Source: Paraglaciecola psychrophila 170 (GTDB lineage Bacteria; Pseudomonadota; Gammaproteobacteria; Enterobacterales; Alteromonadaceae). From it: 64,000 bases of DNA. How positions within the stretch are numbered: position 1 is the stretch's first letter; each line of letters starts with the position of its first letter. The position numbers were made by a program, and so were the translations under genes. Shown here in pieces: positions 1 to 64,000 of the stretch. The notes under the pieces were generated by a model, which saw nothing but the letters and a program-made list of their open reading frames with translations, ran no database searches and was not told where the DNA came from. The stretch is taken from assembly GCF_000347635.1 (NCBI RefSeq), contig NC_020514.1, forward strand, positions 2,170,001-2,234,000, written 5' to 3'.

Positions 1-58
1 TGAGTTATGCCACCAGATTCGCCGCTTATTATTTTATTTGCTTCTAATGTTTTAGATT

Positions 59-493
59 TCATCCATGAACCCGAACAGCAAGAACGTCTTGTTTCACGCC
101 ATGCAACACAGAATTGGCTGTTGAACCAAGCAGTAATTTAATGCCGCTTCTGCCATGTGTACCTATTACAATTAGGTCTCTATTTTTTTCATTGGCCATT
201 TCTTTTATCTCATCTGCCGCGACACCAATTTTCACAAAAACATTATGCTCATTAATACCAAATTCTGTGGCGATATCACTTAGTTTTTTATGGGCTAAGG
301 ACATGCGTTCAGAATCGTCTATCGCGTTGTATTCCATTGGATAAAGGTATGGTTGAATATGTGTTGTAGGTAGCAAGGTATACATCAATATTAAATCATC
401 AGGCGACTGAGAAACCGCTAATGCTTTGCGAATAATACTTTCGTGGGGTGCATTAACGTCTATTGCGACTAATATTTTTTTGTAATTACTCAT
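59..493 (-). CDS. Universal stress protein, UspA family
   Basis: A 144-residue single-domain universal stress protein, the usual length for the family. It opens with KKILVAIDVN, the first beta strand and its aspartate, and ends with the glycine-rich nucleotide-binding loop GTHGRSGIKLLLGS followed by the typical LAVRV strand. Family members are cytoplasmic dimers that bind ATP or other nucleotides and are induced by growth arrest and stress; the exact role here cannot be read. The ATG at 493 is the only start that keeps the first strand. The gene is monocistronic and points away from the next minus-strand gene, a broken acetyltransferase. Confidence 0.93.
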   Translation of the reverse strand: MSNYKKILVAIDVNAPHESIIRKALAVSQSPDDLILMYTLLPTTHIQPYLYPMEYNAIDDSERMSLAHKKLSDIATEFGINEHNVFVKIGVAADEIKEMANEKNRDLIVIGTHGRSGIKLLLGSTANSVLHGVKQDVLAVRVHG

Positions 494-599
494 CGTGTTT
501 ACTCCATTGAGTGTTTAAATTGTAGAACGATTTCATTGCTGATTTGTGTCTTTTAGTTATGATTAGTCGAAACTAAATAATGACCTTGACCATGTCATA

Positions 600-1135
600 C
601 TAAAGAGTCATCGAAAAAATAACTTGGCTTGAGTTTTTAGGATCAGTTATTGACGCCATGCCTAAAATTTCAGCTAGTTCCCGCATTTTATAGTTACTAC
701 AAAGTTCAATTAAGATAAGTTTTTTAATACTGTTAGTCCGTGCATGCTCGATCAAATGATTAGCTAGTTCTGTAGCGATACCCTGATGATGATACTCATC
801 CGACACAGTGACAGCCATTTCACGTTCATCTGGTTTAGAATCGATCGCGTAAAGGCAAATGCCGATTTTTTTTCGTTCCCTCCCTGTTGAATTGTCGCGA
901 TATAGGCCATGGAATTTATGTAATCGATATTATAAAGTGTCGAAATCATTGACGAAGATAATTCCATGCTACTGCTAAGGAAATTCTTATGCTTAGCTAG
1001 TGCTGAAAAATCCCGCATGAAAGCTGCCTCTATTTCTATGTCATCGGATGTAATCGGTCGAATAGTGACGTCTAAATCGCCAGCTTTTATATGTTTGTAA
1101 TCATTTTTGTCACTATTAATGAGCAGTTCTTTCAT
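600..1135 (-). pseudogene. GNAT-family N-acetyltransferase, frameshifted
   Basis: Two overlapping reading frames make one GNAT protein. The N-terminal part (start ATG at 1135) carries VTIRPITSDDIE, the usual first strand and helix of GNAT enzymes. The C-terminal part (600-818) carries the acetyl-CoA loop HHQGIATELANHLIEHA. The frames join near a run of eight T (about 872-879), so one base has been gained or lost there, by mutation or sequencing error. The substrate is unknown. A second, more decayed copy of the start of this gene lies at 4194-4475 with a similar upstream region, so the two are old duplicates. Confidence 0.75.
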
Positions 1136-1149
1136 GATTAATAACCCCT

Positions 1150-1176
1150 GTAAAACAAAGTAGTAGTTTGTTTTAC
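1150..1176. promoter_or_regulatory. Perfect 10-bp inverted repeat upstream of the GNAT gene
   Basis: GTAAAACAAA (1150-1159) and TTTGTTTTAC (1167-1176) are perfect inverted repeats with a 7-base spacer, 15 bases before the acetyltransferase start. Position and symmetry fit a repressor operator or a hairpin in the 5' leader. A degraded version follows the start of the second GNAT copy near 4485-4500. The binding protein is not known. Confidence 0.4.
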
Positions 1177-1204
1177 GCTTAATATATATATTGAGTTAGG
1201 TAAG

Positions 1205-1508
1205 CTCAATTAGGGGTATCCATGCACAAACTGTGGAAACCACGTAGTGATTTTAACCTCCACACTATTACTAACTCGCTTTTACCTGTGCCAGCAACAC
1301 TATTTTTTGTTAATGATTTTCACAGTGGAATACGAGGTATCTCCGATAACGTTAATACTAGTTCATAGGTAAGCTGTGTTTCTCGACGTCACACTTAGCA
1401 TAGTTGAATAACTCGGTTGCTATGATGTAATTGGTTTGGAACGGTTAATCGTGTTTAGAATATCCTTGATTCAGTCTAACCCTTGCAATGCATGTCATAT
1501 TTCTGATG
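1205..1508 (+). repeat. Intergenic element, copy A of three
   Basis: This non-coding stretch matches 4536-4740 and 8185-8493. All copies begin with CAATTAGGG and end with CATGTCATATTTCTGATG (here 1491-1508). Copies A and C also share a middle block around GGAATACGAGG, ATCTCC and TTAATACTAG. Each copy precedes a plus-strand gene; copy A is followed by the cysteine-repeat protein at 1644. Retention of separate conserved blocks, with divergence between them, suggests a regulatory region or small RNA rather than a decayed gene. No ORF is shared. Confidence 0.6.
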
Positions 1509-1643
1509 TACTGATGCTTTATCGGTGATATCCGCAACAAACAAATTTACGGTCAGTATCAAGGGCAAACGGTGCTGACAAAAATATGATCTCCAGGTGG
1601 GAGTTTTTGACTAAAGACAAATTAAGAAACAAGGGTTTAAATA

Positions 1644-2048
1644 ATGCACAGATATGTATTGATGGTTTTATTTACATGGGTGGTATTACTGGCAAGTAAT
1701 GTCAGAGCAAAAGATGTACAGCTTGTCCCTGGTGAAATATATAGTAAAGATAACTTTACTATTACATGTGGCCAATCGACAACTCATACCCCCTTGGCAC
1801 TGAACGACTGCCAGTATTGGGATGATTTTAGTAACAAGTGTCTGTTTGAGAAAACCACTTATTCGAATGAAAACCTTGAATGCGTTGAAAAATGTCAGCG
1901 CTGGGATAAGTTCACAAACACTTGTTTTTACCAATCAAAATGTACCTTCTATCCATCCCATATGACATTTGTGAGGACTACATGCGAAAAGTTTGACGAC
2001 TTCAATAATACTTGTTTGAAAATGAAGGATACAAAAATTGGGCGGTGA
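1644..2048 (+). CDS. Small secreted cysteine-repeat protein
   Basis: A 134-residue protein with a clear Sec signal peptide: basic start, a hydrophobic core around VLMVLFTWVVLLA and a cleavage-like site after VRA near residue 22. The mature part has three 11-residue repeats of the form C-x2-[WF]-D-x-F-x-N-x-C: CQYWDDFSNKC (56-66), CQRWDKFTNTC (84-94) and CEKFDDFNNTC (114-124). Several other cysteines could form disulfides in the periplasm. I do not recognise the family. It lies 135 bases downstream of the three-copy intergenic element, as the PsiE and Dps genes do in their own contexts, so shared stress control is possible. A weak AAGGG lies before the ATG. Confidence 0.65.
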   Translation: MHRYVLMVLFTWVVLLASNVRAKDVQLVPGEIYSKDNFTITCGQSTTHTPLALNDCQYWDDFSNKCLFEKTTYSNENLECVEKCQRWDKFTNTCFYQSKCTFYPSHMTFVRTTCEKFDDFNNTCLKMKDTKIGR

Positions 2049-2150
2049 GATGAAAAAGGCCAAACAGATGTAAACTTTGTTTAATAGAGCAGTTGTACAT
2101 TTTGTGATGATGAAGTTGTATTGAACTTGGACGCCACAGAAAGACGTACG

Positions 2151-2230
2151 TTGGTTGATGCACACTTAGTCTAATGAGGATTTACATGTGTTTCACGAAA
2201 CAAGATACAAAATTATTTATGTCTAAACAC
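2151..2230 (+). repeat. Intergenic repeat, first of a pair
   Basis: This stretch resembles 7770-7850. Both contain a TTGG-TGATGCACA-like block, then AATGAGGATTTACA, then an A+T-rich block ending in a TATGTCTA- or TATGTTCTA-like string. No ORF is shared. It could be a fragment of a duplicated gene end or a leader. Together with the other repeats it points to segmental duplication in this stress-gene region. Confidence 0.4.
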
Positions 2231-2518
2231 TAGGCGCTTTAAAAGGAAGAGCGACAATAATACTTGATGCATAAACGCGTCATACGACGCTCTAAACGTG
2301 CCACAAAAAAGGATATGGAAATAGTAGTGCAGTTCGATGTTTCTGGTAAGGTGATATAATCCTGGTCTCAGGTAATGTTTAAGGTTAACGTCACTCCCAT
2401 TATGTTAGCCAAGGTTTCAAACAATAAAACTGTCGCCATAATTGACGCGTCAATAAAACAATCTAAAAAGTTACCAGACGAGAAATATAAAGGTTAACTC
2501 GGGATAGAGGCTGCGAAA

Positions 2519-2649
2519 TGTCTCATTATAAATTGTTCACACTTGCGACGGATATTCAAGTCTACTTCTGCGTTCCAATGTCAGCGAGGCACGAATAAAA
2601 AATATCAACCGCTTATTGCAACAAGGTTTCCCTAAAGGAACAGACTAAA
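2519..2649 (+). pseudogene. IS30-family transposase remnant (C-terminal end)
   Basis: Read across two frame changes, this stretch gives IQVYFCVPMS, then QRGTN, then NINRLLQQGFPKGTD. That matches the end of IS30-family DDE transposases, where the last catalytic glutamate region reads W-x-RGTNEN-x-N-x-L-[RL]-R-x-[YF]-FPKGTD. The N-terminal two thirds and both ends of the element are missing. It is inert. The rest of 2231-2518 holds only short broken frames that I cannot assign. Confidence 0.5.
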
Positions 2650-2688
2650 GTATGTATTTAAATTCGAAATTAATAAGTCGACTACTTA

Positions 2689-4166
2689 TTAATTTTTCGA
2701 AGAAAACAGCAAAATAAACACTCCCAAAATACTTGCGATTAATGAGCCCAATAATATTCCTAGCTTTGCTTGTTCAATTAACTCAGCTTGCCCTTCGAAC
2801 GCCAACACAGAAATAAACAAAGACATTGTAAACCCGACTCCGGCTAAAAAACCGACCCCAACTATTTGAGAAAAGCTCACACTAGAGGGCAATCTTACTA
2901 AGCCCATTTTCAAACCTAGCCAAGCAAACAGGCTTATACCAATGTCTTTTCCTAAAACCAACGCAAGCATTATTGCCAGCGTAATCAAAGCATCGTCTAC
3001 TCTTGGAACTGCAGTGGGTAGCATGGCCCCAGCATTTAAAAACGAAGGTAAAGGTAAGATAATTAGGCTTGCTGGCTTATCTAGAGTGGAGCCTTAATGT
3101 AAAATTGGTGCGGTGGATAGCTTAGCAATATCCTCAGCCTCTTCAGCAAGGGTGTGTTGCTTTCCATTCTCTATAATAGTTTTGTGCGGGTCATCCATCA
3201 CTTTAAAATTTTCAACGACACTTTCCATTTTTTTTCGAAACCAAATTTTATTAGCATGTGGGCACGTAGGTACCATCATGGCAGCCAGAATACCCGTGGT
3301 TGTGGCATGAACACCTGATTGAAGAATGAACCACCACAGCAAAATGCCACTGGCTAAGTAAAAAATAGGTTTTTTATCCCTAAAAGGTTCATTAAGAGTA
3401 TTGATCGTAATGTGAGACCAGCCCAAGCAAGTGACTCGCCAACAATCTACTCAGTATAAAAAAGGCTAATCACTGCCACAGTTCACATATCATCTACAAT
3501 GGCTAATCCTGTCAGGATTACGAAAATTGCGCGCGGTGCTTTTACGCCTAAAAGCGTCAGAATGCTGATCGCAAAGGCTGCATCTGTCGCCATGGGTATG
3601 CCCCAACATTGATAAGCATCGGAATTACCATACCAAATGATGGATATATAAATAAGCGCGAGTAACAGCATTTCACCCAGTGCCATCGCAATCACCAATC
3701 CGGCATCTTTAATGTTACTCAGCGCACCGACTAAAATTTCATATTTTATTTTTAAACCTAAAATGAAAAAAAACAACGCTATTAATCCATCATTTATCCA
3801 ATAATGTATAATGACGCTAATCCATAAGACTATTTTAATTTCAGTGGGATGTGTTGCATTTTTTCACTAAGTGGCAGCAGTAGGACTAAAACCAATAACA
3901 AACCAAACAAGCGAGGAAGCAAAGCCCAAACCTGACCATCGGCTTCCCAAAATGACCAGATAATCGTGATCATATAGGTCACGATGTAAAGCCAAACACC
4001 AATAAATTGTTACCTGAATATCAACCAACCAGCTACAACTAGCATGGAGCCAGCCAGAGCATAATAAACAGAGCCTCCAAGCCACCGAAGATAAATGCCG
4101 CCAACTGACATTGGTAGACCCAAAAAATGCAATAAACAGCCTTAATATTTTGATCATCCTATTCAC
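2689..4166 (-). pseudogene. nhaA: NhaA Na+/H+ antiporter, multiply frameshifted
   Basis: Four fragments in different frames together cover a NhaA-type antiporter. The piece at 3483-3776 has FFFILGLKIKYEIL, MATDAAFAISILTLLG and the paired aspartates of GLAIVDDM, which in NhaA carry the transported ions. The piece at 3094-3426 has LQSGVHATTTGILAAMMVP, and 2689-3024 has the last helices with GFLAGVGFTMSLFI. The 5' part (3867-4166) is scrambled. The whole adds up to about 440 residues, near family length, but with at least three frame changes plus stops it cannot make a working protein. NhaA exchanges Na+ for protons at high pH. A second Na+/H+ antiporter, NhaC-type at 6063, is also frameshifted. 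Confidence 0.8.
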
Positions 4167-4193
4167 CTCTCAAATATTAATTTCAAAAAATTA

Positions 4194-4475
4194 TTATTGT
4201 CTTTTTGTCTTAGATGCGGCTCTTGGTTTCTGAGCCGGAGTGAACATCCCTGAAGGAAATTCACCGTTTTTGTGTTCCTCCCAGAGCGTTAGGCGCACTG
4301 ACTCGAAACTTTTGCGCAACGAACTTCTGTTCCCAGAAGTTGGCTTCGAACTGATGCTGAACGCAAAAATCTTACTCCCGTCGTGGTCACAAGAACTCCT
4401 ATGAACCGGCCGAAAGGTGATGTATGAATGGCCAATTTTTATATATTTGTAATCATTGGTGAGTCGTACCTTCAT
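4194..4475 (-). pseudogene. Truncated second copy of the GNAT gene
   Basis: From an ATG at 4475 the product opens MKVRLTNDYKYIKIGHSYI-TFRPV, which aligns with the start of the GNAT protein at 1135 (NDYKHIKAGDLDVTIRP). After about 27 residues the resemblance ends and a serine- and lysine-rich tail follows, ending SGMFTPAQKPRAASKTKRQ. The acetyl-CoA loop is missing. The upstream DNA also resembles that of the first copy. I read it as a duplicate whose 3' part was replaced by unrelated DNA. The tail itself is not recognised. Confidence 0.45.
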
Positions 4476-4535
4476 GACCATACCCCGTGTAAAACAAATT
4501 AGTGAACCCAACATATATATTTCATTCGATATGCA

Positions 4536-4740
4536 CAATTAGGGGTATCCATTCAAAATTGTGGAAAATACGAAGAGATTTCTGGGTTCACCTTATGACT
4601 AACTGTGTTTCTAATACGCAGTCACAAACAACATCGCAGTATATTTCGATTGCTTTGAGGTTGTTTTTTGGAGCAGGTAATTATGTTTAGAATATTCTTG
4701 ATTCAGTCAAACTCTTGTAAAACATGTCATATTTCTGATG
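4536..4740 (+). repeat. Intergenic element, copy B of three
   Basis: Starts with CAATTAGGGGTATCCA as in copy A and ends with CATGTCATATTTCTGATG (4723-4740). It shares TTTAGAATAT-CTTGATTCAGTC with copy A just before the end block. The central ~100 bases seen in copies A and C are absent. The next plus-strand gene is the PsiE-family gene at 5019. From 4741 to 5018 I see no gene. Confidence 0.6.
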
Positions 4741-5018
4741 CATAGACGGATATAAATATGAATTCTCAACTAAAATTAAGCCTTGTCGCTAGACATCTAA
4801 AAGAAAGAATGAAAAACGTTACAATTTGGTAAACCAGCAGTGCAATTTTACCAACGCGTTGCATTGACAGACTATTATTCAGCGTAAATTTCATGCAATA
4901 TTATTTCACGGCTCTGTATTTGGACCAAATGTTCTTATCAACAATATTTTTAAAGCAACATTTGACCCAACCTGGTCCGAACACAAATTTTCTTTTACTG
5001 ACGAAATGAGTTTTATGT

Positions 5019-5474
5019 ATGGCTTCAAACAAAAAGTATGACGAAAACGAAAATTCAGATAGAAACTCTAATGATATTAATCAGTCTGAAGGTCCCGATG
5101 TGGGAAAAACTGAAAGGTCTTTGGTGCTAGGCGTTTTTCATCTAATTGAGCGGATAATACTCTTCATCGTCGTTTTGATGACTATGGGAGCCGTCGTCTT
5201 TGAGATTCACGCAATTTATATTGCACAGACGATCAGCCTCGCCGACATACTGTTGATGTTTCTTTATCTAGAGGTTATTGGCATGGTGGCTGTATTTTAC
5301 TCGGACCGACGCTCGGCGTTCGTTTACCCTATTTTTATTGCGATTACGGCACTGGCTCGATTAATTGTTCTGCAGGGCAAAGATATGGCCCCTGAAAATA
5401 TTTTGTATGAGGCAATCGCCATCTTTATTCTTGCTATTGCTGCAATCGTACTTATCCGAATGCGAATTGAATGA
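5019..5474 (+). CDS. psiE: PsiE-family inner membrane protein
   Basis: A 151-residue protein of the phosphate-starvation-inducible PsiE family. After a charged, asparagine-rich cytoplasmic N-terminus of about 30 residues come four predicted membrane segments (about residues 38-58, 66-86, 95-113 and 128-147). The family signature LLMFLYLEVIGMVAVFY lies in the second and ITALARLIVL in the third. The molecular function of PsiE is unknown; in E. coli it is induced by phosphate limitation. Here the gene stands alone after copy B of the intergenic element, so stress or starvation control is plausible. The symbol is by family, not proven orthology. Confidence 0.8.
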   Translation: MASNKKYDENENSDRNSNDINQSEGPDVGKTERSLVLGVFHLIERIILFIVVLMTMGAVVFEIHAIYIAQTISLADILLMFLYLEVIGMVAVFYSDRRSAFVYPIFIAITALARLIVLQGKDMAPENILYEAIAIFILAIAAIVLIRMRIE

Positions 5475-6062
5475 CGGTTGTAAAGAAGAAATGTACTGGT
5501 TATGAGACACTTATTTTATGCAACGTTCGATTTTTAATAAGCCATCATTATAGAAACTGAACTTGAATCATTAGTAGTTATTAGTCAAGTACATCGCTTT
5601 ATTTAAGACATTGTTAAACACTACCTGCCTTTAGGTAGGATAAGATAACATAATACAAAAAGCCGAATTTGTACTTAATTCACCCAAGTACTCATAATAA
5701 AATTATGCTCAACGTTGTCGCTTTTACTCTGAAATAGGGGATGTAAAATTAGCTTTGTTAAATTAAAACGTAATGACGGCTAAGGTCTTTTTACCGTTCG
5801 TAATTTAAGTTCCTCCAGAGGTCAGTTCAGTGACTATAACGGCATAAAGTCCACGTTTTTTTGAATGCATTATGTACAGCTTTTATTGTTTTTGTACTTT
5901 ACTTTTCATCACTCAACTTGAGGTTTTTCGCCATTAATTTTAACTCTTTGACACTTTTCCTTGTAAGAAAAATGTAAGGGTGTCGAGAATTAATTTAGAG
6001 GTAAGGATACCAATAATTTTTTGTTGAATAAAATTTATGAATAACAAACATGAGGTATTTAA
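5475..6062. other. Intergenic stretch, no gene seen
   Basis: A 588-base A+T-rich gap. It contains a short hairpin around CTACCTGCCTTTAGGTAG (about 5619-5638), which may end the PsiE transcript, though the T tract is poor. The last 60 bases contain a GAGG ribosome-binding site for the NhaC start. No ORF with family resemblance was found on either strand. Confidence 0.35.
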
Positions 6063-7611
6063 ATGAAACTGTCAGAACATGCAAAACCAGGCTTATTACT
6101 TGCTTTGACCCCAGTTGTGTTAACTCTGCTAATTCTTGGGACGCAAATTTTTTACTTTGGTGTGTTCGAACCACATATTCCTCTTGCCATTGGCTTAGCT
6201 ATCACTAGTGTTGTTGGTATTAAGCTAGGGCTTAGTTGGAAGGGTATAGAGAAGGGCATTTTTCACGTTATTCACGTCGCTTTACCTTCGGTATCTGTTT
6301 TAATAACAGTTGGGATGATCATTGGCGTTTGGATTGCCAGCGGTACGGTACCAAGTATTATCTATTTCGGCTTAAAAGTACTTTCGCCTGAACTATTCCT
6401 GGCTGCTGGCATGGGAATTTGCGCCTTAGTTTCCCTTTCTCTTGGCACTAGCTGGGCGAGTGTAGGTACTGTTGGTTTGGCCTTAATGGGAATTGGAGAA
6501 GGCTTCGATATCCCTGCATATTGGACAGCTGGCGCTGTAGTTTCAGGTGCATTTTTTGGTGATAAAATTTCGCCACTTTCCGACACCACTAATTTAGCCC
6601 CTGCGGTTACAGGCACCGACGTTTTTTCTCATATAAAAAATATGATGGCAACTACCATCCCAGCTATGCTTATCGCTCTTATTATATATTTGTTAGTTGG
6701 ATTTTTCGTAATCGACACTCAAAGCATTTCATTTGAAAAGATCAACGACATCACTAATGCTTTAGATGAAAACTTTTATATTTCAGGATGGGTATTATTG
6801 CCAGCTTTGATTGTGATGGGCTTAGCTATAAAAAAAATATCCTCCCATGCCATCACTATTCGCCGGCGTTTTAGCGGGCGGGGCAACGGCAATGATTGTT
6901 CAAGGGCAGAGTCTACAATCAATTTTTGATTTTGCGAACAATGGCTATTCAATAAACACCGGTATTGGAGAAATTGATAGCCTGTTAAATCGAGGTGGTA
7001 TTCAATCCATGATGTGGACGATTTCCTTAATATTGATTGCTTTAGGCTTTGGCGGTGCGCTAGAGAAAACAGGCTGTTTGAAAACGATTATTAATGCCAT
7101 TAAGAGTAAAGTCAGTAGTTTTGCTGGCACTCAAACTGCCGCTATTGGAACCGCGTTTGCGACTAACCTAGTAGCTGGCGACCCCTACTTATCCATCGCT
7201 TTACCGGGAAGAATGTATTCACCGGTTTACCGTGGTATGGGTTATTCAACTTTGAATCTATCACGTGGAATTGAAGAAGGCGGAACATTAATGTCTCCGC
7301 TAATTCCATGGAATGCGGGTGGTGCATTTGTAATTTCAGCTCTCGGTCTTGGTATTGCCGATGGTAATATAGAAAATCTTTTGTATATCCCCCTTGCTTT
7401 TGCCTGCTGGACGGCACCCCTGATTGGAATTTTCTATGCTTATACGGGGTTATTCTCGCCAAAAGCAACAGACGAAGAAAAAGAACAATGGGAGTCCGCT
7501 GGTGAAGCAATAGCCGAATTTAATTCTGATGGTACGCCAAAAGTCGAAGATGAAGACAAAGACACTGAGAAAGAAGGTGTCGATAACGATTCAGATAAAA
7601 GTGGGCAATAG
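6063..7611 (+). CDS. nhaC: NhaC-family Na+/H+ antiporter (one frameshift)
   Basis: Two overlapping frames (6063-6929 and 6847-7611) form one NhaC-type antiporter of about 515 residues with roughly eleven membrane helices. Typical NhaC stretches are present: GTSWASVGTVGLALMGIG, GAFFGDKISPLSDTTNLAP, GTAFATNLVAGDPYLSIAL and EEGGTLMSPLIPWNAGGAF. The frames join at the A8 run near 6832-6839; removing one A gives a smooth product (IKKYPPMPSLFAGV). This is either a single-base mutation that kills the gene or a sequencing error. The C-terminal tail is very acidic and probably cytoplasmic. The predicted role is Na+ export in exchange for protons. GAGG precedes the ATG. Confidence 0.85.
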
Positions 7612-7769
7612 CTATAACATATTTATTTAAGCTCCGGATAAATTCGTTCTGCATGGAAATAGATGGCAAGGAACTTGATGACACCAAAGGCGCCATCGTA
7701 AATAAATAGAATCAGACCCGCTCGGTTTTAAAACGTGCAGATTTCACTGCAGCCAACTCGGTGTGGTTG

Positions 7770-7850
7770 TTGGCTAATGCACATTTATTCGAATGAGGAT
7801 TTACAGGTGTATTACAAAGCTAAATATAAACAAATTATGTTCTATTAAAC
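7770..7850 (+). repeat. Intergenic repeat, second of a pair
   Basis: The partner of 2151-2230: AATGAGGATTTACA and the A+T-rich block that follows are shared. The stretch just before it (7640-7700) contains a short open frame MEIDGKELDDTKGAIVNK ending in a stop, which may be a gene remnant but is not assignable. Confidence 0.38.
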
Positions 7851-7851
7851 G

Positions 7852-8025
7852 TTACATTATAGAAAACATGACAGTGTCGATAATATGGATAACGCCGTTT
7901 GAAGTCATGATATCCGTTTGAAACACACTTGCATTGATGACTTTTACGTCATCTGACTTATTAATCACTATATCGTTGCCTTAAATAGTTTTAGCTTTAT
8001 TCCATTTCACGACATCTGCTGCCAT
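7852..8025 (-). pseudogene. Fasciclin-domain protein fragment
   Basis: From an ATG at 8025 the frame reads MAADVVKWNKAKTI, a stop, then GNDIVINKSDDVKVINASVF and TDIMTSNGVIHIIDTVMF. The second part is the end of a fasciclin (FAS1) domain, whose hallmark is the H2-like motif SNGVIH-[IV]-ID-x-V-[LM]. A full FAS1 protein would be about 160 residues; only the last third is present and one stop interrupts it. Intact relatives are secreted adhesion proteins. This is a relic. Confidence 0.6.
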
Positions 8026-8184
8026 TAGTTTACTCCCTAAAAAATGGTAGATAGATGTAGCCGCCAGTTTTGTATTTATGACCGTCAGCTAGTTGATAAG
8101 TCATTATTGATTTTCGCGTGCAATGCAAACAAGTAGTCAGTTAATCACTCAGTTAATCACTCAATTTAAATCTTACATTCGAAA

Positions 8185-8493
8185 AGTACAATTAGGGATG
8201 TCAAAACCCAAATTGTGAGAGTTACGTGGAGATATTGCTCTCATGTTACGACTAACTTGATTTTATCTGTGTTAAAAAACCTAATTTTTGATACGGGTTT
8301 TCCACAATGGAATACGAGGAATCTCCAATAACATTAATACTAGCTCAGAGATAATCTATATTTAAAATACGTAGTCATTCAGAGCATCGCAGCTTATCTG
8401 GAGTGTCTTAATGAAATTAGTTTGAGAAAGTCACTATGTCTAAAATACTCTTGTTTCGGTCTTAGCCTTGCAAGACATGTCATATTTCTGATG
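8185..8493 (+). repeat. Intergenic element, copy C of three
   Basis: Begins with ACAATTAGGG and ends with CATGTCATATTTCTGATG (8476-8493). Its middle contains TGGAATACGAGGAATCTCC and TTAATACTAG, nearly identical to copy A at 1325-1361. The element precedes the Dps gene at 8675. Of the rest of 7612-8674, only the fasciclin remnant and the short repeat are recognisable. Confidence 0.6.
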
Positions 8494-8674
8494 TGTTTAA
8501 TGGCACAGTTAATCCACGTTTAAGACTTTCTCATCAAAATACTTTATTTCAACAGATGACAAGTTTATCAGCATTTATATTTGCATTTAGAGTAGCTAAA
8601 TTATAAGCACCAATTAATCACATTGATAAACACCGAAGGTTTCATTTTGACTATAAAACAAGATAGGAAATACT

Positions 8675-9148
8675 ATGACTAATATAGATATTGGCTTAAG
8701 CGCTAATAATAGGAAACAAACAGCTGAAGAGTTAAGCAAACTCTTAGCTGATTCGTATACTTTGTATTTGCAAACACACAACTTTCATTGGAATGTAACG
8801 GGGTTGCACTTTCGCGAATTACACTTAATGTTCGAAGAACACTATACTGAATTAGCAATAGCCGTAGACGATATCGCCGAACGTATACGTACCTTAGATT
8901 TTGTAGCTCCAGGCACTTACAAAGAGTTTTCCAAGTTGAGTTCCATTGAAGAAGTTGAGGGGGTCCCGACTGCAAGCGATATGATTATAATATTAACCGA
9001 AAGTCACGAACGAGTGATCAGAACCGCTCGTGACGTTTTGAAAATCGCACAAATCTCAGCAGATGAATCAACCGTATCTCTTGTGACCGACCGAATGCGT
9101 GTGCATGAAAAGGCCTTATGGATGTTGAGAGCAATGACAAAGACTTAA
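8675..9148 (+). CDS. dps: Dps-family ferritin-like DNA protection protein
   Basis: A 157-residue four-helix ferritin-like protein of normal Dps length. The ferroxidase ligands lie in the usual segments: [12 protein letters not shown] in helix A and [22 protein letters not shown] in helix B. Dps dodecamers oxidise Fe(II) with hydrogen peroxide, store iron and protect DNA in starved cells. The short N-terminus ([15 protein letters not shown]) lacks a lysine-rich tail, so DNA binding may be weak. AGGAAA lies seven bases before the ATG. The gene stands alone behind copy C of the intergenic element, in keeping with stress induction. Confidence 0.92.
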
Positions 9149-9452
9149 CAATTGCGTTCGATAATCAATGCGTCCAAGTAATAAGAATACCGGCTATAAA
9201 TACAATAATTGGTAAGCAGAATGAGGCATTTGTGATAAGTGTTTTTTGACGATCTATGATGCTATCTTAATTATTAATCGAGCACTTAACAAATCTCTCC
9301 AATCTGAAGACGGCGATTGTAGGTGTAGTTAATGAAATAGCAAATACTGTTGTCAAAAATTAATAACGTTATTAGATCCTAAATGTGGTCTAGCCATTTT
9401 GAACTTATAAGTATTTTTAAACCAAAAAAGCATTCCAAAAAAGGGGAATAAA

Positions 9453-12164
9453 TTGAAATCATTAAATAAACATGTTTCCACATTAACAGTGCAAGGCAAA
9501 GATTATCAATATTTCGACTTATCCAGTATAGATGCCAACATAAAGCGACTGCCGCTCACGGCTAAAATACTATTAGAGAACCTACTGCGTCATGGCGATG
9601 AACTATATGTACGGCCAGAAGATATTCAAACCTTAGCCAAGTGGGACACAAACGCTTCGTCTGAGACTGAAATCGCTTTTGTACCTTCCAGAGTGATATT
9701 ACAAGACTTTACTGGTGTCCCGGCTATTGTCGATTTAGCTGCGATGCGTGATGCGATGCTTGATTTAGGCGGAGATCCAAACAAGATTAATCCGCTTAAA
9801 CCAGTAGATTTAGTGATTGACCATTCAATTATGGTAGACGAGTTTGGTCACAAAGATTCGTTTAAACACAATACTGAAATTGAAGTGCAGCGTAATAAAG
9901 AGCGTTATCAATTTTTGAAATGGGGCCAAAGTGCTTTCACTAATTTTAAAGTGGTCCCACCCGGCAAAGGCATTGTGCATCAAGTAAATTTGGAATATTT
10001 GGCGCGAGTCACCTTTGTTGAAGAGCAGCAAGACGCTGTTATGTTGTATCCGGATACGCTGGTAGGCACGGACTCTCATACCACCATGATTAACGGTTTA
10101 GGTGTGCTTGGATGGGGAGTCGGCGGCATTGAAGCCGAGGCGGCCATGCTGGGCCAACCCGTCACCATGTTAATACCAGAAGTCATTGGTATGCAGTTGA
10201 CCGGTAAATTGCCAGCGGGTACAACAGCAACCGATTTAGTGTTAGCCGTCACCCAGCAATTGCGCGCATTTGGTGTTGTGGGCAAGTTTGTCGAATTTCA
10301 TGGTGCTGGCGTAAAACACTTAACGGTTGCTGATCGGGCAACAATAGCCAATATGTCGCCCGAATATGGCGCAACCTGCGGTCTTTTTCCTATTGATGAG
10401 CAAACGATTAAATACCTAGCGTTAACTGGCCGCAGTCAACTGCAAATTGAGATAATAGAAGCTTATTCCAAAGCCCAAGGAATGTGGGGCAGTGAATCTC
10501 AGAAAGACGCTGAGTACCACGCCAATTTAGAGCTTGATTTAAACCAAGTCGTGCCGGCTATTGCAGGCCCTAAAAGACCACAAGATAGAATTGACTTAGA
10601 CAATGCAGCATTGGCATTTAAAACATGGATAACCGAGCAAAAAGAGCTCGCCATTGCGCCCAATGATACTCAACAAGGTAACTTTGAAAGCGAGGGTGGT
10701 CACTCAATAGAATCATCAAAAAACAGCGTGTCTTGTCACTTCAAGGGACAAGATTTTGAACTAGATGAAGGCGCGGTAGTTATCGCAGCCATCACTAGTT
10801 GCACCAATACCTCTAATCCATCGGTGTTAGTAGCTGCCGCACTGGTTGCTCAAAAAGCCAATGAACTTGGTCTTACGGTTAAACCTTGGGTAAAAACAAG
10901 TTTTGCGCCTGGCTCACAGGTAGTAACTGAATATTTAAACAAAGCCGGCTTATCTAAAGAGCTTGATAAAATGGGGTTCAACTTGGTTGGCTATGGCTGC
11001 ACCACTTGTATTGGTAATTCTGGCCCATTACCAGAACCGATTTCTGAGGCCATAAGAGAAGGCAAACTAACGGTAACCTCGGTGTTATCGGGCAATCGTA
11101 ATTTTGAAGGCCGAATACACTCTGAAGTTAAGGCAAATTACTTAGCATCACCACCACTAGTCGTCGCTTATGCAATTGCCGGTAATATGAATATTGATAT
11201 TACCAAAGAACCTCTGGGTACCAGTCGCGATGGCAAACCTGTCTACCTTAGAGATTTATGGCCAACCCAAGAAACGATTCAAAACATAGTTGCAGAAGTC
11301 GTCAACGAGGCGATGTTTACTGATAAGTACGGCAGTGTGTATGAAGGTGGTGATGTATGGCAAAACCTAGAAACGGTAGATGCCAACATTTATAACTGGC
11401 CCGACAGCACCTATGTAAAAAAACCAAGCTTTTTTACCAATATGCCGGCTAAGCCTGAACCCGTAAAAGCGATTGAAAATGCACGGTGTTTATTAAAGTT
11501 AGCTGACAGTGTTACCACTGATCATATTTCCCCAGCTGGCGCAATTGGTAACGACACACCCGCCGCTGAGTATTTACGGGCTCATCACGTTGAGCCAAAA
11601 GATTTTAATTCCTATGGCTCGCGCCGTGGTAACCATGAACTCATGATGCGCGGTACGTTTGCTAACGTAAGACTGCGTAACGAATTAGCCCCCGGCACAG
11701 AAGGAGGTTTTACACGAAAACAGCCTGGTGGCGAACAAATGTCTGTGTTTGAGGCTGCTCAGCAATATATCACTGCTAAGGTGCCTACCATCGTTATTGC
11801 GGGTAAAGAATATGGAACGGGCAGCTCTCGAGATTGGGCTGCAAAAGGTCCACTATTGCTAGGCGTAAAGGCGGCAATTGCAGAAACGTACGAACGTATT
11901 CATCGCTCTAATCTTATTGGTATGGGTATTTTACCGTTACAGTTTATATCGGGGGAGGGCGCGCATACTTATCAATTAGACGGCACAGAACAGTTTTCAA
12001 TTGAAGCGGTTAAAGCCAAGCAAAGGCAAGCCAAGGTTAAAGTAACAAGAGATGATGGCAGTGAATTCAGCTTTGTTACAGATATTCGTATTGATACTCC
12101 GAATGAATTTGAATATTTCCGACACGGAGGCATTCTGCAATATGTGATCCGCTCACTGCTCTAA
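9453..12164 (+). CDS. acnA: Aconitate hydratase A
   Basis: A 903-residue AcnA/IRP-type aconitase, full family length. It interconverts citrate and isocitrate through cis-aconitate in the TCA and glyoxylate cycles in the cytoplasm. The three [4Fe-4S] cysteines are visible in ITSCTNTSNPSV and in GCTTCIGNSGPL. Other signatures are PDTLVGTDSHTTMINGLG, GNRNFEGRIH and the C-terminal swivel-domain KEYGTGSSRDWAAKGP. The start is a TTG at 9453, supported by AAGGGG six bases upstream and by the N-terminal motif typical of AcnA; no ATG fits. The gene is alone and intact, with a strong hairpin after it. Confidence 0.97.
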   Translation: MKSLNKHVSTLTVQGKDYQYFDLSSIDANIKRLPLTAKILLENLLRHGDELYVRPEDIQTLAKWDTNASSETEIAFVPSRVILQDFTGVPAIVDLAAMRDAMLDLGGDPNKINPLKPVDLVIDHSIMVDEFGHKDSFKHNTEIEVQRNKERYQFLKWGQSAFTNFKVVPPGKGIVHQVNLEYLARVTFVEEQQDAVMLYPDTLVGTDSHTTMINGLGVLGWGVGGIEAEAAMLGQPVTMLIPEVIGMQLTGKLPAGTTATDLVLAVTQQLRAFGVVGKFVEFHGAGVKHLTVADRATIANMSPEYGATCGLFPIDEQTIKYLALTGRSQLQIEIIEAYSKAQGMWGSESQKDAEYHANLELDLNQVVPAIAGPKRPQDRIDLDNAALAFKTWITEQKELAIAPNDTQQGNFESEGGHSIESSKNSVSCHFKGQDFELDEGAVVIAAITSCTNTSNPSVLVAAALVAQKANELGLTVKPWVKTSFAPGSQVVTEYLNKAGLSKELDKMGFNLVGYGCTTCIGNSGPLPEPISEAIREGKLTVTSVLSGNRNFEGRIHSEVKANYLASPPLVVAYAIAGNMNIDITKEPLGTSRDGKPVYLRDLWPTQETIQNIVAEVVNEAMFTDKYGSVYEGGDVWQNLETVDANIYNWPDSTYVKKPSFFTNMPAKPEPVKAIENARCLLKLADSVTTDHISPAGAIGNDTPAAEYLRAHHVEPKDFNSYGSRRGNHELMMRGTFANVRLRNELAPGTEGGFTRKQPGGEQMSVFEAAQQYITAKVPTIVIAGKEYGTGSSRDWAAKGPLLLGVKAAIAETYERIHRSNLIGMGILPLQFISGEGAHTYQLDGTEQFSIEAVKAKQRQAKVKVTRDDGSEFSFVTDIRIDTPNEFEYFRHGGILQYVIRSLL

Positions 12165-12172
12165 AAAAGTAC

Positions 12173-12209
12173 TTATCACTAAGGATAAGACGCCCATCCT
12201 TAGTGATAA
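12173..12209 (+). terminator. Hairpin terminator after acnA
   Basis: TTATCACTAAGGAT (12173-12186) and ATCCTTAGTGATAA (12196-12209) form a perfect 14-bp stem with a 9-base loop, starting 8 bases after the acnA stop. The T tract downstream is weak (TATTTC), so it may act as a bidirectional or RNA-stabilising hairpin as well. Confidence 0.7.
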
Positions 12210-12330
12210 TATTTCAAAGTAGTATGCGGATAGTGAAAGGTTTTCGATATAAGTTACTATCCCATATTGATGTCTAAACACTTCTCACCTTGGTTCAATA
12301 CATGCCCAAACTTATGGGATAACCAATAAG

Positions 12331-13137
12331 GGTAATGTCAAGTTAACGAGCAGACTCAGAAACGTGCGATAATCAAGGTATGAAAAATACTAATATTTAT
12401 GCCGGATATCGCTATCCATCCCAAATTATCAGTCACGCTGTGTGGCTTTATCACAGATTTACGCTTAGCTTCCGTGACATCGAAGAGTGGCTGGCAGCAA
12501 GAGGCATTACCGTCAGTTACGAAACTATCAGAAACTGGTGCCAGAAATTTGGTCAAAGATATTGCAAACTTCTAAAAAAGAACCGTGGACGATTAGGTAA
12601 TACTTGGTATCTTGATGAGGTATTTATCAACATAAATGGAGTGCTGCATTACCTTTGGCGGGCAGTCGATCAGGATGGTGACGAAATTGACATTCTGGTT
12701 CAGAAACGTAAAGACAAGAAAGCGGCGAAACGATTCTTCAGAAAGTTACTCAAAGGGCAACAAGCCGTGCCAATCGGGATAATCACCGATAAATTGCGCA
12801 GTTATTCAGCAGCAATGAAAGAACTGATACCTGATGTTGAGCATTCTACCCAGCACTACGAAAACAACCGATGTGAATTATCTCATCAACCTAGTCGACA
12901 ACAGGAAAGGCAGATGAGGAAATTTAAATCCCAAGGTCAGGCTCAACGATTTCTCTCCTGTCATGGAGTGGTTAATAATCTGTTTAGGCTTGGTCGCCAT
13001 TTAATGAAAGCGAATAATTATAGATTTATCCGTGACAAATCGTTTATTGAATGGAACAGGGCGAGTTATTTCCAAAATTTGGCATAGGTAGTTAAACTAC
13101 CATTCAATTCATCCGATCCCGGTAACTTGACAGTACC
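12331..13137 (+). mobile_element. IS6-family insertion sequence (complete)
   Basis: An 807-bp element bounded by inverted ends. The left reads GGTAATGTCAAGTTAACGAG (12331-12350); the right end, reversed, reads GGTACTGTCAAGTTACCGGG. They match at 17 of 20 positions. It holds one transposase gene. The expected 8-bp target duplication is absent: CCAATAAG precedes it and CTCGGGGC follows. That suggests the element sits at a recombination or deletion junction. Its right end cuts a lactate dehydrogenase gene. A decayed second copy is at 42753-43559. Confidence 0.88.
12380..13087 (+). CDS. IS6-family transposase
   Basis: A 235-residue DDE transposase of the IS6/IS26 family. It has an N-terminal helix-turn-helix (RDIEEWLAARGITVSYETIRNWC), the first catalytic aspartate in WYLDEVFININGV, the second in IITDKLRSY and the glutamate region in YENNRCELSHQPSRQQERQMRKFKS. 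The reading frame is complete, so it may be active. IS6 elements move by copy-in cointegration and often leave rearranged flanks. Confidence 0.95.
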   Translation: MKNTNIYAGYRYPSQIISHAVWLYHRFTLSFRDIEEWLAARGITVSYETIRNWCQKFGQRYCKLLKKNRGRLGNTWYLDEVFININGVLHYLWRAVDQDGDEIDILVQKRKDKKAAKRFFRKLLKGQQAVPIGIITDKLRSYSAAMKELIPDVEHSTQHYENNRCELSHQPSRQQERQMRKFKSQGQAQRFLSCHGVVNNLFRLGRHLMKANNYRFIRDKSFIEWNRASYFQNLA

Positions 13138-13654
13138 CTCGGGGCCTATAACCAAAGGTAGGAACATCAACGGTCACCACTAATACTTGGTAACCCGCTT
13201 GTTTAACCCTACCTAATAAGTCATCACGAATACTCTTATCCGTGGGGTTGTAGAGTTGATACCAGGCTTTACCTTCGGGTATTTTAGCGATGCTCTCTAG
13301 GCTTGCTTAGGATACGGTACTAAGTGCATAGGGTACATTTAGGTCAGCAGCAGCTTTGGCTAAGATTTCAGGCGCTTTTGGCCACATTAAGCCTTGCAAG
13401 CCGATTGGCGCGATACCAAAGGGCGCATCGTATTTATGCCCAAACAGCTCCACTGACATGTCTGATTTATCAAACGATTTTAACAAATGACTACGCAATC
13501 GCACCGATTGAATATCTTGACGGTTACGTTGTAAGCCAATCTCATCATGGCAGCCGCCTTCCAGATAATCAAAAGCGAAATTTGGTATACGTGCCTTGGC
13601 ACGTTTTTTTTATGTTGCAACATCAGGCAACGTAGGATCAAAATAATCTTTCAT
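13138..13654 (-). pseudogene. lldD: FMN-dependent L-lactate dehydrogenase, 5' fragment (locus 1)
   Basis: From an ATG at 13654 the product reads MKDYFDPTLPDVAT, a TAA stop, then KKRAKARIPNFAFDYLEGGC and onward. It aligns with the first ~170 residues of the intact enzyme at 31088-32239. A second stop follows YALSTVS. The gene ends abruptly after VPTFGYRPR, where the IS6 element begins. Two nonsense codons plus truncation make it non-functional. Its start overlaps the fuconate dehydratase stop as TAATG, exactly as in locus 2, so the two loci share an ancestor. Confidence 0.88.
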
Positions 13655-14988
13655 TACACATCCAGTTTTTTAGTCTTATTGTTAATGCGTTTCTGCCATT
13701 CACTGCCCGTAGGGTAGGTGAAAGCTTCAATACTTTCCTCGAACATTTCAATACTATAACCTGGGGCGGACGGCGCGACATAGGCGCCCTTTTTAATCAC
13801 GCATGGATCCACAAAGTGCTCGTGTAAATGATCGACAAACTCCACGACTCGGTCGGTTAAATCTGCAGAGATATGCACATAATCAATCATAGATAAATGT
13901 TGAACGTACTCACATAGTCCAACGCCACCAGCATGTGGACAGACCGGCTTGTTGTATTTTGCGGCCAACAAATAAACCGCTAAAATCTCGTTCACACTGG
14001 CTAAACGACAGGCATCAATTTGCACTATATCGATGGCATCATTGGCAATAAATTGTTTGAACATTATGCGATTGTGACAATGTTCACCTGTGGCGACTTT
14101 CACCTGGCCAATGTTTTCTTTAATTTTTTTATGGCCAAAAATATCGTCTGGGCTAGTGGGCTCTTCAATAAACCAAGGGGAAACGTGGGCCAGTTCATTT
14201 ACCCATTCGATGGCCTGATCTACTTCCCATATTTGATTAGCATCTACCATTAACTTGACGTCTTCACCGATCACATCGCGGGCGATTTGACAACGCCTAA
14301 TATCGCTAGGCAAATCCTGTCCGATTTTTAATTTTATATGTTTAAAGCCCTGATCTAATGCTTCTTGACAGAGTCTTTTTAGTTTTTCGTCACTGTAGCC
14401 TAGCCAGCCTGCTGAGGTCGTGTAGGAGGGATAACCATTTTCTTCTAGGTACTCGATCCGTTCGGCTTTAGTGGCATGATTCGCCCTGACCATAGTCAGC
14501 GACTCTTCTTTTGTGAGCACGTCAGACAGGTACCTGAAATCAACACAATTAATAAACTCTTCTGGACTCATATCGGCTAATAAACGCCAAAGTGGTTTGT
14601 TTGCATGTTTTGCCCACATATCCCAAATCGCGTTCATCACACCACCTATAGCCATATGAATAACACCTTTCTCGGGTCCCAACCAGCGCAACTGGCTATC
14701 GGATCGTAAGGTATCGTAAAACGCGCCAATATCTTGAATGATTGCGTTGAAATCTTTGCCAATGACCAAATCCTCTAAGGCCTCAATAGCCTTGCAACAA
14801 ATATCGTTTCCGCGGCCTATAGTAAAAACTAAACCATTTCCTTTATTACCCTGCTCAGTACAGATAGTTAAATAAGCAGCGGAGTAATCTGGATCCTTAT
14901 TGATAGCATCAGAACCGTCTAAGCTTTCTGACGTAGGGAAGCGAATATCATGGGTTATTAAGGAAATAATAGTATTTTTACCGTGCAT
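13654..14988 (-). CDS. L-fuconate dehydratase, enolase superfamily (locus 1)
   Basis: A 444-residue enzyme, full length and intact. It removes water from L-fuconate to give 2-keto-3-deoxy-L-fuconate in the cytoplasm. Key residues: KLK of HIKLKIGQD (catalytic lysine pair), DAN (Mg2+ ligand), EEP, GEH and the histidine of CPHAGGVG. The spacing is that of characterised Xanthomonas-type L-fuconate dehydratase. I chose the ATG at 14988 because the protein then aligns end to end with the 443-residue copy at 32239-33570; the frame opens further upstream but that extension has no homology. Upstream lie 19-bp-spaced repeats shared with other fucose promoters. Confidence 0.9.
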   Translation of the reverse strand: MHGKNTIISLITHDIRFPTSESLDGSDAINKDPDYSAAYLTICTEQGNKGNGLVFTIGRGNDICCKAIEALEDLVIGKDFNAIIQDIGAFYDTLRSDSQLRWLGPEKGVIHMAIGGVMNAIWDMWAKHANKPLWRLLADMSPEEFINCVDFRYLSDVLTKEESLTMVRANHATKAERIEYLEENGYPSYTTSAGWLGYSDEKLKRLCQEALDQGFKHIKLKIGQDLPSDIRRCQIARDVIGEDVKLMVDANQIWEVDQAIEWVNELAHVSPWFIEEPTSPDDIFGHKKIKENIGQVKVATGEHCHNRIMFKQFIANDAIDIVQIDACRLASVNEILAVYLLAAKYNKPVCPHAGGVGLCEYVQHLSMIDYVHISADLTDRVVEFVDHLHEHFVDPCVIKKGAYVAPSAPGYSIEMFEESIEAFTYPTGSEWQKRINNKTKKLDV

Positions 14989-15003
14989 ATAGTCATTAAT
15001 TTT

Positions 15004-15034
15004 GTATATAAAAGAATTATTTAAGTATAAAATT
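15004..15034. promoter_or_regulatory. Two 19-bp-spaced TATAAAA repeats before dehydratase 1
   Basis: TATAAAAG (15007-15014) and TATAAAAT (15026-15033) lie exactly 19 bases apart, about 20 bases upstream of the dehydratase start. Similar pairs or triplets occur at 15751, 22817, 33588 and 34725, all at fucose-locus promoters. The inferred role is an operator for the IclR-family regulator. Confidence 0.5.
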
Positions 15035-15178
15035 AACAATGTGTCAACCGATAATTGATTTTGATGTGTTAAACATAGGTATAACGAATTTAAGGTTTTT
15101 CTCAATAAACTTGTTCGATTAGAGATTGTGATTCATTATTTCCCACTGATAATTTACATTCAGCTCGCGAGATAAGTA

Positions 15179-15625
15179 ATGGATAAACCTCAAGAAAAAG
15201 ATAAGTAGTAAAAGCGTAAACAATATCCGGCACCAGCGTTATAAAAGGGGGTGGATATTTTAGAATTGTTGTCCTGAGAAGCAGAGGGCTTAAATATTGG
15301 TGAGATAACTACACATCTAAAACGCTCTATGGGTCACTTGTTTCGAATGTTAGTGGTACTGGAACAGCGAGGATACGTATTTCTAAAACCAGGTAGTGAT
15401 AAGTATGTTTTGACCTAAAATATGTTTGGGTTCGCCCATTGCTTTCCGCCCGCAAAACGCCTCACTAGTGTCGCAACACCTATATTTAGACGTCTATATT
15501 ATGACATAGAGCAATCCTGCCATTTAGTGATCTCTTACGAAGGTAAAGGTCATGTTGTGGCCCAGCAAGACTCGCTTTCTGAAATTGTTTTCAGTGCAGG
15601 CCGGAATATGCACCCGAATACTTAA
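15179..15625 (+). pseudogene. IclR-family regulator remnant (locus 1)
   Basis: Starting MDKPQEKDK and followed by stops, the frame still shows ILELLS, EAEGLNIGEITTHLKRS, LFRMLVVLEQRGYV and SCHLVISYEGKGHVVAQQDS. These match the helix-turn-helix and early effector domain of the intact IclR protein at 21793. There are at least four stops or frame changes, and the last ~100 residues are missing. It occupies the same place (between the divergent dehydratase and the TonB receptor) as the IclR gene of locus 2, so it is the original locus 1 regulator, now dead. Confidence 0.82.
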
Positions 15626-15750
15626 GATGAACCGTGATTGTATACCTTCATTTATTTGATTTGCTCATGTATGTAAGTATTTTGTTAATTTATATTTGTT
15701 GTTTTCTATTGTCTGACAGCCTTAGGAGGGATTCTAGGTACGCTTTATTC

Positions 15751-15834
15751 GCATATAAAACTAAATTGCATATTTAAAATAAGCTTGCGCATGTAAAAAT
15801 ATTGTGCGAGTCTTGTGATGATTTTGTAAATGCA
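15751..15834 (+). promoter_or_regulatory. Triple 19-bp-spaced repeat and promoter of TonB receptor 1
   Basis: GCATATAAAAC (15751-15761), ATATTTAAAAT (15770-15780) and GCATGTAAAAA (15789-15799) are three related 11-mers at an exact 19-bp period. TTTTGTAAATGCA follows at 15822-15834; the same 13-mer, with one change, follows the repeats before FucP 1 and TonB receptor 2. It may contain the -10 region. The receptor starts at 15904. Confidence 0.5.
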
Positions 15835-15903
15835 TCAATATTTTACTGGTGAAGTAAATGTTTTTAACATTAAAATTGACGACACATAAAGGGCACAATT
15901 CAT

Positions 15904-18638
15904 ATGAAAAATAAAATAGATAATAACAGTTTCAATCAAAACAAAATTTCACATGTCATCAAATTAGTTTTAGGGATTGCAGCAACCGCTGCTTTGCAAT
16001 TGCCTTTGGCAACCAGCGCAGGTGCTCAAGAATCTGACAACGTTGAAATTATTGCCGTAAAAGGTATCCGTGGCAGTATTCTCAAAGCTCAACATCTGAA
16101 ACGAAATTCTGATTCTGTTGTTGACGCCATTTCCGCTGATGATTTAGGTAAGTTTTCCGATGCTTCGATTTCTGACGCCATACAGCGTATACCCGGGGTG
16201 CAAATTGAACGTAATGATGGAGGTCAAGAAGGCGATCGGGTATCTATTCGAGGTTTAGGACCTACATATGTGACGACGACAGTTAACGGTAGAACCGCGT
16301 TATCATCGGGCACAGAGGGTCTATCAAATTTACGCTCATTTAATCTTGAAGTAATACCTACCGATATTATATCGAACATTGTTGTTAAAAAGACGCCAAC
16401 AGCAAGTGATCCCGAATCAGGACTTGCCGGTCTGGTCGAGTTAACGACTAGAAAACCTTTGGATGAGCATCAGTACCTTAAAGGGCGGAGCTACTTTGGC
16501 TCGTTGACATTGCAAGGGGACAAAGGCTCTATTGGGAATGAAACTGGCGACCGTTTAAGTGCTTTATTTGGTGCAAAATCAGAGGATGATACTTTAGGTT
16601 TTTATGTTTCTTATCTTGATTCATCGTCATATCCAGGTAGGGATCAACTCTTTCCTACTGTAGTCACCTCAGATATTCAATTAGATAATTCTGGTGATGG
16701 TATCGCTGACGAAATTGTTGAAGATGTATTTATTATCAACGCAATTGACTTTGAACCTATTCGTGAGAAGCAATATCGAGAGTCGTGGTCAGGCGCTATT
16801 CAATGGAAGGTAAATAAAGACCTAACGATTATTGCGGATACTGTTTATACAACGTTTGATAATTCATCGATCCGTAATCGAATAGCGCCAATTTATGGTC
16901 CAGCAATTAGAAATTCTGTTTTCGATCCGAATGATATTGTTATTGATGCCAATAATACCCTGCAGTCTGTAGTTCAGGGAGGATTTTCGGATGATCAAGA
17001 AGTGAGGGTTCAATTTATCCCTTTTCTTTTTAGGAACGAAACTGAATCTTCTGTTATAGGCCTAAATGTCGACTATCAGTTAACACCAAGTTTACATGCT
17101 AATTTTGACGTTCATTATTCTGACGTTGATTATTTTCAAGATCTAGATCTGCCCATACTTTTACAAAATATTCCGGCAAATCAGGTTAGTTTCAATGCTG
17201 ATAATGGCTTGTTCAGTACAGATCTAGGTCCTATTAATAATGCGGACTATGCGCTACTTCCCGGGATGTCTTTGGTGCGAGATATTTTTATGGGTGGCGA
17301 ACAATGGGGTGCTAAAGCTGACTTTGTGTGGACTATGGATAATGGCGCTGTCGAATCAGTTGAATTTGGCGTTCGTTATACCAAAGACGATATAGTAACT
17401 ACTCGGACACATATTTCGGATGTTGCAGGCGATTTAACCGCAGACGAGTTATACAACATAAGTCAAGCAGGTATTGGTGATACTAACAGCGATTACGATT
17501 TTTATTCCGGCGACAATGTATTTAGCGACTTTCCTGATGGCGATTTGAATGTATTTTATGACAATATTCCTGCCTTAGGAGAAAGTAATTATCTAGGCGT
17601 TGCCCCGGCAGGTTCATTTGCTTACAAAGAGGACGTTTTCGCGGCATACGGTGAGGCAAATTTTTATGGTGAATTATTTGGCTTAGATTACTCAGCGAAT
17701 GCTGGCGTAAGAATCGTTAACGTGAAGTTTGAGGGGCAAGGTGCTCGTATAAACCCTGATAGTTCTATTACACCTACAGCTACGGATAACAGCTATTGGG
17801 AGTTTTTGCCTAGTGGTAATATAAATTTTAATCTCGACGATGGACTTGCGCTTCGATTAGGTATAGCAAAGGTCATGTCTCGTCCTAATCCATCGGATTT
17901 GGTTCCCAGAGAAGCGTCTAACGAACCAAACAACCCCGGCGATATACCCACGGGTCAACGTGGTAACAGTGATCTAGAACCTACAATTTCCTATATTTTT
18001 GATGCAACTTTAGAATATTACAATGATATTGAAGGGGCATACGTGGCTAGCTTCTTTTATAAAGATGTAAATGACTTTATTTTTCCGTTACCACACAGGA
18101 GACATTACCTGGACAAGGAGACACTTTATTTGATGTGCGAACACCTAAGAATTTTTCAGATGGTAATGTAGTGGGATTTGAGCTTGGCTTTAATCAACCA
18201 CTGCTTTTTTTACCTGAGCCATTTAATGGTATTGGTATACAAGCGAATTATACTTATTCAGATAGTGAGTTCGATGAAGATGTAGGGGATAATGGTTTTG
18301 GCTTCCCTGGCTCATCAAAAAATAATTTTAATTCCATTTTATATTTTGAGAAAGATGATTTTGGTGTTCGTTTAAGTTATATATTTCGTGACGATTATTT
18401 TCGTAATTTACCTGGTCAAGGTGCACAGGCTGCGAACTCTAGAGCCGTGTTTACCGAATCTGACGAACGTTTAAATATTAATGCTAGTTATGATTTAACT
18501 GAAAAGTTGTCTGTTTTTATTGATGTAAACAATATCACTGAAGAAGGGCGTCGTGATTTCTTTCAGGAAAAATCAACCTTTAACGGTTCATTTAATAGAG
18601 AACGTACCGTAACTGTTGGTATAACCGGTAGATTGTAA
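15904..18638 (+). CDS. TonB-dependent receptor, fucose locus 1 (one frameshift)
   Basis: An outer-membrane receptor of about 910 residues in two frames (15904-18171 and 18135-18638). It has a signal peptide ending near LATSAGA, then a plug domain with SADDLGKFSDASISDAIQRI, PGVQIERNDGG and EGDRVSIRGLGP, then a 22-strand barrel. Such receptors import oligosaccharides using TonB energy. The frames join near 18090, where comparison with the second copy (FPITTRETLPGQGD) shows one base missing after TTTTTCCG. It is closely similar along its whole length to the receptor at 34878. The likely cargo is fucose-containing oligosaccharides, inferred from the locus. No SusD partner is present, as usual in Gammaproteobacteria. 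Confidence 0.88.
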
Positions 18639-19064
18639 CAAGGCAATAAATTGAGCAGGTATCATAATTTTACATTAGTTATGATGCTTGTATTTTTATA
18701 TAAAAACCCAGCATATAATCATTGAGACGCTAATTCAACACGTGCAATCCCAAGTTAACGGAAGGACTAATATGGGCCAGCCTGCTCGTATTGTTAGTGA
18801 AAATGGGTATCGGTTTCAGCCTTGGCCGACTAAAAGGCGTGGAGATATCTTCGTTTATGGTGGTATGGAATCAATAACTCATTGTGATGTGGTTGTGTTA
18901 AAACAACTATGGAATTGGACGGTCGATTACCTATTAATATATGCTAAACGGGCACATCCTGATCGAGACAGGAAAACCAGCGATTGCAGTGTGGTTTGAA
19001 TCCGGTTATTTCTTAAAGTCCAACCTATGAAGAAACATTAAGATAATTAACAATAGGAACAGTT
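18639..19064. other. Gap between TonB receptor 1 and the sulfatase
   Basis: The stretch 18688-18999 is open for 103 codons (containing SENGYRFQPWPTKRRGD) but has no recognisable domain, no good ribosome-binding site and no counterpart in locus 2. It may be the remnant of an inserted gene. TTATATAAAAA at 18696-18706 resembles one half of the fucose repeat, without a partner at the 19-bp distance. Confidence 0.3.
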
Positions 19065-20984
19065 ATGAAATTTAAACGTTTACGAGTGTGTTATCCATTC
19101 AAAGCACTTAGTATATTAACGGTTTGTTTAGCTCTTTTTGCATGTCAGAAAAGTGCAGATATGGCTGATCCTTTAGACTCCAGTGCCAAAAATGCCGTCA
19201 CCTCGGCAGAGCACCCAAACATTATTTTGGTGATGACAGATGATCAAGGTTATGGCGATTTTGGCATGTTCAATAATCCCATTGTGAAAACTCCTAAAAT
19301 TGAAGAATTAGCATCACAAAGTCACCGTTTTACCAATTTTCACGTAGATCCCACCTGTTCACCCACCCGTGCTGCTTTGATGAGTGGTAAATATTCGCTG
19401 CGTGCTGGTGTTTGGCATACGGTGATGGGACGGCACATGTTATCGGACAAGCATGATATTCTCCCCGAATTATTGGGCGATGCCGGCTATAATACCGCGA
19501 TGATTGGTAAGTGGCATTTAGGTGAGAACTATCCATTTCGCCCACAAGATCAAGGTTTCAAACATGTCCTAAGTCATGGCGGCGGCGGAGTAGGCCAGTC
19601 TCCCGATTATTGGGAAAATGACCAGTTTGATGACACCTATTTCCTTAATGGTAAAGAGAAAAAATATAACGGTTTTGCTACCGATGTTTGGTTTGATGAA
19701 GCAATCGACTTTATTAAAAAACAAACGAATGAAGAGGCTCCATTTTTCTTATATTTGTCTACCAATGCGCCGCATATTCCTTGGCGAGCGCCAGAGGAAA
19801 ACATTGAGCCCTATCGCGCCTTAGGTCTGAACGACGATATGGCCAAGTTCTTCGGCATGATTACCAATATTGACGACAATATTGGACGACTACGCCAAGC
19901 GATGCGTGATGAAAAAATTGAAGATAGCACCATTTTTATTTTTATGACCGATAACGGTTCATCAATGGCGGCCAAAAGTAATGGCGAACCATTAACCTGG
20001 ATTGCAGACGACGTTAAGTTAGAGATTGAAGCGAAAACAGGCAAAAAACTGAATACCCTAAACAATTATATGCGCGAAGGTAAAGCCTCAGTGTATGAAG
20101 GTGGTCATAGAGTGCCTTTCTTTATTCGCTGGCCGAATGGAAAATTGACTGACCCTACCGATATAAACGACCTAGCCGCACATATAGACATACTGCCCAC
20201 CTTACTAGACTTAGCCGGTATCGATAGTGAAAACCTTGATACTGACGGTACGTCTTTGGTAACAGTATTAAGAGAAGGGATTAGTCTACCTGATAGAACC
20301 ATGGTAGTGACTAACCAAAGAGTGTTAAACCCTGATCCACAGCGTCCTTATGCTGTAATGCAAGGCAATTGGCGCCTTGTACATGCTGAGCACGATGGTG
20401 GTGAGGCCTTGTTTGATTTGACTACTGATCCCGGGCAAGTTAATGATATTAGTGAGCAACATCCACAGCGCGTCATTGCTATGGCTAAAACCTATGAACA
20501 ATGGTGGCAACATACTACTGGCAAGGGTACACCAACGACACGTCCAATTATCGGCAGTGAACATGAAAACCCGTCTCGTTTAACCGGTATGGATTGGTTA
20601 GCACCCAACACAAATCAAGTGCCTTGGTGGCCAGGGTTTGGCGACGACAAGTGGGGCAATGGTCATGGCTGGGTGGGTAATGAAGAAAAATTTATGGTGT
20701 CACCTTGGGCATTAAATGTGGCTGAAAACGGTAATTACGCCATAACCTTGTATTTACACGATATTCCAGCGAATAAAGTGATTCCAAAAAGCTATGCTCA
20801 TTTACAGCTTAATGGCGAGGCAACGACCATGCCGATCCCTCCGGGGGCAACATCTGTTACTTTCAATGTTGCATTAGATTCTGGTGATATCGATATTCGC
20901 GCTTGGTTTGATCATCAATCCGATGAAAGCGGATTAAGTAAAGGCTTGGCAGCATTTTATATGTATGTCGAAAAGCTGAATTAA
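19065..20984 (+). CDS. Lipoprotein sulfatase, formylglycine type
   Basis: A 639-residue type I sulfatase. Residues 1-27 form a lipoprotein signal (LALFAC, lipobox cysteine 27), so it is probably anchored in the periplasm. Metal ligands lie in MTDDQGYGDFG (D59, D60). The maturation motif CSPTR at 98-102 has the cysteine that becomes formylglycine, followed by AALMSGKYSLRAG. Other matches are GKWHLGE, TNAPHIPW and FMTDNGSS. A C-terminal domain of about 130 residues lies beyond the sulfatase core. It would need a formylglycine-generating enzyme, not seen here. Placed inside fucose locus 1, it probably removes sulfate from fucan oligosaccharides. Locus 2 has no counterpart. Confidence 0.92.
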   Translation: MKFKRLRVCYPFKALSILTVCLALFACQKSADMADPLDSSAKNAVTSAEHPNIILVMTDDQGYGDFGMFNNPIVKTPKIEELASQSHRFTNFHVDPTCSPTRAALMSGKYSLRAGVWHTVMGRHMLSDKHDILPELLGDAGYNTAMIGKWHLGENYPFRPQDQGFKHVLSHGGGGVGQSPDYWENDQFDDTYFLNGKEKKYNGFATDVWFDEAIDFIKKQTNEEAPFFLYLSTNAPHIPWRAPEENIEPYRALGLNDDMAKFFGMITNIDDNIGRLRQAMRDEKIEDSTIFIFMTDNGSSMAAKSNGEPLTWIADDVKLEIEAKTGKKLNTLNNYMREGKASVYEGGHRVPFFIRWPNGKLTDPTDINDLAAHIDILPTLLDLAGIDSENLDTDGTSLVTVLREGISLPDRTMVVTNQRVLNPDPQRPYAVMQGNWRLVHAEHDGGEALFDLTTDPGQVNDISEQHPQRVIAMAKTYEQWWQHTTGKGTPTTRPIIGSEHENPSRLTGMDWLAPNTNQVPWWPGFGDDKWGNGHGWVGNEEKFMVSPWALNVAENGNYAITLYLHDIPANKVIPKSYAHLQLNGEATTMPIPPGATSVTFNVALDSGDIDIRAWFDHQSDESGLSKGLAAFYMYVEKLN

Positions 20985-21080
20985 CGCACCTTTAATTAGA
21001 ACAGAATAATAAATAAGGAAAAAAATCACATTTTTTATCTCATTTTAAAGTGTGCGTAAAATATTTAGCCTTTTGTTTTG

Positions 21081-21475
21081 AAGAAAATGAAATGGCCAAA
21101 CGCGTTTATTTGTCCGTGCAGTGGTCATGATCGGAACTATGAAATAAGTGATCGTCGTTTATACGATGTGGGCATGGTAAAAAACAAACATCGGTGATGG
21201 CGGGGACGCGGTTTCATGGCAGGCACCTCTCTTTAGTTGAGTGGTTTTGGGTTATCTTTTTTCTTGACTTAGATAAAGGCAGTATATCGGCCCTTAGCTT
21301 AAGCAAACGTATTGAAGTGAACTGGCGGACAGCCAGGCTGATATTAAAGAAACTCGGATTGGCTATGGGCCACAGGGATGGTTTGTATCAATTAAACGGT
21401 ACCATTAAGCTGGATGATGCCCTGATTGGCGGCAGACACAAAGGCAAGCGAGGCCTCACCTAGCCCTAAAATACA
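21081..21475 (+). pseudogene. IS1595-family transposase remnant
   Basis: Across two frames the stretch reads KWPNAFICPCSGHDRNYEI, then MAGTRFHGRHLSLVEWFW, ISALSLSKRIEVNWRTARLI and LYQLNGTIKLDDALIGG. That is the zinc ribbon followed by the first catalytic aspartates of IS1595-type (ISXO2-like) transposases. It is broken by a frame change near 21193 and stops after KGKRGLT, where the DDE domain should continue. The element ends are not visible. It lies between the sulfatase and the intact IclR gene, marking the seam of an insertion into locus 1. Confidence 0.8.
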
Positions 21476-21540
21476 AAACGCCCAATTAGATTCATCGAGC
21501 GTTTTAATGTGAAATAAGTGTCAACCTATTTCAGGACGGG

Positions 21541-21792
21541 ACTGTAAAAACGTTCGAAATAAGACGGACAGGCATTTATGATTTTATTTCAGCGTAGAGT
21601 GTTGCTAAGCTTTCTGAAAAATTAGATGTTAGCAATTATCAAGGCTCTTTTATCAGTAGTTTGAAGGCACATAACGCTAAGCTATTAAATGCAGCAATCC
21701 TATGGTTTGAGCAAAACAAATTTGTTCTTACAAAAAATGTAACGCATTATGCTGCCAAGCGATTATTACCTAGGTTTAAACAAGGACACTAA
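21541..21792 (+). pseudogene. 3' end of an unknown gene before the IclR gene
   Basis: A frame broken by one stop gives VAKLSEKLDVSNYQGSF followed by SLKAHNAKLLNAAILWFE and NVTHYAAKRLLPRFKQGH, ending 12 bases before the IclR start. The amino-acid composition is that of a real helical protein end, but I do not recognise the family. It was presumably carried along with the IclR-FucP-mutarotase block when the IS1595 remnant and sulfatase came to lie here. Confidence 0.3.
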
Positions 21793-22590
21793 ATGACTAA
21801 ACCGACTGAGATATTAGAACCATCTAAACGTAAAACGTACAGCGCACCAGCACTTGAAAAAGGATTGGATATTTTGGAGCTACTGGCAAATCAAGCTGAA
21901 GGCATGAACATTAGTGAGATCACCAAAACGTTAAATAGATCAGTTGGTGAATTATTTAGAATGTTAGTTGTGTTGGAACAACGTGGTTATGTATCTCTTC
22001 AACTTGGCAGTGATAGGTACAGGTTAACGTTAAAAATGTTTGGATTGGCCCATCGTTTTCCTCCGATTAAACGTTTGACTAGTGTTTCAGCCCCTGTTTT
22101 ACAACGTTTATCCTACGCCATAGAGCAGTCATGTCATTTGGTTATTTATTATGAAGGTAAAGGACATGTGGTTGTGCAACAGGACTCTCCTTCAGAAAGA
22201 GTATTTAGTGTTCGATTAGGCGCTGAAGCACCATTGATGAATACCTGCTCTGGTCATCTGTTGTTGGCATTTGCAGACCAAAGTACCCGCAGCCAAATGT
22301 TAAGTCGTATTCCAGCACATCACCCTAATGAAAACGGATTTAATATTGATAAGATGGTGAGGAAGGTACTGGGTCAGGGTTACGAAAGCATCCATAGTGC
22401 GCAAGCTCAGGGTATACAAGACATTGGATACCCTATTTTTGACTACCAGGATCAAGCGGTGGCAGCCTTAATTGTGCCCTTCTTTGAATACCTCGATGCA
22501 TCACGTCAAACGAGTGCGGCCGACGCTCATCAATTAATTCAACAAGCAGCCCAGGAAATATCCATTGCTTTAGGGTTTGACGCTAGCTAG
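21793..22590 (+). CDS. IclR-family transcriptional regulator (intact copy)
   Basis: A 265-residue regulator, normal for IclR. The winged helix-turn-helix spans about residues 18-80 (ALEKGLDILELLANQAEG, ISEITKTLNRSVGELFRMLVVLEQRGYVSL). The effector-binding domain follows, with GHVVVQQDSPSERVFSVRLG, MNTCSGHLLLAFA and the motif GYESIHSAQAQGIQDIGYPIFD. It is nearly the same protein as the dead copies at 15179 and 33781, so it is the only functional IclR in the window. It probably controls both fucose loci in response to fucose or a pathway acid. The candidate operator is the 19-bp-spaced repeat. Confidence 0.93.
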   Translation: MTKPTEILEPSKRKTYSAPALEKGLDILELLANQAEGMNISEITKTLNRSVGELFRMLVVLEQRGYVSLQLGSDRYRLTLKMFGLAHRFPPIKRLTSVSAPVLQRLSYAIEQSCHLVIYYEGKGHVVVQQDSPSERVFSVRLGAEAPLMNTCSGHLLLAFADQSTRSQMLSRIPAHHPNENGFNIDKMVRKVLGQGYESIHSAQAQGIQDIGYPIFDYQDQAVAALIVPFFEYLDASRQTSAADAHQLIQQAAQEISIALGFDAS

Positions 22591-22816
22591 TTGAAATGAA
22601 TGTCTACTGCGAACGGCCCAGAAGCACAACCTGAACACCACAAGAGATAGTTATTTAGACTGACTAAACGACTACATCTTGCAGTATCCATCTTGTACCT
22701 CTGGAACGCTCTTGCTACGACCCCATTCCAGGATGAACACTAGCTAAATCTTCAAGCACCGCTTAGTTACCCGAATCTTCTTAACGATATGCAAAGGACT
22801 TCTACATCGCTATTTT

Positions 22817-22899
22817 GTATGTAAAATTAATTTCTATATATAAAATTTATTGTACTTGTTATTGTTTTGTGAGAACATTTAGCTGATTTTGTAAATGCA
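22817..22899 (+). promoter_or_regulatory. 19-bp-spaced repeat and promoter before FucP 1
   Basis: GTATGTAAAAT (22817-22827) and ATATATAAAAT (22836-22846) are 19 bases apart. TTTTGTAAATGCA lies at 22887-22899, identical to the 13-mer before TonB receptor 1. It sits in the 445-base gap between the IclR gene and FucP 1, about 140 bases upstream of the FucP start; the rest of the gap shows nothing else. Confidence 0.5.
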
Positions 22900-23035
22900 C
22901 GCGTTTGTTTTTTTGTTTACAACTATAGGTATCTTGGGTTGTTAGCAAAGCGGTCATTTGCATCACCGTTATTTATGTATTTTAGAGGCAACGCCATCAC
23001 GGGCCGCCATTTAAATTAACTGGGTTGGGATTCAA

Positions 23036-24460
23036 ATGACAATGCAAGTAGAAGCAAGTAATACACAACAAGAATCAGAACAGACCAGTAAATCTCATCA
23101 TGCTTTAATTGGTCAGGGTATGTTGTTGCCATTTTTGTTTGTTGCGCTGCTATTCCCACTGTGGGGATTTGCCAACGACGTGACTAATCCACTTGTTAAA
23201 GCATTTAAAGATATTTTTTTAATTACCAATGCACAAAGTAGCATGGTGCAATTTTCCTTTTATTTGGGTTACGGGGTTATGGCCATCCCAGCGGCGATAT
23301 TTATCCGCAAATATTCTTACAAATCCGGAATTTTGTTGGGTCTAGCCTTATATGCGGTGGGGGCACTGTTGTTTATTCCCGCCAGCGTGCAGCAAGAATT
23401 TAATTTCTTTTTAGCGGCGCTGTGTATTCTGACCTGTGGTTTAGCCTTACTCGAAACAACCGCAAACCCCTATATTTTGTCCATGGGTGATCCCGAAACG
23501 GCAACTCGTAGGCTTAATCTGGCCCAGGCATTTAACCCCATAGGTTCTATTACGGGAATGTTTGTGGCTTCCACGGTAATCTTAAACAAACTTCAGGTTG
23601 AGGAGTTTAGGGCGGCCGAACGTGCAGTTCACCCGGAGTATGCAGAAATGTTACCGAGTGTTGTCGATGGCAAATTGACAGCTGCCTTAAGTGAATTTGC
23701 CCAGAGTCAGCCAGCGGCACATCAAGCCATGCAATCCGCTGATTTAATAACAATCCGAGGTCCCTATATCGCTATTGCAGCGGTGGTTGTGGTGCTGTTT
23801 TTGGTCTTTTTGTTTAGTAAATTACCACGTACGATTTCACACGATCACCCATTAACCTTACACGAGCTGAAGGCGACCTTTAAACGATTGCTGATTAATC
23901 GATGTTACATTGAAGGGGTTGTGGCACAAGCATTTTATGTGGGTGCACAAATCATGTGTTGGACCTTCATCATCCACTATGGCATGACCTCGGTCGGCCT
24001 GACCGCAGCACAAGCTCAGGGTTACAATATAGTCGCGATGTCGTTATTTTTAGTCAGTCGTTTTGTGTGTACGTTTTTACTGGGTTTTATACGCCCGGGC
24101 CCGTTGTTGATGTTGTTGGCCTTAGGCGGCATCATTTTGTCCTTGGGCACCATATTTTTGGGTGGTATGTTAGGACTGTACTGCTTGGTCGGCATTTCGG
24201 TGTGTATGTCTTTAATGTTCCCTACAATCTACGGCATCGCTTTAAAAGACTTAGGGGATGATGCGAGTTTAGGCTCGGCGGGTTTAGTGATGGCAATAGT
24301 GGGGGGCGCACTGATGCCGCCACTACAGGCATCGATGATCGATGGCGCTTCTTTTATCGGCAATATCCCATCAGTACAAAGCTCATTTTTATTGCCGTTA
24401 ATGTGTTTCGTGGTCATCAGTATTTACGGATATCGGGTGCAGCATGTCTACAAAGTTTGA
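23036..24460 (+). CDS. fucP: FucP-type L-fucose:H+ symporter (locus 1, intact)
   Basis: A 474-residue major facilitator superfamily permease with twelve predicted helices, of the FucP/GluP branch. Signatures are FPLWGFANDVTNPLVKAFKD in helix 1, GLALLETTANPYILSMGDP (its glutamate matches the one needed for proton coupling in E. coli FucP) and LNLAQAFNPIGS. It imports L-fucose across the inner membrane. The locus 2 copy lacks 30 residues that are present here (helix 3 region), so this is the working permease. The mutarotase gene follows after 35 bases and is probably co-transcribed. Confidence 0.93.
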   Translation: MTMQVEASNTQQESEQTSKSHHALIGQGMLLPFLFVALLFPLWGFANDVTNPLVKAFKDIFLITNAQSSMVQFSFYLGYGVMAIPAAIFIRKYSYKSGILLGLALYAVGALLFIPASVQQEFNFFLAALCILTCGLALLETTANPYILSMGDPETATRRLNLAQAFNPIGSITGMFVASTVILNKLQVEEFRAAERAVHPEYAEMLPSVVDGKLTAALSEFAQSQPAAHQAMQSADLITIRGPYIAIAAVVVVLFLVFLFSKLPRTISHDHPLTLHELKATFKRLLINRCYIEGVVAQAFYVGAQIMCWTFIIHYGMTSVGLTAAQAQGYNIVAMSLFLVSRFVCTFLLGFIRPGPLLMLLALGGIILSLGTIFLGGMLGLYCLVGISVCMSLMFPTIYGIALKDLGDDASLGSAGLVMAIVGGALMPPLQASMIDGASFIGNIPSVQSSFLLPLMCFVVISIYGYRVQHVYKV

Positions 24461-24495
24461 GCAATCATGCCAAAAACAAGTTGGAGTCAGTGTGA

Positions 24496-24843
24496 ATGCT
24501 TAAAACTCATTGTTTGACCCTTGAACTAAACGACGATGACGAATTAATTGCCTTGTATGAACAATATCATCAGCCAGGCTCAGTGTGGCCCGAGGTCTTA
24601 GTCAGTATTGCAGGTTCGGGTATCGAACACATGCAAATATACCGTCTTGGTACGCTATTGGTGATGGTGTTGCAGGTGAATGAAACGTTTAGTTTTGAGG
24701 CCAAAGCACTTAACGATAAAAATAACCCTAAAGTTCAGGAATGGGAACGACTGATGGAACGTTTTCAGAAAGTAGCCAGTCAGGATGGTGAAACAAGCAA
24801 ATGGCAAGTAATGAAACCAATATTTGATCTTCAAAACCATTAG
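24496..24843 (+). CDS. L-fucose/L-rhamnose mutarotase, RhaM-like (locus 1)
   Basis: A 115-residue protein of the L-rhamnose mutarotase family, also found as type 2 fucose mutarotase in oxidative fucose clusters. Conserved residues: LYEQYHQPGSVWPEVL near the start (Y and H act in anomer exchange), MQIYRLGTLLVMVL, and NPKVQEWERLMERFQ. It speeds alpha/beta interconversion of the sugar so that the dehydrogenase receives the right anomer. Its position directly behind FucP fits this. Copies at 39053 and 61222 are related; this is one of two with an undisturbed C-terminus. Confidence 0.9.
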   Translation: MLKTHCLTLELNDDDELIALYEQYHQPGSVWPEVLVSIAGSGIEHMQIYRLGTLLVMVLQVNETFSFEAKALNDKNNPKVQEWERLMERFQKVASQDGETSKWQVMKPIFDLQNH

Positions 24844-25082
24844 TGCATGAATATCTGGCTGAACAGTTGGGCATTTAGTTAGCCGGGAACTTTATCTACA
24901 CAGCTGTTAAAGTAGTGCGCAATTTGTAACAATATAAAACATTTGTTTAAAGCGTTTTTACACACATCAAAGATGTCTGAAATTCTGCAATCAATGTCCA
25001 TTTTTGAAGGGTTAAAATACTGATCTTCCCCTAAATTTGTAGACACTTTTTACTAAGAAACCGAAGTAAGGTAAAAAGTGTT

Positions 25083-25361
25083 ATGAATAAAAAATATCCC
25101 GATGAATTTAAACAAGAAGCCGTTCGCCAAGTGGTTGAAAAAGGCTATTCCGTACCTGATGTTTCTAAGCGTTTAGGTATATCCGATAAGTCTCTCTATT
25201 ACTGGATGAGTAAGGCGAAAGTACCTGCTAGTCAATCCGCAGAGCAAGCAGAAATACGCCAGCTTAAGGCAGAGGTCAAACGCCTGACAGAAGAGCGTAA
25301 CATCCTAAAGGAGGCCGCCATGTACTTTGCAAGCGAGTCAAAGAAAAGTACACGTTCATAA
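25083..25361 (+). CDS. IS3-family transposase OrfA
   Basis: A 92-residue OrfA with a helix-turn-helix (EFKQEAVRQVVEKGYSVPDVSKRLGISDKSLYYWM) followed by a leucine-zipper-like helix (AEIRQLKAEVKRLTEERNIL). It binds the element ends. Programmed -1 slippage near its 3' end (the AAAG-rich stretch around 25340-25350) usually fuses it to OrfB to make the active transposase. Confidence 0.93.
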   Translation: MNKKYPDEFKQEAVRQVVEKGYSVPDVSKRLGISDKSLYYWMSKAKVPASQSAEQAEIRQLKAEVKRLTEERNILKEAAMYFASESKKSTRS

Positions 25362-25393
25362 AATCACGACTCCATGTTTACCGCGTTAACACC

Positions 25394-26206
25394 ATGTGCA
25401 AGGTGTTAAATGTCCACCGCAGCGGTTTTTACGCTTGGTTGAAAGAGCCTCAATCTGATGCAGAAAAAGACAATGTACGATTGCTTGAACAGATTAAAGC
25501 CAGTTATGTTCAAAGTGGCGGTGTGTATGGCAGTCCACGCATCACACATGAGCTGCGCCGTTTGGGTGAAACATGCGGTGAAAACCGCGTTGCTAAGTTG
25601 ATGAAGCAAGCCAAACTCAGAGCTAATATTGGCTATAAACGGCGCTACTTTAAGCCTTCTACGCCTCATATTGCAGCAGATAACCATCTACAGCAGCAAT
25701 TTGTTGTGTGTGAGCCTGATACCGCTTGGGTTGGAGATATTACTTACATCAAGACTTATGAGGGATGGTTGTATCTGGCTGTCGTATTGGACTTGTTCTC
25801 ACGCAAAGTAATTGGTTGGTCAATGCAGCCGACTATGACATCGGATATTGTGATTAAAGCGCTGCTCATGGCAGTATGGCAACGGCCCAAAGCAACACAG
25901 GTGATTGTTCACAGCGATCAAGGAAGCCAATATGCTAGCGGTGACTATCGAGACTTCCTGAAAGCGCATAATCTGACTCCGAGTATGAGTAGACGAGGAC
26001 ATTGTCTGGATAATGCTGTTGCAGAAAGTTTTTTCCACTCGCTCAAGACTGAACGTGTAAAGCGAAAAGTGTACGCAACCCGAAGTGAAGCCAAAGCAGA
26101 TTTGTTTGATTACATAGAAGTGTTTTACAATCGAACGCGACTGCATAGCCATCTTGGACATGTGTCTCCAGATGAATATGAAATCATGTATTCACAGGCA
26201 AGCTAA
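25394..26206 (+). CDS. IS3-family transposase OrfB, DDE integrase core
   Basis: A 270-residue integrase-fold protein. The helix-turn-helix-like start GSPRITHELRRLGE is followed by catalytic D in WVGDITYIKTYEGWLYLAVVLD, D in VIHSDQGSQY, and E in DNAVAESFFHSLKTE. The frame is complete. In vivo it is probably made mainly as the OrfAB fusion, so its separate start is uncertain. Confidence 0.94.
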   Translation: MCKVLNVHRSGFYAWLKEPQSDAEKDNVRLLEQIKASYVQSGGVYGSPRITHELRRLGETCGENRVAKLMKQAKLRANIGYKRRYFKPSTPHIAADNHLQQQFVVCEPDTAWVGDITYIKTYEGWLYLAVVLDLFSRKVIGWSMQPTMTSDIVIKALLMAVWQRPKATQVIVHSDQGSQYASGDYRDFLKAHNLTPSMSRRGHCLDNAVAESFFHSLKTERVKRKVYATRSEAKADLFDYIEVFYNRTRLHSHLGHVSPDEYEIMYSQAS

Positions 26207-26227
26207 GTGTCTACAAAACTGGGGGAA

Positions 26228-27387
26228 GATCATTATCAACACTTTCAACAAACAAACTTAGCTGCCCAGGCACGTTAACTTCTTCTGGCTTACCCTCAAA
26301 CCTAGTAGGTATATACTTCATTATTTGCCCAAGTCGTTTATTTTCGCCATTTGTACAACAAAAATACAGTTCATTTGTCGCCCAATGTATGCCTTCGCCT
26401 CTTGCAAACAGTGCGGCACCTTTTGCATAGCCTTGCTTTCTCAAATCATCGTCTGGGCTTTGTGCATCAGTTAAGTTAATCCACTTTGTCTCATAACTTT
26501 ACCCATTTGCATCGTGACAGTGTCCCAATTATGAGTATCAAACTTTGCATCTTGAATTATCGCAAGGGCTTGCAAATGGCCACCTGCATACGAGTCATTC
26601 GGTGTTTTCGGAATAAATCGATAGAGCAAACTGTCATTACGGTCCTCAGTTAGGTAGATGATATTAGTGTGCGGATCAACAGCCGCTGCCTCATGGTTGA
26701 ATCGCCCCATTTCTAAAATAGGCTTTGCTTTTACTAAAGATGCTGTATTCGCCGGAACTTCAAAAACATAGCCGTGATTCCGTCCGATCTCGTCTGAAGC
26801 CTTTAACACAGATTCCTCACAAGTTAACCAGCTATTCCATGGAGTAATTCCACCCGGGCAGTTTCTGATGGTGCCAATTAGTGACATAAATTACCGCTCT
26901 AAGCGCTCTGTTTTTAAGTTATAAATAAGATGACTAGTACCACCTGGTAATGGCTGTTGATGGCGATTAATATCATAAGCCAAATCCAGGGTTACTTATT
27001 TGCATGGGCCAGGTTTTCTGGTGGGGATTCCGTTGGGGAAAGTTCATGATTGCAAACTAAAAAAAACTTTTTTCTTTTTAAAAAAAAAAGCCCATCCATC
27101 GGTTTGGTCGGGAAGTGTAACACGTTTTAAATAATTTCACCCAAACTTGAATTCCTCTATATGAAAACCCGGAAGGCAATCAAGTATAACTTGTGGTTTT
27201 TGAACACTTGCCGAACACCCAATGTTTTTGAAAGTAGTTGGTTAGAAAGACCCGTATTTTTAGCTAAAATATGTCGTGAAAGTCCAGAAAAAGCTAAAGC
27301 ATCTAAACCTTGATTAAACGTTCTTCTTGAAACCATTTCCTTCTTCGTTTTATTAATTTGTTCGTTAAATCTAGGCACAACCTGCAC
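26228..27387 (-). pseudogene. PhoX-like alkaline phosphatase (DUF839), broken and cut by IS3
   Basis: Fragments in several frames read as one PhoX-like gene. An N-terminal twin-arginine signal (SRRTFNQGLDALAFSG) starts near 27387. DGWAFF, CNHELSP, QPLPGGTSHLIYNLKTERLE and GTIRNCPGGITPWNSWLTCEE follow, then GRFNHEAAAVDP, IIYLTEDRNDSLLYRFIP and, in another frame, ARGEGIHWATNELYFCC-TNG. It stops at LSLFVESVDND where the IS3 element begins. PhoX enzymes are Tat-exported calcium/iron phosphatases used under phosphate limitation. At least four frame changes and loss of the C-terminus make this inactive. Confidence 0.82.
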
Positions 27388-27397
27388 ATTATTCTTA

Positions 27398-28252
27398 TTA
27401 CATTATGTTTGTTAATGCTGTAACCGTTTGTTTTTGTATGCCTAATTTTTCAATACCCAGCTGAATGTTATCACCCGCATTCAGATAAACTGGCGGTTTT
27501 TGACCTAAACCCACCCCCGGTGGTGTGCCGGTTGAAATCACGTCACCCGGTTGTAGACTCATAAACTGACTTAAGTAACTCACAATAAAAGCGGGCTTAA
27601 ATACCATAGTACGGCTGCTACCATTTTGATAACGTTTGCCATTGACTTCAAGCCACATATCTAAATTGGTTGGGTCGCCTACTTCATCGCTAGTGACTAA
27701 CCATGGGCCGATAGGTCCAAAGGTATCGCAACCTTTGCCCTTGTCCCATTGACTGCCGCGCTCCAGCTGAAAACTGCGCTCAGATACGTCATTACATACA
27801 CAATAACCTGCTATATATGCCGGAGCCTCTTGCTCTGTGACATAGCTGGCCTCTTTACCTATGACTAAGGCCAGTTCAACTTCCCAGTCCATCTTAGTGC
27901 TATTTTTAGGTTTGATGATATTGTCATCTGGCCCACATATGGCGCTGGTGGCCTTGGTAAATACTTCGGGCTCATCCGGTAGCGTCATACCTGATTCGGC
28001 GGCGTGATCGCTGTAATTAAGCCCTATACAAATGAACTTACCTACGCTGCCAATACAAGGCCCTATTCGAGTACCTTTTGGTGCCAAGGGCAGGGTGCTT
28101 AAATCTAATGCTTTTATTTTTTCTAAACTGGAGACATCAAGCATATCCCCAGCAATGTCATGCACAACACCTTCAAGACTGCGGATATCGCCGTTGTCGT
28201 CTAGTATCCCCGGTTTTTCATAGCCACTTTCGCCAAAACGTAATAATTTCAT
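27398..28252 (-). CDS. FAH-family 2,4-diketo-3-deoxy-L-fuconate hydrolase
   Basis: A 284-residue fumarylacetoacetate hydrolase-family enzyme. Metal ligands: the glutamates of DWEVELALVIG and the aspartate of CNDVSERSFQ. The substrate-site region is FICIGLNYSDHAAE and the end motif GDVISTGTPPGVGLG. In the oxidative L-fucose route this family splits 2,4-diketo-3-deoxy-L-fuconate into pyruvate and L-lactate. Assignment rests on the neighbours: the SDR, lactonase, aldo/keto reductase and lactate dehydrogenase follow upstream on the same strand. It is the last gene of the operon and exists in one copy only. Confidence 0.88.
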   Translation of the reverse strand: MKLLRFGESGYEKPGILDDNGDIRSLEGVVHDIAGDMLDVSSLEKIKALDLSTLPLAPKGTRIGPCIGSVGKFICIGLNYSDHAAESGMTLPDEPEVFTKATSAICGPDDNIIKPKNSTKMDWEVELALVIGKEASYVTEQEAPAYIAGYCVCNDVSERSFQLERGSQWDKGKGCDTFGPIGPWLVTSDEVGDPTNLDMWLEVNGKRYQNGSSRTMVFKPAFIVSYLSQFMSLQPGDVISTGTPPGVGLGQKPPVYLNAGDNIQLGIEKLGIQKQTVTALTNIM

Positions 28253-28378
28253 TGTTTAGTCCTGTAATGTGAATTTTAAATTTTTGAGCTAAAAGCTATA
28301 CAGTGACTCCCAATGGATAAAGTCTTTATTCTTTTAAATCTCGTAGCTCGAAGGTATAAACTAGCAGCTTCCACTTTA

Positions 28379-29155
28379 TTAGTTATTTAAGGTGACAAAG
28401 CCGCCATCAATTGGGAAGTTACTACCTGTTATAAACGCTGCCTCATCCGAGCATAGATAGGCAATCAAGGCTGCAATTTCGTCGGCGTGTCCCATGCGTC
28501 CCATTGGTTGGCTCTTTGACAGTTTTTCAAACATCTCAACGCGATTATCGGGATAATTTTTATCTAAAAAGTTGTCTACAAATGGGGTGTGTACTCGACC
28601 CGGAGCGATACAATTGCAGCGAATACCATCTTTTACATAATCTTTGGCAATGGAATAGGTCATGGTTAATACCGCTCCTTTACTCATTGAGTAGGCAAAA
28701 CGATCTGCAATACCAACTGAAGAGGCAACCGAAGCAAGGTTTATAATCACGCCGTTTTTACGTTCTTTCATGGCTTTGATACAAGCTAATGTTGTGTTGT
28801 ACACACCCTTAACATTGACATTGTATAGACGATCAAAATCCGCCTCGCTTGTCTGCTCAATATTGCCAATATGCGCGATACCCGCGTTGTTAATGAGCAT
28901 ATCTATGCAATGGGTATGCTGAATTTCAGCCAACACCTCATTAACCTGAGCATGGTTAGACACATCACAGGCATAGGTGCTGACAGTATCGCCATTGGCT
29001 AAAATTTTGTCGGCGGTCTGTTGTGCTGCCTCTAAAGTCAAATCCAAGGCAATAATATGCGCACCTTCTTGGGCCAAACGCAGGCAGACACTTTGGCCTA
29101 TACCACTGCCTCCGCCAGTGACCAGTGCGGTTTTATTTCTTAATCTTAGACCCAT
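28379..29155 (-). CDS. SDR 2-keto-3-deoxy-L-fuconate dehydrogenase
   Basis: A 258-residue classical short-chain dehydrogenase. The NAD(P) loop TGGGSGIG is at 13-20, NNAG at 89-92, catalytic serine at about 142 (NLASVAS) and Y155-x3-K159 in FAYSMSKG. D38 at the end of strand 2 favours NAD. Its inferred reaction is oxidation of 2-keto-3-deoxy-L-fuconate at C4 to the 2,4-diketo acid used by the FAH enzyme next to it. A 126-base gap separates it from that gene; 34 bases separate it from the lactonase gene. Confidence 0.9.
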   Translation of the reverse strand: MGLRLRNKTALVTGGGSGIGQSVCLRLAQEGAHIIALDLTLEAAQQTADKILANGDTVSTYACDVSNHAQVNEVLAEIQHTHCIDMLINNAGIAHIGNIEQTSEADFDRLYNVNVKGVYNTTLACIKAMKERKNGVIINLASVASSVGIADRFAYSMSKGAVLTMTYSIAKDYVKDGIRCNCIAPGRVHTPFVDNFLDKNYPDNRVEMFEKLSKSQPMGRMGHADEIAALIAYLCSDEAAFITGSNFPIDGGFVTLNN

Positions 29156-29189
29156 AACTTACCTTTAAGTATTACGTTGCCCAATTGAG

Positions 29190-30020
29190 TTAAGTGGACA
29201 ATTGATAAAAGTTGATCGCAGTTTTAGACCAAATTTGTGTTTGTTGTACTGAGCAAATAGAACACAAAAATGCTTCGGTTAAACTGACCCACTGTGAATA
29301 ATCTGTGGCCAAATTTAATACTGGCCAATCGCTGCCCCACATCAAGCGAGATGCTGTAAAAGTAGTCAACAAATGCTGCATATATGGGATTAAACAATCG
29401 AAATCAGGATTATGTCCCGCTTCAGTCACTAAGCCTGATAACTTGCAATACACATTGTTAAGTTGAGCGAGGGCTTCAATATCTGCAGCCCATTGTTCAA
29501 ATTGCTGTCCTGCAATATCAGGTTTTGCGGCATGATCTATGACTATTTTGAGCGTTGGATACCTTTGCGCCAATGTGAAAAGCGCTTTTAAATGTCTAGG
29601 TTTGACCAACGCATCGAAGCATAAGCCCAATTGCATCAGAGTAAAAAATGCCGTACTTAATTCTTCTTTAAGCATCCAATCATCATCATTAATATCTTGG
29701 ATCATTGGACGGATCCCTTTGAAGTAAGGACTCCTCGACAGATTTGCTAAGTGATAGGGGGCTTCAATGCTTTGCATATCAACCCAGCCGACCACACCCG
29801 CTATAAAATCCGTAGTTTCCGCTAGCGATAGCATATATTTAGTTTCCGCTATATCTGGCGCCGCTTGCACTAATACGGTTCTGTCTATGCTTGATTTTTT
29901 CAGTAAAGGACGAAGGTCGTCCGCTGAAAAGTCTTTATATATTGCTCCCATATCTTCAGTGAGCCAATTGTAATAACCGAGATCACGTTTCCAGAAATGC
30001 TGATGGCTGTCAATTCGCAT
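29190..30020 (-). CDS. Amidohydrolase-2 family L-fucono-lactonase
   Basis: About 276 residues of the amidohydrolase 2 superfamily. It opens MRIDSHQHFWKRDLGYYNWL, with the metal-binding HxH and the FW that is typical of sugar lactonases. Later signatures are FKGIRPM, KIVIDHAAKP and RLMWGSDWPV (catalytic aspartate). It hydrolyses L-fucono-lactone to L-fuconate. I chose the ATG at 30020; a GTG four codons upstream is also open. The start overlaps the end of the aldo/keto reductase gene, so the two are translationally coupled. Confidence 0.88.
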   Translation of the reverse strand: MRIDSHQHFWKRDLGYYNWLTEDMGAIYKDFSADDLRPLLKKSSIDRTVLVQAAPDIAETKYMLSLAETTDFIAGVVGWVDMQSIEAPYHLANLSRSPYFKGIRPMIQDINDDDWMLKEELSTAFFTLMQLGLCFDALVKPRHLKALFTLAQRYPTLKIVIDHAAKPDIAGQQFEQWAADIEALAQLNNVYCKLSGLVTEAGHNPDFDCLIPYMQHLLTTFTASRLMWGSDWPVLNLATDYSQWVSLTEAFLCSICSVQQTQIWSKTAINFYQLST

Positions 30021-31083
30021 GTAGAACGTCACTCGCTTTTACTGCAGTTGGCGCAGGTGCGTCTTTATCCAGCAAGTCTGCGGCTTTGAGGCTTTGCCAA
30101 AAGTCATTGGGTATAGCTTGGTGAAATAAGTCGATGGTGTTTTGTATTCTGGAGATATTGCCTAATCCAGGTATGACAGATGCAACGCTTGGATGGGCAA
30201 GTGGAAATTGCAGAGCGGCAGCGGCCAATGTGACATGGTACTCATCACAGATCATCTCAATTTTAGCGACGCGGTCAATTATTTCAGCTGAAGCCGGCGC
30301 ATAGTTATAATTCGCTGTGCCTTTGCCCCTTACTCCTGTCGCCAAAATACCTGAATTGTAGGGGCCTCCTATAATAATCGAACAATTGCGTGCTTGGCAC
30401 TTCGGCAGAAACGTCTGCAAAGACTCTTGCTCAAGCAAGCTATAGCGCCCCGCTAGTAAGAAACAATCCCAGTCACCATAATCCATAGCTTGTTCGCAGA
30501 CTTGATATTCATTAACGCCCAACCCTATGGCTTTTACTAAACCTTGACTGCGCAGCTCATTCATTGCCTTATAGCCACCCTTCATAGCAATAGGGAAGTG
30601 TTTGTCATTTTCTGAACCGTGGGTATCACTACCAATATCATGCATATACAGAATATCAATTCTATCTAAACCCAAACGCTGAAGACTGTCTTCAAAGGAG
30701 CGCATAATGCCGTCATAACTGTAGTCATACTGAATATCAAATGGCATAGGTGAGGCAAAACCGTGTCGCTCTTTGGCGTATCCTGCTGGTTTGAGTAACC
30801 GTCCAACTTTAGTTGAGAGTATGTAATCCTTGCCTTGCAGCGAACGTAATAAATCGCCAGTACGCCTTTCGCTCAAACCTTGGCCGTAATGAGGTGCGGT
30901 ATCAAAGTGACGAAAGCCAGCTTGCCAAGCTGCATCTAACACTGCTGTTGATTCTTGATCACTGATACTGTAATACAGGTTGCCAAGAGGTGCACAGCCA
31001 AAACCTAAAGTATCGACTTCTAGTCCGGTACTGCCGATCTGTTTTTTACTTATCTTCTTGTCTATTAATGGGGGATTTTGCAT
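30010..31083 (-). CDS. Aldo/keto reductase, L-fucose 1-dehydrogenase
   Basis: A 357-residue aldo/keto reductase. The catalytic tetrad is D61 and Y66 (HFDTAPHYGQG), K92 (LSTKVGR) and H148 (LYMHD). The C-terminal cofactor segment has VASVIPGLGN. Relatives in oxidative fucose clusters oxidise L-fucose at C1 with NAD(P)+ to the lactone, the first step of the route. It lies between the lactate dehydrogenase gene (4-base gap) and the lactonase gene (overlap). Locus 1 has no copy, so this is the only entry enzyme. Confidence 0.9.
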   Translation of the reverse strand: MQNPPLIDKKISKKQIGSTGLEVDTLGFGCAPLGNLYYSISDQESTAVLDAAWQAGFRHFDTAPHYGQGLSERRTGDLLRSLQGKDYILSTKVGRLLKPAGYAKERHGFASPMPFDIQYDYSYDGIMRSFEDSLQRLGLDRIDILYMHDIGSDTHGSENDKHFPIAMKGGYKAMNELRSQGLVKAIGLGVNEYQVCEQAMDYGDWDCFLLAGRYSLLEQESLQTFLPKCQARNCSIIIGGPYNSGILATGVRGKGTANYNYAPASAEIIDRVAKIEMICDEYHVTLAAAALQFPLAHPSVASVIPGLGNISRIQNTIDLFHQAIPNDFWQSLKAADLLDKDAPAPTAVKASDVLHAN

Positions 31084-31087
31084 CTGA

Positions 31088-32239
31088 TTAATCCTTCACT
31101 AGAAACTGGGGTAAATCTGAAACAGTCGCGCAGCCTAATTGATTCATCACTTGTTCAAGTTGCATTTTTAAGCAATTGATAGTGTGCACGCCACCTTTAT
31201 CACCTAATGCGCCTACACCATAAACAAAAGGACGGCCTAAAAACGTAAAGTCAGCACCACAAGCGAGTGCTGACGCTATATTGGTGCCTGAGCGTAAACC
31301 GCTGTCCATAAATATCTTAATATCTTTGGCATATTTAACGACCGCTTTTTGTAAAGGAGCAACCGGAGATTCACCTACATCCAGTTGCCGCGCTCCGTGA
31401 TTCGACATCACCACCGCATCGGCACCTAGAGAGATAGCCGCAGCCACATCTTCTTGGTTAATTAGGCCTTTTATAATTAGAGGTCCTTGCCAAAAGTCGC
31501 GAATTGGTTTGAGTCCGTCGATATCCACACGGCCCATCACTGTTTTGTTCATAAAAGCGGCGAGTTGGTCTGTCGGCATGCCCTTAGGCATATAGGGTTT
31601 AAGCGTTTGCATTTCTGGTTTACCGGCGAGGGCAGTTTCGTATAACCAACGTGGACAGCCCAGCATTTGTAAAATATTAGTCAAGGTCATTTTAGGCGGC
31701 ATCGCCAAACCATTTTTCATGTCTCTGGGTCTGTAACCAAAAGTCGGCACATCCACTGTGACCACTAATACTTTGTAACCAGCCTCTTTGATCCGCCTTA
31801 ATAAATCTTCACGAATAACTGAATCGGTAGGATTATAAAGTTGATACCAGGCCTTACCTTCCGATATTTCTGCAATGGTTTCTAGACTGGTAGATGATAC
31901 TGTACTGAGTACATAAGGAATGTTTAATTCGGCCGCTGCTTTGGCCAGAATCTCTGGTGCTTTAGGCCACATCAATCCTTGCAAACCTATAGGTGCAATA
32001 CCAAAAGGCGCATCGTATCTATGCCCAAACAACTCCACTGACATATCTGATTTATCAAAAGGCTTTAACAACTGACTGCGCAGCTGTACCGCTTGAATAT
32101 CATTAAGATTTCGCGCCAGACCAATTTCGTCATGACACCCTCCTTCAAGATAATCAAAAGCAAAACTTGGTATACGCTGGCGTGCGCGCTTTTTCAAAGA
32201 AACCGTGTCAGGAAACTTTGGGTCAAAATAATCATTCAT
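31088..32239 (-). CDS. lldD: FMN-dependent L-lactate dehydrogenase (locus 2, intact)
   Basis: A 383-residue member of the FMN alpha-hydroxyacid dehydrogenase family. Catalytic residues: K257 (IIKGL), H281 and R284 (SNHGARQLD) and Y30 (FDYLEGG). The phosphate-binding end has GLRSGTNIASALACGADFTFLGRPFVYG. It oxidises L-lactate to pyruvate and feeds electrons to the respiratory chain. Here it would clear the L-lactate made by the diketo-acid hydrolase. Its ATG shares a base with the dehydratase stop (TAATG). The locus 1 homologue is a truncated pseudogene. Confidence 0.93.
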   Translation of the reverse strand: MNDYFDPKFPDTVSLKKRARQRIPSFAFDYLEGGCHDEIGLARNLNDIQAVQLRSQLLKPFDKSDMSVELFGHRYDAPFGIAPIGLQGLMWPKAPEILAKAAAELNIPYVLSTVSSTSLETIAEISEGKAWYQLYNPTDSVIREDLLRRIKEAGYKVLVVTVDVPTFGYRPRDMKNGLAMPPKMTLTNILQMLGCPRWLYETALAGKPEMQTLKPYMPKGMPTDQLAAFMNKTVMGRVDIDGLKPIRDFWQGPLIIKGLINQEDVAAAISLGADAVVMSNHGARQLDVGESPVAPLQKAVVKYAKDIKIFMDSGLRSGTNIASALACGADFTFLGRPFVYGVGALGDKGGVHTINCLKMQLEQVMNQLGCATVSDLPQFLVKD

Positions 32240-33570
32240 TAAGAAGCTAGCTTATCTGTTTGTTTAAGACGTTCTTGCCATTCACTTCCGGTTGGATAAG
32301 TGAAGGCGGCGACACTTTTTTCGAACATTTCAATGCTGTAGCCAGGCTTGCTAGGGGCTACATAGGCTCCATCTTTAATCACACATGGATCAGTGAAATG
32401 CTCATGTAAATGGTCAACAAACTCTACCACGCGATCAGTTAAGTCGGCGGAAATATGCACATAATCAATCATCGATAGATGCTGCACATATTCACACAAA
32501 CCCACACCACCGGCATGGGGGCAGACTGGTTTCCCATATTTAGCCGCCATCAAGTAAACTGCCAGTATTTCATTCAAACTAGCTAGTCTACAAGAATCTA
32601 TCTGTACTATATCAATTGCATCGTTGGCGATAAATTGCTTAAACATTATTCTATTATGACAATGCTCACCTGTTGCGACCTTGATATCGCCAATATTCTG
32701 TTTAATTTTTTTATGCCCAAATATATCATCGGGGCTGGTGGGTTCTTCAATAAACCATGGTTTGACATGAGCAAGTTGGTTGGTCCACTCAATTGCTTCG
32801 TCCACCTCCCAGATTTGGTTGGCATCAATCATTAATTTCGTATCATTACCAATCACTTTTCTGGCAATTTCACAACGCCTTATGTCACTCTCTAAATCTT
32901 GGCCTACTTTTAATTTTACATGTTTGAAGCCTTGTTCAAGAGCCTCTTCACATAATTTAGCGAGTTTCTCATCGCTATAACCTAACCAGCCGGCCGACGT
33001 GGTATACGACGGGTAGCCATTGTGTTCTAAATATTGAATACGCTCTTGTTTGGTTTCATGATTCTTGGTGACCATCTCCAAGGCTTCTTGTTTTGTCAGT
33101 GCGTCGCTTAAATATCTAAAGTCGATACAGTTAACAAATTGCTCTGGGCTCATATCGGCTAATAGTCGCCACAGTGGTTTACCCTCGCTGCGAGCCCACA
33201 TATCCCATACGGCATTGACCACGGCACCAATAGCCATATGAATCACTCCCTTTTCTGGGCCTAACCACCGAAGTTGACTGTCTGAACGCAAGCTATCATA
33301 AAAATTATTAATGTCTTTGGTGATATCGTTAAAGTCTTTACCTATAACCAAATGTTTAAGGGCTTCAATAGCTACGCAGCAAATGTCGTTGCCTCTGCCT
33401 ATGGTAAAGACTAAACCGAAACCTTCGTTACCTTTTTCCGTTTCTAAACATAAATAAGCAGCTGAATAATCAGGATCTTTATTTGTGGCATCTGACCCAT
33501 CTAATGATTTTGAAGTAGGAAAACGAATGTCGTGAGTTTCCAGTGAAATGATTTTGTTTGTTTTACTCAT
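32239..33570 (-). CDS. L-fuconate dehydratase, enolase superfamily (locus 2)
   Basis: A 443-residue enzyme, highly similar to the copy at 13654-14988. K219 and K221 (HVKLKVGQD), D249 (MIDANQIW), E276 (FIEEPTSP), E302 (GEHCHN) and the histidine of CPHAGGVG near 352 make the active site; their order and spacing match characterised L-fuconate dehydratase. It turns L-fuconate into 2-keto-3-deoxy-L-fuconate. It is the first gene of the minus-strand operon and carries the shared 19-bp repeats directly upstream. Both copies of this gene are intact, unlike most other duplicated genes here. Confidence 0.93.
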   Translation of the reverse strand: MSKTNKIISLETHDIRFPTSKSLDGSDATNKDPDYSAAYLCLETEKGNEGFGLVFTIGRGNDICCVAIEALKHLVIGKDFNDITKDINNFYDSLRSDSQLRWLGPEKGVIHMAIGAVVNAVWDMWARSEGKPLWRLLADMSPEQFVNCIDFRYLSDALTKQEALEMVTKNHETKQERIQYLEHNGYPSYTTSAGWLGYSDEKLAKLCEEALEQGFKHVKLKVGQDLESDIRRCEIARKVIGNDTKLMIDANQIWEVDEAIEWTNQLAHVKPWFIEEPTSPDDIFGHKKIKQNIGDIKVATGEHCHNRIMFKQFIANDAIDIVQIDSCRLASLNEILAVYLMAAKYGKPVCPHAGGVGLCEYVQHLSMIDYVHISADLTDRVVEFVDHLHEHFTDPCVIKDGAYVAPSKPGYSIEMFEKSVAAFTYPTGSEWQERLKQTDKLAS

Positions 33571-33587
33571 AACCGCTCTTATTTATA

Positions 33588-33614
33588 TATAAAATTTAAA
33601 CTCGCATATAAAAT
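33588..33614. promoter_or_regulatory. 19-bp-spaced repeats before dehydratase 2
   Basis: TATAAAAT occurs at 33588-33595 and again at 33607-33614, exactly 19 bases apart, within CGCATATAAAATTA in the second case. The pair lies about 20 to 45 bases upstream of the operon start at 33570, overlapping the expected promoter. Same layout as 15004-15034. Confidence 0.5.
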
Positions 33615-33780
33615 TAGCTGTTTGTTGTTAAAATGTCAACAGTTTACTGAGAAGTGTTTAATGGAATATGTAGGATGTTTTTATCTTGTAGCAGCCACTT
33701 GTTCTCTTTATGAATGTAACGCAGTATTATAGTCTTAAAGGTGCCCCTCATTTACATTCTTAGCATAAAAGGAGTTATTG

Positions 33781-34578
33781 ATGACAAAACAGTTTGATAA
33801 AGAAGAACTGGGAAAACGTAAAACATACAGTGCCCCAGCTTTAGAAAAAGGCATGGATATCATGGAGTTATTAGCTGTTGAAGCTGAAGGTTTAAATATC
33901 GGCGAGATTACCAAAAAGCTCAATAAATCGGTATGAGAGCTATTCAGAATGTTAGTGGTGCTGCAGCAGCGGAGATATGTATCACTAGAGCAGGGCAGTG
34001 ATAGGTACACCCTCACTCTAAAAATGTTTGGTTTAGCACATCGTTTCCCACCAGTAAAAAGGCTGACTAGTGAATCTGCCCCTGTGCTGCGTAGGTTGTC
34101 TTATGATATCGAACAATCCTGCCATCTTGTTATTTATTATGAAGGGAAAGGGCATGTAGTAGTCCAACAAAACTCGCCTTCTGAACGGGTATTTAGCGTG
34201 CGATTGGGTGCAGAAGCGCCTTTAATGAATACTTGCTCAGGGCATTTGTTATTGGCGTTTGCTGATGAATATACTCGTCAACAAATGTTAAGTCGTATCC
34301 CTGTACATCACCTTAATGAAGATGTTTTAGATATGGATAAAATGGTACGGAAGGTGTTGAGCCAGGGTTATGAAAGTATTCATAGTGCCCAAGCACAGGG
34401 CATTCAGGATATTGGCTATCCAGTTTTTGATTATCAAGACCAAGCGGTAGCTGCTTTGATTGTGCCTTACTTTAAATATTTAGATGGATCTCACCAAACA
34501 GTCGTGGAAGATTCCCATAGTATAATTAAACAAGCTGCTAGAGATATTTCTGTCGCATTAGGATACGACCCTGATTAA
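33781..34578 (+). pseudogene. IclR-family regulator with nonsense codon (locus 2)
   Basis: The ATG at 33781 (AAAGGAG before it) begins a frame closely matching the intact IclR protein: RKTYSAPALEKGMDIMELL, then LNIGEITKKLNKSV. Codon 52 (33934-33936) is TGA where the intact copy has glycine, within the helix-turn-helix. The rest, through to GYDPD, is open and conserved. A product restarting at 33949 would lack DNA binding but keep the effector domain. It is therefore a recent nonsense pseudogene, or the base is wrong. Confidence 0.88.
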
Positions 34579-34724
34579 AATCCCATCATTATGTTTGTTC
34601 CTTATAAATCATTTAAAGTTTACCCATCATAATCCCATTCATATTTTTAATATCAATTGTTAATCATGTGTTTCTAGAAGTGTGGCGCAAGTCCATTTCG
34701 GAGTCCGTAATTTTTTTATGTGAC

Positions 34725-34808
34725 GTATATAAAATATGATTCCATATGTGAAATATAGTTGCGATTGTAAAATAAATGTGAGATTCTTTAGTTGGTTTTG
34801 TAAATGTA
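34725..34808 (+). promoter_or_regulatory. Triple 19-bp-spaced repeat and promoter of TonB receptor 2
   Basis: GTATATAAAAT (34725-34735), ATATGTGAAAT (34744-34754) and GATTGTAAAAT (34763-34773) repeat every 19 bases. TTTTGTAAATGTA follows at 34796-34808, the same 23-base distance after the third repeat as in front of TonB receptor 1. The receptor starts at 34878. Confidence 0.52.
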
Positions 34809-34877
34809 AATATTTTTTTTGCTGGTGAAATATAATTTACCCGCTGATAATTGACATAACTAAGTGGATATAAACAC

Positions 34878-37605
34878 ATGAAACTAACAACTAGTACAAA
34901 CCGCTATAATAAAAATAAAATTACTAAAGTTATTAATACAACAATCTCAACTGCGACACTCACAACCATGCTTTTTGCTAATGTAGGTTTCGCACAGGAT
35001 CAAGAAGGTAAGGTTGAAATTATAAACGTTTCTGGCATCCGCATCCTTAAAGCTCAAGATTTGAAACGAGGCGCTGAGTTAGTCGTAGACGCCATTTCTG
35101 CGGATGATCTAGGTAAATTTTCAGATGCTGCAATTTCTGACGCAGTACAACGAATACCTGGTGTGCAAATTGAACGTAATGATGGAGGACAAGAGGGTGA
35201 TAGAGTTTCAATTCGAGGGTTGGGCCCAACCTACGTCACTACTACCGTTAATGGCAAAACCGCGCTGTCTTCAGGTACCGAAGGTTTATCCAATTTACGC
35301 TCATTTAATCTAGAAGTTATTCCTACTAATATCATATCAAGCATTGTTGTAAAGAAAACCCCTACGGCAAGTGACCCAGAGTCAGGGCTTGCAGGCACTG
35401 TAGAGTTGATAACGAGAAAGCCTTTAGATGGAAGTCAGTATCGTGACAATAAAAACTATTTTGGCTCTTTAACTTTTTCAAGGTGATAAAGGCTCTATAG
35501 GTGATGAGGTTGGTAATCGTATTAGTGCTATATTCGGTGCAAAGTCTGCTGATGATACATTAGGGTTTTATTTCTATTACCTAGATTCGGAATCATTTCC
35601 TGGGCGGGATCAATTATTTCCTACTGTTATTTCTTCAGATATTCAAATAGACAATTCAGGGAATGGAATTGCAGATGAAACTGTTGAAGATGTATTCATC
35701 ATTAATGCTATAGATTTCGAACCCATTCGTGAAAAACAATTTTGTGAGTCTTTGTCATTTGCGGTTCAATGGAAAGTTACTGACGACTTTACTATTAGTG
35801 CCGACACTATTTATACATCTTTTGATAATTCCTCTATTAGAAATCGTGTTGCGCCTATTTTTGGTCCTGCAATCACCAACTCAGTGTTTGACCCTAGTGA
35901 CATTGTTATTGATGAAAATAATACTTTGCAATCAGTTGCTACTTGTGGTTCTTCAGATGATCAAAATATTAAAGTACAATTTATTCCGTTCCTTTTCGGG
36001 AACAAAACAGAGTCATCTGTTAGTGGCCTAAATTTTGATTATCAGGCATCACCTAATTTCAACGTTGTTGTAGATATCCACTACTCGGATGTGGATTACT
36101 TTCAATATTTAGACCTTCCGATACTGGTACAAGATATTCCTGCAAATCAGGTCAGTTTTAATTCAGATAATGGCTTATTCAGTGCCGATTTAGGTTCGAT
36201 TGACAATGTTAATTATGTGCTACCACCGGGTCTTTCATTAGTCCGAGATTTTTTCATGGGCGGCAAACAGTGGGGAGGAAAAGCAGACTTTGAATGGATA
36301 ATAGATGATGGCTTTTTTGAATCGGTCGAATTTGGTTTTAGATATTCCAAAGACGATATCGTCTCAACCCGTACAAGAATTTTAGATGTTGCAGGTGATT
36401 TAACAGCCGACGAGTTATTAAATATTAGGCAAGCAGGCATTGGTGCTAGCAACGTGGATTATAACTTTTATCCAGATGACAATGTTTTTAGTAGCTTCCC
36501 TTATGGTAATCTAGTTACTTTTTATGACAAGATTCCAGCTTTAGGTGAAAGCAACTTTCTGGGCGTTGCTCCAGCGGCGTCATTTGCATTTAAAGAAGAT
36601 GTATTCGCTGCATATACTGAAGGTAACTTTTTTGGGAAGCTGTTTGGTTTGGAGTATTCTGCCAATGCAGGTTTACAGATAGTTAATGTGAAGTTTGAGG
36701 GGCAAGGTGCACGTGTGAACCCAGATAACTCAATAACCCCAACAACAACGGACAACAATTACTGGGAGTTTTTACCTAGTGGTAATATAAATTTTGATTT
36801 AAATGACGATTTTGCTCTTCGTTTGGGTGCAGCAAAGGTGATGTCTCAACCTAATCCTTCAGATTTAGTACCAAGGGAAGCTGCAAATGAGCCAAATAAT
36901 CCTGGAGACATACCCAGTGGACAACGGGGTAATGCTGAATTAACCCCTACCATTTCATATATCTTCGATACGACCTTAGAATATTATAATGAGATGGAAG
37001 GCGCTTATGTAGTAAGTGTGTTCTATAAAGATGTAAATGATTTTATCTTTCCGATTACAACTCGGGAAACATTGCCTGGACAGGGTGATACTATTTTTGA
37101 TGTTAGAACCCCTGCGAACTTTTCAGATGGAAATGTCATAGGGTTTGAGCTTGGTTTTAGTCAACCGTTCCTGTTTCTACCTGCACCATTTGATGGATTT
37201 GGTCTTCAAGCAAATTACACATATTCAGATAGTGAGTTTAACAAAGATGTAGGTGATAACGGTTTTGGTTTTCCTGGCTCCTCAAAAAATAACTTTAATT
37301 CTATTTTATATTTTGAAAAAAATAATTTTGGTGTTCGTTTAAGTTATATATACCGTGACGATTACTTTAGGAACTTGCCTGGTCAAGGTGCTCAAGCAGA
37401 AAATTCTAGCGCTGTATTCAATGAGGCCGACGAACGTTTGAATATGAATGTAAGTTACAATTTGACGGAGAATATCTCGATTTTTGTTGACGTGAATAAT
37501 ATTACAGAAGAAGGGCGTCGTGATTTCTTGTTAAATAAATCTACTTTTAATGGTGCATTTAATCGAGAGCGGACCCTTACTTTTGGCATAACTGGTCGTC
37601 TATAA
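34878..37605 (+). CDS. TonB-dependent receptor, fucose locus 2 (one frameshift)
   Basis: An outer-membrane receptor of about 908 residues, a close paralogue of the one at 15904. The signal peptide ends near NVGFAQ; the plug has SADDLGKFSDAAISDAVQRI, EGDRVSIRGLGP and GLSNLRSFNLEVIP. At 35470-35482 the T5 run of ACTTTTTCAAGG has one T too many relative to copy 1 (LTLQGDKGS), which ends the first frame at 35486. From 35482 the second frame runs without a stop to 37605. The barrel is otherwise complete, and the sequence FYKDVNDFIFPITTRETLPG shows what copy 1 lost. The substrate is probably fucose-rich oligosaccharide. Confidence 0.88.
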
Positions 37606-37623
37606 TTTTTTAATAGTCAATCG

Positions 37624-37660
37624 AATACCGTAACTTAGCATTGGTTACGGTATTTTTTTT
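37624..37660 (+). terminator. Rho-independent terminator after TonB receptor 2
   Basis: AATACCGTAAC (37624-37634) pairs perfectly with GTTACGGTATT (37644-37654), with a 9-base loop, and runs into a TTTTTTTT tract. It ends the receptor transcript 19 bases after the stop, so the FucP gene behind it needs its own promoter or read-through. Confidence 0.9.
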
Positions 37661-37720
37661 GAAAATAATAGTCATTATTGACTATTTTAAATAAATTCGT
37701 ATCTATGTAAAAGGTCATTT

Positions 37721-39034
37721 ATGCCACAGTTATTGCCGCAATATTCTTCTCAAGATAAATCGATCCCATTATTGTCGACCAATATGCTCGTTCCTTTTAT
37801 TTTGGTCGCAATGCTTTTCCCCTTGTGGGGGTTCGCCAATGATGTAACCAACCCACTAGTCAAAGCATTTAAAGATATTTTTCTTATCTCAAATGCACAA
37901 AGCAGTATGGTGCAATTTGCATTTTATTTAGGCTATGGAATTATGGCTATTCCTGCTAGCGTGCAACAGGAATTCAACTTTTTTTTAGCTGCCCTATGTA
38001 TTTTAACCTGTGGATTAGCGTTATTAGAAACCACTGCCAATCCTTATATTTTATCTATGGGCGACCCAGCAACTGCAACCCGCCGTTTGAATTTGGCGCA
38101 GGCCTTTAATCCGATAGGTTCTTTAACAGGTATGTTTGTTGCCTCAACGCTAATTTTAAATAAGTTACAGGTAGAAGAGTTTCGAACTGCAGAACGTGTG
38201 GCTCATCCAGAGTACGCAGCTATGCTGCCGAGTACGGTAGACGACAAATTAACTACTGCGTTAAGTGAATTTTCCATTAGCGATCCAGTTGCGCACCAAG
38301 CTATGCAGGCTGCGGATTTGATAACCGTTCGTGGCCTTTATATTGCGATTGCTGTTGTTGTTGCTATTCTATTTTGTCTGTTTTTATTCGTTAAATTACC
38401 GCGCACTATCTCTCATGACAACCCACTGACATTAAGTGAATTAGGCGCAACTTTTAAACGTTTATTTAAAAATGGTCGCTGCATTGAAGGTGTTATCACT
38501 CAGGCTTTTTATGTGGGTGCACAAATTATGTGCTGGACCTTTGTTATTCATTACGGCATGACCTCTGTTGGTCTCACCGCGTCAGAATCCCAAGGTTATA
38601 ACATGGTTGCTATGTCAATTTTCTTAGCGAGTCGCTTTATCTGTACCTTTTTGTTGGGCTTTTTCCGCCTCGGCCAGCTGCTAATGTTATTAGCATTGGG
38701 CGGCATTGCATTTTCTCTTGGTACTATATTTATTGGCGGCATGCTGGGACTGTATTGCTTAATTGCTATTTCGGCGTGTATGTCATTAATGTTTCCTACT
38801 ATTTATGGTATAGCCTTAAAAGATTTGGGAGATGACGCAAGTTTAGGTTCCGCGGGTCTAGTTATGGCTATTGTAGGAGGGGCGTTGATGCCTCCTATGC
38901 AAGCGACTATGATTGATAATGAGTCGTTTTTTTATTCTATTCCTTCGGTGCAAACATCATTTTTGCTTCCCTTAATCTGTTTTGTTGTGATCAGCATTTA
39001 TGGCTATCGTGCACACAAGATCTATCGCGCTTAG
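37721..39034 (+). CDS. fucP: FucP-type symporter lacking one helix (locus 2)
   Basis: A 437-residue relative of the FucP protein at 23036. The two match end to end except for the first ~25 residues and a 30-residue in-frame gap: here GYGIMAIPASVQQEF, there MAIPA, 30 further residues, then SVQQEF. The missing block includes RKYSYKSGILLG and the next membrane helix (about helix 3). In DNA the gap is flanked by ATTCCTGC-like sequence at both edges of the intact form, so a deletion between short direct repeats is likely. With eleven helices the second half would be inverted, so transport is doubtful although the frame is open. Confidence 0.85.
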   Translation: MPQLLPQYSSQDKSIPLLSTNMLVPFILVAMLFPLWGFANDVTNPLVKAFKDIFLISNAQSSMVQFAFYLGYGIMAIPASVQQEFNFFLAALCILTCGLALLETTANPYILSMGDPATATRRLNLAQAFNPIGSLTGMFVASTLILNKLQVEEFRTAERVAHPEYAAMLPSTVDDKLTTALSEFSISDPVAHQAMQAADLITVRGLYIAIAVVVAILFCLFLFVKLPRTISHDNPLTLSELGATFKRLFKNGRCIEGVITQAFYVGAQIMCWTFVIHYGMTSVGLTASESQGYNMVAMSIFLASRFICTFLLGFFRLGQLLMLLALGGIAFSLGTIFIGGMLGLYCLIAISACMSLMFPTIYGIALKDLGDDASLGSAGLVMAIVGGALMPPMQATMIDNESFFYSIPSVQTSFLLPLICFVVISIYGYRAHKIYRA

Positions 39035-39052
39035 TTTGAATTGATAAGCTAA

Positions 39053-39460
39053 TTGGAATTGAAGACTATATCTACGCAACGACATGTTTTAACCCTTGAA
39101 TTAATTGATGACCAAGAGTTGATTCGCTTGTATGAGCAATACCATCAACCAGGAGGAGTCTGGCCAGAAGTGTTTGAAAGTATTCGCGATTCAGGTATTG
39201 AGAATATGCAGATTTATCGTCTTGGTACCCTGTTGGTGATGGTTCTAGACGTTCACGCCAGTTTTACTTTTGAGGTTAAAAGTAAAAATGATAAGGCTAA
39301 CCCAAAAGTGCAAGAATGGGAGCTGTTAATGGAGAGTTTTCAAAGCGTCGAAGTGACCCCAGAAAAGTCTGGAAAGTCATGGATCAGATTTTTCATCTCC
39401 TTGATCATTGAATCTTGCTTGAAACATAAGTCCAATCTGAATGATGAGATTGAAATCTGA
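39053..39460 (+). CDS. RhaM-like mutarotase with altered C-terminus (locus 2)
   Basis: The first ~95 residues match the mutarotase at 24496 (LYEQYHQPGGVWPEVF, MQIYRLGTLLVMVL, NPKVQEWELLMESFQ). After EKSGKS the frame changes: the expected ending VMDQIFHLLDH, equivalent to VMKPIFDLQNH in copy 1, is present in another frame and ends at a TGA near 39410. The predicted product instead runs on to DEIEI. One base has therefore been lost or gained near 39365-39380. No ATG fits; TTG at 39053 or 39059 would be the start. It follows FucP 2 by 19 bases. Confidence 0.75.
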   Translation: MELKTISTQRHVLTLELIDDQELIRLYEQYHQPGGVWPEVFESIRDSGIENMQIYRLGTLLVMVLDVHASFTFEVKSKNDKANPKVQEWELLMESFQSVEVTPEKSGKSWIRFFISLIIESCLKHKSNLNDEIEI

Positions 39461-39627
39461 CTAACGAATCTAAGATCTGAATAAATTACGGCCATTTAAT
39501 AGCTCAAGGTCTTAGGATGTTAAGTTTAAATTAGGCTCCTTTTGGACATAGTGACTATCTGAGAGAAAATAATTATTAAACTATTCTGATGGTTACTAAG
39601 CAAACAACGGAATTTGATATTTTCCGC

Positions 39628-39885
39628 CTATTTAATTTCAGGCGAAAGCCGCGGTAAAAATGTTTGAAGTTCGTAAGAAGTAAATTTTTCAGTGTTACCT
39701 TTTGAAAGGTTTTTAGCTTGTGAAGGAGTTACGCTAAATGCTTGTACAATTGTTTTAATCGGTACATTTCTTAAATCCAACATTCTATGAATCTTTATCA
39801 TTAGGTCTGAACGCTTCTCATCAAGCGACGCGTGTTCTGGTGATTTTGATACAGCATTGAGAATATTGTCATATCTTAAGGTCAT
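39628..39885 (-). CDS. Small XRE-type helix-turn-helix protein
   Basis: An 85-residue protein with an acidic start (AVSKSPEHASLDEKRSDLMIKIHRML) and a helix-turn-helix (NVPIKTIVQAFSVTPSQAKNLSKGNTEKFTSYELQTFL). This layout is that of the small XRE/HTH_37 antitoxin-like regulators that often pair with a HigB/RelE-type toxin. No toxin gene is visible beside it, so it is an orphan. It may be a solitary antitoxin or a simple autoregulator. Confidence 0.6.
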   Translation of the reverse strand: MTLRYDNILNAVSKSPEHASLDEKRSDLMIKIHRMLDLRNVPIKTIVQAFSVTPSQAKNLSKGNTEKFTSYELQTFLPRLSPEIK

Positions 39886-40382
39886 TGGTGGATAGGTAAT
39901 TCTATTGATGTTACATCGCCCTTCATTATAACAAAACGCTTCTAAAATTCACCCCAAGCAGGAATTTTGATAATTGCTGTTCAGCGAGAGAGCATTCTGG
40001 GGTTCTGCTTTTTCTGTTGAACGCAGTGACAAAGTATCGTAAAAATAACTGAGAAGTGACACAGTGTTCACGGCGTCTTCTGATGTCGGAATGCAATAAA
40101 TAAAAGACTTAAACTAGACAATGAAGTTTGAAACTGTGGCATTAAAGTTAAAAACTATCGAGTTACGGCTTACGACCAGTTTGTGCCATAGCCGTCATTG
40201 CTGCTGTTTGTAATAACTTCAGCTTCACGCCCGAAGCAGACATGTCATCGGATGACCCCGCAGGTTCCTAGGTCATACTAAGTTGAAATATTTATTAAGT
40301 CTTTACTGTTAAAAGACCTTTATTGCTAAAATAGAATAAGTTTTTTCAGCTACGTAATGTTTTAGGCCGTTAAAACGACAAA

Positions 40383-40402
40383 ACCCACGCCGAAGCATGG
40401 GT
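40383..40402. terminator. Possible hairpin terminator
   Basis: ACCCACGC and GCATGGGT form an 8-bp stem with one mismatch and a CGAA loop, flanked by A-rich DNA on the left and CTTGTCTTTAT on the right. No gene ends nearby, so its role is unclear. The stretch 39886-40560 holds nothing else I can support. Confidence 0.3.
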
Positions 40403-40560
40403 CTTGTCTTTATCTTGTGTCTCTGGTGGGCTGCTAATAAAGCAGTGATATGCCAAAGCCCTCAAGATTTAAATTAGTCATTGTTGACAATGGCGTCAAC
40501 GTAAATGCTAAAAAAAGGAATTTAAATGCTACATGTTGCAATTGAAAGAAACCTCTCCAC

Positions 40561-40690
40561 AGTAAGTCTATCTTGTTCATCTTTTGTATTCAGATGACTG
40601 AGTATCTTTTGGATCACAAATGGGTCTTCGATGCTGGCTGTAAAATTTACCGCAACACCGCATTGCTCACAAGTTTCAATGCTAAATCAT
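40561..40690 (-). pseudogene. IS91-like transposase C-terminal remnant
   Basis: Read on the minus strand the DNA gives IETCEQCGVAVNFTASIEDP, then FVIQKILSHLNTKDEQDRL. This resembles the end of IS91/IS801-type transposases, where C-x2-CG...ASIEDP-x-VI-x-KIL-x-HL is typical. The bulk of the protein, with the HUH and tyrosine motifs, is absent. From 40691 to 41353 I see no gene. A perfect hairpin, GTTGTTGC/GCAACAAC (40890-40912), is the only structure there. Confidence 0.5.
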
Positions 40691-41353
40691 CGATTTTTAT
40701 ACTACATATATATACAGTATAGAAATCCTAGCGCCAAATTACCTTTGCTAAGATCTTTATATGTATCGCGGCATTGTTGAATAAATAAAAATTTGAACTG
40801 TTTTATCAATAATAACCTGAACTGTTATCATAGCCATCCGAAAATTAGCCAATATCCATTAATATGCAATACATACATCAATAAATAGAGTTGTTGCAAA
40901 AAACGCAACAACTGGAAAATCATTGTTAGCACAGCATTGAACTTTCCCTAATCCTGTAAATGTTTTTTACTTAGAAAACGCTTAAAGGGTTTGACGTTTC
41001 TATGTTTCCTTCATGCTAGAAGCTCGTATTCGCTGAAGGCCTTCTGACTGAAGGCAATGAGCGTGATACAGACATATTGGAAATTGTCTGATAATCTGGA
41101 TTAAGGTCAGTTTTCGCTCAATATCGTCTTTCAATCTTGAAAAGGAGCATAATGTTTCTGTTCAAGGTCATGTGCTAGCTGTATACGAATAACTCGCTCA
41201 CAACATACTTAAATGTTTTCCGGTTTGCTTTCGATGCATCTAGCACGCCCAAGCTTCAAAACGAATACTCAGGACTTGCTCCAATGATTGCTAGCTATAT
41301 TGCTTTCGAAAAGCTTAGGCATACATGCTGAACCTAAAGCTTAGGAGAGAGAA

Positions 41354-42600
41354 ATGACTAGTAAACAAGGTTATGAGTTAAATATTGGTATTGATTGGGC
41401 AACCAATAAGCATGATGTATGTATTGAATTTCCCGACGGAAAGCGCAGTTTTGATATCATCAAGGCGTCTCCCGAATACATTGACGAATGGATAACGTCG
41501 CTCCACCAGAAATATCATGGCCAAATAGCCGTTGCGGTAGAGTTATGTAAAGGGCCAATTGTTTATGCTCTTCAAAAGTATGATTTTGTCACTATATTTT
41601 CTATCAATCCGGCGATGTTAGCGAGATATAGAACAGCATTTTCAACAAGCGGAGCAAAGGATGATCCTACCGATGCTGAACTTGCGTTGGACATCATGCT
41701 GCGTTATCCAGAAAACATTAAACCCTTACACACTCAAAGTGTCGAGATCCGAAAACTCGCATTTTTAGTGGAGCAACGAAGGCGGCTTGTTGACGATAAA
41801 AAACGCTACAGCAACCGTATTATAAATACGTTGAAACAACACTAACCTCAGGTGCTAGAGTGGTTTTCACACAGAGATACACAGTTGTTTTCTGACTTTC
41901 ACATTCGCTGGCCGAGCCTGACTAAAATAAAAAGAACAAAAGAATCAACAGTAAGGGCGTTCTTTAATCAGAGAGGGGGAAACGCGGTATCGCTATTAGA
42001 ACAACGTATATTGTCAATCAACAATGCTATCCCCTTGACTGAAGATGAGGCCGTCGTGCAGTCACATGAGCTCTTAATTACGGTTTTAGCTCAACAGTTT
42101 CAAACAGTCATTGTGGCGATTAAATCATTTGATAGCGCCATTTATGAGCTTTTTAACACTATGAGCGATGCTCCTATTTTTAAGTCACTACCAGCAACCT
42201 AGGACACCTTGTCTTGGTCCTAGGTTGCTGGTAGCGATGGGGGAGAATAGAGACCGATTTGAAAGTGCGGCTGAAGTACAAACCTATTCAGGGGTTGCGC
42301 CCGTCACTGAGCGCAGTGGCAAAAAATCATGGGTACATTGGCGGTGGCAGTGCTCAAAATTCTCACGACAATCATTCATTGAATGGTCGGAACAAGTCTG
42401 TCAGCCAGTCCTTCTGGGCTAGCTTGTATTACAATCAGCAGCGTGCAAAAGGAAAGTCTCATAATGCCGCAGTTAGTGCGCTCGCGTTTAAATGGTTCAG
42501 GATATTGTTTAAATGCTGTAAGAGCCATAAACCGTTCTGCGAGAGTACATATCTACTCACATTAAAAGAGAGAAAATCTCCTCTATTGATGACAAATTAG
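41354..42600 (+). pseudogene. IS110-family DEDD transposase, broken
   Basis: Four overlapping fragments make one IS110-type transposase of about 410 residues. The N-terminal RuvC-like DEDD domain is visible: D in IGIDWATNKHD, E in VAVELCKGP, DD in KDDPTDAELALDI. The C-terminal Tnp20 domain has YSGVAPVTERSGKKS with the conserved serine. A TAA stop follows LKQH at 41844; a frame change sits at a perfect inverted repeat (42188-42234); another follows in the C-terminal domain near 42340-42420. IS110 elements lack terminal inverted repeats, so ends were not set. It is inactive. Confidence 0.88.
42188..42234. repeat. Perfect 18-bp inverted repeat inside the IS110 gene
   Basis: CTACCAGCAACCTAGGAC (42188-42205) and GTCCTAGGTTGCTGGTAG (42217-42234) are exact reverse complements separated by 11 bases. 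The repeat lies exactly where the transposase changes frame, after KSLPAT. Before the lesion the protein would read about SLPAT-PCLGPRLLVAMGE. The left arm may have been copied from the right arm during replication. Confidence 0.85.
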
Positions 42601-42752
42601 TTGACGCCCTGCCTCATGGCGTGAACCGGACCATCCCAGAATTTCATGTTTTCAGTTTTCCGCCACCCCACTCAGAATGAAAACCGTCCGAGGCACTCCA
42701 CATGCTGAAGTGGGGTAACTGTTGTGGAAAATCCACTTAGAATGCCCAGAGC

Positions 42753-43559
42753 GGTACTGTCAAGTTAATAAGCTGGCTCAGAAACATACGATAATTTGGG
42801 CATGCAAAATACCAATATTTATCCCGGATATCGCTATCCACCCCAAATAATCAGTCACGCTGTGTGGCTTTATCACAGATTTACACTTAGCTTGTGTGAC
42901 ATCGAAAAATTGCTGTCAGCAAGAGGCATTACAGTCAGTTACGAAACTGGCCGCAAACTGGTGTGATAAATTCAGGCGAAGGTATTGCAGTCAAATCAGG
43001 AAAAACCGAGGGAAATTAGGTGACACCTAGTATCTTGATGAGGCATTTATCAAGAACAACGGTGTTCTGCATTGCCTTTGGAGGGCAGTTTATCAGGATG
43101 GTGATGAAGTTGACATTCTGGTTCACAAAAGTAAAGACAAAAAACGGACGAGACGATCCTTCCGAAAGCTAATCAAAGGCCAACAAGCCGCGTCAATCAC
43201 GATAATCACCGATATATTGCGCCGTTATTCAGCAGCAAAGAAAGAGCTGATACCCAGTGTAGAACACTCAACCCATCAATACGAAAACAACCGATGCGAG
43301 TTATCCCATCAACCTGGTCGGCCACAGGAGAGGCAGCTCAAGAAATTTAAATCACAAGGTCAGGCTTAATGTTTTCTCTCCTGTCATGGCGTGGTTAATA
43401 ATCTACTTCGGCTTGCTCGCCATTCCATGAAAGCGAGTAATTACAGAGTCTTCCGTGCCGAGCGTTCATTGAATGGGGTAGGGTGAGATGTGTCCAAAAT
43501 TTGGCATAGGTAGTTAAAATTCCATTCAATTCATTCGATCTCGATAACTTGACAGTGCT
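42753..43559 (+). mobile_element. IS6-family element, decayed second copy
   Basis: An 807-bp stretch with the same ends as the element at 12331: GGTACTGTCAAGTTAATAAG on the left and TAACTTGACAGTGCT on the right. Inside, the transposase is recognisable (CYPPQIISHAVWLYHRFTL-like start, HYENNRCELSHQP-like end) but has several stops and frame changes, for example at TGATAAATTCAGG near 42963. It cannot encode a transposase, though an active copy could act on its ends in trans. Confidence 0.85.
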
Positions 43560-43670
43560 GCAGACACTACTGATTGTGTAAAGTCGCTTTTTAAACAGAA
43601 ACGACTACATTACAAATTAGGAAATATTTCTCCAATAGCCTATGAAGTGAAATTTATAAGGATCATATTA

Positions 43671-44387
43671 TCAAAACAACTTCATATGACGATGGAGAGC
43701 TTCTTTAAAATGTGTAAATAATGCTTGTGCGGCGACTTCAGGCTTCCTATTTATGCACGCTTCTAAAATATCAATATGCTCCATCAAAGAAACTGTAACT
43801 AAAGTTGGAGTAAAATGGTGTTCTAGTTGTATAAGCCTAATATAATATTTTAATCGCTTAGCGGTTATTTCAACAAACTCGTTTTTCAAACTAGCAATCA
43901 TAGTGCCGTGAAACTTCAACTCAAGAGCCTCAACTTCATTTAGAATGTCTGGAGTGATCCCTTTACTTTCCACTTTACCTATCAATTTCTGATGTTCTTG
44001 TAGTAATTTAGCGAAAAGTTCATCCTGTCCATATTGTGCAAAATGACGAGCAGCGGCACTTTCAATAATAGAGCGAAATTGGTATGTATTTCGAATAAAC
44101 TCCAAATCAGGTTTTCTAAACTGAATGCCGGATCTGGGGTGAATAATTAACATATTTTCACTTTCGAGTACTCTAAGAGCATCACGTAATGGCTGAGTAG
44201 GGATATCCATTAATTTTGACAATTCACTTTGAGACATAAATGAACCAGGTAATAGTTTGCCTTCAAAAATCCATTGCAAAATTTTACTGTATGCTGCTTT
44301 ATTTAGAGATACCGACGAGTTACCAGTATGTTTTGCCTCATCCGAATTTTTTGAAGTGTCAGGGTTACCATTCTGTTTTTTTTGCAT
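43671..44387 (-). CDS. GntR-family regulator, FadR/FCD type
   Basis: A 238-residue regulator. The N-terminal winged helix-turn-helix has KILQWIFEGKLLPGSFMSQSELSKLM followed by PTQPLRDALRVLESENMLIIHPRSGIQF. The all-helical FCD effector domain follows; its metal-ligand histidines are likely in ALELKFHGTM and VSLMEHIDILEAC. I chose ATG 44387 because AGGGGA lies eight bases upstream; an ATG six codons earlier is also open. FCD regulators usually sense acid sugars or keto acids. It may have governed the decayed operon at 44740-48857. The 350 bases upstream hold no gene. Confidence 0.88.
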   Translation of the reverse strand: MQKKQNGNPDTSKNSDEAKHTGNSSVSLNKAAYSKILQWIFEGKLLPGSFMSQSELSKLMDIPTQPLRDALRVLESENMLIIHPRSGIQFRKPDLEFIRNTYQFRSIIESAAARHFAQYGQDELFAKLLQEHQKLIGKVESKGITPDILNEVEALELKFHGTMIASLKNEFVEITAKRLKYYIRLIQLEHHFTPTLVTVSLMEHIDILEACINRKPEVAAQALFTHFKEALHRHMKLF

Positions 44388-44739
44388 TGTTATTTTTCCC
44401 CTCATTAAGCTTCAATTAGTCCTATTTATTCCGAGTTTTTACTAAGTTCAGTTAAACTATAGGCATCAAGTTGTGTGTTCATCAGGCCAATATTTCTTAA
44501 GTAATAGCAAGCTTTAATAGGTGGTTATACGGAATTGGAAAGACGCTTGAGAAGCACTATAAGCAACAGTGAAATATCAACAGCCCACTTAGAGGGCTAT
44601 TTATATGACAGCTGAACTAAAAAGGCAAGGATTAACGTTCAATTGTACAATTAATAAGCTAAAGGATAATGTCAAAATTCCAATTATTAATAAAGTGTAA
44701 AATTTTTCTATAAGATGAGGTGATTCAACAATGAAGGAT

Positions 44740-45000
44740 GGCATGAACTATACGCAAGTTATAATGATCTCCTTCATGATCCCAGCTGGGGAAAGGGGAT
44801 CCTATTTTCGGTATGCTCTGTCACATCGAGTGCTTTGGCAATGGTGAGGAACGGTTTTGATTCGGTACCCAGGTTTGTGTCTTTTCAGTTCGGAGCAACA
44901 TAAAACGTCACACCGCCATCAATTGGATTAAAAGTCCAGTGCAACGGCGGTTAGTATGATAAATATACTCTTGTTGAACATGTTTTTCGTTGTTTGCCAT
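44740..45000 (-). pseudogene. Right-handed beta-helix protein, 5' remnant
   Basis: From an ATG at 45000 the product begins MANNEKHVQQEYIYHT; after a frame change it continues PPLHWTFNPIDGGVTFYVAPN, a stop, then KDTNLGTESKPFLTIAKALD. The phrase FYVAPNGxD-x-N-x-GT-x-x-KPF-x-TI-x-KA is the standard opening of secreted or cytoplasmic right-handed beta-helix enzymes such as polysaccharide lyases and hydrolases. The remainder is lost. It starts four bases after the stop of the glycosidase-like gene, so it was the next gene of that operon. Confidence 0.55.
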
Positions 45001-45004
45001 TTAA

Positions 45005-47190
45005 TTAATTAATTAAATAATCCAATTCCAGCCGAGACTTCCTGGGCATGGACACTACTCGCCAAGTAATACTGGCATTAAGTGGTAGAGCTTTTTTCGC
45101 ATTACTGGATGATTCAACCAGAACTTTTATCTCAGCATCAAATGCGGTGGGGTTATACAATGTGAGTGACAGTTTGCCGGCGTTACGCCTAACTTTTTCA
45201 CATTCTATATTGTCAAAGAGACAGAAAAAACCACTATTGGCTGGATGTATAACCCTGGAATTTCCATGGTGGTCAGCATGAATGCCGTTTCAGGCCAACT
45301 GCTCGATCCGAAAAGAAAGCCTCCGACGCCATCGCGTCCTTCCCAGTCGCTCAAATTGACCCGCTCACACATCCAGCCAGGTTTAATATGTGAGCTCAAT
45401 GGGCGGTCGGCCCGTGATAGTTACTGAGGGATACCATGGGCAATATCCTTAATCAGATCGAGAGCTACTTCATCACCAGTTAATCTCCATAACCTGAAGA
45501 GAGAATCGCCTGAAAAAGTGCAGATATCAGGTGCTCCATGTTTATTCTGAATATTGGCCTATACCGCCCCTGTACTGCGAGCATCATACTGACCAAGCGA
45601 CGAGTCATCAGGAAATTCATAATCGTAGGAAACCACCCAGGTTGCGGCCTGGCGAACCGTATCCTTGGACGCATCTGCCCATGCAGGCTACCCGGTTTTT
45701 TCTAAAAGTGCCACATAGGATTCCACCAGAGCAAAAGCTGCCTCAGAATCAGGCGCAGATAAAATCTCTCCTAGACCACCGGTAGTGATGCCATGACGAA
45801 CAAAGTCATTGTAATATTTTCTGGCAGAAGCCTTTGCTACCTGCAGATAGCTGTCATCATTAAAAAAATCGGCAGCAAGTACCAGTGCTCCAGGCACAAT
45901 AGCGCCTGATGCTGAGCCGCCAATCAGCAGTTCACCGGTCTCAACATCGACCCATTGACCAAACTGGCCTGATTGTTCCCACAAGTGGACAAATGCATCG
46001 GCCAGATTCTTAATCGCAGCGCTCCAAGTCTGAGGGACTTCTTCGCCCTGTTTCTTGAGCAGGTCCAGTTGCTTGATGCCAAAATAAAGCAAATCGCCGC
46101 TTTTTCTTACCATGTGCAGATTATGACTGTACTGAACATCTACCCCGTCACTATAAAAGGTCTTGCCATCGTCAAGGCCCACAAAGAAACCAGAAGGAGC
46201 CTGAGTCTTTTCGAAGATCATTTTTAAGTTTTGCATTGCTCGAGATCGGGTTTCATCATCTCCCTGTGCCAGCATGGGCAACGTCATCATGCCGCCTCCT
46301 ACCCAACCAATTTGCCAGAGAAAACAGAGCGGTTTGCTCGCGGTCTCAAATGTGGTGTGGAAGTTAGGGGCCAATTTATAATAACCATCTTCCTCTACCC
46401 AGTTGTCACGGTTATACTTTTCTTCGATAATCTTCCATCCTGCACTATATGGCAATTCACAATGAGACTCAGAGCGGTACAGAGAACACTTGCGAAAATC
46501 ACAATAGCGGTCGAACAAAGTCTGTAACTGTGGTGTCTCAAAAACTGTTATGACAATTTTTAGGGTGATTTCGTCACCTTCAGACCAGGAAACACCTCGA
46601 TCGTCACTTGGTGTTGGATATTTACAGTGTTGCTGACGGAATTCCCGCACGGACGGGGCCGTTAGGAGAAAGCGGCATGCACCCTCACCACAGAGTTCAA
46701 CTGTAAGTCCATGATTGCCAAAGTGGGAGCCTTGTTCGGTAAACATGAGAAAGCCATTTTTTTAGCCGCTGAATGAAAGCCCATACAAGGAACCGAAGTA
46801 TCACCGGTGGTTTGCTCTATGCGCTTGGACTCCTTGCTCAATTGTGGAACTTCAGTGGTGGTGGTTGGCATATCAAAGCGGAATTCTGACTTCTCCTTCC
46901 ACATGGGTGGATAAGGGGTGTCATTGGTCTCAAAATCATTGCCATTGTAGACAGCACAAGGCAGGAGCGTGTAGTTATCATCCTGCCAGTCAGTGAATTC
47001 AAACGCAATACCTACCCCGGCAGAATCAACAGCTCCAGAACAAGTCCCATTTAGCAATGCCGCAAGACACAGGGGATTGCAAATGGGCTAAGGTTTCTTC
47101 TACAAGATGATTGTCATTGTAGCGACATATCACCGGAGTCATTTTCCCACCCAGCGTTACCAGGGCTTTCTGGAGCATAGGGTTTAACAT
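45005..47190 (-). pseudogene. (alpha/alpha)-toroid glycosidase-like protein, multiply frameshifted
   Basis: Frames pieced together give a protein of about 730 residues. It starts MLNPMLQKALVTLGGKMTPV at 47190, continues with AGVGIAFEFTDWQDDNY (46662-47057), then the main piece 45688-46746 with NLHMVRKSGDLLYFG, SGQFGQWVDVETGELL, GGSASGAIVPGALVLAA and GEILSAPDSEAAFAL. Further pieces have NIQNKHGAPDICTFSGDSLFRLW and WMCERVNLSDWE. The repeated helical pairs and the tryptophan- and aspartate-rich motifs fit a six-hairpin glycosidase or lyase, but I cannot name the family. There is no signal peptide. At least four frame changes are present, one at a T7 run near 46757. Its start overlaps the symporter stop (TAATG). 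Confidence 0.65.
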
Positions 47191-48691
47191 TATTGACTTC
47201 CTTCTAGTACTGCTGGATTTTCTTTCTTGGCATCAATAGCCTGACGTATTTCTTGACAGCGCTTCTGAGTCAAGGGATATAAACAAATCGCAGCTATCGC
47301 AATAAAAAATCCCCTGGCTGAGAAAAAACTAGGGTCTTTAACCAGTAGCTGGTGGTCTCAGGAGTTTGAATATCAAGTTTGCTATCGAAACTAGATGCAA
47401 TGATTAGGTAACCTTGCAATACCTAAAGCCATTTTATCTACGGTACTAAATACCGCACTGTAAAAGGCTTCTCGGCGGTGTCCAGTATTAAGTTCATCTA
47501 GGTCGCAGACATCTGCCAACATGGAGTTATTGATCATCGGCATGGTGTTGGTAAACGCACCAATCAAAATGGCGGAGATCAGGCAGGGCCACTGCATCGA
47601 AATGTCTCCCAAAAAGGGAAGATTCATGGTCAGGTAGGCGCCAGCATAATTTGTGAAGGTAAAACACAAACTTAGATAGGCGATAGTACTCACGGCCAAC
47701 ATTATCAAAAGGCACTTCTTTTTTCTTAAGGACTCTGATAACTTGGCGACAATGGGCATAGCCAGAGGGCAGGTCACATTAATAGCAGTGAAAATGATGG
47801 CCATATAGGCGGCGCCAAGCACCTGATCTCCCTTGCTAATGTGGTAGAGGAAAATATACATAAAGAAGATTCCGGTTATCGCCATGCAGAATTTGGATAT
47901 GAAATTACTGACCACCACTAACCAGAAGGGTTTGTTGTTAAAAGTGAATTTTACCACATCAAAAAAACGTACCTTAGTTTCCTTTTTATGATCAGCCACA
48001 TTTTCTTTGCAGAAGAGTACCGAGGGCAGTCCTGACAATAGAACGATAATTGCAATACAGGCACTGACTACAACCACTCCCTGCGTGCCTTTTAATGCCT
48101 GTGCCTGATCTCCTTCCAAAAGCATGCAGAATGTCAGTAGCCAGGGAGTCAGGAAACCGGCGGCTGAATAGATGATCTGTCGCCACTTAAACAGGTGGGT
48201 TCGCTCGTTATAGTCGGTTGTCATCTCATACCCCATGGTAATGTGAGGCACGTTGAACATAGTGTACCCGAGCCCATAAAGCAGGCTGACCATAACCGCT
48301 AGGTAAAAGAATACAGGCCAGATCCACTCGTCAGCATTAGGGCCAGCCGGCACGGAGGGTGCCAGACAAACATGGTCAACAAGGCAGAAATAATCAGACC
48401 AGCCAACATCCATAGTCTTCTACGGCCCCACAGCGTCCGAGTATTATCGGAGAGTTAACCTATGATAGGATCAGACACGGCATCGATGAGTCGAGGCAGT
48501 GCCACCGCCACCGCCATGCTAACCATAACAGCACTATAATGAAGACCATTGACGTAAATGACACTTATCAAGCTTACCGTTCCATAAATGATCATGTGAT
48601 CGGTAAAACCTCCCATTCCCCATAAGAATCGCTGTCTGCTAGGAACCTTAGCGTGTGATTGGCTGACGCTAGCTGTATTATTATGTGACAT
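47190..48691 (-). pseudogene. GPH-family sugar:cation symporter (MelB-like), broken
   Basis: About 500 codons of a glycoside-pentoside-hexuronide cation symporter. The start MSHNNTASVSQ leads to RFLWGMGGFTDHMIIYG and RLIDAVSDPIIG. A TAA then replaces the tyrosine of the expected GYLSDNTRTLWGRRRLWM motif. A frame change follows near 48350. The middle piece has VPHITMGYEMTTDYNERTHLFKWR, and a last frame change near 47400 separates the final helix (ending KKENPAVLEGSQ). Such permeases import glycosides or uronides with Na+ or H+. It is co-operonic with the glycosidase-like gene behind it and overlaps the small ORF in front of it. Confidence 0.82.
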
Positions 48692-48857
48692 TAATTACCT
48701 TGTAAGTATATTGCCTATCATCTGGTATCTGTTTCCAAAGGTCGGAGCGAACGAGCATGCCATCGACGCTTTCATTGAGCTTAATGTTTGTGCTCAATTC
48801 CGATTTAATCTCATCGGTATATGAGACGCTTTCAATGTCGGTGAGAGTTTCTGCCAT
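48681..48857 (-). CDS. 58-residue ORF overlapping the GPH symporter start
   Basis: An open frame MAETLTDIESVSYTDEIKSE...GMLVRSDLWKQIPDDRQYTY ending KVINVT. Its stop lies 11 bases inside the symporter gene, which is the arrangement of translational coupling. The composition is acidic and soluble, with no signal peptide or membrane segment. I do not recognise it. No good ribosome-binding site precedes the ATG. It may be the surviving end of a larger gene, or a small leader protein of the operon. Confidence 0.4.
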   Translation of the reverse strand: MAETLTDIESVSYTDEIKSELSTNIKLNESVDGMLVRSDLWKQIPDDRQYTYKVINVT

Positions 48858-49065
48858 CTAGAAATTTATTTAATCACCCTAGGTAGATATATATATCGCG
48901 CTACCCTTGAATATTCATAACCTGGGCAGGCATAAACTAAGAGGCCAAACATGTACTATCGTGAAATATCACGTTTTGATGAAATTGATTACGTCATTGC
49001 GGGCTTAATAAAAGGAATGATTAATACCTCTTATTAAGGCTTTAACTAAATTGTAATGTTACCGA

Positions 49066-50160
49066 TTAACCAGATATTGATGGTTGAAGATCATTAATGG
49101 CTTCTTTTGATAGCGCTAACCCATGTCCGGGAAGGTCTGGTAAAGCAATATGACCTTCTTCAATCTGATAAGGTTTTTGTACAATTAAATCCCAATTCAA
49201 CATTGAGTGCTCTGTGTATTCTACTTCAGGTAGGGCAGAAGCTATATGTGCACCAATTTCCATTGGCGTATTGCCAATGGAAATTGGTAGTCCCTTCTCA
49301 GCACAAAGCCAGCCAATTTTTAATGCCGCTGAAAAATCGCCATGAATATTAATAATATCTGCGGCATCGTTGGTTACCAAGCCTTTTTTACCACTTAAAT
49401 CTAGGTATTCACCAGCATTAAGGAACGAGTTTTGTAATGCATCTTTTATTTCAATAAGCCCTTGCGTATCATATCGTAGAATTGGGTCTTCTACCCAATA
49501 AATAGGGAAGCCAGCATCGTTAAAGGCATTTATACGACGTATACATTCTTTAGGAGACCAAGCTTCATTCGCATCTATCATTAGTAGGCGGTCTTTACCT
49601 ACAGTCTCTGAAACAATCTTTAATCGGTTAATATCTCTTGATAAATCAGGGTGTCCCACTTTCACTTTATAAGCACTGAACTGATGAACGGTTGCTGAAG
49701 AATAAAAATCAAACACTTCTTGGTCGGTCATGTGGAAACACACACCGCTACCATAAGCCTTTACTCTCTCTTTTGTTCCTCCTAAATATTTAAATAATGG
49801 CTGGTTAGAACGTTTTGCAGCTAAATCCCACAAGGCTTGATCTAATGCTTGACCTAGATGGTAGGGAAGAAAAAAAATATTACCTCCTCTGGGTCTAACA
49901 ACCTGATGAATTAATGATTCAGGCGTTCTATCAATCATTGCGGGTAAGCACATATAATCCACTAAACTCTTAATAGAGCTTGCCGAAGGAAGAGGGCTGG
50001 TAAGAGACTGAAAAAAGCCTAGTCCAGACATGCCTTCACTATCAAATATTTCAAGTGCGCCTATCCATACTTTGCTTGAGGATATTTGAGAGTCGCCAAT
50101 GATGCGATCCCTGGGATAGTCGAAACAATGGATTCGTATTTGCTTCACTGTTGATGTCAT
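49066..50160 (-). CDS. Enolase-superfamily acid-sugar dehydratase or racemase
   Basis: A 364-residue mandelate racemase/muconate lactonizing-type enzyme. Key residues: KVK of AYKVKVGH (catalytic lysine pair), D of LLMIDANEAW, E of WVEDPI, and E of NAGEYLDL as metal ligands. GNTPMEIGAH follows in the C-terminal part. It acts on an acid sugar in the cytoplasm by proton abstraction next to the carboxylate; the exact substrate cannot be read. I chose the ATG at 50160, preceded by AGGAAAAACAGC; an ATG at 50190 that overlaps the GntR stop (TAATG) is the alternative. It forms an operon with the GntR gene and is only distantly related to the fuconate dehydratases. Confidence 0.87.
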   Translation of the reverse strand: MTSTVKQIRIHCFDYPRDRIIGDSQISSSKVWIGALEIFDSEGMSGLGFFQSLTSPLPSASSIKSLVDYMCLPAMIDRTPESLIHQVVRPRGGNIFFLPYHLGQALDQALWDLAAKRSNQPLFKYLGGTKERVKAYGSGVCFHMTDQEVFDFYSSATVHQFSAYKVKVGHPDLSRDINRLKIVSETVGKDRLLMIDANEAWSPKECIRRINAFNDAGFPIYWVEDPILRYDTQGLIEIKDALQNSFLNAGEYLDLSGKKGLVTNDAADIINIHGDFSAALKIGWLCAEKGLPISIGNTPMEIGAHIASALPEVEYTEHSMLNWDLIVQKPYQIEEGHIALPDLPGHGLALSKEAINDLQPSISG

Positions 50161-50189
50161 GCTGTTTTTCCTGTTAAATAAAGTACTCA

Positions 50190-50876
50190 TTAAAAACCCC
50201 AAAGACCCATAGCCCGCTTTATTGACTGTTCTAAATGCTTGTCTAGTAAATTTAAGGCCAATATCTGGTCTCTGTTTTCTATTGCATTAATTAGATTGAG
50301 ATGTTCTTTTATCGAACAACCTATCATTTCTGATGAAGCTAAATCGATACGGTCAAGCCGGGTAAGTCTTATCAGTTCTTCATTCGCTAAATATGTTTTT
50401 GTGATAATTTTATTGTCTAATGATTTAATAAATTTGGTATGTAGTTCAGAGTCTAACTTCCCTAACTTTTTATATAAGGCAGTATAATTTTTTAGTGTTT
50501 TTATATCGTGCAACAGCTGTTCATGTTCTGCGCGAAAGTAGCTGATTTCTTGATCAGATACCGTTCGAATATATGTTTTTATCCCTTCTCTTTCTAGAAT
50601 AACTCTCAATTGATAGGTGTTTCTAGTCAGTGAAAAATCGCTATCGATTATTTGAATACCACTTCGTGGAATAACGTTAATGAACCCTTCTGACTCAAGT
50701 TTGCTAATGGCTACTCTAAGGGGACTTATTGCTAGATTCAACAGAGTTGAAATTTCACTTTGAGTATAGGTATTCCCTTTTATAATTTGACCTGAAAGAA
50801 TGCCTTCTTTGAGAATATTATAGGCAGAATCGCTTAATGTAAGCTTCAACCCAGCTTCCTTTTCTTTAGTAGTCAT
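50190..50876 (-). CDS. GntR-family regulator, FadR/FCD type (acid-sugar operon)
   Basis: A 228-residue regulator with a winged helix (NILKEGILSGQIIKGNTYTQSEISTLLNLAISPLRVAISKLESEGFINVIPRSGIQ region) and an FCD helical domain (LDSELHTKFIKSL, IGCSIKEHLNLINAI). AAGGAATTGAT precedes the ATG. It heads a minus-strand pair with the enolase-superfamily gene and faces the SSS symporter gene at 51174. The intervening DNA holds a perfect palindrome at 51025-51051, its likely operator. A truncated copy of this gene, with the same flanking promoter, lies at 57606-58001. Confidence 0.92.
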   Translation of the reverse strand: MTTKEKEAGLKLTLSDSAYNILKEGILSGQIIKGNTYTQSEISTLLNLAISPLRVAISKLESEGFINVIPRSGIQIIDSDFSLTRNTYQLRVILEREGIKTYIRTVSDQEISYFRAEHEQLLHDIKTLKNYTALYKKLGKLDSELHTKFIKSLDNKIITKTYLANEELIRLTRLDRIDLASSEMIGCSIKEHLNLINAIENRDQILALNLLDKHLEQSIKRAMGLWGF

Positions 50877-51024
50877 ATCAATTCCTTAAATCGTAACTGC
50901 ATAAATCTTTTGCTTTTGTAAATCTAAACTACTGAAGTCATATAATTTTTCCTAGTAATATAGTTGTGCATTAAGCCTTTAAAAATATCAAAAGTCAACA
51001 TTGCGATTTTAAAGAAGCCATTTG

Positions 51025-51051
51025 AAATATCAATTGACTATATTGATATTT
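51025..51051. promoter_or_regulatory. GntR operator-like palindrome before the SSS gene
   Basis: AAATATCAAT (51025-51034) and ATTGATATTT (51042-51051) are perfect 10-bp inverted repeats with a 7-base spacer. The same palindrome with the same spacing is at 58152-58178 before TonB receptor 3. Both lie next to a GntR gene or its copy. The inferred function is binding of the GntR dimer. Confidence 0.65.
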
Positions 51052-51173
51052 TATATGATAGTATTTACCGAAGTTATAAAATGTTAACTTCGTTTGATAT
51101 GTATTGGTTAGGTTTGTGTATAACGGCCGGTAATAAAATTAATCATTATATTATTTATAAAGGAAATACTGGT

Positions 51174-53348
51174 ATGTTCTGGGGTTTAGAATCTGTTGAT
51201 GTTGTAGCAATTGTTGTATATTTTGCATTTACGATTTGGATTGGTGTTCGTTCGGCAAAAAAAATCAATAATCAAGAGGATTTTTACCTTGGCGGTCGAA
51301 GTTTTGGAAAATTGGTTCAAACATTCGCCGCATTTGGGCAAGGCACCAGTTCAGAAAGCGTTGTAACAACTACTGCTGCCGCGAACAAAAGTGGTGCTGC
51401 TGGCGGATGGCTGATGACGGCCATGGGCGTGTTAGTTTTGCCGTTTTTATGGTTCATTCCTGTCATTATGCGTCGCCTGCGTCTCCTAAATATGGCTGAA
51501 TTTTTTGTTGACCGATATCAATCACAGCTAATGGCTGCATTCTACTCCATCATTCAAGTGATTTTCTTTATGTTAATTGTGTCTATGGGATTTAAGGGCA
51601 TGTCAGCAACCATTTCTGCTATTGCAATAAAACCTGTTGATCAGTTTTCGGCTGAGGAAATGTACGAATATGACAGGGCTGAGCGATTGATTGAGCTTAA
51701 ACGCGTGCCTATAGAGTCCTTGGGCGCTAATGAGGTAAATGAGCTCCTTACTTTAAATACAGAGAATCCCAAACATGAATTTAGCTACGTGGACTCCGCT
51801 AAGTTAATGATAGTTATAGCAGTTATGGTTTTACTCTATGCAGTTATGGGAGGACTCGAAGCCGCATTTATAACCGACTTAGTACAAGGAGGATTTATTA
51901 TTTTGCTGACAATAATTCTTGTCCCCTTTGCTTGGATTAAAATTGTTCAACAAACAGGGCATACGCCATTTGAGGCAATGCATACTGAGCTTCCTACATC
52001 CATGTTGGAGCTTTTCGGGTCGCCGCATCTTGCAGATTTTACTTGGTATTATGTGTTGTCATTTTCCATTGTTGGCGGTATAGCACTCATTGGTCAGGCA
52101 AACCAAATGACGGCATGTGGATCAGCCAAGGATGATACTGTCGCACGATTTGGCTTTTTTACTGGGATAGTTATGAAGCGGTTTAGCGCCGTTGTTTGGG
52201 TGTTTATAGGATTGATGACTGTTATTCTATATGGCGACAGCATTAAAAATCCGGAATTTATTTGGGGGCATGCAACAAGGGATCTGCTCGGTGGCCTTGG
52301 CTTAGGGCTGGTGGGTCTTATGATTGCCTCTCTTACTGCCGCACTGATGAGTACTGCTGATACGTTGATGCTCACGGCTTCCTCACTTGTGACCAATAAC
52401 GTTTACAAGCTCTTTGTAACTGAGCGGGACGAAAAGCATTATCTCCTGGTCGGCAGAATATTCAGTGTTCTTTATATTGCAGGTGCTGTAACCATTGCTA
52501 TATTTTCGGGAGGCCTTGTCGAATTGTTCATATATGCAGCGTTATTTAACGCTGTTGTCGCTGCATCTATTTGGATGGGCATAATATGGAGACGCGCTAA
52601 CTTAATCGCTGCGTGGTCTTCAATGATAATAGCCTTCTGTCTGTTTATTTTACTACCTATTTTATTACCTATTTTCCCTGGTGTGCAATCAAGCGAAATG
52701 TTGAAACTTGAAACGAATCCGATTGTAGTTCAAAGCACATATACTGCAACTAAAGGGGACAAATTAAAGCGAGTCGCTGAAATAAAATACTGGCGTCTGC
52801 AGAATATGGCTAATCTTGCCGTGGGCCAAGAGCCTATACCCGTAGAAGTAGGGAAACCGTTCTCTGTTACTACTATAATTCCTGCCCAGCCGGTTTTTTG
52901 GGCTGAGCTAAGCAAGGATGTTAACGGTGAAATAGTAGGTAAGGGGCTCCTTAATGTTGAGTTAGTTGCTCTGCAAGCTATGGGGTTTGACCTAGGTGAT
53001 AATCGAAACTCATTGAATAAGACGATAGCAGTATCGCTTAAGCTTATAATTCCATTTGGTATACTTATTTTGGTTGGTTTTCTGACTAAACCTCAAGATA
53101 AGCATCACTTGGATATATTTTACGCCAAACTCCGTACTCCAGTAGCACCGACGGCTGAAGCAGATGCCAAACAAATGCACCTTACCACTGTTAATCCATC
53201 TCGTTTTGATAAAGATAAACTATTTACCAACAGTGAATGGGAATTCCGCCGATGGAATAAAGATGATTGGGCAGGAATATTTTACTCTGTTATCACAATG
53301 ATAACTATTGTAGGACTCCTTTGGGGAATGCTTATAATTGGTCGATGA
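51174..53348 (+). CDS. SSS-family sodium:solute symporter
   Basis: A 724-residue sodium/solute symporter. It starts MFWGLESVDVVAIVVYFAFT with GVRSAKKINNQEDFYLGGRSFG, the usual first loop. The sodium-site helices include FGQGTSSESVV and SLTAALMSTADTLMLTASSLV. It probably carries a sugar or sugar acid. Two features stand out: a ~50-residue charged loop (51630-51785) and a ~115-residue soluble insertion between late helices (about 52685-53030), both probably outside the membrane. I chose ATG 51174, with AGGAAA nine bases before it, rather than an upstream start at 50964 that would run through the promoter palindrome. The GH2 gene follows after 93 bases. Confidence 0.9.
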   Translation: MFWGLESVDVVAIVVYFAFTIWIGVRSAKKINNQEDFYLGGRSFGKLVQTFAAFGQGTSSESVVTTTAAANKSGAAGGWLMTAMGVLVLPFLWFIPVIMRRLRLLNMAEFFVDRYQSQLMAAFYSIIQVIFFMLIVSMGFKGMSATISAIAIKPVDQFSAEEMYEYDRAERLIELKRVPIESLGANEVNELLTLNTENPKHEFSYVDSAKLMIVIAVMVLLYAVMGGLEAAFITDLVQGGFIILLTIILVPFAWIKIVQQTGHTPFEAMHTELPTSMLELFGSPHLADFTWYYVLSFSIVGGIALIGQANQMTACGSAKDDTVARFGFFTGIVMKRFSAVVWVFIGLMTVILYGDSIKNPEFIWGHATRDLLGGLGLGLVGLMIASLTAALMSTADTLMLTASSLVTNNVYKLFVTERDEKHYLLVGRIFSVLYIAGAVTIAIFSGGLVELFIYAALFNAVVAASIWMGIIWRRANLIAAWSSMIIAFCLFILLPILLPIFPGVQSSEMLKLETNPIVVQSTYTATKGDKLKRVAEIKYWRLQNMANLAVGQEPIPVEVGKPFSVTTIIPAQPVFWAELSKDVNGEIVGKGLLNVELVALQAMGFDLGDNRNSLNKTIAVSLKLIIPFGILILVGFLTKPQDKHHLDIFYAKLRTPVAPTAEADAKQMHLTTVNPSRFDKDKLFTNSEWEFRRWNKDDWAGIFYSVITMITIVGLLWGMLIIGR

Positions 53349-53441
53349 TTATAACCTTAACTTAGATACGTGAAAATCATGAAAATCACGGCATGTTTAA
53401 TATTTTATGTTTAATAACAATTACTTAGGCACGATAAAGTT

Positions 53442-56400
53442 ATGAAAGAAGAAGATTTTTTTGCTAATGTAGCTGATAGTGACGCTATAATTGAGGGTAA
53501 GGATTTATACGAGCCCCAACCACAAGAATTATTACACAAGATAATTCCAGAACATTCATTACCTGTTGAGAGCGAGCCTTACAGCACCATTCGTACACAA
53601 GAAGAGCTTGATATTGCACTAAAGGTACTACGAAAAAAAACACTGCCATTTTTGGAACAGCATTCTCCTACTTTGGAAAGTTTTCGGAAGCGACAGCCTA
53701 TAGATGAATTTGATTGGCGTATTGAAACTGCTGATGATCAGGCAGATTTTGTTGGTAACGTATTACAAGGCAACGGAACATGGCAACCAGTTAGTATTCC
53801 TCATTATGGTCCCCCTCAAGGAAAAGCGACAACTTTTTATCGAACCGAGTTGGAAGTGTCAACGGATAATATCGCTACAGGCAGCACGTTCTTGTGTTTC
53901 AAAGCCGTGGATTACAAGGCTCATGTATATGTTAACGGGGCTTATGCAGGCAGCCATGAAGGATTTTTCTCGCCATTCGAATTTGACGTTAGTAAGTGGG
54001 TCAAGGAGGGGAGAAATTTAATTGTCATTCGTGTTGATAATGACGCGATATGTATGGGTAATGCACCATGGGGTAATCCTGAATGGGAAGGTGACAAACT
54101 TTATGCAGCAACAGGCCCTGGTTGGGATACACCAGAAGGTTGGCATCATTGTCCTCCTGGCATGGGCATATATCAAAATGTATACATGGAGCACAGACCT
54201 GTGTTCTTTATCCATGATGTATTTGTTCGTCCGTTACTTGATGAAAAAAAGCTGAAATTTGGATAGAAATTTTTAACACAACTCAAGTAAGTCGCTATCT
54301 TAAAGTTGACTTTCAAATTCATGGTCGAAATTTCAAAGAAGATAATATTGCCTCAGGCTTAATGGAACCAACCGTTAAACAAAAGCCTGGTTTGGGAGAT
54401 ATGATTAAACCTGATGATAATAAGATATTGCGGATGGAATGCGGATCGGGCGTTAACTATTTTAAATTTATTTTAGATTTGAAAGTTCCAAGGTTATGGA
54501 GACTTGAAGAACCATGGCTATACCAACTACAGGCTCGTTTGCAAGATACTGAAAACCGCGTGATCGATACGGCCGAACAGCATTTTGGAATGCGATCATT
54601 TATATCTGATGAAACCTCTGCACCTAAAGGGAGGCTTTACTTTAATAATGAACCTATTCGACTTCGTGGTGCCAATACTATGGGGCATTTGCAGCAATGT
54701 GTCATTACAAAAGACTGGGACCAGTTAATCGATGATATTTTATTAGCCAAGCTTTGTAATTTGAATTTCTTTCGTACAACCCAACGACCCGTTCAGCCTG
54801 AAATTTATGAACATTTTGACATGCTGGGTATACTATCTCAGGCTGATTACCCGCTATTCGGTAATTTACGCCGTAATCAATTTGATGAGTCCCACCGTCA
54901 GGTGCGTGAAATGGAGCGTTTACTTCGCAAGCATCCGTCTGTCGTTATTATCAGTTACATGAATGAACCATTTCCTAATGGTGCTTCTAAACCGCATCGA
55001 AACCTGGATTTTATAGAGCAGCGTGAATGGTATGCTATAGCTGATACGATTGTACGTCAGTCCAACCCTGACAGGGTTATTAAGGCGGTTGATGGTGATT
55101 ATGATCCACCTTCGCCCGGTATTTCAGATCGTCATTGTTACAACCTTTGGTACGGTAACCATGGCATCGATTTTGGCAAGTTACACCGTGGTTATTGGCA
55201 AAGCAGTAAAAAAGATTGGGTGCATGGCTGCGGGGAATTTGGTGTTGAAGCACTCGATACTCCAAAGTTAATGAAGGAAAATTACCCTGGTAACTGGTTA
55301 AAAGCTGTTGATAATGAAGGGAATTGGACTCCTGAGTATGTTGGAGGCAACCAGACTTACAGGTTTCATCATCTTTGGTATGAGACACCAAGAGGAGGGA
55401 TGGATTCTTGGGTTAAGAAAAGTCATGATTTTCAAAAATTATCATTGAGACATATTGGTGAAGCATTTCGCCGTGATAACCAGATGGTTACCTGCGCAGT
55501 TCATTTGTTTATAGATGCGTTTCCATCCAGTTGGATGAAAACTATTATTGATTCTGACCGCAAAGTTAAGGGGGGGTTTTTTGGCTTAAGAGAAGCATTT
55601 TCACCTGTCGCAGTCAGTATCCGTTTGGATAAATTTTCGTGGTATGTCGGCGAGTCAATCTCGGCCGAAGCTTGGGTTGCTAATGATACCAATCGATGTC
55701 TGAAAAATTGGTTGCTGCACTACAGCGTCAGTAACGAAAGCGGAAAACTATTATCTTCTGGAAGTAGTGAAACCATTATTGATTCATGTCAAGCATTATA
55801 CCAAGGGGACATTTGTTATCATTTGTCTGAGCAGCTAAATAAGCGGGAAAAAGTCAAAATTACACTGACGCTTATTGATGAAGCAGGTCATGTTGTTCAT
55901 CAGTGTGAACAAGATTTACTTGTCTTTCCTAAACCGGTTATCTCTGATCTACAGGTGTTCCATTTATTTCCAGAAGAATCTAAAAGTACGTCAGGGCTGT
56001 TGGAGTTTATGGGGGCGAAGTCATGCCATGCGATTGATAATGCGAATGTTATTCTCGCAGACGCTGATTCCTTTTTGCAATATGAACAAGAAGGGACTTT
56101 GTCTGCTGTTAAGCAGGGGGCACGACTAGTACTATTTTCATTGCCTGAAGGCGAGCATGATATTGCCGGTCATCTGGTTAAGGTTTTGCCCACTGGAATG
56201 GCAGAACGACACTTTGTTTCAAGAGATAGTAACCATGCTTGCGTCAGTGGTTTTAAAGAAGACGACCTTCGGTTTTGGTATAACCAAAAATTAGATAACA
56301 TCAGCCCCTTTTATAATAGTTGTATTTTGCCTGAACCCTATATAAAACCGATTCTTTTAACAGGTACGGGTAATAGTGGTTTTGGTGGCACGCATGAATG

Positions 56401-56533
56401 GACTGATGCATTAGTGGCCGGTGATATTGCTTATGGTAACGGTGTTATAAGATTTTGCCAAATAGCAATGAGTGAGTGGATAGCAGAAAATGGTTCGGCA
56501 GGATTACTAGCGAAAGAGCTCTTATCTAGATGA
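53442..56533 (+). CDS. Glycoside hydrolase family 2-like enzyme (one frameshift)
   Basis: Two frames (53442-54266 and from about 54245 to 56533) give a protein of about 1,030 residues. After a ~95-residue extension comes a GH2 sugar-binding domain (TTFYRTELEVSTD, KAHVYVNGAYAGSHEGFFSP). Then come an immunoglobulin-like domain and the TIM barrel (IRLRGANTMG) with the acid/base glutamate in SYMNEPFPNG (about 54960) and the nucleophile in HGCGEFGVEAL (about 55235). About 300 C-terminal residues follow. There is no signal peptide, so it acts in the cytoplasm, probably on glycosides brought in by the SSS carrier. GH2 covers galactosidases, glucuronidases and mannosidases; I cannot choose. The frameshift is at the A7 run near 54242-54248. 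Confidence 0.86.
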
Positions 56534-56587
56534 TCACAGGTTTAAATAAAAAGGATTTCCATAATCCGGGCCACTGAGTGAATTTGG

Positions 56588-56616
56588 AGCCACTACTTTT
56601 TAGTAGTGGCTTTTTT
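56588..56616 (+). terminator. Rho-independent terminator after the GH2 gene
   Basis: AGCCACTAC (56588-56596) pairs perfectly with GTAGTGGCT (56603-56611), with a 6-base T-rich loop, followed by TTTTT. It ends the SSS-GH2 transcript. Downstream, 56617-57099 holds no gene. A short CCCGAAGGG hairpin near 56868 may belong to the left end of the IS200-type element. Confidence 0.9.
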
Positions 56617-57099
56617 ATTATCTAAATTATTAGAAAATAAAGTCTAAATAGATCAATAAAATATCATGCTACACCTGGGAGCTTTGCGCAATGCAAACAG
56701 CCAGGAAGTGAATGTTTTAGGTAAAGGGTATGACTCCATCGGTGGTTGAAGTAATGAATCGCTCAACTTAGAACTGCAGTAATGAGCTTAGAACAAAAAA
56801 AATGAGTTGAACATCGTTATTCTATATTTCATTCATTTTGTGATGTTATTAGTTTGCTATTGAGTTCCCGAAGGGCGAGTTTAGATGGCTTACTACCTTG
56901 TGATTTTTCCTTAATAGGCGATATTATTCGGCGAGTTTGCTATGAAAATGCATGGGATTATTTTCCGTTTACAAAAATCTAATAAAGATAAAATATGTGG
57001 AAAAACGATGAAGAATTGTTTGCTCTTATGAAAGTCAAACTCTATACACCAATGGTGGTATCTTTCGTATCTCGACCAAAAAAACGAAGGAAACAATCT

Positions 57100-57515
57100 A
57101 TGCGAGATTATAAAATTTTGACCCATACAAGGTGGGATTGCAAATATCATATCGTATTCATTCCCAAGAAAAGGCGAAAGATTATATTTGGAACGTTGAG
57201 AAAAAATTTGGGAGAAATATTTCACGAATTGGCGCAGCTAAAAGTGGTGGTGATAGAAGAGGGACACATAATGAAGGATCACGTCCATATGTGTTTGAGC
57301 ATACCTCCAAAGTTAGCGGTTACAAATGTAGTCGTTTATCTGAAAGGAAAAATTGCAATATCAATAGCTTGAATTTTTAAAGGTAAAAAAAGAATTTCGC
57401 AGGGGAAGCCTTTTGGGCTAGAGGGTATTTTATATCTACAGTAGGACTTGACGAAGAAATGGTTAGGGAATATATCCGAAATCAGGAAAAAATGACGTTG
57501 ACAGAGATCAGCTGA
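57100..57515 (+). pseudogene. IS200-type Y1 transposase (TnpA), frameshifted
   Basis: From ATG 57100 (GAAGGAAA before it) the product reads MRDYKILTHTRWDCKYHIV, then FIPKKRRKIIFG, VVIEEGHIMKDHVHMCLSIP with the HUH-type histidines, and YLKGKIAI. The frame then breaks near 57365. The last part, FWARGYFISTVGLDEEMV with the catalytic tyrosine segment, is in another frame up to 57515. The full length of about 138 residues is normal for IS200. A perfect GCGCC-TTT-GGCGC hairpin at about 57531-57543 may be the right-end structure of the element. It is probably inactive. Confidence 0.8.
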
Positions 57516-57605
57516 AATTCGGAATTTAACGCGCCTTTGGCGCTTACTTTAGCCCTTTTAGGATGTCATCTAATAATCCCCCAGCTCATACGGTGGTACT
57601 TTAAC

Positions 57606-58001
57606 GTTGTTGTCTAGTGACATAATAAATTTGGTAGGTAGCTCAGAGTCTAACTTTGTTAGTTTTTTATAAGAGCCGATGCAAGTTTTTATTATTTTTA
57701 CATTGCTTAACAGCTTCTCATGTGATTCACGAAAGTGGCTGAATTCTGGATCAGATACCGTTCGAATGTATGTTTTTAGCCCTTATCTTTCTAGAATAAC
57801 GCTAATAAACCCTTCTGACTCAAATTTATTAATGGTTACTCTGAGGGGGCTTATTGCAAGATTCAACAGTGTTGAAATTTCACTTTGAGTATTGGTATTC
57901 CCTTTTATAATTTGAACTGAAAGAATTCTTTCTTTGAAAATGTTACAGGCAAAATCACTTAATTTAGGCTTCAACCCAGCTTCCATTTCTATAGTAGTCA
58001 T
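57606..58001 (-). pseudogene. Truncated copy of the GntR regulator
   Basis: The start MTTIEMEAGLKPKLSDFACN and the helix-turn-helix TQSEISTLLNLAISPLRVTI match the GntR protein at 50190-50876. After FISVIL the copy has lost 71 bases present in the parent gene: GAATAAC occurs at both edges there (50598-50604 and 50669-50675) and once here, so the loss came from recombination between short direct repeats and shifts the frame. The copy fades out near 57606, about the middle of the FCD domain. Its upstream DNA also matches that of the parent up to the start of the TonB receptor. Confidence 0.85.
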
Positions 58002-58151
58002 ACCAATTCCTTAAATCGAAATAGCACAAATCTTTTGATTTCGTATATTTAAATTACGGAAGGCACATATTGGCCTTATTAGTAATAATAGCTACATATT
58101 AAGCGTTTAAGATATCAAAAATCAGGATTTTAATTTTATAGATGATAATTG

Positions 58152-58178
58152 AAATATCAATTGACTTGATTGATATTT
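58152..58178. promoter_or_regulatory. GntR operator-like palindrome before TonB receptor 3
   Basis: AAATATCAAT (58152-58161) and ATTGATATTT (58169-58178) with a 7-base spacer, identical in arms and spacing to 51025-51051. The surrounding ~200 bases (58002-58210) also resemble 50877-51085. The receptor is therefore probably under the GntR protein at 50190. Confidence 0.65.
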
Positions 58179-58252
58179 TATTAGATAGTGTTTAACGAAG
58201 TTATAAAATGCAGTTGAAATTTGATAAACTAGAACAATATGGGGATATGCAA

Positions 58253-61027
58253 ATGAAAATTAATAAAATAACTAAAACGATTAATAAAACTTTTACGGTT
58301 TTACCTGTTCTACTCTGTGGAGGCTTGTTGATTGAAGTTCAAGCAGTAGAGACTTTTGAAAACGTAGAGGCAGAATACCAAGCACAAAAAGTTACAAGCA
58401 ATGAAGTTGAAATAATCAATGTTACTGGGATAAGAGGAAGTCTCTATAACGCTTCGGCGATAAAGCGTCGTTCAGCAACGGTTGTTGATGTGGTTACTGC
58501 TGAAGATTTGGGGCAATTCAGCGACGACAGTATCGCGGAAACCATACAACGTATCCCTGGTGTTCAAGTAGAGAGAAACTCTAACGGCATTGAAGGTGAC
58601 CGTGTGTCAATCCGTGGTCTAGGCTCAAATTTTGTGACAACGAGCATAAATGGCCGTACACCTTTATCATTCGGTACAGAAGGCAAAGCGAATTTTAACC
58701 AATTTAATCTGAATGTGCTGCCAACAGAAATTGCTTCAGAAATCACTATCACTAAAACACCATCGGCAGAAATGATTGAATCTGGTATTGGTGGATCGCT
58801 TGAGGTTAAAACACTCAATGTTTTTTCGATCGACTTTAAAGGACATGCTAACTATACAGGTGTGTTAAATGTTGAAGGCGATCATACTACTCTAAATGGT
58901 GATACGGATCTAAGCACCAGTGGTGTCTTTGCATTCAAGAACGATGATGAAACATTTGGCGCCTACGCTTCGTTCTTTCAAACAGATTCATCATTGGCGG
59001 TAGATGAAATGATCGGTAGCCGATTTGTACGGCGCGATGTTAATTTTGATACCACAGGTGATGGCTTAGCCGACACTGTCGAGCAGGATATTTACACCCA
59101 ATCGAATATTTCAGGAACCGCCATTCGAGGTGAAATCGAGCGTAGTGCTTTAGCTTTGGGAATACAATGGCAACCCCTTGAACAATTATCAGTAAAAGCT
59201 GAATATTTGAATTCAAAGTTTGACTCATACTCAGAGCGCGATAATTTCGAAGTGCGTTTTGACTATACTGGTGTTTTTCAGGCGGACGGCACAGGACCCG
59301 ATGGCGCCACCATAAGTAATGGTCAAGTAGATTCTATCAATGGTTCAAGAATAATTGGAGGCAAAGGTGTATCAATTGGGGGTCAACAGTTTCTGTTCGA
59401 CAATTTAGCTGACCAGTCAAACGCAGGACTTAACCTTGTTTGGACAGATGAACGTTGGTCCGCCTCTGTCGATATATCTGCTTCAGAGATGGACTTTTTT
59501 CAAGACATTGAATTCCCAATTTTTAACGTTGCTGAATCCGACATTGATCAGTCTGCGTTTCGATTTGACGCCTTTGGGGACGTTCCGATATTTACATTTG
59601 GCGACGATTTACCAACGCCGCCCTACACTGGCATATTCAGACGTTTCTTTGACACAGAAAGTGATCAACAAGCAATAAAAGCAGACTTTGAGTATTACCT
59701 TAATGACAACGTAAAGTTCAAAACGGGCATGCGCTCAACAAATATGGATCTAAAATTTACTGAGCGCAGCGGATTCTTTTTCAGAACTGAGGAAGAGTTG
59801 GCGGCTGTAAATGCTGCTATTCTAGCAGATGGTAGTGTTGGTGAAGATGTATTTCCTGACGAAACGGCTGGCGGCTTCAATAATAGTTTGGTTTCAAACT
59901 TTGACCTACTAAGAGATATTATTCCAGAAACATTGAGTGACCCATTGACAATAAACGACTCAACACTAATGGTTGCCGAAGAGGATACTCTCGCTCTATA
60001 TGTTCAGCTCGATGTCGATGGCGAAATTTTCGGAGGATTACCATATAGCAGCAATGTTGGACTTCGTTGGGTAGATACGTCTACAGAAATATCAGCTAAT
60101 GCGGGTGTTCGAGTAACTGATTTTAAAAACGATAATATCCTGAGTAGTGAATTTGTACCTGTCAGGAGCTCTAATACCTATTCAGAGCTACTTCCGAGCG
60201 TAAACATAAATTTGGAACTAAAGGATGACCTTCAACTTCGATTAGGTGTGTCCAAGGCGTTATCAAGACCTGAGTTAACACAATTAGCGCCAAGAGATAC
60301 TATTACCTTTATTGATTCTAATGATCCTCTGTACGATTCTGATGCAAACCCTACTGCCAATGCGGGCAATGCAGATCTGAAACCATTTACGGCATGGCAG
60401 TACGACGCCACACTTGAATATTACTACGCTGATAATGCTTCAGTGGTAGTGAGTGCCTTTTACAAAGACGTCTCAGACTTTATCTTGACGACTTCAACCT
60501 TTGACACAACATTACCTGGCCAAGGAGATCAGTTATTTGATGTAACACAACCAGTCAATGTTGATAATGGTCAAGTAACCGGTATGGAGCTTGCGGTGAA
60601 CCATGCATTTGAAACTTTTGAAGGATTTGGCGTTCAAGCGGCATATACTTTTATCGATAGTAACTTTGACGGAGATTATCAAGAGCTGGAACAGGGATTC
60701 CCAGGATCTTCAAAACATAGTTATAACGTGATGGGATACTACGAAGACGACGCCTTTAGTGTCCGATTCTCTTATACTTGGCGCGATAGTTACTTCCTAG
60801 CTCTAGGTGGTGGCAGTGACCGAGCGCTTTATCCTTCATCGCGCGAAGCACAACAGTCTCTGGATGCCAGTATGTCTTATACGTTTAGTGACCACTTCAG
60901 TGTTCGTTTATCTGGATCTAATTTAACAGATGAAAAACTTATTAATTACAGAGAAACAGAAGGTAACTTTCGTGATATCACCACACTGCCTCGACGGTTT
61001 ACGCTTGGAGTAACAGCTAAGTTTTAG
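58253..61027 (+). CDS. TonB-dependent receptor 3
   Basis: A 924-residue receptor, intact. The likely start is ATG 58253 (MKINKITKTINKTFTVLPV), giving a signal peptide ending near VQAVE; an ATG at 58208 is also open. The plug has VVTAEDLGQFSDDSIAETIQ, PGVQVERNSNG, EGDRVSIRGLGS and the barrel ends TLGVTAKF with the terminal phenylalanine needed for membrane insertion. It belongs to the same subfamily as the two fucose receptors but is clearly diverged. It imports an oligosaccharide, judged by context: GntR-controlled SSS, GH2 and a mutarotase beside it. Confidence 0.93.
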   Translation: MKINKITKTINKTFTVLPVLLCGGLLIEVQAVETFENVEAEYQAQKVTSNEVEIINVTGIRGSLYNASAIKRRSATVVDVVTAEDLGQFSDDSIAETIQRIPGVQVERNSNGIEGDRVSIRGLGSNFVTTSINGRTPLSFGTEGKANFNQFNLNVLPTEIASEITITKTPSAEMIESGIGGSLEVKTLNVFSIDFKGHANYTGVLNVEGDHTTLNGDTDLSTSGVFAFKNDDETFGAYASFFQTDSSLAVDEMIGSRFVRRDVNFDTTGDGLADTVEQDIYTQSNISGTAIRGEIERSALALGIQWQPLEQLSVKAEYLNSKFDSYSERDNFEVRFDYTGVFQADGTGPDGATISNGQVDSINGSRIIGGKGVSIGGQQFLFDNLADQSNAGLNLVWTDERWSASVDISASEMDFFQDIEFPIFNVAESDIDQSAFRFDAFGDVPIFTFGDDLPTPPYTGIFRRFFDTESDQQAIKADFEYYLNDNVKFKTGMRSTNMDLKFTERSGFFFRTEEELAAVNAAILADGSVGEDVFPDETAGGFNNSLVSNFDLLRDIIPETLSDPLTINDSTLMVAEEDTLALYVQLDVDGEIFGGLPYSSNVGLRWVDTSTEISANAGVRVTDFKNDNILSSEFVPVRSSNTYSELLPSVNINLELKDDLQLRLGVSKALSRPELTQLAPRDTITFIDSNDPLYDSDANPTANAGNADLKPFTAWQYDATLEYYYADNASVVVSAFYKDVSDFILTTSTFDTTLPGQGDQLFDVTQPVNVDNGQVTGMELAVNHAFETFEGFGVQAAYTFIDSNFDGDYQELEQGFPGSSKHSYNVMGYYEDDAFSVRFSYTWRDSYFLALGGGSDRALYPSSREAQQSLDASMSYTFSDHFSVRLSGSNLTDEKLINYRETEGNFRDITTLPRRFTLGVTAKF

Positions 61028-61221
61028 CGTATTGATAATACCGTTATTGACGTTGGGCTAATATGCAGTTAATAGAATGTAGCTGAATTTTTACTGTTAC
61101 TCAGTTTTTGATGAGGAGAGAACTTTTGGTCTCTTCTTATTCTTTAAAATATTGAGATAATATTTCAGGTTTTTAATCTATGGCTATTGGCCATATTAGC
61201 TTTACAAAAGGTGAATGAAGT

Positions 61222-61590
61222 ATGTCCCAAACACAACAATATTGTCTTATTTTGACTCTAAGAGACGATGCAGAGTTAATTCGGCAGTACGATGAATACC
61301 ACCAAGCTGGTAATGTCTGGCCAGAAGTGATCAAGAACATTTGTGAGTCAGGTATTCTTGATATGCAAATATATAGGCATGGGGAAATACTGGTTCTTTT
61401 GATTACAGCCTCAGAATTATTTAGTTTTGAAAATATGGCATTACGTGATCGCAATAACCCAAAGGTTGTTGAATGGGAGCAGCTTATGAACCGGTTTCAC
61501 GCAGTTGATGATATGACAACAACCCACAAAAAATGGAATGTTGCGAAGAATGTTTTTGACTTGAAGCAGCATCTGATTTCTAAAGGATAG
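61222..61590 (+). CDS. RhaM-like sugar mutarotase 3
   Basis: A 122-residue mutarotase of the L-rhamnose/L-fucose family. Conserved parts are IRQYDEYHQAGNVWPEVI, LDMQIYRHGEILVLLI and NPKVVEWEQLMNRFHAV. It differs from the two fucose-locus copies at many positions, so the sugar may differ. GGTGAATGAAGT precedes the ATG. It lies 195 bases after TonB receptor 3 and 177 bases before the second SSS carrier. Its presence suggests that the region 4 pathway also handles a deoxy sugar such as L-fucose or L-rhamnose, or a related pyranose. Confidence 0.9.
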   Translation: MSQTQQYCLILTLRDDAELIRQYDEYHQAGNVWPEVIKNICESGILDMQIYRHGEILVLLITASELFSFENMALRDRNNPKVVEWEQLMNRFHAVDDMTTTHKKWNVAKNVFDLKQHLISKG

Positions 61591-61766
61591 AAGTCTCAGT
61601 GTTATATTTGGTATTCGCGGTACTCTTTAAACAATGTTGTTAACCCTTAAAACTCCCGCTAATTTTTAGCGCACATTAATATTAAGTTCATTAAGTTTTT
61701 TACTTTGAGTCTTTAGTTCGGACGGAAGAATTTAATCAACTCAGTATTAGGTGTAGTAGGAATAAA

Positions 61767-64000
61767 ATGAAAACAGTCGAATTACTCCACACAATAGATT
61801 ATTACATAATCGGTATTTACGTATTTTTGCTAATGGCTATTGGTTTAATCGTTTCGATGAGGCAGGATAAAAATGCCAGTTTGTTTGTTGGCGATAAAAG
61901 TATTGGCTATAAAAGTATTGGCATGTCTATTTGGGGAACCAATATAGGTCCATCATTCTTGATAGCTAGCTTCGGCGCAGCTTATAGCTCAGGTATGATA
62001 ATTGCTAACTTTGAATGGTTTGCTTGTATCTTTCTTTTGTTGCTAGCCATGGTTTTTACCCCGTATTATTTAAGCTTAAATATCACCACAATCCCGCAAT
62101 TTATACAACGCAGATTTGGCGATACTATGTACCGTTTATTAACGGCATATTCATTATTGACGATTGTTATTATTTGGTTAGGTGGTGGTCTTTATGTTGG
62201 CGGACTACTGTTTTCTCAATTTACTGGTTGGGATTTGTGGGTATCGGTATTGTTGCTTCTTTTTGTCGCGACTAGTTTTACTATTGTCGGTGGCATAGCC
62301 GCTGTCATAGTGACTGACGCATTTCAAACCGTGTTAATGATTGTGGGTATGTCAGCGTTGACACTCATCGGTCTTTATGAAATTGGCGGCATCGATGGCT
62401 TAATGGCAAAAAACACCCCCTGAGTACTGGCGCTTAATTGATACCGAATCTGAAAGTGTTCCTTGGGTAGCATTCGTACTCGGTTATCCTATTATGGGGG
62501 TTTGGTTTTGGTGTACCGATCAAACCATTGTACAACGCGTTTTTGCCGCTAAGGATTTACCTACCGCGCAAAAAGGAGTGCTACTTGCAGGCTTCCTTAA
62601 AATATTACCGCCGTTTATATTTATCCTACCAGGCATTATCTTTTTTGCTTTACAGCCTGGGCTTGAGAACACTGACGGTGCATTTATTGCTATGGTCAGT
62701 GAATACATGCCTGTTGGCTTTAGAGGATTAATGGTTGCGGTATTAATGGCGGCGTTGATTAGCACCTTAGATTCAGGATTAAATTCTTTTAGTACTATAT
62801 TTACCCTTGATTTTTATCAGCCAGTATTTAAAAAAGGTAAAAAGTTATCGATTAAAGAAACCCGCATGGTTGGGCGTATTGTAACGTTAGCGGCGAGCTT
62901 TCTTGCCTTTTTTTGGGCAATAGCCATGGAGAATGTCGACACTAATTTATTTGAACTATTGCAGAGCTTAATTGCCTTTTTAGCGCCACCGTTAACGACA
63001 TTATTCCTCGTCGGATTATTTTGGCGCAGAGTTACCACAACGGCAGCTACTTATAGCTTTATTCTTAGTTGTATTACGTGTATTGCCGTTGGTATATGTA
63101 GTACAACCGGGCAAACCTTTGGACTTTTTCAGCAGTGGCCACACTTTTTAATGCTGTCATTTTTATTATTTGTTTTTTCATGTTCAGTAATGACAGTGCT
63201 TTCATTAATGACAGATCACTCTCCACAAGAAGAAATGCTACCTTCATATAAAGAACTCTCTGGCAGTGGCACTGAGGAAAGTCGCTCAATTTGGAAAGCT
63301 TGGTTATTACTTTCTGTCGTTATGGTTGTTTTATACGGGTGCTTTGAATATTTGGCGAGTAAACCGGTAACCAATAACAGTGTTGTCGTAACAGAAAAAT
63401 ATCAAGCTAAGCAAGCTGTAGTATCAGTTTATCGAGGCACTACACCATTATTTGATGGCAAAGTTGAAGATAATGAATATCAAGATGCCAGCAGAATCTC
63501 AAACATAGCAGCTTGGACAGCGCAATTTTCTCCCGTGGTAGATAAAAAAGATTTATCTGGCAGTGTATGGATAAAGCATGACGGTACTCATCTCTATTTT
63601 GCTTTTGATATTACCGATGATGTTATTTATGGCATTGAAACAGAGCGCTGGTTACCCAGTGAAAATCCTAAAGCGCATGAACTTACCAGATCCGGATTTC
63701 CTTGGTTTGGCGATGGTGTTGAAGTATTAATTAACGCCGAAAATCATTGGAGTGAAAAGGACGGTGAATCAAATAAAGGTAACAGTAAAAGTTGGCAAAT
63801 GGTGGCCAGTACGCATAAATCGAGATTAGGCGGTATTGGTGTCGCAGGATTATTAGAAGGTGAAGAGCGTTCAATGCTTTCTGCATGGAATACTTATCAA
63901 AAATGGATTATAAACAAAGACATGGAGGTCAAGGTACATATGAAAAGTGATGAACAAGGCTCTGGTTACACCATGGAGTGGCGAATTCGCCCTGAAGCAT
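61767..64000 (+). CDS. SSS symporter fused to a CBM9-like domain (frameshift, runs off the edge)
   Basis: The first frame (61767-62423) holds SSS helices 1-5 (GDKSIGYKSIGMSIWGTNIG, FIQRRFGDTMYRL). It ends at a C5 run near 62416-62420; one added C restores NTPPEYWRLIDTE and the frame then stays open to the window end. The second part has the remaining helices (CTDQTIVQRVFAAKD, AALISTLDSGLNSFSTIFTLD, LFWRR). A last helix (KAWLLLSVVMVVLYGCFEYL) leads into a soluble domain with FDGKVEDNEYQDA, VWIKHDGTHLYFAFDITDD and PWFGDGVEVLINAE. That is the pattern of family 9 carbohydrate-binding domains. The domain should face the periplasm. TAGGA lies before the ATG. The C-terminus is not in the window. Confidence 0.85.

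Follow-up and report, generated by a model that had tools for sequence, protein, structure and literature searches.

The 19-bp-spaced repeats at five fucose promoters of Paraglaciecola psychrophila 170 are very probably tandem operators of the IclR-family protein encoded at 21793, a reading that we base on comparative sequence analysis. The repeats lie in a 64,000-nucleotide stretch of the chromosome (the window) and were first noticed as an 11-mer recurring at a constant period upstream of two dehydratase genes, two TonB receptor genes, and the gene for the permease FucP, with an IclR-family operator offered as the simplest interpretation. Units spaced 19 bp apart are indeed present at all five of these promoters. 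The 11-mer proves to be the right part of a 14-bp dyad, consensus TTTYATATRTRAAA in an alignment of 48 pairs, and in that alignment the dyad centres lie 19.0 bp apart, with axes at 15.5 and 34.5.

The proposed owner of the sites, iclR1 (21793..22590, + strand, 265 residues), is the only intact close copy of its gene in the window: iclR2 (33781..34578, + strand) is 80% identical and carries one in-frame TGA, and the iclR3 remnant (15179..15598, + strand) is 69% identical over 140 residues and carries five stops. The protein at 21793 belongs to the IclR family, scoring 41.6 bits against HTH_IclR (cut-off 22) and 51.3 against IclR_C (cut-off 24). The genes around it represent what we take to be the non-phosphorylating L-fucose pathway. 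A set running in one direction on the − strand (27398..33570), which probably forms an operon, encodes dehydratase 2, an FMN dehydrogenase, an aldo/keto reductase, a fuconolactonase-like amidohydrolase, an SDR, and a 2,4-didehydro-3-deoxy-L-rhamnonate hydrolase-like protein; the fuconolactonase-like and hydrolase-like proteins score below their NCBIfam cut-offs. The dehydratases of the locus are members of the enolase superfamily, and FucP (23036..24460, + strand) matches the L-fucose:H+ symporter model TIGR00885 at 511.9 bits, against a cut-off of 280.4.

The original prediction treated the units as simple direct repeats; its 19-bp period stands, but the units themselves are palindromic and form head-to-tail dyads. 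Direct repetition is rejected because in relatives the 11-mer is completed to a dyad by its left-hand flank: among 112 units (both strands pooled) hit by a window-trained matrix in 15 related loci, the four left-hand positions, which the matrix does not use, are T in 73%, T in 92%, T in 76%, and C or T in 94%, and the left half was thus found without being searched for. Covariation lends the dyad no further evidence, since the observed base pairing in the 48-pair alignment (0.61 and 0.65) does not exceed that predicted from the columns (0.65 and 0.67). Because the unit is anchored differently here, some start coordinates shift by three bases (15004/15023 and 33585/33604, previously 15007/15026 and 33588/33607). 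The signal resides in the spacing: the window has 63 matches to the single 11-mer at up to two mismatches versus 51.5 expected, a slight excess reached by 5 of 100 shuffles, whereas the pairs stand far above shuffles, with eight that pass the threshold of a matrix trained on relatives only in the five intergenic stretches, against 0.017 on average and never more than 1 in 1000 dinucleotide shuffles.

The same shuffles bear on the proposal that the arrays are chiefly A+T-rich promoter-enhancing or bent DNA with no specific protein, which the A+T richness of the units and their proximity to likely −10 boxes might suggest but which we consider very improbable, given that shuffles of the same stretches yield at most one pair, that the spacing is 19, and that control DNA from the same genome is nearly devoid of pairs. 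With a matrix trained on relatives only, eight pairs at 19 bp were found between 13 and 42 kb of the window, none in the other 35 kb, and one in 380 kb of same-genome control DNA at thresholds of 12 and 14 (7, 0, and 1 at thresholds of 16 and 18). A dyad pattern, TTTYRHATDYRAAA-N5-TTTYRHATDYRAAA, gives a similar picture across the genome, a single contig of 5.41 Mb: at up to two mismatches all four matches fall here (dehydratase 1, receptor 1 twice, and FucP) and a reversed control has none; at up to three mismatches seven of ten matches fall here, taking in dehydratase 2 and receptor 2 as well, and the control has two. The other matches in the genome at three mismatches comprise two within ORFs and one located 15 bp ahead of an ORF that, judged by eye, is rhodopsin-like. 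A version of the spaced 11-mer pattern originally proposed has five matches at up to two mismatches, four of them here, and the extra one (C1:675578) fails as a dyad-pair match; at up to three mismatches this version is unselective, with 15 matches on both strands (7 here) versus 10 for its reversed control. Equal frequency at unrelated promoters, which would have told against an operator, is not seen in the genome or in the control DNA.

Site scores in the window come from the matrix trained on relatives with the window left out. The dehydratase 1 pair spans 15000..15032 (15000-15013 and 15019-15032; scores 16.1 and 10.9; a match at two mismatches). This gene lies on the − strand, and its mechanical ORF start at 15105 would take in the dyad pair; the true start probably lies near 14988, which matches dehydratase 2 and relatives. 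A possible promoter on the − strand (15019..15047) would comprise TTGACA (15047-15042), a 17-bp spacer, and TTAAAT (15024-15019) overlapping the dyad. The dehydratase 2 operon is preceded by a pair at 33581..33613 (33581 and 33600; scores 16.0 and 7.8; three mismatches) and by a probable − strand promoter at 33611..33639, with TTGACA at 33639-33634 and, 17 bp on, TAATTT at 33616-33611, a hexamer that resembles a −10 box poorly and overlaps the dyad that polymerase would reach first. This candidate is absent from the list of a promoter scanner, which found no more promoters than in shuffles. Upstream of receptor 1 there are three dyads at 15747..15798 (15747, 15766, and 15785; scores 13.0, 14.4, and 11.5), and upstream of receptor 2 another three at 34721..34772 (34721, 34740, and 34759; scores 7.6, 13.0, and 6.5), all spaced 19 bp. 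The FucP promoter has two good units only, at 22813..22845 (22813 and 22832; scores 14.9 and 13.6; one mismatch), and both receptors carry a third. The matrix scan detects no dyad pair upstream of iclR1, the sulfatase gene, or the second permease gene (37721).

The locus carries more than one copy each of the dehydratase, iclR, and receptor genes, and the similarity of the sites could in principle be nothing but a residue of locus duplication. The dehydratase and receptor promoters are paralogous copies, and the five promoters accordingly amount to about three types, two being paralogues of two others. We nevertheless judge this explanation extremely unlikely: the paralogous upstream regions share just 54-57% of aligned bases, yet the sites persist, and the same pairs appear at the FucP promoter and at 18 other loci, so that the relatives already contradict it.

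For these relatives, surroundings of up to 20 kb were read in 20 genomes with a match to IclR1, along with named records. A matrix trained on the 12 units of the window finds 56 pairs at 19 bp in 15 related loci, both strands counted, against 1-19 pairs at each of the other spacings from 11 to 44 (threshold 14); when the matrix is instead trained on relatives with the scored locus held out, the count at 19 bp is 43 pairs, and no other spacing between 14 and 40 exceeds 9 (threshold 14). Relatives also show a modest excess at spacings of 17 and 21. Tandem pairs are present at 18 of the 19 related loci, although counts in training loci are not independent because the pattern and most motif lists were drawn from the same relatives via 19-bp pairs and a symmetrised matrix. 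The window and these 18 loci supply the 48-pair alignment, for which candidates were chosen with the symmetrised matrix; some of the aligned pairs may be chance. Left out of it were L051 (conspecific with L050), named records whose genomes were in the set already, L066-L069 (regulators 40-49% identical), three G+C-rich loci (L081, L082, and L084), and the Rhizobiales loci L085-L102. The window-trained matrix sees pairs near L066-L069; the G+C-rich loci (58-63%) have weak pairs or none. The gammaproteobacterial orthologues aligned hardly differ in the recognition-helix region.

The dyad pattern follows the regulator across the family. IclR1 has a match at E <=1e-40 in 35 of 395 family genomes, 17 of which (the source genome included) hold an IclR protein of at least 57% identity. 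At up to two mismatches the pattern is present in 39 of the 395 genomes, compared to 15 for the reversed control, and it divides into 15 of the 17 genomes with the IclR orthologue and 24 of the 378 without it (Fisher p = 6e-15, a value that is too favorable, since the genomes share ancestry and the pattern was itself drawn from most of the 17, which builds in part of the contrast). One of the two misses, G273, has three matches at three mismatches; the other, G199, whose IclR protein is 75% identical, has no site genome-wide even at three mismatches and shows no homologue of the fucose pathway in the parts of its genome that were read. Four of the 24 genomes lacking the orthologue (G023, G053, G196, and G306) have a match no further than about 450 bp from the gene for a more distant IclR protein, and the rest are unexplained. 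The matches in G115 include six copies of one repeated sequence, taken as an artefact.

Matches in genomes without a close orthologue are what one would expect if the sites belonged to another regulator of fucose genes, with iclR merely a neighbor. Fucose genes often travel with iclR, and neighborhood alone therefore cannot separate the two owners. Still, we hold a different owner to be improbable, in part on the evidence of Rhizobiales, where the regulator is 40-43% identical and the pair sits directly in front of iclR. There a search of the 400 bp before iclR with spacings from 14 to 30 gave 19 bp as the spacing of the best dyad pair for 17 of 18 loci, which are not independent since most of the genomes are close kin. 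The exception is L093, best at 15 bp. L089 scores only 6.4, and in L085, a different sequence, the 19-bp pair (16.2) is nearly tied with a 25-bp pair (16.1). The sole fucose-locus homologue in the three Rhizobiales loci compared is an SDR of 39-40% identity, Pfam reveals no pathway set on the 10 ORFs of L098, and tandem palindromes with centres 18-22 bp apart, as in the window, are a published IclR trait (PMC8222616). Operation by an IclR protein is supported, since the motif and its 19-bp spacing recur near fucose/fucoidan genes in genomes with an IclR orthologue and the spacing persists in Rhizobiales just before iclR itself. The spacing of the operator may even have been kept between gammaproteobacteria and Rhizobiales although their regulators have diverged widely.

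The position of the sites at the enzyme genes hints at how they would act. Nine genes in 8 of the 395 genomes are the closest dehydratase homologues (E <=1e-120), and at all nine a tandem pair begins 42-66 bp before the matched start. In seven, TTGACA begins 26-28 bases before the first dyad, and the hexamer 17 bp past it (TAATTT in five, TATATT in one, TAATAT in one) overlaps or abuts the dyad in every case; the exceptions are dehydratase 1 of the window, with TTGACA 15 bases before the first dyad, and G001, with none. This placement, the one expected of a repressor, would make repression likely at the dehydratase genes. We posit that each 14-bp dyad probably takes one dimer, so that two dyads, their centres nearly two DNA turns apart, would bind a dimer of dimers; at the receptors there are three dyads to occupy. 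Without a sugar signal, which could be L-fucose or an acid of the pathway, the protein would cover the dehydratase −10 region and shut the catabolic operon, and it would also hold the receptor and permease promoters from the upstream group of sites, where the direction of control is likewise our inference. A weaker downstream pair would assist at the two receptors. Upon binding the signal, the protein would either let go or change shape, and fucose uptake and breakdown would turn on together.

This downstream pair recasts an element, TTTTGTAAATG[CT]A, that had been described as following the repeats at three promoters, 23 bases after the last repeat in both receptor promoters. The element is present at all three, and its distance from the end of the last repeat holds (15799 to 15822 and 34773 to 34796); the distance between its start and that of the first unit is also 70-71 bp at receptor 1, receptor 2, and FucP alike. 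Its status as a separate element calls for revision, and it is best read as the putative first box of a second, weaker operator pair. In the window receptors it lies 37-39 bp after the third dyad, measured start to start for the boxes that score best, and 19 bp beyond it comes a weak dyad, TTTTACTGGTGAAG at receptor 1 and TTTTGCTGGTGAAA at receptor 2. At receptor 1 the pair (15822..15854) consists of TTTTGTAAATGCAT (15822; score 6.8) and TTTTACTGGTGAAG (15841; score 2.0). At receptor 2 the pair (34798..34830; boxes at 34798 and 34817, scores 10.8 and 4.3, 15.1 together) contains most of TTTTGTAAATGTA (34796-34808), and because a window-free matrix scores this copy as a 19-bp pair, an unrelated element is mostly rejected. 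FucP has a single downstream box, TTTTGTAAATGCAC (22887..22900; score 5.6), with no partner at 19 bp; the next weak dyad is 22 bp further. Relatives share the arrangement: L055 and L053 have the same downstream layout (37, 19), the P. arctica-type locus L134 has 39 and 20, and four of five Colwellia-type receptor promoters (L056, L057, L060, and L062) show two pairs separated by a gap of 36 (0, 19, then 36, then 19), from which L063 departs. TTTTGTAAATG is identical at six promoters and differs at a seventh, L050; it is kept more strictly than a weak operator would need, and a second role is therefore possible.

More tentatively, the receptor promoters may be bracketed by a five-site array, with three dyads upstream and the weaker pair downstream, all of which the regulator would use, a proposal that we regard as possible but doubtful. 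Dimers could also pair across dyad junctions, since boxes alternate in direction along the array. If the proposal were right, one assembly bridging both sides of the promoter might give the outer-membrane receptors a sharp on/off switch or both activate and repress them, and the same regulator would be a simple repressor at the enzyme operon.

The dyad pair also suggests a regulon from sequence alone. Among the 46 pairs listed for related loci, 36 have the start of a labelled fucose-locus gene no more than about 600 bp away and 10 do not. Aliiglaciecola lipolytica D2R05 has 15 matches at up to three mismatches, ten at C1:222-275 kb, three at 298-302 kb, and two on another contig. The ten fall between ORFs of at least 200 residues, one of them at the edge of an ORF running off L124, and adjoin a dehydratase gene, two receptor genes, sulfatase genes, and other genes of one cluster, which also has GH29 and GH95 fucosidases; the owner of one match is uncertain because a 34% identical IclR paralogue adjoins it. 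Matches beside sulfatase, dehydratase, receptor, and permease genes over about 80 kb would offer a testable operator code for fucose/fucoidan use in marine bacteria.

Proteins of the IclR family have known representatives against which these sites can be set. KdgR is a solved relative (5y6i), and IclR1 falls well short of the cut-offs for the named subgroups, scoring 83.6 bits against the KdgR equivalog (cut-off 275), 33.2 against the IclR model (cut-off 380), and a weak 86.0 against the PcaR/PcaU/PobR subfamily (NCBIfam cut-off 284.75). PcaU and PobR regulate aromatic-acid genes. They resemble the present case as IclR-family proteins with more than two half-sites, but theirs are GTNCG-type boxes with a third half-site, whereas the window has whole dyads in tandem; KdgR and IclR use A+T-rich palindromes, as at the window sites (PMC8222616). 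An IclR-type repressor of L-fucose genes, FucR (Cj0480c), has been established in Campylobacter jejuni by knock-out and gel shift (PMC12566272). Added L-fucose gave no release of that protein, the organism and gene set differ from ours, and the terms palindrom, inverted repeat, binding site, and footprint are absent from the main text (PMC12566272). FucR sites have been predicted in other bacteria (PMC5507952), in passages that, so far as covered, do not name the family of that FucR. Within the literature searched, which took in few subscription journals and no supplements, no paper describes an IclR regulator of fucose genes for this group.

The closest parallel is a comparison of 1340 IclR-family regulators, which predicted tandem palindromes with centres 18-22 bp apart, mainly 19-21, in 94 orthologous groups and in which Suvorova and Gelfand (2021) read tandem palindromes as tetramer sites (PMC8222616); the orthologous group of IclR1 may already be among those listed there. 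Compared by eye with the consensuses of that paper, GKTYCRYW3-4RYGRAMC for group 1 and TGRAACAN1-2TGTTYCA for group 2, the consensus of the 48-pair alignment corresponds in part: its outer boxes TTTC/GAAA agree with the published ones. The junction between dyads, GAAA-N5-TTTC, has the box spacing of the group 2 form GRAA-CANTG-TTYC but lacks its inner CA/TG, and the dyad itself, TTTC-N6-GAAA, places six bases between C and G, against seven or eight in group 1 (PMC8222616). The design is a known one, tandem IclR operators, placed here on a marine fucose/fucoidan gene set, with a dyad centre one base shorter than in the group 1 form as published.

Both TonB receptor genes of the duplicated fucose locus are apparently interrupted, receptor 1 (15904-18638) being split between two frames that meet near 18150 and receptor 2 (34878-37605) between two ORFs, 34878-35486 and 35752-37605. 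Further damaged genes lie in the same locus: an FMN-dehydrogenase remnant, the iclR3 remnant, and iclR2, which carries an in-frame TGA. Given these lesions, the locus seems to be undergoing gene decay, yet to have kept its predicted operators, the tandem dyads. Upstream of iclR1, whose product is their proposed owner, a degraded transposase-like sequence (21080-21470) was recognized by eye; it may have severed the link between iclR1 and the divergent promoter that first served the gene.

Inspection by eye shows a TGTG(C/A)GA-like stretch at the receptor 1 (15800-15821), receptor 2 (34774-34795) and FucP (22860-22886) promoters, each time in the interval that separates the upstream operator group from the downstream one, and TATAGT-like hexamers in this interval in some Colwellia-type relatives. 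Either element could possibly be a promoter or a second-regulator site.

Elsewhere in the P. psychrophila 170 genome, a weak dyad pair with 3 mismatches (G000:C1:1832186-1832218; 7187-7219 of stretch L131) lies 15 bp upstream of an ORF named rhodopsin-like by eye. This pair is probably a chance occurrence because the reversed control pattern has 2 matches in the same genome. The fucosidase-containing gene cluster of Aliiglaciecola lipolytica D2R05 holds a second, 34% identical IclR gene (L124:12837-13619), which a dyad pair also adjoins; paralogous regulators may therefore share this operator type.
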